A stretch of DNA of 26,507 nucleotides. Origin: a virus. This document shows, piece by piece, positions 1 through 26,507 of this stretch. Each line of letters starts with the position of its first letter. Position 1 is the stretch's first letter. A program made the translations under genes and the position numbers. The notes beneath the pieces are model-generated. The model made no database searches and had not been told where the DNA came from. It saw nothing but the letters and a program-made list of their open reading frames with translations. Location: positions 1 to 26,507 of IMG/VR virus record IMGVR_UViG_3300042350_004798. One strand, written 5' to 3'.

Positions 1-105
1 AGCAGCAAAGGATGCAACCCCTATCACAATAGAAATGAAAATAAGCGGGTAAACAATTTCGTTGAGCCTTTCCCTGTTTCTTTGGTCTAGTTCTTTGCAA
101 TCCAT
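1..105 (-). CDS. Small membrane protein, C-terminus beyond window
   Basis: An ATG at 103-105 opens a frame of 35 codons that runs off the left edge. After a charged head of about 15 residues it has a hydrophobic stretch (LIFISIVIGVA) that reads as a membrane segment. It starts just after the stop of the neighbouring gene (107-109), as expected for the last visible member of the minus-strand operon. I do not recognise it. Confidence 0.55.
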   Translation of the reverse strand, partial: MDCKELDQRNRERLNEIVYPLIFISIVIGVASFAA

Positions 106-106
106 G

Positions 107-484
107 TTACCACGCCCCCGCTATTTCTCGATTGATTTCCGCCAACTCTTTTTCCTTGCCCGCAAACGTCACGGGCAAATCCAGCTTGTCGATTGCCGAG
201 TAAACCCTGTCTAGTGCTTCGCGATTCTTGCCGCCTGCATTGTCGGCAATAAATTTCGTCCATTGCTCTTGATTGGCGATTTCGCCCGCTTCGATCTTCG
301 CTGCCGCATCGAGGAAGGCTTGCTTGTACGCCGCCCTGATCGATGGGATCGTTGACCGGACAACCGCAGTAACCCCGGCAGGCTTAGATGAATCACCCCC
401 CTCCTTTGGCTGTTGGTTCATCACGTAGAGGACCAAGCCCCCAATGATAACCCAAGGAATCCAATTGTCTTTTTTCGCTGCCAT
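107..484 (-). CDS. Membrane-anchored protein of unknown function
   Basis: 125 aa. The chosen ATG (MAAKKDNW) is preceded by GGAG at suitable spacing; an in-frame start 30 bases upstream has no such site. Residues about 8-22 (WIPWVIIGGLVLYVM) form one membrane segment right after a basic head. The rest is a soluble, charged, helix-prone domain ending EINREIAGAW. It belongs to a run of small membrane proteins (1-1040). Such clusters often hold lysis or virion-accessory genes, but nothing here decides that. Confidence 0.7.
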   Translation of the reverse strand: MAAKKDNWIPWVIIGGLVLYVMNQQPKEGGDSSKPAGVTAVVRSTIPSIRAAYKQAFLDAAAKIEAGEIANQEQWTKFIADNAGGKNREALDRVYSAIDKLDLPVTFAGKEKELAEINREIAGAW

Positions 485-555
485 CGTCACTCCATTTCGC
501 CCCTGCCAACTCACCGAGCCCCTATTTGCTTGGTAAAGTTCGGGTTGGCTAGGGG

Positions 556-855
556 TTATTCGTCGTCGTCAAAAGGTTCGCTCAAATCAACTGATTCCGA
601 AGGGCTTTCAACCTTGTTTTGCTGCCACCAAATCCAGAGTTTCAAAGCGATCTGGATAAGCAAAAACAACGTAGCCGGATCGATGCCGACCGGCATTTCG
701 GGATGGGTCGCAAAGAGAAGCTTTTGAGCATCCTCATCGCCGTCAACCGCCTGCTTTACGAGCTTGGCAACTTCGGCGTCGGTCTTGGAAGCGATCCAGA
801 TTTCCCTAGCCGCTCTGCGTGCTGCGAATCGGTCTGATAGTTTGATTCGGCTCAA
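556..855 (-). CDS. Hypothetical protein with C-terminal hydrophobic helix
   Basis: 99 aa. The N-terminal half is basic and helical (MSRIKLSDRFAARRAAREIW). A hydrophobic stretch (TLFLLIQIALKLWIWW) follows at about 63-78, then an acidic tail ending DDDE. Its ATG overlaps the upstream stop as ATGA, so it is translationally coupled to 852-1040. A possible holin-like or membrane-bound accessory protein, but with no family signature I can name. Confidence 0.7.
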   Translation of the reverse strand: MSRIKLSDRFAARRAAREIWIASKTDAEVAKLVKQAVDGDEDAQKLLFATHPEMPVGIDPATLFLLIQIALKLWIWWQQNKVESPSESVDLSEPFDDDE

Positions 856-1040
856 GATGCCACCTCATCGGGCTTAGGCAACGGTCGGACTGAATCGCCA
901 ACGATCCAAGCTCCGATAACCCAAACAAGTTGCTGGATCTGATCTTCGGACAACGGTACTTTGTCCTTGAGAATCACAACGGCAATCGTAGCCGCCGCCG
1001 CCCAAAATCGCTTGCTTTTGACAAGTTCGCCTAAGTTCAT
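852..1040 (-). CDS. Small two-segment membrane protein
   Basis: 62 aa with an AGGAG site before its ATG. Two hydrophobic stretches, AAAATIAVVIL (about 14-24) and LVWVIGAWIVG (about 38-48), are separated by a charged turn (KDKVPLSEDQ). That hairpin topology is common in small phage membrane proteins, including some holins; the assignment is not secure. It is coupled to the next gene by ATGA. Confidence 0.65.
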   Translation of the reverse strand: MNLGELVKSKRFWAAAATIAVVILKDKVPLSEDQIQQLVWVIGAWIVGDSVRPLPKPDEVAS

Positions 1041-1089
1041 GGTTTTTCTCCTTTGTCAACATCTTATCCACCGTTAGGGGGCTTGACAA

Positions 1090-1299
1090 TCACCGACGCC
1101 CCGAATTTCGCTTTTGCCGCTTCGGAGCCACCGGCTTGGACTTTGGCCGCCTTTTGGCTTTGCGAGGCAGGAATAGCCCTAAATGCTCGTTCATAGCCTC
1201 GAAAATCAGCCCGCTTAGGGTCATATCCATCGCTGCCGCTTGCTTGTTCCATGCCGCCCAGGCCTCCTCGGGCTGCGAAATGTTCTTGCGTTTCATCAT
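1090..1299 (-). CDS. Ribbon-helix-helix-like small protein
   Basis: 69 aa. The ATG overlaps the stop of the RuvC-like gene (ATGA). An N-terminal strand-like stretch (MMKRKNISQP) and a two-helix region (AWAAWNKQAAAMDMTLSGLIFEAMNEHL) resemble an Arc/MetJ-type DNA-binding fold. The tail is very basic (RKAKRRPKSKPVAPKRQK). A small DNA-binding regulator is the likely role, but this rests on pattern only. An alternative frame over 1064-1252 was judged a shadow because this one is coupled to its neighbour. Confidence 0.6.
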   Translation of the reverse strand: MMKRKNISQPEEAWAAWNKQAAAMDMTLSGLIFEAMNEHLGLFLPRKAKRRPKSKPVAPKRQKRNSGRR

Positions 1300-1802
1300 T
1301 GGCCTGCCTTGTTTCTCAAGTCCTCGATCCAAAACTGCCCCGGGTCAAAAACATCCGCCGAGTACACCGCCACGCCAAGAGCCGCCCAGTAGTGGGTAGC
1401 GACGCCGTAGAGCTTGCCGGGTTGTTTCTTGGTCCCAACCGGCCCAAACCGATCGATAAGGGCCTGCCTTACGTTGGCATCTTTGGCCCGCATCGAATTG
1501 CATAGGTGTAGCTTAACCGCTCGGCGCGGGACAAGTCGCAAGGGTCTTTCGAAGTCTGAAAGCAACGATGCAAACCAGCCGATACCTGCCACGGTGCGAA
1601 ATGTTTCTTGACCTACCGCCATGCCGAAGCATTCTATCCATTCGATGGAAACGTGGTCAACTTCGCGAAGCAAGCCTTTGAGCCCGTATGTAGTGATCCG
1701 AAACGCTGGTATGGATTCGAGCCGGATAACCTTTTCGGTGCCCGCATCCCACCAAACAAACGCACTTTCGAACGGCCCGGGGTCAATGCCTAAATAGATC
1801 AT
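1296..1802 (-). CDS. RuvC-like Holliday junction resolvase
   Basis: 168 aa. It begins with MIYLGIDPGP, the first strand of the RuvC/RNase H fold with the metal-binding Asp7. Acidic residues at 54-57 (EWIE) fit the second carboxylate. KDANVRQAL (107-115) and HYWAALGVAV (137-146) match the C-terminal helix region, where many homologues have D-A-x-A-V-A; here a His takes the usual Asp place. Phage RuvC-like enzymes cut branched DNA before packaging. It sits within an unbroken chain of overlapping genes and is coupled on both sides. Confidence is good for the fold, less for activity. Confidence 0.72.
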   Translation of the reverse strand: MIYLGIDPGPFESAFVWWDAGTEKVIRLESIPAFRITTYGLKGLLREVDHVSIEWIECFGMAVGQETFRTVAGIGWFASLLSDFERPLRLVPRRAVKLHLCNSMRAKDANVRQALIDRFGPVGTKKQPGKLYGVATHYWAALGVAVYSADVFDPGQFWIEDLRNKAGQ

Positions 1803-1975
1803 TCGCCAAGCTCCTTTCGTCGCTTGCGGTCGGCTCTAATAACCGCCCGAACAATTTGATAGTTGCGATCAAGGGCCTTGGCGTATGTCGTTTGTTTAAT
1901 GCGGTTGCGATAATCATCCGCCTTCCGGCCAAATATTGCACGCCGACAGATTTTCCTTGCTTGCCTGAGTTTCAT
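1799..1975 (-). CDS. Small basic protein
   Basis: 58 aa (MKLRQARKICRRAIFG...), rich in Arg and Lys. It lies exactly between two ATGA overlaps: its ATG overlaps the stop of 1972-2154, and its stop overlaps the start of the RuvC-like gene. AAAGGAG near its 3' end supplies the ribosome site for the nuclease. The basic composition suggests nucleic acid binding. No family recognised. Confidence 0.65.
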   Translation of the reverse strand: MKLRQARKICRRAIFGRKADDYRNRIKQTTYAKALDRNYQIVRAVIRADRKRRKELGE

Positions 1976-2154
1976 TCGCCCACTTCACTTTCCTTTTTTT
2001 CTTTAAGTTTTTCAATCGCGGTACGATAGGCAACGGATTTACCTAGCTGGTAGTTAGCTGAATCTGCGTCACCAGTTGGTATTATCTTATTCATTCGGGT
2101 TATTGCCTCAAGCCGAAGCTCCTCAAGGTACTCAATAAATTCTTTGCGTTTCAT
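1972..2154 (-). CDS. Small helical protein
   Basis: 60 aa starting MKRKEFIEYLEELRLEAITR. The ATG is chosen because it overlaps the upstream stop (ATGA) and follows AGGAGGTGG. Mostly charged and helical; ends SEVGE, where the coding bases also form the ribosome site for the next gene. Function unknown. Confidence 0.65.
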   Translation of the reverse strand: MKRKEFIEYLEELRLEAITRMNKIIPTGDADSANYQLGKSVAYRTAIEKLKEKKESEVGE

Positions 2155-2810
2155 TCGCCCACCTCCTGAATCAATCGATCCAAATACCATCGAGCCTTTT
2201 TCAAATCATCGACGCCGCCCTTTTTTGGCCATCGCCAAAGGTACTTTATGACGTTGCCCCAAACGTAGCCGATAAAGCCATCGCCCGTTGCCGCCTTGAT
2301 AGCCTCGATACACTCAATGCCGCCTTGCTTGTAGTGGCTAGGGTTGATGGGGTCGCTAGTTCGCCCCCTTGCCTCCATGATGCCCTCGACAAACTGATCG
2401 ACATTCACGCCATCCATGCAAGGGCTAGGGGCTAGGGGCTCGCTCGAACTATCCGGGATTTCCGGACAGTTGGATTCAGGCTCGACGGGATGATCATCAT
2501 GCTTGACGCCGCCGAGCTTGTACGAAACCTGTTCGCGCACCGAATGCCTTACAGTTATCGGAAATCCTTCGATTTCGTTGATCGCCTCGACAACGCCTTG
2601 ACGCCCAGACCACGAAACAACCCTGTCTCCAACCTTGAATTCGACGGGATGATCATCATGGTCTTGATTGGCAGGTCGGCAGTCGCTTGACGGAAGATAT
2701 AACCCATTGCTGCCAGTGAACCAAAAATTGAACCACCCAGGTCTATCTGCGTCGGCGTTTCCGACTGTGGCCCGAACCCAAACCTTATCGCCTACTTTGT
2801 AGCTACTCAC
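2151..2810 (-). CDS. DUF3310-type protein with N-terminal repeat region
   Basis: 219 aa. A GTG start is chosen because it overlaps the upstream TAG stop (GTGAGTAG) and follows GAGGTG. The N-terminal part has SH3-like modules (YKVGDKVWVRATV, then VGDRVVSWSGRQGVVEAI) separated by a duplicated DDHPVE motif, whose DNA copies near 2481 and 2641 share 19 bases. The C-terminus, from about residue 153 (DPINPSHYKQGG through GNVIKYLWRWPKKGG and DLKKARWYLDRLI), matches DUF3310, a common phage domain of unclear biochemical role. The fusion of DUF3310 to these modules is unusual. Confidence 0.8.
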   Translation of the reverse strand: MSSYKVGDKVWVRATVGNADADRPGWFNFWFTGSNGLYLPSSDCRPANQDHDDHPVEFKVGDRVVSWSGRQGVVEAINEIEGFPITVRHSVREQVSYKLGGVKHDDHPVEPESNCPEIPDSSSEPLAPSPCMDGVNVDQFVEGIMEARGRTSDPINPSHYKQGGIECIEAIKAATGDGFIGYVWGNVIKYLWRWPKKGGVDDLKKARWYLDRLIQEVGE

Positions 2811-3003
2811 CTTGCACCTCAATTCCTTTGCTGTACTTCGCAACCAATTCGGTTCCGTCGATCATCTCCGCTTCGGGTCGGCAGTCCGACTTAATCGCAA
2901 TGACCTCTTGGCAATTGCAGTCTAGCTCCATGTATAGGCTCGATGGGCTATTGTGTACCACCGTAGCCCGCACCCAAACGACATCGCCTTTTGCGTAGCT
3001 CAC
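2803..3003 (-). CDS. Small SH3-like protein, paralogue of next gene's N-terminus
   Basis: 66 aa from a GTG at 3001-3003 that overlaps the upstream TGA (GTGA) and follows AAGGAGGGC. This start is preferred over an upstream ATG in the same frame because it begins VSYAKGDVVWVRATVV, matching VSSYKVGDKVWVRATV at the start of the next gene. Such beta-rich modules may bind nucleic acid or protein. The last codons (EVQGE) carry the ribosome site of 2151-2810. Confidence 0.65.
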   Translation of the reverse strand: MSYAKGDVVWVRATVVHNSPSSLYMELDCNCQEVIAIKSDCRPEAEMIDGTELVAKYSKGIEVQGE

Positions 3004-3152
3004 TTGCCCGCCCTCCTTGCTTCGTGGGTCTTGTTTGTCAATTTCGTGATCCATTTCCTAAGCTCCTTGTTTCTTGCTTGTAGTAACTTCACCCGCATTT
3101 CCAACCGGTACACTTTGTCCCGGAGGTTGCGGGTCTTTTCGTCGTCGGTCAT
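3000..3152 (-). CDS. Tiny coiled-coil protein
   Basis: 50 aa, MTDDEKTRNLRDKVYRLEMR... then VKLLQARNKELRKWITKL, ending RRAGK. Charged heptad-like spacing suggests one long helix. It is bounded by two exact overlaps: its ATG with the TGA of 3149-3355 (ATGA), and its TGA with the next GTG (GTGA). That fit argues it is real although very short. Confidence 0.6.
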   Translation of the reverse strand: MTDDEKTRNLRDKVYRLEMRVKLLQARNKELRKWITKLTNKTHEARRAGK

Positions 3153-3355
3153 CGTAAATCCAGTTCCATATCATCGAGCCTAGTAAGCTCTGGCGTAAGC
3201 CTGATCTGTTCGCCTTGGTCGCTTGCTAGCTGGACAACAATCCACCTGCCGCCAACACGTTTCTTTCTTGTTTCGCAGCACCATTCCGCTGACTTTTGCG
3301 ATCCGTACCACCCATCCATTCGCCCTGTATCCAAATCAAGCACTAAGTAATTCAC
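3149..3355 (-). CDS. Hypothetical protein downstream of dnaB
   Basis: 68 aa from a GTG (VNYLVLDLDTG) lying just after the dnaB stop, with GGAGG inside the last dnaB codons (NGGF). A short protein of strand and turn character with Cys-Cys (EWCCETRKKR). Coupled at both ends. Function unknown. Confidence 0.6.
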   Translation of the reverse strand: MNYLVLDLDTGRMDGWYGSQKSAEWCCETRKKRVGGRWIVVQLASDQGEQIRLTPELTRLDDMELDLR

Positions 3356-3356
3356 G

Positions 3357-4673
3357 CTAGAATCCTCCATTGTAATTAGTCAACTCCGATCCAACCTTAA
3401 ATTCCCGGTCCCCGGTCGAGTACACAGCACCGCGCCGCATACTTAATTCCGTCTTGCTCATTTCGCCATCGCGAAACTTGGCTATGTAAACATCCATTTT
3501 TTCCGCCGCTCGATCCTCCCGATGCAAAAGCATTACGATATCCGAATCCTCTTCGATCGAACCGGATTCCTTTAAGTGCGATAGCGTTGGGGCTTCACCC
3601 TCTGCCGCCCTGCCGACCTGAGCCAATACAACAATCGGTATATTTAACTGCTTGCTCATTCTGCAAATCTCATTGGACACATGCGAGACCTGTAGCCGCC
3701 GGTCGCTGATTTCCCTTGGGGCTTTGATTAGCTGAATATAATCAATCACAACTAGCTTGCATCCTCTTCGAGCAATGTCAGTTCTAATCCTGGATTCAAT
3801 AGCCGCGATGGTAGCCCCTGGTTTATGCCAAAACTCCATCGGACATAAATGGTGGTCCGCTGCAACCTCAAGCATTTCGTTTAGCTGGGCATCCGTGTAG
3901 GTCGATTGGTTGATGTCGCTAGCCTTGAGGCTTGTACCCCTGAGCATGAAACGCAATGCGAACTGCCGAAAGCTCATTTCAAGACTGACGAATAGCGTCG
4001 GCTCGTTTCGGTCCCTTGCTGGCCTCAATGCAATTTCTGCTCCTACTGCCGATTTACCGATCGACGGCCGCGCCCCGATGGTAATGTACCCCGCTGGCAA
4101 TCCACCAAATAGCGATTCATCGAGCCTTTCAATCCCAGTTGCAAAAACCGAAGTTGCTTTAGACTGCCGATTCTCTTCGCATTGCTCCAAGAATTCATCA
4201 AGCACCAAGCCTAGCCGCTTTTGCTCGACGCCTGCCCCGTCGATAATCGTAGACGCCGCCGACATTTCGCCTGCAAACTCAACCGGGTCGAATTCATCGC
4301 CCTCGCATTGCTTCGCTAGATCGTCAATAACGCGCCGAAGCTTTCGCCTCTGAGACGCCTTAGCGACTTGCTCGGCATAGTACTGAACGTGGTGAGGCAT
4401 CCCTTCGGCCATAAGCTCGACGAGCCTAGAAACGCCCCCTACGAGGTCTAACACCTTGATTCGGTCTAGTTCCGCTGCGATGTTCGTAGCGTTGAGCGGT
4501 ACTGCTTTTTTTAGCAAGGCCTGAATCGCGAAGAACACTTGCGAAAAACCGATCGAAACAAAGTCGGTAGCCGTCACGTACTCTTGGGCGATATAAATCG
4601 CCTCAGGCTTGACAATCAGAGCCCCGATTAGGTTTTCTTCGTCCTTGATGCATCGAGCGGTTTTTTCGGTCAT
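3357..4673 (-). CDS. dnaB: DnaB-family replicative helicase
   Basis: 438 aa, near the usual DnaB length. An N-terminal helical domain (ENLIGALIVKPEAI...) is followed by the RecA-like ATPase. The Walker A loop is GARPSIGKS (200-208), SLEMS follows at about 230-234, and Walker B is VVIDYIQLI (308-316). This is the ring helicase that unwinds DNA at the phage fork and pairs with the primase at 11123-11989. Its ATG shares a base with the stop of the loader-like gene (TAATG), a classical loader-helicase arrangement. No truncation seen; no intein here although the P-loop is a frequent intein site. Confidence 0.93.
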   Translation of the reverse strand: MTEKTARCIKDEENLIGALIVKPEAIYIAQEYVTATDFVSIGFSQVFFAIQALLKKAVPLNATNIAAELDRIKVLDLVGGVSRLVELMAEGMPHHVQYYAEQVAKASQRRKLRRVIDDLAKQCEGDEFDPVEFAGEMSAASTIIDGAGVEQKRLGLVLDEFLEQCEENRQSKATSVFATGIERLDESLFGGLPAGYITIGARPSIGKSAVGAEIALRPARDRNEPTLFVSLEMSFRQFALRFMLRGTSLKASDINQSTYTDAQLNEMLEVAADHHLCPMEFWHKPGATIAAIESRIRTDIARRGCKLVVIDYIQLIKAPREISDRRLQVSHVSNEICRMSKQLNIPIVVLAQVGRAAEGEAPTLSHLKESGSIEEDSDIVMLLHREDRAAEKMDVYIAKFRDGEMSKTELSMRRGAVYSTGDREFKVGSELTNYNGGF

Positions 4674-5569
4674 TAGTATTTCCTCAGGTTCGCGTAGGGG
4701 TCGACCTTCGGTTTATCCGGCTTGGCCCTTGGGTCTACGTGGCTCGGCTTGATACCCTGCCATTCGTTCGCCGTTGTGAGGTTGATACATGCCAGCAAGT
4801 GATCCCGATCGCGGTAGGCTTGGTCCCAGCCACGGCAGACGTTGCCTCTGTCGCGGATTGGATGCCCGATGTTTCTCCGCATTCGCTCCCAGGCTTCGAG
4901 GGCTTCGCGCACCTCGGGAGAGTCTAGCCTTGGGGGGATGTCGAATTGGCCGATTGTCTCTTTTGGCTTTCGAGGTTCCTTTGGTGGCTTAGCTGACGGC
5001 GTAGTTGCCGCTGGGTCTGGTTTCGGATCTTCTTTTGGTGGCTCGACCGTTCCCCCTGAGGGGGGTAAGGGGGGTTTTAAAAATAACGAATCAGAATCCG
5101 AAACAGAATCCGAAACCGTAACCCCCGGTTTTTGTTCGCCGTTTGTTCGAGGTTTGTTCGCCGTTTGTTCCGTTTTTGCTTTCGGTTTGCTTCCGGCTTC
5201 GCTGCGCATTTGCGATATCTCCCCGAGCCTAGCCATCCGTCGAGAATACAAAACGCCCCTTGAATCCCTGGATAAAACGCCTTTTCTTTCGAGCTCCTCA
5301 ATCGCTTTTACCTTCTCGGAACGGTCCCCGCCTGAAACCGCGTCGGCGATATCTTCGTTTGACCTTGGCGATCCGTCCGGCCAAATCAGATAGCCCCGCT
5401 CTTTGGACTCGAACATGAAGCAAAGCAAATCGACTAACAAACCCCGAGCAAAAATGGAACAAAACCGCAACTCAGGATCTTTAAGCCAATCGCCCGTAAA
5501 AAACCAGAACCCAGGTGATTTTGCCCCAGGGCTTTTTCGCTTTCCGCTGCCGTCGTCGCTGCCGCTCAT
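4673..5569 (-). CDS. Replisome organiser / helicase-loader-like protein
   Basis: 298 aa. The ATG (MSGSDDGSGKRKSPG) follows AGGGA at good spacing; a TTG 18 bases upstream is the alternative. The N-terminus (PGFWFFTGDWLKDPELRFCS, then ARGLLVDLLCFMFES, and EELERKGVLSRDSRG) matches the winged-helix domain of phage replication-organiser proteins. The middle is a Pro/Lys/Ser-rich linker of about 100 residues. The C-terminal part (SPEVREALEAWERMRR...) is helical. Overlap with dnaB supports a role in loading the helicase. The exact biochemistry is inferred. Confidence 0.75.
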   Translation of the reverse strand: MSGSDDGSGKRKSPGAKSPGFWFFTGDWLKDPELRFCSIFARGLLVDLLCFMFESKERGYLIWPDGSPRSNEDIADAVSGGDRSEKVKAIEELERKGVLSRDSRGVLYSRRMARLGEISQMRSEAGSKPKAKTEQTANKPRTNGEQKPGVTVSDSVSDSDSLFLKPPLPPSGGTVEPPKEDPKPDPAATTPSAKPPKEPRKPKETIGQFDIPPRLDSPEVREALEAWERMRRNIGHPIRDRGNVCRGWDQAYRDRDHLLACINLTTANEWQGIKPSHVDPRAKPDKPKVDPYANLRKY

Positions 5570-5592
5570 TTTGGCGTCCCTGTCCAAAAAAT

Positions 5593-5680
5593 CCCCCTCG
5601 ATGCAAAAAGCGTGGCAGCCAGTGCGCTAGATCGCGCAAAGATGCACCGAGGGGGTTTGTGTTTCTTGTCTAGCTGCCAC
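5593..5680. other. Structured intergenic element, possible bidirectional terminator or RNA switch
   Basis: The 142-base gap between 5569/5587 and 5729 folds strongly. CCCCCTCG (5593-5600) pairs with CGAGGGGG (5648-5655) and is extended by TGCA/TGCA after one mismatch. TGCGC (5623-5627) pairs with GCGCA (5634-5638) inside. GTGGCAGC (5612-5619) pairs with GCTGCCAC (5673-5680), which crosses the first stem, so the folds are alternative or pseudoknotted. Read on the minus strand, the big stem is followed by ATTTTTTGG, like an intrinsic terminator just upstream of the loader gene. It was checked as a tRNA and lacks a T-arm. Confidence 0.5.
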
Positions 5681-5728
5681 ACTGACGCAATCATTTTAAC
5701 CATTGTTGAATCCTTGGGAATATGCTGC

Positions 5729-5986
5729 TTAAGGAAGATTAGGGGGCATCTTCTCGCTGTCCGCGCTCGACTCTCTCCACTCAGTAAGGTCGTTGTTCAA
5801 GTAATCAAGCATATCGGCGATGGTCATGCCTTTTTCCGCTGCGTCAATCGCCATCGAAAAGCCGTGCATAAAACCCCTTCGGTAGCTGCGTTCCGATGCC
5901 TCGGCAGCATCGCCCCATCTAGGTAAATCACCTACCGGAATCAGCCTAATCTCATCGCTGCCTGTTTTTTCTGTGCTCATCATTTC
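5729..5986 (-). CDS. Hypothetical protein
   Basis: 85 aa from MMSTEKTGSDEIRLIPVGDL; GAGGGTG precedes the two adjacent ATGs. The longer upstream frame is low-complexity Arg-rich shadow of the neighbouring gene. RRGFMHGFSMAIDAAEKGMTIADMLDYLNN is helical. No family recognised. Confidence 0.6.
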   Translation of the reverse strand, partial: EMMSTEKTGSDEIRLIPVGDLPRWGDAAEASERSYRRGFMHGFSMAIDAAEKGMTIADMLDYLNNDLTEWRESSADSEKMPPNLP

Positions 5987-5994
5987 ACCCTCAA

Positions 5995-6219
5995 TTAAAA
6001 CCACCGAACAACCGCCCCACACGGAGCGTAAAAGAGCCGCCCGCCCTCTCGAACGAGCGACCCTGGGGCAAGTAGCGGAAGTTTCAACGCCACTTGCCAA
6101 CGGTCGTTTGGGCCGATTAAACCCGGCACGTACCGCGCACCAGTCCGTGAGGAAATTCCTCTTCGCGGGATTCTTGCCAGTAGACAGCAAGCACCTTTGC
6201 CGAGGTGGACCAGCCTCAT
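5995..6219 (-). CDS. Hypothetical small protein
   Basis: 74 aa from ATG (MRLVHLGKGACCLLAR); a TTG at 6228 overlapping the methyltransferase stop is an alternative start. It fills the gap between the methyltransferase and 5729-5986 exactly. Basic and cysteine-containing, no known signature. Composition is somewhat unlike its neighbours, so this call is weak. Confidence 0.4.
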   Translation of the reverse strand: MRLVHLGKGACCLLARIPRRGISSRTGARYVPGLIGPNDRWQVALKLPLLAPGSLVREGGRLFYAPCGAVVRWF

Positions 6220-6224
6220 TGGGG

Positions 6225-7523
6225 TCAAAACAAACTCAACTGCCTTGGCTTCTCAGCCTCAGCGGAAATTCTAGCTCTAGCGATCTCGATGTATTCAGCC
6301 TCGCGTTCAATGCCGATGAACCGAAAGCCCTCTGCCATCGCCGCCTTTCCGGTCGATCCTGAGCCCGTGAAGGGGTCTAGAATGATGCCGTTTGGCGGTG
6401 TGATAAGTCGGCATAGGTAGCGCATTAGGTCGGTAGGTTTGACTGTTGGATGAGGATTGTGACGCATAACTGCCGCCATAGGGTCGGATTCGCTAAACCC
6501 TCGCCCGCTGTCGTTTTTGATTCCCGCCTCAGTCGGCTCCAACGCCCCACACCCTTCGTCCCGGTCGTCGCGGCTTGCTTTAGCACAATAGAAAAATCGT
6601 GCTGCGCTGCCGGTGTCGCCGTAGCTTGGAGCCTGTTCTACCGATCCCCATCCACCGCTGTATCCGTTTTCGCCTTTGCGCCCGTTGCTCTTTGCGCCGT
6701 CGGCGTCAGGAAACAACGCCAGCACCTCCTCGCTGCCATCGTGCGTAAAATTAGCCGGGAAACGGCCCTCGGGTGGCGTGACGTTGCCTCCGTTTGTCGA
6801 AACGTAGTCTTTCATCTGGTAAGTATTTCCCGTCCCCAGGCGGTTACCGCTGCCGCATGGCGTTTCCCCGTTCGCCTCCACCCTGCACCCATCAATATTC
6901 AGCCCGCCCGTTCCGTGTTCGAGTACGTTGGCTGCAACGGTCCTGATAGGGGGCTTGCGAAACAGCCACCATTCTTCAGCAGCCGGTTTTAATGCTGTCC
7001 CCCATCCTCCCCATTGCTTAGCCGCTTCGGTAGATGGAATCGAAGTGTAGGCATTCCGACCTGATTCATCCCCCCAAGTACCACCACCGTCTCGCTTACC
7101 GTTTTCGAGGCGTAGCAGTCGATCACCCCCTCGTTTGAGTGGGCCAACCTCACGTTCTGCCCCTGCCGCCTTGTCGATCGCTTTCGATACGTCGAGGCTT
7201 TTAGGAAACCCCGAGCCAAAAACGTGGTAGATTTTATCCCTTGGCTGCCATCCCGCGTCCTCCCACGCCGTCCCGGTCCAGTGGCTAGTCCGAGGAATCG
7301 CCCATACCAACGCATGGCCTCCGGGCTTGATTACCCGCAGGCATTGATCGGCAACTGATTGCATCCATTGAATCCAGTCGGCTTTGCCGCCCTTGTCCCG
7401 GTCCCACTCGCGGTTCATGAACGCGATTCCCGCAGGAGGATCCGTCACAATCGCATCGACCGAGCAATCCGCAAGGGTCTTGAGTACGTCGAGGCAATCG
7501 CCCTGGTGTAGTTCAAATTTCAT
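6225..7523 (-). CDS. Beta-class DNA N4/N6 methyltransferase
   Basis: 432 aa. Motif IV, TDPPAG (27-32), comes near the N-terminus, and the SAM-binding motif I, DPFTGSGSTG (383-392), near the C-terminus, followed by GFRFIGIEREAEYIEIA. This order defines the beta class, as in CcrM-like enzymes. The DPPA variant has Ala where DPPY/DPPW is usual. PHPTVKPTDLMRYLCRLI just before motif I is typical. The middle is long and Gly-rich (GGGTWGDESGRN, GSGNRLGTGNTY). It probably methylates adenine or cytosine in phage DNA to evade host restriction; no partner endonuclease is visible. Confidence 0.9.
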   Translation of the reverse strand: MKFELHQGDCLDVLKTLADCSVDAIVTDPPAGIAFMNREWDRDKGGKADWIQWMQSVADQCLRVIKPGGHALVWAIPRTSHWTGTAWEDAGWQPRDKIYHVFGSGFPKSLDVSKAIDKAAGAEREVGPLKRGGDRLLRLENGKRDGGGTWGDESGRNAYTSIPSTEAAKQWGGWGTALKPAAEEWWLFRKPPIRTVAANVLEHGTGGLNIDGCRVEANGETPCGSGNRLGTGNTYQMKDYVSTNGGNVTPPEGRFPANFTHDGSEEVLALFPDADGAKSNGRKGENGYSGGWGSVEQAPSYGDTGSAARFFYCAKASRDDRDEGCGALEPTEAGIKNDSGRGFSESDPMAAVMRHNPHPTVKPTDLMRYLCRLITPPNGIILDPFTGSGSTGKAAMAEGFRFIGIEREAEYIEIARARISAEAEKPRQLSLF

Positions 7524-7535
7524 CGAGTAGCCTTT

Positions 7536-7697
7536 CTAGAACTTCCATCTGCCCAAAATCTCAACCAGCAAAAAACCCAACGCCGTAAGCTCCCCGCCGA
7601 TGATGAGCGTCAGCAAGTACCATCCGTTGAGCCGGTCGATTTTCCGCTCGATCCGGTCGAGTTGGCTTTCGTCGTCAGGGGGTTGGTAGGGGTTCAT
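7536..7697 (-). CDS. Small membrane protein with amphipathic head
   Basis: 53 aa from MNPYQPPDDESQLDRIERKID; the ATG overlaps the upstream TGA (ATGA). The C-terminal half (WYLLTLIIGGELTALGFLLVEIL) is one membrane segment. The soluble N-terminus looks like a short coiled coil, similar in layout to the small membrane proteins at 21.7-23.5 kb. Function unknown. Confidence 0.65.
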   Translation of the reverse strand: MNPYQPPDDESQLDRIERKIDRLNGWYLLTLIIGGELTALGFLLVEILGRWKF

Positions 7698-7912
7698 GGG
7701 CTTTCCTTCTCGACATAAGCAACACCTCGACCAGGAATAAGGCTGATCGTCGCTTTGCCGGTCTTGGAGTCCCAAGTATTGATGCGAAGCAAAAAAATCC
7801 GATTCGTCTCGTTAGCGAGCTTCCAAAAATCGTCGACGGATATTGTCGTCTCAATCTCAAGTTGACGCGATCCGACATCGTGTATTTCGACTACTTGCTT
7901 GATGTGGTTCAT
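7694..7912 (-). CDS. Hypothetical protein
   Basis: 72 aa, MNHIKQVVEIHDVGSRQLEI..., mixed strand and helix. Starts one base before the end of the nuclease stop codon region (TAAATG). Its last codons overlap the next ATG. No family recognised. Confidence 0.6.
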   Translation of the reverse strand: MNHIKQVVEIHDVGSRQLEIETTISVDDFWKLANETNRIFLLRINTWDSKTGKATISLIPGRGVAYVEKESP

Positions 7913-8290
7913 TTACCAATACCTTTCCTTTGCGTGACCTCTGACAATCATTCGAGCATTGATCGACGATGGGGCAAGTGTTTTCGGCGGTAGGTTTGCT
8001 CGAAGGTCGCCGAGGTCGCTGTACAACACCGCCAGAAACCGACCGTACTTATCGCGCTTGGCCTTTGTCTTGTGCTGTAGCGTCTCAATGTAGATCGCCT
8101 CAAGGGGCTGCAGTACCTCCCGTAGCCACGCCTTCGCCTCTTTGCCCTCTGAAGTGTTCATCTCCGGTGCATCGATGCCGTAGAGCCTAAATCGCTCTTT
8201 GCGCGATGTGTCGAATCCCAGGTCGATCATAAGCTCCACGGTATCGCCATCGACTTCACGGATTAATTTGGCTTTGTAGATGTAGATCAA
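7913..8290 (-). CDS. Staphylococcal-nuclease-like (thermonuclease) protein
   Basis: 125 aa. The start is a TTG overlapping the previous stop (TTGA); GGAAGAGG lies upstream and no ATG is available. VDGDTVEL (13-20) and FRLYGIDAPE (34-43) carry the SNase signature. Arg35, Asp40 and Glu43 fall at the same numbers as in the classical enzyme, and KYGRFLA supplies the second catalytic Arg (84). No signal peptide is seen, so it probably acts in the cytoplasm, degrading host DNA or processing phage DNA. Confidence 0.85.
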   Translation of the reverse strand: MIYIYKAKLIREVDGDTVELMIDLGFDTSRKERFRLYGIDAPEMNTSEGKEAKAWLREVLQPLEAIYIETLQHKTKAKRDKYGRFLAVLYSDLGDLRANLPPKTLAPSSINARMIVRGHAKERYW

Positions 8291-8457
8291 AATGCCACCT
8301 CTTCCTTTCGTTTCGCAATCAACGCCCTGGCGAAAATAAGACCGTGAGTATAAGCCACGCGAGCCAATTTCGTTTTTTGGCTGTCGTTCTTTCCGTCGAT
8401 AGCATGCACCCTAGCGATCTCCGCATCAATCCGGTTTAGGATTTCTTGGTCGGTCAT
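8287..8457 (-). CDS. Small helical protein
   Basis: 56 aa, MTDQEILNRIDAEIARVHAI..., ending KRKEEVAF. The ATG shares a base with the upstream TAA (TAATG), and the TGA overlaps the TTG of the nuclease. Helical and charged; function unknown. Its position fills what would otherwise be an empty gap. Confidence 0.6.
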   Translation of the reverse strand: MTDQEILNRIDAEIARVHAIDGKNDSQKTKLARVAYTHGLIFARALIAKRKEEVAF

Positions 8458-8837
8458 TATAGCCCCTCCCCTTCCTCGACTTCGAGATCGATTTCGATGA
8501 GGGCGAAACCAAACTTTTTAACTTCCTTGATCGCCTCAGCTTTGCAGAGAAATGTTTCGGTTGATCCGCTTGGGTAAACCGCAATCCACCTTTGCACCAG
8601 AATCGTTTTCTTTGGCGGTGGGGCTAGGTTGCGTGTGTTGTTTACCCCTAGAAATAAATCGCCCGCATATCGCCCGTTGAGGTGCCATGCCGCAGCAACC
8701 CAATATGGCCCCACGTTTGAGGGATTGCGAATTCGACCCGTATAGCGACATTCCTCCTGCCCCTCATTGATCGCATCGATAAACGCCTCTTCCCCGTTGG
8801 CCAGTGTGACCGGCCCTTTTTGCCATTTGTTACTCAT
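8457..8837 (-). CDS. Paralogous hypothetical protein, copy 1
   Basis: 126 aa. Its N-terminus (NKWQKGPVTLANGEEAFIDA) and the stretch INEGQEECRYTGRI match the next gene upstream (8834-9226) almost word for word. Both also share NLAPPPKKT followed by a strand-rich C-terminus and the same ending, EGEGL, which encodes the ribosome site of the following gene. A tandem duplication. Function unknown. Confidence 0.7.
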   Translation of the reverse strand: MSNKWQKGPVTLANGEEAFIDAINEGQEECRYTGRIRNPSNVGPYWVAAAWHLNGRYAGDLFLGVNNTRNLAPPPKKTILVQRWIAVYPSGSTETFLCKAEAIKEVKKFGFALIEIDLEVEEGEGL

Positions 8838-9226
8838 AGCCCCTCCCCTTCCGTGACTTCGCGATCGATTGGGATGAGTGCGAAACCTCGGACGTTAGCT
8901 TCCGTAACCGCAGTGTCCTTGTCGCTGTATCCAAAGTAAAGAGTTTTGCCGTTAGCGAAAACAACCAGCCACCCTCGCACCCGCACCGTTTTCTTCGGCG
9001 GTGGGGCTAGGTTGCATTTGTGGTCGGGCTCGGCGTACATTGTTGGGTTCGAGGCGCTAGCGTGCATGAGCCGTCCGCTAGCGTGCCATCCCGCAGCAAT
9101 CCACAGACCTGGAAGATAAAGAATTCTGCCGACGTATCGCCAGTCCTCTTGCCCCTCGTTGATCGCGTCAACGAAAGCCTCGTCGCCATTGGCCAGTTTA
9201 ACCGGCCCTTTTTCCCATTTATTCAT
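8834..9226 (-). CDS. Paralogous hypothetical protein, copy 2
   Basis: 130 aa, NKWEKGPVKLANGDEAFVDA at the start, NLAPPPKKTVRVRGWLVVFANGKT in the middle, ending EVTEGEGL. The sister copy is immediately downstream and coupled by ATGA. The divergence (roughly half identical by eye) says the duplication is not recent. Function unknown. Confidence 0.7.
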   Translation of the reverse strand: MNKWEKGPVKLANGDEAFVDAINEGQEDWRYVGRILYLPGLWIAAGWHASGRLMHASASNPTMYAEPDHKCNLAPPPKKTVRVRGWLVVFANGKTLYFGYSDKDTAVTEANVRGFALIPIDREVTEGEGL

Positions 9227-9450
9227 TCTTGCACCTCCATTAAATCAAAAATGCTTTCCTTCCCGACCAAATACCGCCCATCGCTCCGCCAAGTTTCCCA
9301 AGCCCAGTCTGCCAAATCTTCGCTTGGCGGCTCGTTGCTGTAATTGCCGACCTGCCCGCGTAAATCGTGGAACTCGGCTTCTCTGTCGATCTCTTCGATG
9401 CCGCGCACCCAGTAGCCGCCGCGTGTCGTTGGTTGCCATTGTCGCATCAT
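9223..9450 (-). CDS. Hypothetical protein of the W-TTRGG family
   Basis: 75 aa. MRQWQPTTRGGYWVRGIEE at the start and RYLVGKESIFDLMEVQE at the end parallel the N-terminal 60-70 residues of the next gene (9450-9875). Coupled on both sides: TAATG with the upstream stop, ATGA with the downstream start. The final EVQE codons contain GGAGGTG, the ribosome site of 8834-9226. Confidence 0.65.
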   Translation of the reverse strand: MMRQWQPTTRGGYWVRGIEEIDREAEFHDLRGQVGNYSNEPPSEDLADWAWETWRSDGRYLVGKESIFDLMEVQE

Positions 9451-9875
9451 TACAGCACCTCGATTTTGCGAAAACGGGTCGTCAATTCGCTGGCGAAAAA
9501 ATGGTAGTAATCGCCGTCGATCTTAACTACCACGTCGGTTTTTTGAGCCGCCGCGAAAGCTTCAAACATGGCTTTCCCTAGCTTGTCTTTTGCGTCCTCT
9601 GCTCGCTGAAACTCAAGGACTGCCGCCCGCAACGAATGAGCCGCCAGAGCCAAATCAACTCGCACCTTCGCGGGGCTAGGGGCCTCTGGCTCGATGGGGA
9701 GTAGGTCGTATAAGCTTTCGGAGTCCAGGTAAACCCTGCCGTCTTCGGTCCACTGCACGTAAATCACGAATCCTGAGTCCTCAACCTCGCCGCGTATCGG
9801 GAAATCCGAATCGGGGTCTCTGGTCGTGATCCGATATTGAAGCCCGCCCCTGGTGTTTGCTTTCCATTGTGTCAT
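9450..9875 (-). CDS. Hypothetical protein, longer member of the same family
   Basis: 141 aa. The N-terminus, TQWKANTRGGLQYRITTRDP through GRVYLDSESLYDLL, matches 9223-9450. A helical domain follows (VRVDLALAAHSLRAAVLEF...), then a strand-rich end (TDVVVKIDGDYYHFF). The short gene next to it looks like the first domain on its own. Function unknown. Confidence 0.65.
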   Translation of the reverse strand: MTQWKANTRGGLQYRITTRDPDSDFPIRGEVEDSGFVIYVQWTEDGRVYLDSESLYDLLPIEPEAPSPAKVRVDLALAAHSLRAAVLEFQRAEDAKDKLGKAMFEAFAAAQKTDVVVKIDGDYYHFFASELTTRFRKIEVL

Positions 9876-10132
9876 TGCTCAACCTCATAAAAAGATCCAT
9901 GAAACTCAATACGTTTGCCCGCTTTGGTTTTGTAGCTCATGCTGTGACTGAAACTACCAATTCGCGTCAAGTCTTGGTAGTCGATGCCGTCGAAATGGAC
10001 TGTGTAGCGTTGGGGGTCGCTGGGTTCGGCGTAGTAAGACTCTGCAAGCTTCAGCGAAGTCGAGCCGATCCCTGCCGCTATGATAATAAAGAGTACAGAC
10101 GCCCCGATGTAGTCAATTGCTTTGCGTTTCAC
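9872..10132 (-). CDS. Membrane-anchored hypothetical protein
   Basis: 86 aa from a GTG overlapping the upstream TGA (GTGA), preceded by GAGGTGACGCA. A basic start (VKRKAIDYIG) and a hydrophobic stretch (ASVLFIIIAAGIGS) form a single membrane anchor. The remainder is a strand-rich domain (QRYTVHFDGIDYQDL). Ends YEVEQ. Function unknown. Confidence 0.65.
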   Translation of the reverse strand: MKRKAIDYIGASVLFIIIAAGIGSTSLKLAESYYAEPSDPQRYTVHFDGIDYQDLTRIGSFSHSMSYKTKAGKRIEFHGSFYEVEQ

Positions 10133-10389
10133 TGCGTCACCTCTGCGCCAATTGACGCCTGAATCACCCCCTGTATATCCGAAACACCTACGCCGCCGTT
10201 CTTGCACGCATGCAAACACGTTCTGCGTATTGCGCCGCAGCCTGGTGTCTGATGTGACCCGCTGATTCTAATATCAACCATAATTTCAATAACCTCGAAT
10301 CTATCGGCAAACAAAAAGGGATTGCGTTCCGTTTCGCCGCAAAGACGGCACTTGTAGACGAAAACCCAGTCTTCTTTAGTTTCGCTCAC
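10129..10389 (-). CDS. Small zinc-ribbon-like protein
   Basis: 86 aa from a GTG overlapping the upstream stop. YKCRLCGETERN gives one CxxC knuckle near the start; Cys residues in PGCGAIRRTCLHACKNGG could supply the rest of a metal site. The gene ends EVTQ with the 15-base cassette GAGGTGACGCAGTGA, identical to that ending the gene upstream. Probably a zinc-binding accessory protein. Confidence 0.65.
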   Translation of the reverse strand: MSETKEDWVFVYKCRLCGETERNPFLFADRFEVIEIMVDIRISGSHQTPGCGAIRRTCLHACKNGGVGVSDIQGVIQASIGAEVTQ

Positions 10390-11123
10390 TGCGTCACCTC
10401 AAAGCCTTCGCCGTTAAACACCAGTACGCGCCCGTTTGGTAGCTTAATTTCATCGCCGATCTCGATCACTCTTCGGCGAATTAAAACCGGCTTGCTCTCG
10501 ACAGTCTCCACCGGCTCAAGGTAGTCCTCCCGGAAACACCAAATTCCAATACCCTCAAGATTGTAAAACGTGCCTTCAGCCTCTATGATCGGGATGTTTC
10601 GGATGACACCAGCAAAGCCAATATGAGGCTCCATTTCCTTGCCCCAGTGCATCGCCGGCCTTTCCTTTGGCCCAACCACCTTGACCGTCTGCCCAACGGA
10701 AAACTTCGCAACCGGCTCGATGCGTCGGCGATACCAAACGTCCTCGTCTTGCTGTTCGCCTCTGCACGCCCTACGAGAAGGCAACCAGTCTTTGCTCTCA
10801 ACTCCCCACCAATCATCCTCTGGTTGCAGTTCCTCCGGTGGAAACTTCTCCAGCAACCTCCACCCCGGCCCTGGATCGGGCTTGTTGGCGTACCAAGAGG
10901 GCTCGCGGTAGACTTGGCAGAACTTATGGCAAAGCCCTCCGCGCGAGGCCCACGGCAGCCTATCTCGCTCATTAAACCTGCTCCATCCAGCAAGCACCGC
11001 TATTTTCCAATGGCCTGTTTCCGAATCCCGAAACCTAGCCTCCACCGTCTCCCCTGCCATCACCCGCGCAACATCGTCAGCCGTTGCGTTTTCCCAAAAA
11101 TCTTCGATTCTTTCGTTACTCAT
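10386..11123 (-). CDS. Modular hypothetical protein
   Basis: 245 aa. The start (ATADDVARVMAGETVEARFRD, then HWKIAVLAGW) resembles the first module of the repeat protein at 18864-20072 (VTRQDLIDLANGG...KARFRD...YLFGF). A second module has FSVGQTVKVVGPKERPA, an SH3/KOW-like stretch, and a third ends RRVIEIGDEIKLPNGRVLVF. Its ATG overlaps the primase stop (TAATG). It is the last gene in which I see no strong internal hairpins. Function unknown. Confidence 0.7.
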   Translation of the reverse strand: MSNERIEDFWENATADDVARVMAGETVEARFRDSETGHWKIAVLAGWSRFNERDRLPWASRGGLCHKFCQVYREPSWYANKPDPGPGWRLLEKFPPEELQPEDDWWGVESKDWLPSRRACRGEQQDEDVWYRRRIEPVAKFSVGQTVKVVGPKERPAMHWGKEMEPHIGFAGVIRNIPIIEAEGTFYNLEGIGIWCFREDYLEPVETVESKPVLIRRRVIEIGDEIKLPNGRVLVFNGEGFEVTQ

Positions 11124-11989
11124 TATTCTAGCCCCGCAAATTTTCTGAGTTCCTGAACTTCCTCTGGACTTGCCGACCCAGGGTCGTCTGCGTCCAGAGT
11201 TACTTGCAGTGTTTCCCCTGGAAACACTGCTAAATCGCCAGCGAGTCGCGAAGCGACTCGCTGTGCGTCCGACGAATTGTCGAAGCAGATTATCCTACGA
11301 GGATAACCTGCCATCAGTCTAACCTGCTCTTGCGTGTACGCAAGACCGAAGGTACAAACGGCTCCATCTCCGATGTTCGCCATGTCGAAGAACCCTTCTA
11401 CCACAATGATCGTGTTGGTACAAGTTTCTGCTCCGAAAAGTATGTCCTTTTCGGACATACTTTTCTGGTCATCGGCAGCGGTCTTGTACCGCTGTCCGTC
11501 TACGGCTTCTCGGAATCGAATGGTCCAAGAGACGGGTCTGCCGTTAAACGTAATCGGAATGAAAATTCCCTTGGGTAGTCCCGTGAAAGGGCCGATTGAC
11601 CTAAGGGCATATCGCTCTGCAATTCGATCAGCGTCCAGTCCCCGGTTGAGCAAGTACGCTCGATCTCGTTGACTAAGGGCCATAAGGCCCGGAGGGGGTG
11701 TGTACTGTCCATACCGGGCAAGGCTGCTGCTAATATCCGGTGTAGCGAAGGCTCGGAGATGTTTGAGGGCATCTAGGTTTTCCCTAGTCAGAATGCGAAG
11801 TGTGTAAAGAACGTCTTTCTTCCCGCACTTGTAGCAGTTTGCGCAGGAGAAATCGTTTTTGATCCCCAAGTGGTTCTTCTGCCCGTGGCAGAAGGGACAC
11901 TTGGTGTTGGTCCAGCCCAGACGATAGTGCGTATCGTCTGGGCTTGCGACCGATATGTTATGCCTTTGGAGCAGATCCGTGGGTGTCAT
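11123..11989 (-). CDS. DNA primase (zinc finger plus TOPRIM)
   Basis: 288 aa. The N-terminal zinc finger is CPFC (31-34) with Cys at 49, 52 and 55 (CANCYKC). A TOPRIM-like core follows: VVEGFFD (196-202) carries the catalytic Glu, and CFDNSSDA (235-242) the Asp pair. It lacks the fused helicase of T7 gp4, fitting the separate DnaB at 3357-4673. It overlaps the gene before it by 32 bases. Its DNA holds at least five perfect hairpins of 8-13 bp, including one of 13 bp at each end of the gene. Confidence 0.88.
   Translation of the reverse strand: MTPTDLLQRHNISVASPDDTHYRLGWTNTKCPFCHGQKNHLGIKNDFSCANCYKCGKKDVLYTLRILTRENLDALKHLRAFATPDISSSLARYGQYTPPPGLMALSQRDRAYLLNRGLDADRIAERYALRSIGPFTGLPKGIFIPITFNGRPVSWTIRFREAVDGQRYKTAADDQKSMSEKDILFGAETCTNTIIVVEGFFDMANIGDGAVCTFGLAYTQEQVRLMAGYPRRIICFDNSSDAQRVASRLAGDLAVFPGETLQVTLDADDPGSASPEEVQELRKFAGLE
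11206..11944. repeat. Hairpin cluster inside the primase gene
   Basis: Perfect inverted repeats (left arm/right arm): 11206-11216/11220-11230 (11 bp), 11239-11249/11253-11263 (11 bp), 11435-11447/11453-11465 (13 bp), 11876-11883/11887-11894 (8 bp), 11914-11926/11932-11944 (13 bp). Shorter ones of 6-7 bp lie at 11290-11306, 11329-11344 and 11476-11494. A nested stem at 11162-11199 is the leftmost of the series. Loops are 3-5 nt and differ in sequence. Confidence 0.9.
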
Positions 11990-12575
11990 TGTACTCGTTC
12001 ATCAATCGGACGAAGGGTAACGATTCACCCTGGCTCTTAGCAATTCCATGCAGGAATTGCTGAAACTTTGGGTGGTTGACCTCGAACTTGCGGAACTTCG
12101 GCGAGAAGGTTCCGCAGATTCGCTCGAACCACAGGAACGCAAACTCACTTGCCGGTGGCAAGTGAGTCACTAGCGTCTCGGCCACCCCCGTCTTTTGTTT
12201 CAAGTATGAAACAAAAGCGGTGTAGGTGTCCATGCAATGCTGGATGTACTCAAGGCCGATTGTGTTCTCCAGGCGGCCCAGGACTTCCTGGGCCGTCTCG
12301 GTGATCGGGTAGTCGTCCAGCGCATTCTTTTGCCGAGACAGCAATTCCTTGAACGAATGCCGAAACAAAGCACTGGTGATGTTCTTGACTGACTCTGGCT
12401 GCTTTCGCAGCCACGTCAACATCTTGTCGATGTCGGCGTAGCTGTAGGTTTTGAGCAGTTCGTTGAAGTCCTTCAACGAACTGTTCTGGCCCCCGCTGAC
12501 CTTGATATGCTTCCGGCGAAGCCGGACAGCAGGGGACTCAGTTTTCGGTTGGTCGGGTTCAGGAATCAGTGGCAT
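11958..12575 (-). CDS. Hypothetical protein next to primase
   Basis: 205 aa, mostly helical (LKTYSYADIDKMLTWLRKQ, SVKNITSALFRHSFKELL, PKFRKFEVNHPKFQQFL). A basic, Pro-rich head precedes (MPLIPEPDQPKTESPAVRLR). It sits directly before the primase and overlaps it, so a replication role is plausible, but I recognise no family. Hairpin-rich at the DNA level. Confidence 0.65.
   Translation of the reverse strand: MPLIPEPDQPKTESPAVRLRRKHIKVSGGQNSSLKDFNELLKTYSYADIDKMLTWLRKQPESVKNITSALFRHSFKELLSRQKNALDDYPITETAQEVLGRLENTIGLEYIQHCMDTYTAFVSYLKQKTGVAETLVTHLPPASEFAFLWFERICGTFSPKFRKFEVNHPKFQQFLHGIAKSQGESLPFVRLMNEYNDTHGSAPKA
12039..12526. repeat. Hairpin cluster inside 11958-12575
   Basis: Perfect stems: 12039-12047/12053-12061 (9 bp), 12089-12096/12109-12116 (8), 12143-12153/12157-12167 (11), 12192-12202/12207-12217 (11), 12274-12282/12287-12295 (9), 12396-12402/12407-12413 (7, GAAA loop on the mRNA strand), 12456-12468/12471-12483 (13, two-base centre), 12512-12517/12521-12526 (6). 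Seven of the eight fall within 400 bases. Confidence 0.9.
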
Positions 12576-12891
12576 AGTTCGCAGGTGGGTGAAGGTTTCC
12601 TTTGTCGTCGCGAGTCCATCCGTTGAGGATTTTCTCGATGTGTTCTCGGGTGGCTTCGGGGTGGTTGTTGTCCCATGCGTCTTGTAGATCGACTTCGTAT
12701 TTCCGTCCCGGATAAAGCTCCGTCTCGTCTGGTTTAGCGCACTGGACCCTCACAACCATACCGCAAATATCAATTCGCACAGACCACGGGGTGACATGAA
12801 GCCACGTAGGGCTATACCACGGTTGTAGCTTGGTTATGATCGCGTCGGCGATGAAGCCGCTTGGGGATACTTTGCTTTTGGTCCTACCCAT
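12559..12891 (-). CDS. Hypothetical protein
   Basis: 110 aa, MGRTKSKVSPSGFIADAIIT..., with a strand-rich centre (WSVRIDICGMVVRVQC) and an acidic, helical C-terminal half (WDNNHPEATREHIEKILNGW). It overlaps both neighbours by a few bases. Unlike the genes around it I see no strong hairpin in its DNA. No family recognised. Confidence 0.6.
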   Translation of the reverse strand: MGRTKSKVSPSGFIADAIITKLQPWYSPTWLHVTPWSVRIDICGMVVRVQCAKPDETELYPGRKYEVDLQDAWDNNHPEATREHIEKILNGWTRDDKGNLHPPANYATDS

Positions 12892-13174
12892 TTTGAGCTT
12901 CCAATTGTTTGAGTTTCGGTTGTAGTTGTTCCAACGAGGATCGCAGTTTTCTGCGATCCTCGATTTCCTGCTTCCTGGCTTTCTTTAGGCGTTGCACCGG
13001 TACAAAGAGCTTTTGGCCTTCGTCCAAAGCTCTTTGCAATACCACCGCCATGAGATCCTCGACTGTGCAATCCAGTTGGATTGCCAGCGTCTTGATACCC
13101 GTGACCAACTGCTCGGGCAGTCGGTTCACGGTCAAAGCTCTAGTGCTTAGTTTTGTGGGGTCGCTTGTTGCCAC
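12884..13174 (-). CDS. Ribbon-helix-helix-type protein with coiled-coil tail
   Basis: 96 aa from a GTG preceded by AGGAGG. Its first 35 bases overlap the end of the Snf2 gene. LSTRALTVNRLPEQLVTGIK then TLAIQLDCTVEDLMAVVLQRAL has the strand-helix-helix order of RHH DNA-binding proteins. The tail (LKKARKQEIEDRRKLRSSLE...) is a charged coiled coil. Hairpins at 12935-12962 (12 bp, TTTT/AAAA loop), 13003-13036 (13 bp with one bulge) and 13067-13084 (7 bp). Possibly a small regulator. Confidence 0.6.
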   Translation of the reverse strand: MATSDPTKLSTRALTVNRLPEQLVTGIKTLAIQLDCTVEDLMAVVLQRALDEGQKLFVPVQRLKKARKQEIEDRRKLRSSLEQLQPKLKQLEAQNG

Positions 13175-15554
13175 TGAGTAGTCCTCCTGTTTCTGATAAA
13201 AGTAAATCCAACACAGGCATCGTCGCGGCCTGTCGGCCATCGACGATGCTGTTCGCAACCTGTTGCTTGGTCTGAATCGCCTTGCAGATACGTTCTTCGA
13301 CCGTATCTGGCACGACGAGGTAGTAAATGTCGCAGGTTTCCTTCTGGCCGATTCGGTGAACGCGATCTGCTCCTTGGGCCATCACCGCAGGTGTCCACCA
13401 CATCTCGGCGTTGGCAATCGTGCTTGCCGCTGTAAGCGTCAAGCCGACCCCCGCTGCCTTGATGTTCCCAACCAGAAGTCTGCATTGTGGATCGGTCTGA
13501 AACCGATCCACAATGCCCTGTCGTTTCTTCGTCGGAGTCGAGCCGTCGATGACGACGACGTTTTCCTCCGGCAAAATTCTACGCTTGAGAACGTCCACCA
13601 TTTGCGTATGCACCGCAAAAAGGATCAACTTCTCTTTAGAGTTGTCACGGAAAAACTTCCGTGACCAATCCACCACGGCGCGAGCCTTGAGTCGGCTCGT
13701 AAGCCTGAGCAGAATGCCGAGCCGTGTGACGGCTTCGGCTTTCTGCGCGCTGGTGACGCTCCCGTACTTACTGTTCTGAGCCAGCCATCCCATGAAGTCG
13801 GCCTCGGCGGCGTCGAGGTCGCTTCGGTCGTCCAAGTGCAACGGGACGACGATCATCTTCTTCTCGGGGAGGTCGAGTACGTCCTCTTTGAGTCGTCTGA
13901 GCATGAAGGGTTTGATCTTCTCATGGAGTTCCCCCAAGTTGGTCGCGCCCTTGTATTCCCACCCCCAATGCGTCTTACGAGGCTCGCAGTAGCGAGTCGC
14001 GTAAGCCTGCCAAGCAGGGAATAGCTCAGGTCGAATGATGTTCAGGATCGGCCAGAAGTCGGCAGGCCGGTTCATCACCGGCGTGCCTGACATTCCGATC
14101 ACCTTGGTCGTCAGACGGCTAAGGTACTTAGCCGCCTTGGTCCGCTTGCTGGCCCGGTTGCTGAGGTTGTGGACCTCGTCAAAAGCGATGCACTTCCACT
14201 GATAGCGGCCAAGTAGTGGCCGCTGGTCGTAGAGGATGTCGTAGTTGACGATCACCGCCTTGGGCAGTTCGTCGGGCAGAGTCGCAAGCGACTTGCCCTC
14301 GACGACCAACGAGTCGGCATCAGCCCACATCTTGAGTTCGCGCTGCCAGTTTCCCTTTAGGGAAGCTGGGCAGACGATCAGTAGGGGCCAGAGACTTTGG
14401 CGAGCAGCCAAAGTCGCGACTTGGGCAGTGTTGTGCGTCAATATGTACTGATCTGTCACATACAACTTGTCCTCGGCGGCCACGCTGATGCAATACGAAT
14501 CTGCCGGACACTCCAAGCGTTCTATGCTAACCAACCTGCGACTAGGCAATGCCCTCGGGCCTGGGACATATCTGCCAGCCTTTCGGATAACACTAAATGG
14601 GAGGATGCCCGCAGGGAGTCGCAAACATACACAAAACTCTATAGGCTTCCCTTGGTGGCTTCTATCGTATTGATGGAGTGTTGCCACCCCACCTAAACTT
14701 TGAACAAGAGTCACTATATCCCTAGCTAGTCTTGGGGAAATTGTGGAATAGCTTAGCCTGTTTCGTGTTTTGGATATGCTACCATCACAATCCATCAATC
14801 CTTGCAGAAGGCTTATTCGATCCTTAGCCGATGCTTCTAGGTATACCTTAGGTATGAATTTATCCACGCTCTTGCAGTTGAGTTCAAGTTGCTCTACGGA
14901 ATCTCGTAGTGCTACTCTGTAACCTATGCGAGTTACAGTGCCTCGTGTCTCGACATTGCCCTGGAATACATTCCCAGTCGCATCGCCAGACAATCGTTGT
15001 TGCACACAAGGCCAATCTACAGTACCTACAGTCAATACCATCTGCCTACCGCCCAAACTCCCGTTTGCTATTAAGCATCCAAGGAAATACGGGTCTATTG
15101 GTAGTTCTGATTGTGTTTGTGTGCCCACAAATGGATTTGTAAGCATCGGAAGGTAGTAGGTTTTCTTGGTTGTTTCGAGATCATCGAGGAACTCCAAAGT
15201 AGTTTTAACCACTCTGGTTTTTGCTTTTCCGCCTTTCCAATAATCCATTGCCCACAGATGCTCTGGCCCTGCTTCGCAGGTAGAGCCATCATTGAATGTG
15301 AGTCTATAGACATCCTTTACGCCTTGCGGAAAGACTCCTGTAACCTCAGTAAAGTCGCCGTTTGATCCGACAACTCTATCTCCAACTTGCAGACGGCCTA
15401 TTGGAAGCCACCCATTGTTGGTCAATACGAGGGAGTACCAGGGTTGTTGTTTTCCCAAGCCCTGCTCGTCTGCAAGTAGAATTCCGCCGTGGACTTTCGC
15501 CATAAAGTCCACGCCTTGTTCTTGGTAGGGGAACAGTTTTTGCTTGGTAGCCAT
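13140..15554 (-). CDS. Snf2-family DNA helicase/translocase interrupted by an intein
   Basis: 804 aa precursor; 464 aa after splicing. Helicase motif I is split, DEQGLGK (29-35) rejoining Thr376. The DEAH-box equivalent is FDEVH (458-462), GMSGTP lies at about 487-492, and motif VI is QGADRVHRIGQ (727-737). SWI2/SNF2 proteins use ATP to move along duplex DNA; phage copies are thought to act in replication, recombination or displacing bound proteins. AGG-containing sequence precedes the ATG. Overlaps the next gene by 35 bases. Function requires splicing, because the ATP-binding loop is broken by the insertion. Confidence 0.92.
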   Translation of the reverse strand: MATKQKLFPYQEQGVDFMAKVHGGILLADEQGLGKQQPWYSLVLTNNGWLPIGRLQVGDRVVGSNGDFTEVTGVFPQGVKDVYRLTFNDGSTCEAGPEHLWAMDYWKGGKAKTRVVKTTLEFLDDLETTKKTYYLPMLTNPFVGTQTQSELPIDPYFLGCLIANGSLGGRQMVLTVGTVDWPCVQQRLSGDATGNVFQGNVETRGTVTRIGYRVALRDSVEQLELNCKSVDKFIPKVYLEASAKDRISLLQGLMDCDGSISKTRNRLSYSTISPRLARDIVTLVQSLGGVATLHQYDRSHQGKPIEFCVCLRLPAGILPFSVIRKAGRYVPGPRALPSRRLVSIERLECPADSYCISVAAEDKLYVTDQYILTHNTAQVATLAARQSLWPLLIVCPASLKGNWQRELKMWADADSLVVEGKSLATLPDELPKAVIVNYDILYDQRPLLGRYQWKCIAFDEVHNLSNRASKRTKAAKYLSRLTTKVIGMSGTPVMNRPADFWPILNIIRPELFPAWQAYATRYCEPRKTHWGWEYKGATNLGELHEKIKPFMLRRLKEDVLDLPEKKMIVVPLHLDDRSDLDAAEADFMGWLAQNSKYGSVTSAQKAEAVTRLGILLRLTSRLKARAVVDWSRKFFRDNSKEKLILFAVHTQMVDVLKRRILPEENVVVIDGSTPTKKRQGIVDRFQTDPQCRLLVGNIKAAGVGLTLTAASTIANAEMWWTPAVMAQGADRVHRIGQKETCDIYYLVVPDTVEERICKAIQTKQQVANSIVDGRQAATMPVLDLLLSETGGLLSGNKRPHKTKH
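13285..15513. repeat. Hairpins in the Snf2 exteins, none in the intein
   Basis: Perfect stems: 13285-13292/13302-13309 (8 bp), 13482-13496/13502-13516 (15 bp, the longest intragenic one), 13644-13652/13657-13665 (9), 14116-14123/14127-14134 (8), 14204-14211/14217-14224 (8), 14393-14401/14407-14415 (9), 15488-15497/15504-15513 (10). Imperfect ones lie at 13681-13699, 13974-14005 and 14046-14069. Inside the intein the best is a 7-bp stem at 14917-14938. Confidence 0.88.
14430..15449 (-). mobile_element. Class 3 intein with LAGLIDADG homing endonuclease
   Basis: 340 residues inserted exactly between Lys and Thr of the Snf2 P-loop GLGK/T. It starts with Gln instead of Cys/Ser/Ala and ends Thr-His-Asn. 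The class 3 W-C-T signature is present: Trp66 in block B (EHLW), Cys320 in block F (SYCISV), Thr338 before the penultimate His. The +1 extein residue is Thr. Two LAGLIDADG-like motifs, LGCLIANG (123-130) and LLQGLMDCDG (214-223), mark the homing endonuclease. Class 3 inteins start splicing at the block F Cys. They are known from Deinococcus Snf2 and mycobacteriophage DnaB. Confidence 0.93.
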
Positions 15555-15671
15555 CTATTCCTCGAACACTTCGGCGGAGAACCACTCAATGAGCTTCACA
15601 GCCGCATAGGCTGCGAAGCAAATCCCGCAGGTGGAGGCTACGCAGTAGCCGACTTCACTCCAATCGATCAT
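15555..15671 (-). CDS. Tiny hydrophobic protein
   Basis: 38 aa, MIDWSEVGYCVASTCGICFA followed by AYAAVKLIEWF. The ATG overlaps the csrA stop (ATGA) and the stop abuts the Snf2 ATG with no spare base. A cysteine-containing hydrophobic stretch may insert in the membrane. The exact fit argues it is translated. Function unknown. Confidence 0.55.
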   Translation of the reverse strand: MIDWSEVGYCVASTCGICFAAYAAVKLIEWFSAEVFEE

Positions 15672-15859
15672 CCTCGCACTCCTTGAGCTAGTCCAGCTTC
15701 TTTGGGTTTCACAAGTTCTTCTCGGAGGACGCGAACGTCCTCCGGGGCTTCAATCTTGACTCGGACTCGCTTTCCGCGAACGACAACAATCGTGACTCGA
15801 ATGTCGTCGCCAATCGTTATGGATTCGTTGGGATGTCGAGTAAGGGACAGAGCAGGCAT
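15668..15859 (-). CDS. csrA: CsrA/RsmA-family RNA-binding regulator
   Basis: 63 aa from MPALSLTRHPNESITIGDDI, with GAGG seven bases before the ATG; a longer in-frame start lacks this. CsrA normally reads LILTRR-GE---IGDDI-VTVL then APKEV-VHREE. Here LSLTRHPNESITIGDD, VRVKIEAPEDV and LREE (45-48) keep the core strands and the key Arg. CsrA dimers bind GGA in RNA hairpin loops to control translation and mRNA stability. A phage copy could redirect host regulation or act on phage mRNA. A 9-bp hairpin (15723-15731/15736-15744) lies inside the gene, with a TTCG loop on the mRNA strand. Confidence 0.88.
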   Translation of the reverse strand: MPALSLTRHPNESITIGDDIRVTIVVVRGKRVRVKIEAPEDVRVLREELVKPKEAGLAQGVRG

Positions 15860-15947
15860 CTTTAACCTCAATGATTTCGTATAGAACAGGTTTAGGGGAA
15901 CTGCATCCTGCTGCGACAAGCAGCAGGATGGGTAGGTATCGGAGCAT
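15750..15947 (-). CDS. Small lipoprotein
   Basis: 65 aa. MLRYLPILLLVAAGCSS is a complete lipoprotein signal with lipobox VAAGC, so Cys would be lipidated and the rest exported. Phage o-spanins have this layout, but no partner i-spanin is evident. The frame has no stop until 15750, so its last third overlaps csrA out of frame and is probably not conserved. A perfect 11-bp hairpin (15904-15914/15920-15930) lies within the signal-peptide codons. Confidence 0.55.
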   Translation of the reverse strand: MLRYLPILLLVAAGCSSPKPVLYEIIEVKDACSVPYSTSQRIHNDWRRHSSHDCCRSRKASPSQD

Positions 15948-15954
15948 GGTTCGA

Positions 15955-15999
15955 CTATCTTCGATCTTGCGGCGGGGGTATTGGTTCTTTTGTTGGCAT
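15955..15999 (-). CDS. 14-residue ORF with strong ribosome site
   Basis: MPTKEPIPPPQDRR. Very short, but its ATG follows GGAAGGAGTG at optimal spacing, and it lies alone between the upstream gene and the lipoprotein ATG seven bases downstream. It could be a leader peptide coupling translation into the lipoprotein and csrA. Too short to support from sequence alone. Confidence 0.25.
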   Translation of the reverse strand: MPTKEPIPPPQDRR

Positions 16000-16001
16000 G
16001 G

Positions 16002-16361
16002 TTACACTCCTTCCAATCCCAGCAACCTAGCCGCTTCGCGAGCGTTTGCTAGGGACACTGTTTGAGCTTTCCTGTTGAACGGGGACAATTGCTTTTCGAT
16101 CTCTCGGATGATCCGCTGGACTTCGATGTACTCTAGGTACTGATCCTCGCTATCCCAAAGCCTTCCGGGCGAGGAGTAACCTTCCCCGTAGACATCCCTC
16201 CAATTTTCGGATGTCAAGTCGAGCCGGTAGCCGTTGCTTAGGGTTGCCCACTTTCGCCCTACTTTCGTGACTGACACCAAACTGTCTTTGCCGTGTCTTT
16301 TCTCCCTGCGGGAGAAAAAGAAAATCGCTCCGACGACGCAGGCTTTTGGACTTTTGCTCAC
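16002..16361 (-). CDS. Hypothetical protein
   Basis: 119 aa from a GTG (VSKSPKACVV) that follows GGAGGGAG at the end of the sigma-like gene. The first part (VGRKWATLSNGYRLDLTSENW) looks beta-rich; the C-terminal part (DQYLEYIEVQRIIREIEKQL) is a helix ending in LLGLEGV. It is coupled to the sigma-like gene. Hairpins include 16298-16306/16310-16318 (9 bp). No family recognised. Confidence 0.6.
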   Translation of the reverse strand: MSKSPKACVVGAIFFFSRREKRHGKDSLVSVTKVGRKWATLSNGYRLDLTSENWRDVYGEGYSSPGRLWDSEDQYLEYIEVQRIIREIEKQLSPFNRKAQTVSLANAREAARLLGLEGV

Positions 16362-16363
16362 GA

Positions 16364-16810
16364 TTACACTCCCTCCAAAACAGAATCGAACGCCTCGGCG
16401 ATTCGATTCTTGCCCCAACCCGCTTCGACAAGAGCGTTTTCAACGCTCTTGCGAATCGTCTTGTGTTTCTTGCCGCTCGCGGCAAGATCCAAAGCAAGTC
16501 GAACCACCACCGACGAATCGTCGTCGGAGCTTCCTTCGGGACAAGCCGCCGTGTTCCCACAAACCTCGTCAGAATTGCTCTTGACACAGGCTCGGACTTT
16601 GCGGGACCGCAAAGTCGTGATGATCTGGCGGCTCACCACCATGTAGATGTACGTCTGGAGTTTGGCCTTTTCGGGGTCAAATCGTGAAATTCTCTCGGAA
16701 ACAGCCAAATATCCATCAGAAATCGCATCGTCGATGTCCACGTTGTACTTCCGAGCGATGGTGATGGCGAAAACTTTGGCAAGGTGATAAGCATCGGTAT
16801 AATCAGGCAT
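16364..16810 (-). CDS. Sigma-70 region-2-like protein
   Basis: 148 aa. The ATG follows AGGAGG; upstream in-frame sequence is non-coding in style. DDAISDGYLAVSERISRFDP then AKLQTYIYMVVSRQIITTLR matches sigma-70 region 2, the part that binds the -10 element and core polymerase. Sigma region 4 is not clear; after a linker the C-terminus has a possible helix-turn-helix (SVENALVEAGWGKNRIAEAF). It heads the leftward operon, so it may direct phage gene timing, or be a degenerate sigma relative with another role. It is packed with hairpins. Confidence 0.72.
   Translation of the reverse strand: MPDYTDAYHLAKVFAITIARKYNVDIDDAISDGYLAVSERISRFDPEKAKLQTYIYMVVSRQIITTLRSRKVRACVKSNSDEVCGNTAACPEGSSDDDSSVVVRLALDLAASGKKHKTIRKSVENALVEAGWGKNRIAEAFDSVLEGV
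16382..16616. repeat. Hairpin cluster inside the sigma-like gene
   Basis: Five perfect stems in 235 bases: 16382-16390/16402-16410 (9 bp, with a further 4-bp stem inside), 16429-16438/16442-16451 (10), 16468-16475/16480-16487 (8), 16510-16516/16521-16527 (7), 16595-16604/16607-16616 (10). All lie within the C-terminal half of the reading frame. Confidence 0.9.
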
Positions 16811-16900
16811 AGTAACCTCCTGGGGAATGAAACAACTGTTCAAGTAGCTTATCGTCTTGTTGCCTTGTTGCAATGACAACTTCCCAGATTTCGGATCAAA

Positions 16901-17341
16901 ATGACCAAAATAAACAAAAATTGCAACCTCGGCGACGTAGTTCGAGTGGTCTTTGACGACCACGCCGTGGGCGCGCAACACATTGTTTTTGAGGTCTTTG
17001 GTCGGGTTTTGCGGAAGGATAGGCGATCATTTGTGATCGCCTGTTGGAAGTACGCTGACTCAGACGAGCATGAACAAGACGCAAACGTGACGGCCTATAC
17101 GATTCTCCGCGCAGCGGTGAAGTCAATCGAAGTCCTAACCCCCAAAGAACCATGCCAATCCCCCACCACAAGATCGAAGATGACGGCAAGCAACTCCCCC
17201 CGAAAGCGTGCAAGTTCTGCTCCTGGACATCCGGCGGTGGCAAGAACCGCGAATGCCGATACAGCCCTCCCCGAGCCACCGGATTCCCCAAGGTCCGACA
17301 CGACGACTGGTGTTCCAAGTACGAACCCAACGACCACCTGA
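16901..17341 (+). CDS. Hypothetical protein with out-of-phase extension
   Basis: 146 aa. The first 85 or so residues (NLGDVVRVVFDDHAVG, VFEVFGRVLRKDRRSFVIAC, KSIEVLTPKEP) read as an ordinary small domain. After TPKEP the composition changes abruptly to Ser/Thr/Pro/Arg-rich, and this part overlaps the next gene by 190 bases in another frame. Either the natural stop was lost, or there is a frameshift near the CCCCCAAAG run at about 17138. A 9-bp hairpin lies at 17021-17042. First gene of the short plus-strand operon. Confidence 0.6.
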   Translation: MTKINKNCNLGDVVRVVFDDHAVGAQHIVFEVFGRVLRKDRRSFVIACWKYADSDEHEQDANVTAYTILRAAVKSIEVLTPKEPCQSPTTRSKMTASNSPRKRASSAPGHPAVARTANADTALPEPPDSPRSDTTTGVPSTNPTTT

Positions 17342-17418
17342 TCGATGCGGAGATCCTTCGGAAATCCGCAGAGACAGCCAAGAAACTCGCCATCGAGAAA
17401 GCTCTCAACCCTAAATGA
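17152..17418 (+). CDS. Four-cysteine, probable zinc-binding small protein
   Basis: 88 aa. CKFCSWTSGGGKNRECRYSP followed by FPKVRHDDWCSKYEP has the C-x2-C ... C-x-x-PP ... DWC layout common in small bacterial and phage metal-binding proteins. A helical tail follows (EILRKSAETAKKLAIEKAL). Stop overlaps the next ATG (ATGA). Real coding is better supported here than in the overlapping end of the gene upstream. Confidence 0.7.
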   Translation: MPIPHHKIEDDGKQLPPKACKFCSWTSGGGKNRECRYSPPRATGFPKVRHDDWCSKYEPNDHLIDAEILRKSAETAKKLAIEKALNPK

Positions 17419-17789
17419 TCCTCGACTACTCGATCTACGTCACCGCCGAAGGCGGTGACTGGGCCTCGAACACTTACCCTGACGAGAAGAAATGGGTGGT
17501 GGAACTGCAAGGGTCTTGCAGGTCCGCCAACCGTAGGAAAGCCTTGGTCGTCGGGGCGACGGCGGCCCTGGCCGACCTCGACCGAAAATGCAATGTTCGT
17601 CTGCTTATTGACGACAATCTTTTGGTAGATACAATTTCCGAGATAGCTCTTGGGCTGAGTCCACAAGCCGCAGCGGGTATTGGGGATTCGGCCCTTGAGC
17701 GTTTATTGGAGCAAATGAATCGGCACACACTGGTGTTGTGCTACTGGCCGGAAGATAGCAGGGCCAAGGCCCTGCGCAGACGATTATAG
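17415..17789 (+). CDS. Possible divergent RNase H-fold protein
   Basis: 124 aa. The order of elements recalls RNase HI: a first strand (YSIYVTAEGG), a second (KWVVELQG), a helix (RRKALVVGATAALADL), a strand with an acidic turn (VRLLIDDNLLVDTI) and a closing segment (RHTLVLCYWPED). The first catalytic Asp of real RNase HI is not obvious, so it may be inactive or unrelated. Hairpins at 17439-17459 (9 bp), 17505-17521 (7) and 17758-17775 (8). Confidence 0.45.
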   Translation: MILDYSIYVTAEGGDWASNTYPDEKKWVVELQGSCRSANRRKALVVGATAALADLDRKCNVRLLIDDNLLVDTISEIALGLSPQAAAGIGDSALERLLEQMNRHTLVLCYWPEDSRAKALRRRL

Positions 17790-17798
17790 GGCAATCCG

Positions 17799-18053
17799 AT
17801 GATCTACACGGTTCAAAATACTAGCAAGATCGGAAAGCCGGTCGACTACATTCTCGATGCTGATGGGAACCAAATCGATGGTCAATCAGTAGCGTGCGAC
17901 ACAGAAACCGGCGAAGTCACCCAGCACGTCTTGGATGAAGCTGGCGTCCCTGTAGTCGACCCCACAGGAACGGCTGTGATGACCGTCACTCGACACTTCA
18001 AACCACCGCTCAAAGTGGTGTTTCGCCAAATTGCTGGTTGCCAAGCGACTTAA
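17799..18053 (+). CDS. Hypothetical protein
   Basis: 84 aa, MIYTVQNTSKIGKPVDYILD, with DADGNQIDGQ and DPTGTAVMTVTRHF; strand-rich. Its last 44 bases overlap the end of the convergent terminase-like gene. No terminator with a T-run separates the two converging operons. No family recognised. Confidence 0.6.
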   Translation: MIYTVQNTSKIGKPVDYILDADGNQIDGQSVACDTETGEVTQHVLDEAGVPVVDPTGTAVMTVTRHFKPPLKVVFRQIAGCQAT

Positions 18054-18825
18054 CAACCTGCCCCTCGACGGTCTGCCGATCTTCGATCAGCAACCCGTCC
18101 ATATCAAGCATCCCAGCCTGCTTGCACGCAAGCAGGATCTTCGATTTTGTCTCCGGGTCCAAGTCCAACTTGGACACGTCGATGTGGGCGTGGATGTGGC
18201 TCACCTGCCCGGTGACCTCGATCTTCTGGCCGTACTGCTCGCGGTTCAGCCTTTCGTTGGCAAAGATGATCGCCTTGGCGTTCCCATCTTCGACCAGATC
18301 CATCAACTTCGACTCGACGAAGTTGCGTTTCTGGAAGTAGACTTCTTCCCACAGCTTCGCAAACCGAGGATCGTCTTTGGCCCACTTGTCAAGCTGGGCC
18401 TTCGAGATGTCGAGCATTTTGCAGCAGGCGTTCAGATCGAAGCGAGTCACGCTCAGGGCGTGGACGAGCAACCGCTGTTTGTCGAAGTCCCCTCGCGTTG
18501 CGAGGTTGTACATGACCGCTTCGCGGTCGGACTTGTCCTCAGACAACTCCTCCCAAAGCTCGCGTAGCTCCTTTGGGAGCGAGTTCCCGACGTGCCGGGC
18601 AATCAGGCCGTTTCCGCCTCTGCTGTCGGCTCCGGCCTTCCTAGCGGCCAGAATGGCCCGATAGAAGGCCGGTTCGCTTTGCTTCCACTCTTTGAGCTTG
18701 CCCTCGGTGATACCGAGGGCAGCGGCCAACTCGGGATCACTGGTTGTGGTCAGCGCAAAAGAAAACGCCTGCCAGATGCGGTCAGGCGTAAACACGTTGG
18801 GGTTGGTTTCGGCTTCGGTGGTCAT
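18010..18825 (-). CDS. Terminase-small-subunit-like protein
   Basis: 271 aa. Two helix-turn-helix units are visible: DPELAAALGITEGKLKEWKQ (about 30-49) and CCKMLDISKAQLDKWAKDDP. They are followed by the long helix region (FVESKLMDLVEDGNAKAIIF) and NREQYGQKIEVTG, typical of terminase small subunits of the homeodomain-like phage type. It would recognise phage DNA ends and bring them to the large subunit. No large subunit lies in this window. An 11-bp hairpin begins five bases upstream of the ATG and may hide the ribosome site. Confidence 0.7.
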   Translation of the reverse strand: MTTEAETNPNVFTPDRIWQAFSFALTTTSDPELAAALGITEGKLKEWKQSEPAFYRAILAARKAGADSRGGNGLIARHVGNSLPKELRELWEELSEDKSDREAVMYNLATRGDFDKQRLLVHALSVTRFDLNACCKMLDISKAQLDKWAKDDPRFAKLWEEVYFQKRNFVESKLMDLVEDGNAKAIIFANERLNREQYGQKIEVTGQVSHIHAHIDVSKLDLDPETKSKILLACKQAGMLDMDGLLIEDRQTVEGQVVKSLGNQQFGETPL

Positions 18826-18855
18826 GCCTTAATCCTAGCGAGAATCGCTAGGATT
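18117..18855. repeat. Hairpins in and before the terminase-like gene
   Basis: Perfect stems: 18117-18125/18128-18136 (9 bp), 18157-18164/18168-18175 (8), 18304-18311/18318-18325 (8), 18550-18558/18571-18579 (9), 18632-18640/18664-18672 (9, enclosing a 5-bp stem), 18699-18708/18712-18721 (10), and 18831-18841/18845-18855 (11) in the leader between this gene and the repeat protein. Smaller stems of 6 bp lie at 18491-18505 and 18514-18528. Confidence 0.88.
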
Positions 18856-18863
18856 GGCAAGAA

Positions 18864-20072
18864 TTACCTGCGAATCCGAGCGTAAACGCATACGCATCCG
18901 TCTTGGTCCACAGGTAGCACACAGCCGCCTCGGGTAGCGAATCTTAGGAGTGTTCGTTCGACGAACTCACCGGTTCGTTCATCCAAAAACTCCACTTGCT
19001 TGCCTTCGTCGCCTGTGTCAACCTCGCGGAACCGAGCCTGCGGAGCAGGCTCGGTGACCTTGATTCGGCAGTATGTCCATGCGAAATTGTTACACGAATA
19101 AGGAAACCCCGATCCGAAATCAATACTTCGCAGAGTGGCTGTTGTCCATCCTTCTTTCTCACAATCGCGTACTTCACACCAGATTGGCCCGTTCTTGAGA
19201 TCTTCGACGGTTGGCGTTCGCCAACCGGTCGAAGTCTGTTCGGGTTCCGGAGCCTGCGGAGCAGGCTCGGTGACCCTGATCCGGCATTGGTTCCAATGCG
19301 GCGGATCGACGTAGAACCTAGTCTGACGCTGGGCCTCAAATCGCCAAGCTCTTGAATTGTGAACACAAACCAAAAACCCTGGTATCCACGGCTCGTCATG
19401 ATAGTCTCGCACTTCGCACGCAATCGGCCCGTCCTTGAGATCTTCGACGGTTGGCGTTCGCCAACCGGTCGAAGTCTGTTCGGGTTCCGGAGCCTGCGGA
19501 GCAGGCTCAGCAATCGCAACACCAACAACCCCGTTTGCGTCAATCATGCTATTGAGCTTGACCGACACTTCGTGTTCTTTTTCCTGTTCGGGTTTCGGAG
19601 ACTTGTCGACGACTTTGACGTGCCACTCAAAAGAAACACTAGCGTTTGGACTGTTTCTTTCGTATGGCCGCTTGGTTGCGTATTCCATGCCGGTTGTGTT
19701 GCGTTTGTTGTTAGGATTGTGTTTCATGCCCACCAGAATACCCTTCCAAGGTTGTTGGTTTCCCCAGTCCGGGTAGATCATGCACTCAATCGGCCCGTTG
19801 TCGAGATCCGAAAACTTCGGATCTCGGAGTACCTGCGTCTTGATTTCGCAGATTTGCCATCGAACGGTTCTGCCCCTCCAAGACGCATCTCCTTCGAGGT
19901 ATCTGATATTCGAGCCGTCTGACTCAAATCCGAAAAGGTAACGCTCTCGCCACATTTGTGGAACGAGGTCGCGGAAGCGAGCCTTTTGAGGCTCGCCGCC
20001 ATTTGCCAGATCAATCAAATCCTGCCGGGTGACGGGACGCCACCCGGTGACGGTCGCATTTTCAATGCTCAT
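18864..20072 (-). CDS. Modular repeat protein (GWR-T-DL repeats)
   Basis: 402 aa. Three copies of a module beginning GWR-P/T-T---DL are seen: GWRPVTRQDLIDL near the start, then TSTGWRTPTVEDLKDGP and TSTGWRTPTVEDLKNGP about 80 residues apart. Each is followed by a strand-rich domain and a linker EPAPQAPEPEQ. The C-terminus (FREVDTGDEGKQVEF) is different. The first module resembles 10386-11123. Function unknown; Pro-rich linkers suggest beads on a string, for example a binding protein. The two inner modules are nearly identical in DNA over 75 bases. Confidence 0.7.
   Translation of the reverse strand: MSIENATVTGWRPVTRQDLIDLANGGEPQKARFRDLVPQMWRERYLFGFESDGSNIRYLEGDASWRGRTVRWQICEIKTQVLRDPKFSDLDNGPIECMIYPDWGNQQPWKGILVGMKHNPNNKRNTTGMEYATKRPYERNSPNASVSFEWHVKVVDKSPKPEQEKEHEVSVKLNSMIDANGVVGVAIAEPAPQAPEPEQTSTGWRTPTVEDLKDGPIACEVRDYHDEPWIPGFLVCVHNSRAWRFEAQRQTRFYVDPPHWNQCRIRVTEPAPQAPEPEQTSTGWRTPTVEDLKNGPIWCEVRDCEKEGWTTATLRSIDFGSGFPYSCNNFAWTYCRIKVTEPAPQARFREVDTGDEGKQVEFLDERTGEFVERTLLRFATRGGCVLPVDQDGCVCVYARIRR
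19194..19508. repeat. 75-bp direct repeat, copies 240 bp apart
   Basis: Bases 19194-19268 and 19434-19508 are identical, with the offset of 240 bases being exactly 80 codons. Each copy contains two inverted repeats: a long one (for example 19202-19216 with 19219-19234, one bulge) and an 8-bp one (19250-19257/19261-19268). A third partial copy, an 11-bp stem at 19031-19041/19045-19055, lies further down the gene. Such identity fits recent in-frame duplication or gene conversion. Confidence 0.9.
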
Positions 20073-20381
20073 AATTTTGCCCTTGTTCGTAAGTTACGCT
20101 TCGTAGAAATCCGCACAAATAACAACACTTTTGCCCCGCATTTGTAGTTTTTCGCAGGTGCTTTGCTTTTCATCAAGCCAAGCAGATTCGCCTTCGTCGC
20201 CCCTGTATGCCGAGGCGAGTGTACGAGCCTCCTTTTCGTTTTTAGCACGAACTACGACTTCTCGTAGTTCGTCGTAGCTGCATTCAGGTTCAGGTCTGTT
20301 CAAAATGTACAGTGGCATGGTTTCCTCCGAAAGTTGTGAAATGTTTCGACTCTGCCCAGGTTCTACGCTCGGCGTAGAACC
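19802..20381. repeat. Further hairpins, 19.8-20.4 kb
   Basis: Perfect stems: 19802-19812/19816-19826 (11 bp), 19977-19984/19989-19996 (8), 20025-20031/20041-20047 (7), 20247-20257/20262-20272 (11) inside the small gene, and 20359-20368/20372-20381 (10) in the leader before that gene. Confidence 0.88.
20094..20318 (-). CDS. Hypothetical small protein
   Basis: 74 aa, MPLYILNRPEPECSYDELRE, then VVVRAKNEKEARTLASAYRG, with GGAGG before the ATG. The pattern of a strand, an Ala-rich helix and a strand (KSVVICADFYEA) is that of a small alpha/beta domain. It is the first gene of the leftward unit below the non-coding region. Not recognised. Confidence 0.65.
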   Translation of the reverse strand: MPLYILNRPEPECSYDELREVVVRAKNEKEARTLASAYRGDEGESAWLDEKQSTCEKLQMRGKSVVICADFYEA

Positions 20382-20403
20382 ATTTCCAAAATAATCTAAC
20401 CCA

Positions 20404-20432
20404 TTGACATGCGATAGGGGTCTGGTTACAAT
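20404..20432 (+). promoter_or_regulatory. Near-consensus sigma-70 promoter
   Basis: TTGACA (20404-20409) and TACAAT (20427-20432) are separated by exactly 17 bases, a perfect -35 and a five-of-six -10. Transcription would start near 20439-20440 and run rightward, first into the hairpin region and, if not terminated, toward PhoH 650 bases away. This is the only promoter in the window I would call with confidence. Confidence 0.75.
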
Positions 20433-20439
20433 TTACGGC

Positions 20440-20624
20440 ATCTCGTAGGGCCAACTCGGTCGCTAGATGGGTTCGCTGGCCTGATTCCTTAGGGAATTGC
20501 AGGGCCACTGCTAAACAGGGAGCAAGTAAGCGTGATGCCGAAAGCCTCGGAATGCCTGTGTACGATAAGCGATCTACGAGAAAGAAACGTGACCGAAGGG
20601 CGTTGCAACGCCCTTCGGTCTTTT
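20440..20624 (+). ncRNA. Candidate small RNA with own promoter and terminator
   Basis: About 185 nt from the predicted start to the T-run of the terminator. No convincing ORF lies here. The 5' end TCTCGTAG (20441-20448) can pair with CTACGAGA (20574-20581) just before the terminator. GGCCA/TGGCC (20449-20453/20477-20481) and ATTCC/GGAAT near 20484 give internal stems. No known RNA family was recognised; group I intron, tmRNA and tRNA motifs were looked for and not found. It may be a regulatory RNA or an attenuated leader for the rightward operon. Confidence 0.45.
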
Positions 20625-20662
20625 CGCGTTTCGCAACAAAAACACGTTTCTTTCTCGTAGAT
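20572..20662. repeat. 20-bp perfect inverted repeat around the terminator
   Basis: 20572-20591 is the exact reverse complement of 20643-20662, with 51 bases between, which include the terminator stem. The outer stem can form only in RNA that has passed the terminator. Its left arm shares CTACGAGA with the partner of the transcript's 5' end, so three segments compete for pairing. Confidence 0.9.
20591..20624 (+). terminator. Intrinsic terminator, 14-bp stem
   Basis: 20591-20604 pairs perfectly with 20607-20620 (GACCGAAGGGCGTT), leaving a two-base centre, so the working loop is TGCA or similar. TTTT follows at once, then CGCG. The T-run is short, so read-through may be substantial. It lies about 150 bases after the promoter and inside a larger 20-bp inverted repeat. 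Confidence 0.6.
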
Positions 20663-21085
20663 AAACGACGAGCTATTCGTAACAAAACTCAATACGCTGG
20701 CCCCCACTACGGAGGGCAGGCTACTCCACCGAACAGGCGGTGGCAGGTAAACTTCGGTACGGCGAAAGGGGCACTGCCTACTAGGCAGTTCCACGCAACG
20801 GGTGGGTGGTCGATCCCACAATAAGAACAACGCCGTGGTCACTCTCTGATTCCAGATAAACCAAAAGCCCTGCCGGTGGTTCCCAAACACCGGAAGAAAC
20901 CGTACCGAGAGCCATAAGTAACCAGCGTCCCCCTAGCGGGGAACTTGATTTCCTTCTGTATGGTGGGGAATCAGGAGGGATGTTCGTTTGGCTTTTTCCG
21001 AACTTGGCAGGAAGTTTTCCTGCCGCTCGAAGTCGGCTACAATGGTGGGCAGTCTTGCCCACCACTCTTACCTAGAAAGCCAAAA
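20663..21085 (+). other. Gene-free leader region with foldable sequence before PhoH
   Basis: No coding frame is convincing here. CGGTACGG (20755-20762) can pair with CCGTACCG (20900-20907), enclosing ACTGCCT/AGGCAGT (20773-20779/20783-20789) and CCGGTG/CACCGG (20873-20878/20888-20893). CCACCG/CGGTGG (20726-20731/20738-20743) lies just outside. TCCCC/GGGGA follows at 20928-20942. Nearer the gene are an 8-bp stem (21006-21013/21017-21024) and a 9-bp stem (21043-21051/21056-21064). The density suggests a structured 5' leader, but no riboswitch class was recognised. Confidence 0.4.
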
Positions 21086-21712
21086 ATGGCTAAGCCTGAG
21101 CCGGTCGTAGATCCTAGTCCTCGTCGAAAGTTCAACGCGAGTCAGGAATCGGGTATGAAACTTTTGCAGGAATTCCCGATAGTGGCCCTAGTCGGCCCGG
21201 CGGGTTCGGGCAAGACGCACCTTGCCCTCGAATACGCCGGGTGGGCGATTCGCAGGCAGAGGGCCGAACGAGTCTTTTTCGTTCGGTCCCCGGTTGAGAT
21301 GGGTCGCAGTTCGCTGGGGTTCATCCCCGGCGAACCGAACGAAAAGATGGCCCCCTACGTCGCGCACGCCAAGGAGATCGCCAAGTCGATTGGCATCAGC
21401 GAACACGCGCTGAGCGTCGTTCCGCTGTGCTACGTTCAGGGGCGGACTTTCACCGATGCTGTGGTGATTGTGGACGAGTGCCAAGTCCTCGACTTGGACG
21501 AGTTCAGAGCCATCGTCACTCGACTCGGCAAAGGATCTTCGATGATTTTTTGCGGAGATCCCGCTCAGGATACTAGACACCGTGGGCAATTCCGAGTATT
21601 TTTAGACAAGATCGAGGGCTTGTCGTGCGTTGCGGTTCAGCAGTTTTCAACTGCTGACAACATGCGCCACCCTGCGATTGTTGAAATACTCAATGCTTTG
21701 GAGGATGCCTGA
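21086..21712 (+). CDS. phoH: PhoH-family P-loop ATPase
   Basis: 208 aa from MAKPEPVVDPSPRRKFNASQ. An in-frame ATG at 20945 would add 47 residues that look like leader sequence rather than protein. Walker A is GPAGSGKT (37-44), Walker B VIVDECQ (127-133), and CGDPAQDTRH follows, all typical of PhoH. The family binds RNA or DNA and is very common in phages; its role there is unsettled. It opens the rightward operon, but no strong ribosome site is visible, fitting control by its structured leader. Hairpins at 21264-21286 (8 bp), 21481-21497 (7) and 21637-21657 (9). Confidence 0.9.
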   Translation: MAKPEPVVDPSPRRKFNASQESGMKLLQEFPIVALVGPAGSGKTHLALEYAGWAIRRQRAERVFFVRSPVEMGRSSLGFIPGEPNEKMAPYVAHAKEIAKSIGISEHALSVVPLCYVQGRTFTDAVVIVDECQVLDLDEFRAIVTRLGKGSSMIFCGDPAQDTRHRGQFRVFLDKIEGLSCVAVQQFSTADNMRHPAIVEILNALEDA

Positions 21713-21903
21713 TGGTCAATTTTCTGTACGCCACACTCGGTGCTATTTTGCTGGTCGGACTGGCCGGTTGCATGTACATCGAGCTTGATTCTCGATCTCG
21801 GAGACTCGACACTCTCACCAAGGAGTTCGAGATCCGCATCGCGGAACTCGAAGTCCGTGTAGGCGAATACGAAGTGCAAAGCACTTCGACGGGTGCAGAA
21901 TGA
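21712..21903 (+). CDS. Small membrane-anchored coiled-coil protein
   Basis: 63 aa. VNFLYATLGAILLVGLAGCMYI is a membrane segment with a lipobox-like LAGC, followed by a charged coiled coil (RRLDTLTKEFEIRIAELEVR). Its start overlaps the PhoH stop (TGATG). First of a series of tiny membrane proteins. An 8-bp hairpin (21870-21877/21881-21888) sits near the end. Confidence 0.65.
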   Translation: MVNFLYATLGAILLVGLAGCMYIELDSRSRRLDTLTKEFEIRIAELEVRVGEYEVQSTSTGAE

Positions 21904-22082
21904 CCCCCACCGAAGCCAACACAAGAAACATCGAAGCTCTGATCCTCATGACGCAAGTGCTGTGGGTACTTTTGGCTGTTATTTTCGTTTTCGGAGTGCC
22001 CTGGCTTTACGAATTGGAGCAACGACTCGATAGGTTCGAGGCGTTGCACCCTGAACCCGTTTGCGAGAAGTGCGGCAAATGA
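21900..22082 (+). CDS. Small membrane protein with CxxC tail
   Basis: 60 aa. NIEALILMTQVLWVLLAVIF plus VFGVPWLYELE is hydrophobic, and the end, PVCEKCGK, offers a CxxC knuckle. ATGA overlaps at both ends. Function unknown. Confidence 0.6.
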   Translation: MTPTEANTRNIEALILMTQVLWVLLAVIFVFGVPWLYELEQRLDRFEALHPEPVCEKCGK

Positions 22083-22300
22083 TTAACCTAATCGGCGACT
22101 TCATAAAAGCAGCGAGGGCGGAAGCAGTTCGGATCGAATCGAATCCGTGGTTCGCTTGGTTGCCTGAGTCTTGGGAAGATTTCAGCTACCTCTGTGCGTT
22201 CTACTTTGCGATGTGTTGCCTCGGGGTAGTGGTGTTGCTACCTATCGCTGTGTTGTTGCTGGCTGGGTACGCTTGTGGGCATTTAGCAGGAGTTTGGTAA
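22079..22300 (+). CDS. Small membrane protein
   Basis: 73 aa from MINLIGDFIKAARAEAVRIE; the ATG overlaps the upstream TGA. FAMCCLGVVVLLPIAVLLLA near the C-terminus is a membrane segment, preceded by an aromatic patch (PWFAWLPESWEDFSYL). Function unknown. Confidence 0.6.
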   Translation: MINLIGDFIKAARAEAVRIESNPWFAWLPESWEDFSYLCAFYFAMCCLGVVVLLPIAVLLLAGYACGHLAGVW

Positions 22301-22301
22301 T

Positions 22302-22448
22302 ATGACTGAAACTGGACTAATCACTTGGTACATCGTTCAGCTTGTGCTATGGACTGGGCCTTTCGGCGTGGCGGCATTTTTGGTGGGTTGTTTCTTCGCA
22401 GGCTATTTTTTAGGCCGTTGGCTGTCTAATCGGGGGCGTGGTAAATGA
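22302..22448 (+). CDS. Small two-segment membrane protein
   Basis: 48 aa, MTETGLITWYIVQLVLWTGP then FGVAAFLVGCFFAGYFLG and a basic tail (RWLSNRGRGK). AGGAG lies ten bases before the ATG. Its TGA overlaps the next ATG. The tight fit in the operon supports it. Confidence 0.6.
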   Translation: MTETGLITWYIVQLVLWTGPFGVAAFLVGCFFAGYFLGRWLSNRGRGK

Positions 22449-22600
22449 AACGGGCAAGAAAGCGCGTGGCTAGGGCGGTTTTTGTTATGGTTTGGTTCGC
22501 GTTCCTACCGTTCGCTTTTGCGCATGTGGTGCTAGAGGCGATTATGCTCGGAGTCTACTCAATGCTTGACAGCCTAGAGGAAATCGCAAATGACGAATGA
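22445..22600 (+). CDS. Small membrane protein with basic head
   Basis: 51 aa, MKRARKRVARAVFVMVWFAF then LPFAFAHVVLEAIML and an acidic tail (DSLEEIANDE). The positive-inside rule places the N-terminus in the cytoplasm. Overlaps the next gene by 11 bases. Function unknown. Confidence 0.6.
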   Translation: MKRARKRVARAVFVMVWFAFLPFAFAHVVLEAIMLGVYSMLDSLEEIANDE

Positions 22601-22775
22601 ACACGACGAAATCAAACACCTGCGGGGTCAAATGCGAAGCATCGAAAACGATGTTGGGCAAATGAACGCCAACACCCTGCTGTTGGTGCTTATCTCAGCG
22701 ACTAGCCTCATGCTCAATCTCGTCCAGATTATTTTATTTGCTGTTTTCATGTCGCAACAAGGGAGCGGACAATGA
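22590..22775 (+). CDS. Small tail-anchored coiled-coil protein
   Basis: 61 aa. A charged N-terminal helix (HDEIKHLRGQMRSIENDVGQ) precedes one membrane segment (LLLVLISATSLMLNLVQIIL). The layout resembles 7536-7697. Coupled by ATGA to the next gene. Confidence 0.6.
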   Translation: MTNEHDEIKHLRGQMRSIENDVGQMNANTLLLVLISATSLMLNLVQIILFAVFMSQQGSGQ

Positions 22776-23101
22776 CCGAAGCCAAAGTGCCAGAAGTACA
22801 CATCGAACCGAAGATCCAACAGATCCAACTGAGAGTGGTTTCCGAAGTGCCGAGTTCGGTTGAGCCGTTCATGCTGCTTTCGGCAGTTTCGTTTGTTTTG
22901 TGCGGTGTTTTGATCTTCACTTGCATTGTCCTGAGCCTCCGACTACAGCGACTCGAAGCCTACCAAGGCATCGACTCAGTCGGAAAGGTAATCAAGGACT
23001 CCGATTGGAGGCAAGACCACAAGAGACTCAACGACAACGTCAATTCGGCTGTTGATTCCATCAACAGCCGAATAGAGAAACTGGAAGGGGAAACCAAGTA
23101 A
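22772..23101 (+). CDS. Membrane protein with soluble flanks
   Basis: 109 aa. A strand-rich N-terminal part (VPEVHIEPKIQQIQLRVVSE), one membrane segment (FMLLSAVSFVLCGVLIFTCI), and a C-terminal coiled coil (DHKRLNDNVNSAVDSINSRI). A perfect 13-bp hairpin, 23043-23055/23061-23073, encodes part of that coil. The stop overlaps a possible 22-codon ORF. Confidence 0.65.
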   Translation: MTEAKVPEVHIEPKIQQIQLRVVSEVPSSVEPFMLLSAVSFVLCGVLIFTCIVLSLRLQRLEAYQGIDSVGKVIKDSDWRQDHKRLNDNVNSAVDSINSRIEKLEGETK

Positions 23102-23169
23102 TGGCATTGCTTCTGTTCGTGTTTTGGGTAGGCTTTCTTTGTCTCGTATGTTCAGGACTCGGTAAATGA
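23101..23169 (+). CDS. 22-residue hydrophobic ORF
   Basis: MALLLFVFWVGFLCLVCSGL plus GK. Very short, but it starts in the upstream stop codon and its TGA overlaps the next ATG, exactly as with its neighbours. It may be a genuine single-span micropeptide. Confidence 0.35.
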   Translation: MALLLFVFWVGFLCLVCSGLGK

Positions 23170-23279
23170 TCGAACCCATTGGATCAAGTCTTTCGCCCCT
23201 AGTGTTCGAGTTGTTGCATTTAGCGATATGTTATTCTACCGCTCGACTGGTGGTCATACGATTCCAGATGCCGGATTAA
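23166..23279 (+). CDS. 37-residue ORF
   Basis: MIEPIGSSLSPLVFELLHLA followed by ICYSTARLVVIRFQMPD. Starts with an ATGA overlap and ends ten bases before the next ATG. Moderately hydrophobic. Support is positional only. Confidence 0.35.
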   Translation: MIEPIGSSLSPLVFELLHLAICYSTARLVVIRFQMPD

Positions 23280-23288
23280 GGACAGCGA

Positions 23289-23534
23289 ATGACGAGCGAA
23301 CCCAAAGTACCCGAAGAAACCCAAGACCCCTGGGAGTCGGCAACGGCGATGCGTTGCCGAGACGAAACCAAACCGGATCAACACACCCAAGAATCACAGC
23401 CGGTAGACTGGATCGGCACGTTGGTGCTTTTCGTTGTGCTGTACTCGCTGGTTGTGGGTGCTTACCTTGCAGGTAAGCACCAAGACACCATCCAAAAGAA
23501 GATCGAACAAGTGCGAAGGAACTGGGCGAAATGA
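23289..23534 (+). CDS. Small single-span membrane protein
   Basis: 81 aa. An acidic, Pro/Gln-rich head (EPKVPEETQDPWESATAMRC) precedes a membrane segment (WIGTLVLFVVLYSLVVGAYL) and a basic tail (KHQDTIQKKIEQVRRNWAK). Hairpins at 23337-23360 (9 bp) and 23457-23481 (11 bp), the second at the end of the membrane segment. Stop overlaps the next ATG. Confidence 0.65.
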   Translation: MTSEPKVPEETQDPWESATAMRCRDETKPDQHTQESQPVDWIGTLVLFVVLYSLVVGAYLAGKHQDTIQKKIEQVRRNWAK

Positions 23535-23866
23535 TCGACTTCCCACGAGACAAACGCAAGTGGACGATCTTCCACAAGATCGCCCACTCCAACCCTAGAA
23601 TCGGAGCCCAGTTGCTTGTAGTCCTGGAGGACTACAAGCAGGAAAAAAGCGAGATTCGACAATGGCTTACCGACGTTGAATTGATTGACAGTCTCATGCG
23701 AAGCCACCCCGAAATCATAGCACACTCAACCGTGTCGGGATGGCAGAACTTTCTCAAAAAGGTGCGTAATGGCAAAATCGAAATCACTACTCGGAAGCCT
23801 CCAAAAAACCGTAGCCGAAAAGCAGGAAAAGCTCCAACAGGCCGCCGAGTCGCAAAAGCCAAATGA
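23531..23866 (+). CDS. Hypothetical protein, overlaps metallophosphatase start
   Basis: 111 aa. Helical core (IGAQLLVVLEDYKQEKSEIR, VSGWQNFLKKVRNG) and a strikingly basic tail (RKPPKNRSRKAGKAPTGRR) encoded in the 98 bases that overlap the next gene in another frame. A 12-bp hairpin (23633-23644/23649-23660) and a 7-bp one (23565-23582) lie inside. Function unknown. Confidence 0.6.
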   Translation: MIDFPRDKRKWTIFHKIAHSNPRIGAQLLVVLEDYKQEKSEIRQWLTDVELIDSLMRSHPEIIAHSTVSGWQNFLKKVRNGKIEITTRKPPKNRSRKAGKAPTGRRVAKAK

Positions 23867-25025
23867 CCTCTCGGCCACGTTCTCCGACGATGTCGGAGAT
23901 CTTGTCTACCACGGAGACAAGATCAAAACGGTAGAAGAACTGCTCTCGCACGCCAAAGTCGATCTCGACGTTTGGGAAGTCGCTGAGTACAAAATCAATC
24001 GCTGGGAAGTCGCCGGGAAGCGAAAAGTTGCCATAGGCACAAAGAGCATCGAAACGCTGTGGCAAGTCCCCAACTTGCAGATCACAGTCAAGCTCCGCCG
24101 AAAGGCCCCCAAGACGATCCAAGAGGGCATCCTTGGCTTGATCGCCAAGTTCCCCCAAGCACCCAAGCCAAAGCCCCGCAAGGCTCGCCCCGCTTCGCAT
24201 CTCGTTGAATTCAGCCTGTACGACTGCCACTTCGGGAAGCTCTGTTGGGGGAAGCAAACAGGGTCGGATGACTACGATCTCCAAATAGCCACCGAGGACT
24301 ATACCCAAGCCGTCGATCACATGGCCGAGCATGTGAGTCACTATGCCGTCGACGAGGTCGTCATTCCCCTTGGGAATGACTTCCTCCACTTCGATGACTT
24401 CTCTACCAAGGCCACAACCAAGGGCACAATCGTCGATTCCACCGACGACCGGCCAACGAAGGTATTCCGAGCCGGATACGGCGTGTTGAAACACGCCGCT
24501 GATGTCGCCTTGCAGATCGCAAACAAAGTCCACTTTGTTTGGGTTCCGGGCAACCACGACTACCACGCAAGCTGGTACTTGGCTGAGCTTCTGAGCATCC
24601 ACTTTGCGAAGGACTCTCGCGTTGTCGTCGACAACGCTGAGACTCGCAAGCACAGACTCTACGGGAAAAACCTGATCGGATGGGACCACGGGGAAGGTAT
24701 GAGCCTGGAAAAGTTGGCCCACACCATGCCGATTGAAGCCGCCGAGTATTGGAGCCAAAGTGTGTACCGGTACATGCGAGTCGGCCACTTCCACAAAAAG
24801 AAGCAGATCCGCCACCTGAACACGGATACCTATGAGGGTATCCGTGTTGACGTTATCCCGAGCTTGTCCTCTACGGACAAGTGGCACTACAAAAATGGAT
24901 ACATCGGCAGCCAAAGGGCCGCCGAGGTCGCTGTATGGGACAAGGAAGCTGGCATGATTGCCAGCTTCACAGTTGAGGCACAAAGCGCAATCGAAAATAG
25001 GAAAAAGCAGCATGGTAAAGGCTAG
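23769..25025 (+). CDS. Calcineurin-like metallophosphoesterase
   Basis: 418 aa. The metal-binding motifs appear in the usual order: D-x-H (152-154, YDCHFG), GND (202-204), GNHD (261-264), a His in GWDHG (304-308) and GHFH (339-342). About 145 residues precede the phosphatase, including a helical start and a beta-rich part. Related phage enzymes are annotated as phosphatases or nucleases; the substrate is unknown here. The gene holds at least twelve perfect hairpins of 6-12 bp, eleven of them in codon register. Confidence 0.88.
   Translation: MAKSKSLLGSLQKTVAEKQEKLQQAAESQKPNDLSATFSDDVGDLVYHGDKIKTVEELLSHAKVDLDVWEVAEYKINRWEVAGKRKVAIGTKSIETLWQVPNLQITVKLRRKAPKTIQEGILGLIAKFPQAPKPKPRKARPASHLVEFSLYDCHFGKLCWGKQTGSDDYDLQIATEDYTQAVDHMAEHVSHYAVDEVVIPLGNDFLHFDDFSTKATTKGTIVDSTDDRPTKVFRAGYGVLKHAADVALQIANKVHFVWVPGNHDYHASWYLAELLSIHFAKDSRVVVDNAETRKHRLYGKNLIGWDHGEGMSLEKLAHTMPIEAAEYWSQSVYRYMRVGHFHKKKQIRHLNTDTYEGIRVDVIPSLSSTDKWHYKNGYIGSQRAAEVAVWDKEAGMIASFTVEAQSAIENRKKQHGKG
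23881..24968. repeat. Hairpin series inside the metallophosphatase gene
   Basis: Perfect stems: 23881-23888/23892-23899 (8 bp), 23898-23907/23915-23924 (10), 24062-24067/24073-24078 (6), 24132-24137/24144-24149 (6), 24317-24323/24330-24336 (7), 24360-24368/24372-24380 (9), 24479-24487/24490-24498 (9), 24520-24529/24532-24541 (10), 24619-24626/24630-24637 (8), 24819-24830/24837-24848 (12), 24863-24869/24875-24881 (7), 24945-24954/24959-24968 (10). All except 24863 are in codon register, for example GTC-ATT-CCC against GGG-AAT-GAC. Confidence 0.92.
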
Positions 25026-25560
25026 TTTGAATTACTTCCTGAACGTCCCCGGCCACCTGTTTGAAACCGAGGGGCGATTGCTACAGCAACTCGCCGAAGG
25101 AAAAAGGGTGCTGGACATCGGCACGCATCACGGCAGGGCCGCCGCCGCTATGGCGGCGACGGCAAAGCATGTAAAGACGATTGATTGGTATCAAGGAGAC
25201 TCGATGATCGGGGCTCCTGATGTGGATAAAGTCAAGGAACTGATCTACCCCTTGGAGAACGTCGAGTGCCTCTTTGGGGACTGGTTCGCTTTGCTTATGT
25301 GCAAATTGACTTTGTTTGCACCTGACACATACGACATGATCTTCTACGATGCCGCCCATCGGCCCCCAGAACCCTACGAGAAGGACTTCCTCGCCTGTGT
25401 AGCGGATTTCCCCGGAGTGATCGCCCTGCACGACTACAAGCCCAAATTGGAAGAATACGGACTCGCCGTGGCGGCGATGGACGACTTCGCAAAAAGAACG
25501 GGCCGAACGATGTTCGGCCCGGTCGCGGGATCTTCGATTGTGTGGTTCGAGGCTCTCTAA
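25012..25560 (+). CDS. Class I SAM-dependent methyltransferase
   Basis: 182 aa from MVKASLNYFLNVPG, overlapping the phosphatase end by 14 bases. RVLDIGTHHGRAAAAMA (32-48) is the SAM-binding loop, and YDMIFYDAAH matches the second acidic strand. ADFPGVIALHDYKP resembles the GG-ALHD-stretch of small-molecule or sugar O-methyltransferases (Methyltransf_24-like). The substrate is unknown; proteins or modified nucleotides are possible. A 10-bp hairpin lies at 25499-25521. It ends the rightward operon, with its stop overlapping that of the converging gene. Confidence 0.8.
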   Translation: MVKASLNYFLNVPGHLFETEGRLLQQLAEGKRVLDIGTHHGRAAAAMAATAKHVKTIDWYQGDSMIGAPDVDKVKELIYPLENVECLFGDWFALLMCKLTLFAPDTYDMIFYDAAHRPPEPYEKDFLACVADFPGVIALHDYKPKLEEYGLAVAAMDDFAKRTGRTMFGPVAGSSIVWFEAL

Positions 25561-25880
25561 GGCGTTTCCACACCGTCGAGGTTCTCGAAGGTAGGCAACC
25601 ACCGCCAATGCGTGACGTTGTCCACACGATAATCCTCCGGGAAAAGCTCCACCCCACACAACAGCCATCGGTTGGGCTTGTCTTGTTTGCCGGGGTAGTA
25701 CCTCGCTGTGAACATATCGAACACCCCACCCCGCCCCACCAAGACCAAAACGGGCATCGACGATTCCTCCTCGAAAGGCCCCCAAACAGCCATGAAAGGC
25801 AGGCAATCGCCTACGGCGTGCCATGCTTCGGGTTGAGGATCATGGCCTTCTCGGATGTGTGAATAATACTTTTTTGGCAT
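25557..25880 (-). CDS. DUF551-like protein
   Basis: 107 aa from MPKKYYSHIREGHDPQPEAW, with GGAGG eight bases upstream. MPVLVLVGRGGVFDMFTARY and the end, DNVTHWRWLP, resemble DUF551 phage proteins, which close with V/I-THW-PLP. The function of that family is unknown. Its stop overlaps the methyltransferase stop, so the two operons converge with no spacer and no visible terminator. Confidence 0.6.
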   Translation of the reverse strand: MPKKYYSHIREGHDPQPEAWHAVGDCLPFMAVWGPFEEESSMPVLVLVGRGGVFDMFTARYYPGKQDKPNRWLLCGVELFPEDYRVDNVTHWRWLPTFENLDGVETP

Positions 25881-25919
25881 GGTGCAAACCTCCAAAGAAA
25901 AACCAAACGAAAAAGAAAC

Positions 25920-26372
25920 CTACTCCGCATGACGACCGGCAAGCCGGTCGTCATCCACCGAACCCAAAATCGCCTCGCGGACAGCCTGTCGGCTCTCCGC
26001 GAATGCGGGAATCGTCCAACACCCCGGCGAGTTCTCATGTGCCCGGAACGGCGGCGTAGCCGCCGTTCCAGGCGGCCAGCTTCTTGTCACCCCTTCGAGG
26101 TCGTTCGCGTTGCGAACGACCGTTTCGGTGAGGTTGTACTGATCCTGGAACGAATCGCCGGGCTTGACTTCTTGCCCGAATCGGAGTTCACCGGCGGTGA
26201 ACTCCGGGAAGCCCGAAAGGAACCGCAGTTCGATGGCTTCGAGATCATCGACGGCTTTGCCGATGTTCCGAAGCTGGTTTGCGGCCTCCAGTTTCGCGTC
26301 GAGGGGGGTTTCCCCCTCGACGATCCACAGGCTAAGGCCCCCAAAAACTACCGCGAACTTACCCTTTGGCAT
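25920..26372 (-). CDS. Hypothetical protein
   Basis: 150 aa from MPKGKFAVVFGGLSLWIVEG. An in-frame start 90 bases upstream overlaps the previous gene and is less likely. LDAKLEAANQLRNIGKAVDD is helical, then FTAGELRFGQEVKPGDSFQD. Five perfect hairpins of 10-12 bp lie in its 453 bases, the highest density of long stems in any gene here. No family recognised. Confidence 0.65.
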   Translation of the reverse strand: MPKGKFAVVFGGLSLWIVEGETPLDAKLEAANQLRNIGKAVDDLEAIELRFLSGFPEFTAGELRFGQEVKPGDSFQDQYNLTETVVRNANDLEGVTRSWPPGTAATPPFRAHENSPGCWTIPAFAESRQAVREAILGSVDDDRLAGRHAE

Positions 26373-26416
26373 AGCTTGATACCCTAGTTGATTGGGTGCG
26401 ACTCGTTGAGTCGCAC
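25929..26416. repeat. Hairpin cluster at the right end
   Basis: Perfect stems: 25929-25940/25943-25954 (12 bp), 26045-26055/26059-26069 (11), 26099-26108/26112-26121 (10), 26182-26192/26196-26206 (11), 26297-26307/26312-26322 (11), 26396-26404/26408-26416 (9). Loops are 2-4 nt. A weaker compound stem lies at 25975-26001. Confidence 0.92.
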
Positions 26417-26507
26417 AGCGTGTGCCATCGCCAAAACGATGCTCTGGTGTCGATTCCACCATGCCCTAGCTTTGGGGTGCATTGCGTGAACTTCTTCGGG
26501 ATCGTCT
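26384..26507 (-). CDS. C-terminal fragment of a gene entering from the right
   Basis: A continuous frame of 40 codons ends in TAG at 26384-26386, eleven bases before the next ATG. It reads DDPEEVHAMHPKARAWWNRH, then QSIVLAMAHAVRLNESHPIN. The N-terminus is outside the window. Helical and basic; not recognised. Its final codons carry the 9-bp hairpin at 26396-26416. Confidence 0.55.
   Translation of the reverse strand, partial: DDPEEVHAMHPKARAWWNRHQSIVLAMAHAVRLNESHPIN

Follow-up and report, generated by a model that had tools for sequence, protein, structure and literature searches.

Genes and hairpins of the window

The window is the 26,507-nt stretch of IMG/VR record IMGVR_UViG_3300042350_004798, analysed over its whole length. 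Its right part carries genes for a primase-like protein, an SNF2-family helicase and several other recognisable products, and a field of short perfect hairpins overlies them (Table 1). Scanning for stems of at least 8 bp and loops of 2-12 nt, we found 73 perfect hairpins between 11206 and 26416, of which 35 have stems of at least 10 bp, close to the 69 and 33 (stems of 10-15 bp) counted in the initial annotation. As it had also described, the hairpins lie within genes on either strand and in a few leaders. The most frequent loop length is 3 nt (27/73 hairpins), and the hairpins at 11432 and 11435 overlap each other.

Dinucleotide shuffles of 11161-26507 gave a mean of 2.4 hairpins (maximum 5) and of 0.2 with stems of at least 10 bp. 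For 9.9 kb of right-half genes, synonymous-codon shuffles gave a mean of 2.3 (maximum 9) vs 51 hairpins observed. These counts confirm that the field is not chance; the excess over random that had been annotated survives the codon-preserving test proposed with it. In the left 11160 bases the scan returned 0 hairpins, with a shuffle mean of 2.0. Judged by contig identity, this left part belongs to a different, hairpin-poor phage type, and the sharp left edge of the field is a mosaic junction, which may be either natural recombination or an assembly chimera. The initial annotation did not include this point.

The intein of the helicase gene is a recently mobile insert, nearly without hairpins. 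Because the ORF at 18864-20072 is internally duplicated (CGGTTGGCG twice, GAGCCTGC three times), some hairpins there are homologous copies; the earlier description of the hairpins as non-homologous is correct for most of them, these copies excepted.

Table 1. Features of the window and selected hairpins (stems in bp, loops in nt).
Feature	Start	End	Strand	Remarks
Hairpin-free left part	1	11108	.	99.95% identical to contig IMGVR 3300042866_001856, itself hairpin-free
Mosaic junction	11041	11108	.	~65 bp nearly common to both parental types
Hairpin field	11162	26507	.	73 perfect inverted repeats, stem 8-15, loop 2-12, 4.8/kb; runs to contig end
Primase-like gene (PHROG 47)	11123	11989	-	7 hairpins; query for finding relatives
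Hairpin	11206	11230	.	stem 11, loop 3; perfect in almost all relatives
Hairpin	11239	11263	.	stem 11, loop GAA; several relatives with G-C to A-T double change
Hairpin	11328	11345	.	stem 8; several stem changes in relatives
Hairpin	11435	11465	.	stem 13, loop 5
Hairpin	11914	11944	.	stem 13, loop 5
Hairpin	12143	12167	.	stem 11, loop 3
Hairpin	12192	12217	.	stem 11, loop 4
Hairpin	12456	12483	.	stem 13, loop 2
Hairpin	12935	12962	.	stem 12, loop 4
Hairpin	13003	13036	.	stem 11, loop 12
SNF2-family helicase gene, intein-interrupted	13140	15554	-	extein rich in hairpins
Hairpin	13482	13516	.	stem 15, loop 5
LAGLIDADG intein	14430	15446	-	0 hairpins vs 4.7/kb in adjoining extein
Hairpin	15904	15930	.	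stem 11, loop 5
Gene matching RNA polymerase sigma factor family	16364	16981	-	carries hairpins
Terminase small subunit-like gene	18010	18825	-	carries hairpins
Intergenic hairpin	18831	18855	.	stem 11, loop GAA; relatives differ by loop inversion AAA vs TTT
402-aa gene with internal duplications	18864	20072	-	some hairpins are duplicate copies
Hairpin	19031	19055	.	stem 11, loop 3
Hairpin	19448	19467	.	stem 9, loop TT; L030/G013 with inverted loop AA
Hairpin	19802	19826	.	stem 11, loop 3
Hairpin	20247	20272	.	stem 11, loop 4
Hairpin	20591	20620	.	stem 14, loop 2
PhoH-like gene	20945	21712	+	carries hairpins
Hairpin	23043	23073	.	stem 14, loop 3
Hairpin	23457	23481	.	stem 11, loop 3
Hairpin	23613	23640	.	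stem 13, loop 2
DNA repair exonuclease-like gene (PHROG 704)	23769	25025	+	carries hairpins
Hairpin	24819	24848	.	stem 12, loop 6
Hairpin	25929	25954	.	stem 12, loop 2
Hairpin	26045	26069	.	stem 11, loop 3
Hairpin	26182	26206	.	stem 11, loop 3
Hairpin	26297	26322	.	stem 11, loop 4

The hairpins as a trait of a phage lineage

Hairpins occur at 3-7/kb along the full length of at least 16 related IMG/VR contigs, drawn from many metagenomes, and one related contig holds 249 hairpins in 43 kb. The right end of the field in the window is only the contig end; in relatives the field covers the whole genome. Relatives with at least 71% primase identity, and G016 at 60%, have genome-wide densities of 2.6-6.6 hairpins/kb. 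When the scan was extended to more distant kin, as had been proposed, hairpins were at or near chance except in one second hairpin-rich clade, a patchy distribution. The field characterises an uncultivated dsDNA phage lineage, mostly from lakes, and extends genome-wide; the lineage has the genes of tailed dsDNA phages (terminase small subunit, DnaB, primase, clamp loader, family A polymerase). The trait consists of ~5 short perfect hairpins/kb of differing sequence, with stems mostly of 8-11 bp and loops of 2-5 nt. Hundreds of them per 43-61 kb genome occupy nearly all genes; they pass from ancestor to descendant and keep their positions among relatives, and the same hairpins with covarying changes recur in independent metagenomes.

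Comparing 884 non-redundant hairpins, we found no shared stem sequence, only biases of loop type and composition. GAA, GNA and GNNA loops closed by C-G are enriched, the loop-adjacent pairs are GC-rich, and stems above 12 bp are rare. The annotated lack of any motif thus stands for stems but not wholly for loops. Coding density was at least as high as intergenic density in 4/5 contigs, where genes of relatives were simple ORF picks. Regular spacing was rejected, since the distribution is Poisson apart from an exclusion below 40 nt.

A comparison of gene content between hairpin-rich and hairpin-poor kin revealed no gene confined to the former (the hairpin-poor G028 and G017 have the core genes) and no hairpin-binding protein tracking the trait. 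Among cultured relatives none was close, and a search for the host via prophages matched only distant primases.

Stem conservation and loop inversion

Summed over five close genome pairs, ~5.6% of fourfold sites differ in stems. Loops reach ~14%, and flanks or other outside sequence ~14-17%; stems change 2-3 times slower than loops or flanks. This suppression of synonymous change is genome-wide, as in genome-scale ordered RNA structure, and part of what looks like constraint could come from paired DNA mutating less often. Stem pairs covary across relatives, preserving the pairing and not the bases. At 90-95% identity, 318 pairs with both positions fourfold were unchanged, 20 were broken and none was doubly changed, where neutral drift predicts ~99 altered. 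Double changes numbered 0/252 at a fourfold divergence of 0.06 and 0/338 at 0.16, and reached 37% at the largest divergence. The resulting 0/590 comprises pairwise comparisons that share phylogeny; in the phylogenetically independent set, which holds only 51 both-fourfold pairs, 0/51 were doubly changed, with ~6 expected under rapid arm copying. Since double changes appear only at larger divergence, arm-to-arm copying is disfavoured as the keeper of the stems. Among 10-pair stems, the excess of perfect, one-mismatch and two-mismatch forms was 287:102:75.

Between hairpin-rich phages, protein identity is ~0.90 at stem codons vs ~0.80 elsewhere; against hairpin-poor kin it is 0.56 and 0.58. Because identity is raised only between hairpin-rich phages, the stem-codon constraint arrived with the hairpins.

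Single changes on the sense strand produced G.U and A.C mismatches 15 vs 21 times in independent pairs (background 1173:1150), and about equally in the full comparison set. This lack of a G.U preference indicates that pairing is kept at the DNA level, not in mRNA. On the sense strand, GNA loops occur about as often as TNC loops. Stability is strand-symmetric (211 vs 210), which led us to reject any preference of stable loops for one strand or replication direction; only this sign test was used, because the energy model disallows 2-nt loops and makes the loop-energy comparison unreliable. Selection on mRNA structure across genes, acting through translation, decay or ordered RNA structure, would fit conserved, covarying stems in coding regions, but all three of these observations speak against it, and we consider it very improbable. 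The initial annotation had offered selection on local mRNA or ssDNA structure; our data support selection on structure, at the DNA level, and not its mRNA form.

Exact inversions of the loop with intact arms were found at 11 loci. Where both bases of a 2-nt loop had changed, the change was an exact inversion at 5/6 loci (chance 1/9), and for 3-nt loops at 3/3 loci (chance 1/27). These inversions show that folding occurs in the DNA itself and that the hairpins are targets of template switching or an equivalent flip; part of the covariation may accordingly be mutational. We also ran the arm comparison in homologues that had been suggested: pairs covary, and the fraction of one-armed differences, in which unpolarised births and losses are mixed, was near or below that of control geometry. 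One-armed templated births of hairpins were thus rejected. Of the earlier proposal that template switching copies one arm onto the other, the switching is borne out, and fast copying that keeps stems perfect is not, given the lack of double changes at low divergence.

Origin and meaning of the hairpin field

Two explanations find almost no room. A dispersed repeat, uptake signal or protein operator, as many palindromes of similar size might suggest, is highly improbable among hairpins without a common stem sequence, in agreement with the initial annotation. Chance or a sequencing or assembly artefact has a still more negligible probability: the window itself is mosaic and possibly chimeric, but the counts far exceed shuffles, and an artefact is excluded by the recurrence of the same hairpins and covarying changes across independent metagenomes. 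The main rival to selection is a purely mutational origin, in which a switch-prone replisome copies arm onto arm at quasi-palindromes and protein function filters the outcome, with no benefit of the hairpin needed. It accounts for the exact loop inversions, a known template-switch footprint (PMC8604942, PMC8794818), and for the indifference to sequence and strand, the enrichment of best-folding loops, the patchy distribution, the young inserts without hairpins and the scarcity of stems above 12 bp. Yet where copying removes mismatches, double changes must arise nearly as often as under neutrality, and none was seen in either the low-divergence or the independent set; one-armed differences are not in excess, and intergenic density is not clearly above coding density. 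We therefore regard it as a serious but unlikely account.

Maintenance of the hairpins by selection at the DNA level is the explanation we favour as probable, and under it we infer a contribution from template switching. The hairpins would act as DNA, folding in strands left single by replication or recombination, or extruding as cruciforms. Cruciform extrusion in supercoiled DNA is not favoured by G+C-rich loop-adjacent pairs, the bias seen here. A stem mismatch would be disadvantageous to the phage, and switching at folded hairpins would help create and repair stems, presumably not keeping them alone. Folding may limit long unstructured ssDNA in replication or recombination intermediates, for example as protection from ssDNA nucleases or from defences that sense ssDNA, or against recombinase/SSB loading. 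This is the likeliest benefit and the least certain part of the reading, and we put it forward as a rather doubtful suggestion.

RNA viruses (GORS) and ssDNA viruses show genome-wide secondary structure across coding regions. The phages resemble them in having pervasive coding-region structure whose stems coevolve and change more slowly at synonymous sites; in contrast, their gene set (terminase, DnaB, family A polymerase) is that of tailed dsDNA phages, not of an ssDNA genome, and what folds here are local Watson-Crick hairpins of 8-12 bp that are strand-symmetric and lack a G.U preference. In the dsDNA phage N4, the virion RNA polymerase uses small DNA hairpins with 3-nt loops as promoters, but these are few conserved-sequence sites upstream of genes, whereas here hundreds lie motif-free inside genes. 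Template-switch mutation at inverted repeats is described for coding repeats of yeast (PMC8604942) and for RNA hairpins (PMC8794818), with the same short loops, perfect arms and arms-intact spacer inversion in coding sequence. Those events number tens per species, against hundreds of hairpins per genome here, and the phages add a stem constraint beyond what copying alone explains. A survey of perfect inverted repeats in 118,019 genomes (arm at least 10, spacer at most 8) concerns the same object and gave a viral mean of 1.93 IR bp/kb, mainly intergenic (PMC13155455); the corresponding values here are mainly coding, at 57.7 in the right half of the window, 80 in G013 and 63 in G003. Our literature search, in which several queries were broad or low-yield, found no comparable hairpin field in a dsDNA virus, in line with the initial annotation, and no account of pairing preserved at the DNA level across the genes of such a virus.

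It is an evenly balanced proposition that dsDNA phage genes carry a second, sequence-independent layer of hairpins, selected for the structure that they spread along ssDNA intermediates; such a layer would build up slowly through vertical inheritance and be absent from newly imported DNA. Relatives with and without hairpins keep a common gene order, which makes the question directly testable, and newly imported segments (the left part of the window, the intein and probably the structural block of G010) are built-in controls. If the mutational rival were true, these phages would offer a naturally occurring setting in which to study template-switch mutagenesis at its extreme. If DNA-level selection is true, dsDNA phage coding sequences hold a hidden structural layer, which would imply an unknown selective force in replication, recombination or ssDNA-directed host defence.

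Hairpin density in the window and in related phages

The whole window was scanned for perfect inverted repeats (stem at least 8 bp, loop 2-12 nt) and contains 73, 35 of them with stems of at least 10 bp, which bears out the count of 69 in the initial annotation. All 73 fall within 11206-26416, and the most frequent loop length was 3 nt. Dinucleotide shuffles of this hairpin-bearing part gave a mean of 2.4 and a maximum of 5, while the left 11160 bases held no hairpins against 2.0 expected. A codon shuffle of the kind proposed in that annotation, which retained every protein and the codon usage of the right-half genes, yielded 2.3 hairpins (maximum 9), far below the 51 observed.

Related phages were linked to the window through their primase and terminase genes. 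Hairpins run along the whole length of such contigs, numbering 249 over 43 kb in G013, 237 over 50 kb in G003 and 179 over 61 kb in G010, with 2.6-6.6 per kb in others. Density was 0.5-0.8 per kb in kin with ~61% primase identity and about chance in kin with 51%. A distant relative (G029, 41%) was rich again (2.7 per kb), as was its relative L113 (2.0 per kb), yet G028, with the same gene order, had 0.55 per kb. The hairpin field is a trait of a phage lineage, with gains and losses that are not countable because the primase tree is poorly resolved. No gene tracked the trait when the gene content of hairpin-rich and hairpin-poor kin was compared. A survey of 118,019 genomes (arm at least 10, spacer up to 8) reported a viral mean of 1.93 IR bp/kb, mostly intergenic (PMC13155455), whereas these phages reach 31-80 IR bp/kb under the same criteria.

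For each stem length of 5-11 bp the excess over shuffles was ~80-105; above that it dropped steeply, with no stems above 15 bp in the four contigs tested. Intergenic DNA was not denser than genes: four contigs combined had ~3.5 hairpins per kb between genes and ~5.4 within them, and G010 was the exception (4.2 intergenic, 2.7 genic). Spacing was Poisson-like past 40 nt, and neither gene sense nor genome direction revealed a strand preference. The stems of 884 non-redundant hairpins shared no sequence, as first annotated, but the loops were not quite motif-free: they were biased to GAA, other GNA and GNNA, their closing pair to 5'C..G3' and the loop-adjacent pairs to G+C. Such loops are known to form unusually stable small DNA hairpins. 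A 402-aa protein (18864-20072) has internal repeats (TGWRTPTVEDLK...), and its gene carries duplicate hairpins.

Constraint on pairing and template switching

Summed over five close genome pairs, fourfold-degenerate sites differed at 5.6% in stems (52/928), compared with 14.2% in loops (22/155), 16.7% in flanks (176/1057) and 13.7% elsewhere (653/4765). Stem-encoded amino acids were also more conserved between hairpin-rich phages (~0.90 vs 0.80), but not against a hairpin-poor outgroup (0.56 vs 0.58). This indicates a constraint that came along with the hairpins, rather than one inherent in those positions of the proteins.

We found that stem base pairs with both positions fourfold-degenerate covary. 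As fourfold divergence rose from 0.06 to 0.55, double Watson-Crick changes numbered 0/252, 0/338, 28/584, 55/436, 43/125 and 26/70, and broken pairs stayed at 3-9%, in comparisons (hairpins with at most 2 mismatches) that are not independent of one another. Independent close pairs together gave 49 unchanged, 2 broken and 0 double. The conserved pairing is at the DNA level, not RNA: selection on RNA structure would clearly favour G.U, whereas pair-breaking single changes on the sense strand of independent pairs were 15 G.U and 21 A.C (background 1173:1150), and the two were about equal in every divergence class of the full set. Of the proposed selection for mRNA or ssDNA structure, the DNA part is supported and the mRNA part is disfavoured.

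At 11 loci the loop was replaced by its exact reverse complement with arms intact. Where all loop bases differed, 2-nt loops were inverted at 5/6 loci (chance 1/9, p=9e-5) and 3-nt loops at 3/3 (chance 1/27, p=5e-5). An identical footprint in yeast genes was explained as template switching (PMC8604942). These inversions make it very probable that the hairpins form as folded DNA inside the cell. They also give the initially proposed template switching a true core, and support its neutral form, the main rival to selection, in which copying from arm to arm keeps the stems without selection; this rival would be strengthened above all by lower mutation of base-paired DNA. However, we estimate that five-fold suppression of single mismatches would require copying at ~30 times the point-mutation rate, which predicts that the low-divergence classes would show double changes by the dozen, against none seen. 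One-armed differences, the predicted mark of templating, were not in excess between relatives, and perfect stems outnumbered one-mismatch stems above chance in the densest clade (287:102). The ratio in G029 was 75:60, and pressure therefore varies between lineages. Template switching acts on the hairpins but is not the whole answer.

The left edge and recently imported DNA

Window positions 1-11108 are 99.95% identical to L051, a 41.4 kb contig from a different metagenome; the 21 kb of it that were read contain 1 hairpin, and no match to the primase was found in it. In addition, 39 loci of this type had 0-0.7 hairpins per kb, about chance. From ~11044 onward the window instead matches the hairpin-rich type (G008, G013). 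The junction may be a natural recombinant or an assembly chimera.

The LAGLIDADG intein contains no hairpins in the window and 0, 1 and 1 in three hairpin-rich relatives, whose adjoining exteins, like that of the window, have 3-5 per kb. In two phages with 80% identical exteins the intein identity is 97%, which indicates an intein recently and horizontally mobile among these phages. It apparently starts with Q and finishes HN|T. G010 is hairpin-poor exactly at its foreign structural genes, which share 44-57% identity with G003, against mostly ~90% in the rest of the contig. Therefore, hairpins seem to accumulate with the residence time of DNA.

Features of the window and of hairpin-rich relatives
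Feature	Position	Remark
Mosaic junction between two unrelated phage types	within 11041-11108	~65 bp nearly common to both types, at start of ORF 10386-11123
LAGLIDADG intein in SNF2 helicase gene	14430-15446	0 hairpins in window
Family A DNA polymerase, two ORFs ~10 kb apart	L038:3234-4712 and L038:15000-16268	polymerase part; 3'-5' exonuclease-like part
SbcC-like ATPase and metallophosphoesterase, adjoining	L038:16632-17762 and L038:17660-18664	in hairpin-full phage
CsrA-like RNA-binding regulator	L037:13524-13955	encoded by hairpin-rich phage G013

Phage genes and a proposed role

These phages encode DnaB, primase, a clamp loader, a UvsX-like recombinase, SbcC/SbcD-like proteins and a family A polymerase split between two ORFs, one for the polymerase part and one for the exonuclease-like part. 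Both ORFs have homologues throughout the family, hairpin-poor kin included. SbcCD enzymes cleave hairpins, yet the phage that carries the SbcC-like ATPase and metallophosphoesterase is full of them.

DNA-level pairing is conserved, loops have been inverted and new DNA is poor in hairpins. We infer purifying and compensatory selection for hairpins to form in single-stranded (or extruded) DNA, to which template switching contributes. Because the phages encode these replication and recombination genes, we favour as candidate benefit the structuring of ssDNA intermediates in replication or recombination.

Follow-up and report, generated by a model that had tools for sequence, protein, structure and literature searches.

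To our knowledge, very few structured phage RNAs of very large size have been described (GOLLD and ROOL), and what they do is unsolved. The name ROOL stands for Rumen-Originating, Ornate, Large, and members are often encoded near tRNA islands, a proximity that is not obligatory for the ROOL and GOLLD families. Many GOLLD members are longer than 800 nt, and OLE (Ornate, Large, Extremophilic) is likewise a large ornate noncoding RNA. ROOL is encoded by phages and its function is unsolved, although the structure of a 659-nt example has been solved and shows an elaborate multibranch architecture; GOLLD is a large noncoding phage RNA, also of unsolved function, with conserved and variable parts, and both RNAs form RNA-only multimers (PMC12286853). 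OLE RNA occurs in extremophilic Gram-positive bacteria (PMC11332333). The locus described here lies in a 26,507-nt stretch of an IMG/VR virus record (the window), which contains replication genes of phage type. We consider it likely that the product of this locus is a structured noncoding RNA of ~550 nt that stands alone, belonging to a class absent from Rfam and transcribed from its own sigma-70 promoter (Table 1). The RNA would resemble ROOL in being phage-encoded, of similar size and multibranched, and GOLLD in being a large phage noncoding RNA with conserved and variable parts, while it falls into about the same length class as OLE RNA. It differs from each of them in having no Rfam match, from ROOL also in the absence of tRNA genes from the window, from GOLLD in being shorter than the many members above 800 nt and in having no tRNA genes nearby, and from OLE RNA in that the hosts of the latter are extremophilic Gram-positive bacteria. 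An ordinary phage small RNA with an intrinsic terminator would share the sigma-70 promoter and the stem followed by TTTT, but the stem in the window is predicted to lie inside a longer conserved fold, as one of its arms.

No Rfam 15 family reached its gathering score in the whole window, and the ROOL, GOLLD and OLE models did not appear even at E values up to 10 in the window or in two contigs carrying homologues of the RNA (L122 and L136). The best sub-threshold Rfam matches in these three sequences were at chance level, as they covered little sequence or owed their score to the long arm of the fold; the weak match to MIR6027 (E = 0.085) was rejected, as it is explained by the long A/U-rich arm. 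Neither the window nor the related contigs L005 to L009 contained tRNA genes. Judged by its predicted fold, the RNA is of a similar kind to GOLLD and ROOL, and by covariance model it is a member of neither.

The RNA lies in an intergenic gap of 767 nt (20319-21085), a length that follows from the PhoH start at ATG 21086, in a region where the gene map is crude and starts are approximate. The sequence-only reading had described about 150 bases followed by a terminator; this anatomy did not hold, since the gap and the RNA are far longer and the presumed terminator hairpin belongs to an internal arm. The promoter it had proposed was confirmed at the same position and is conserved in relatives. 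By itself the pattern match is weak, because TTGACA-N16..18-TANNNT, found once in the whole window against 0.22 expected in shuffles, was present at least once in 19 of 100 shuffled sequences. In the alignments the promoter is kept despite divergence of the spacer, with 17-nt spacing in each homologue: the equivalent is TTGACA-N17-TAAAAT in L122 and L124 and, as read from the alignment, TTGACT-N17-TAGAAT in L136. No ORF is conserved over the length of the RNA region, the ORFs of three lineages share short stretches only, and none of the ORFs in this region has a Pfam or PHROG match. A host-type (sigma-70) promoter would drive the RNA in the direction of phoH, within a slot that is filled by other cassettes in related phages.

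Table 1. Features of the RNA locus upstream of phoH (positions in the window).
Feature	Position	Strand	Basis or remark
Upstream ORF	20094-20318	-	left border of the gap
Swapped segment	20369-21009		in window and L006; replaced in L005 by polymerase-like + HNH gene pair
Sigma-70-type promoter TTGACA-N17-TACAAT	20404-20432	+	hexamer pattern match; predicted transcription start ~20438-20441
Large structured noncoding RNA, ~550 nt (predicted 3' end)	~20439-20990	+	folding z, homologues, covariation
5' domain, including the nearly invariant blocks CTCGGTnGCTAGATGGG, CTGCTAAACAGGGAGC, CGAAAGCCTCGG, GCCTGTGTACGATAAGC	20449-20560	+	alignment
5' domain helices	20478-20481/20503-20506; 20508-20510/20516-20518; 20529-20531/20537-20539	+	pair counts
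Closing helix GCCUG/CAGGC, invariant	20554-20558 with 20717-20721 (span 20554-20721)	+	encloses presumed terminator
Long arm	20574-20660	+	outer stem 20574-20590/20644-20660, inner stem 20591-20603/20608-20620
Hairpin adjoining domain III	20724-20731/20738-20746	+	5 of 8 pairs covary
3' multibranch domain (domain III)	20753-20909	+	closing helix 20753-20762/20900-20909
Domain III inner helices	20769-20772/20867-20870; 20791-20795/20834-20838	+	
Domain III hairpins	20774-20779/20783-20788; 20802-20806/20815-20819; 20873-20878/20888-20893	+	
3' hairpin region, hairpins variable	20928-20985	+	possible long-range helix back to 20469-20472 (candidate)
phoH -10-like box TACAAT	21038-21043	+	followed by conserved leader up to 21085
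phoH gene, 208 aa	21086-21712	+	PF02562, E = 3.7e-37; constant neighbour of the RNA

The segment 20433-21090 folds with a z-score of -9.5 (20 shuffles), and the homologues in L122 and L136 have folding z-scores of -6.0 and -4.3, respectively. By counting pairs over four distinct sequences, 98.8% of cells were paired among the 41 pairs of domain III and its adjoining hairpin (20724-20746), and 16 pairs were double-changed. When the partner strand was slid by 1-3 columns, only 33-46% of cells remained paired with 0-2 double changes, and none of 500 shuffles matched the observed number of double changes. The long arm with its tip was paired in 100% of cells and contained 6 double-changed pairs, whereas the 5' domain hardly varies and has 10 counted pairs, 2 of them double-changed. 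The variable cells tallied across these three sets of counts comprised 7 G.U and 1 A.C, so an RNA of the + strand is favoured. The structures were partly derived from the same sequences, which represent three independent lineages; nevertheless, such derivation bias alone can hardly account for 24 double-changed pairs spread over separate helices. Comparison across related phages, which had been suggested as a check, gave compensatory changes above the controls in three lineages, and this covariation supports the functional RNA that had been suspected behind the strong promoter. Between the window and L122, the nucleotide identity of the RNA is 79% over 563 columns, whereas phoH is nucleotide-alignable over 117 nt only, with 70% identity; the RNA is thus better conserved than the alignable piece of phoH. 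At the 3' end, the L136 copy has a strong hairpin followed by TTT and the L122 copy a T-rich stretch, and no convincing intrinsic terminator was found near 20990 in the window copy. A 5' closing helix (CGGCATC/GATGCCG), convincing in the fold of the window, was dropped as it is kept by neither L122 nor L136.

A search with PhoH yielded two contigs with an identical protein (L005 and L006) and three with 86% identity (L007 to L009). The same element is present in L006 at 99%, and the differences include two A-to-G changes in the long arm, both of which leave G.U pairs. Searching with the neighbouring 271-aa protein gave L122 (61 kb), L124 (47 kb) and L123 (10 kb); the homologue of the RNA is full in the first two, with 79% identity, and partial in L123. 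A divergent homologue in L136, with local identity of 72-84%, was found by a pattern from a conserved block; there, PhoH and the RNA are followed by relatives of the 402-aa protein and then of the 271-aa protein, which is the same order. In the window, L006, L122/L124 and L136, the RNA is located upstream of and co-directional with phoH and is flanked by the same genes. The identity of L005 to the window, near-complete on both sides, stops at 20368 and resumes at 21010, and the slot between is occupied by a 1.84-kb cassette with a 367-aa gene and an HNH gene. The same gene pair is present in L007 (where the first protein has 378 aa) and L121; its positions are 3079-4565 in L005, 2936-4482 in L007 and 1-1150 in L121. 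The 367-aa protein, after which the HNH protein is encoded, has a polymerase-like 'HDE' motif and no Pfam or PDB match. The comparisons demonstrate that the predicted RNA structure and the promoter are conserved, that no reading frame is, and that close relatives lack the element, and from these results we infer that the RNA would be transcribed during infection and accumulate as one molecule of ~550 nt.

In 833 kb of fetched loci, the covariance model of the RNA (R1) recovered the known members, and no other sequence scored above 10.4 bits. Cultured phages and plasmids gave chance matches in BLASTN (E ~0.7) or none, and the 17-mer ACTGCTAAACAGGGAGC had 11 matches in GTDB genomes, all of them unrelated; at the sensitivity used, no member of the RNA was detected in any of these three collections. 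A first pattern scan with CAGGGAGCAAGTAAGC returned mostly chance matches in protein-coding sequence, L109 was rejected because its match fell by chance within a coding gene, and two further scans of viral contigs revealed no new member.

The hairpin once read as a terminator is real: 20591-20605/20606-20620 is a perfect inverted repeat followed by TTTT. Its T-run is interrupted (TTTTCGCGTTTCG), the hairpin is nested in a second perfect inverted repeat of 20 bp (20572-20591/20643-20662), and structure and conservation extend ~370 nt beyond it. In the predicted fold, hairpin 20591-20620 is the distal part of the long internal arm, and the transcript must continue past it because the GCCUG/CAGGC helix closes around it. 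That the hairpin forms the 3' end of a short stand-alone RNA (~185 nt), possibly beside a read-through long form, is therefore an unlikely reading, although the strong stem with TTTT speaks for it, as does the tail TCTTTTCGCGTTTCG after the inner stem, which is identical in the window and L122 even though the stem covaries. A similar tail, TTTTCGCTTTT, follows other hairpins in relatives, such as that at ~4615-4650 in L005, and the conserved TCTTTTCGCGTTTCG could mean some termination near 20625. Against the short RNA, sequence 3' of the hairpin is needed for the 20-bp outer arm as well as for the invariant closing helix, and the strongest covariation lies downstream of it. Moreover, the arm is replaced in L136 by a different hairpin lacking the T-run, so a terminator stem with a U-tract is not conserved as the 3' end of the RNA. 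Conservation of promoter and stem in relatives was accordingly found in part: the promoter is present in L006, L122/L124 and L136 and the stem covaries in L122, but L136 has another hairpin.

The sequence-only reading had left the choice between a stand-alone RNA and a leader of the PhoH operon, of which the former is favoured. A cis-acting leader or attenuator controlling the phoH operon would fit the constant position of the RNA upstream of and co-directional with phoH, but we regard it as very improbable, because a -10-like box and leader belonging to phoH itself are conserved in 8 of 8 contigs examined whatever stands upstream, with the RNA present or absent, and because the RNA is missing from relatives whose phoH is nearly identical. 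In L005, the PhoH protein is identical in sequence and a protein-coding cassette stands in place of the RNA, and in L008 and L009 the candidate RNA is another one, encoded on the opposite strand. A phoH leader or riboswitch would lie between the phoH promoter and phoH and co-occur with the gene; here the -10-like box is downstream of the RNA, and some phoH-bearing relatives are without it. Just as improbable is a selfish or catalytic RNA (intron-like or another ribozyme) inserted between genes: a discrete segment with a large complex fold is swapped between relatives, and the genome has other mobile elements (a LAGLIDADG insert), but no Rfam intron or ribozyme family matches, no gene is interrupted, and the position and own promoter are constant in three lineages. 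The long perfect inverted repeats could also belong to an origin of replication or a site for packaging, with hairpins that function in DNA form. Such a DNA-level element is the least credible of these readings, given the excess of G.U over A.C in variable pairs, the conserved promoter, the multibranch architecture and the absence from closely related phages.

As for the function of the stand-alone RNA, we tentatively hypothesize, at clearly less than even confidence and by analogy of size and complexity alone, that it may act in trans as a scaffold, by itself or with a protein, forming a GOLLD/ROOL-like particle, instead of working through base-pairing or serving as a leader. Somewhat more doubtful still is the broader proposal of an undescribed class of giant phage RNA that would assemble into a particle by itself or with a phage protein such as PhoH, in a slot that exchanges unrelated large RNAs (on the + strand here and a ~700-nt candidate on the - strand in L008/L009) and the polymerase-like and HNH gene pair. 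If this were true, the large RNAs in the phoH slot would be interchangeable accessory machines. A further large-RNA class with a locus, a promoter, a consensus structure and relatives with and without the RNA would offer a comparative handle on its role in phages.

A second candidate large noncoding RNA of ~727 nt was observed in the same slot upstream of phoH at 4170-4925 of L008 (- strand), and the same in L009. It is preceded by the promoter sequence TTGACA-N17-TAAACT and followed by a strong hairpin and 7-8 consecutive T; since either strand gives a good fold (z about -5), its strand rests on the promoter and terminator. It has no Rfam match at threshold. Homology to the window RNA was rejected, as the two are not alignable and the covariance model R1 gives no match; the similar first bases, TTACGGCATCTCG in the window RNA and TTCGGCATGTTCG in the candidate, are possibly due to chance. 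A second candidate in this position suggests that a systematic search of the slot in related phages could yield more. Also upstream of phoH, L007 has ~6 tandem copies of a ~32-nt repeat, gcgcaacctcactacgttcggttgccatat, at 4585-4765. Elsewhere in the window, a direct repeat with a 240-nt period (19164-19545) lies inside the 402-aa ORF, whose protein length varies among relatives, and a DNA methyltransferase gene (6225-7523, - strand) matches its family in two stretches, suggesting a large internal insert. An SNF2-type helicase (13140-15554, - strand) carries a LAGLIDADG-type insert at residues ~36-374, which is present in the L005 genome. The L007 to L009 genomes lack it and have the residues from its two sides next to each other, and L006 apparently lacks it too; the insert is probably an intein.
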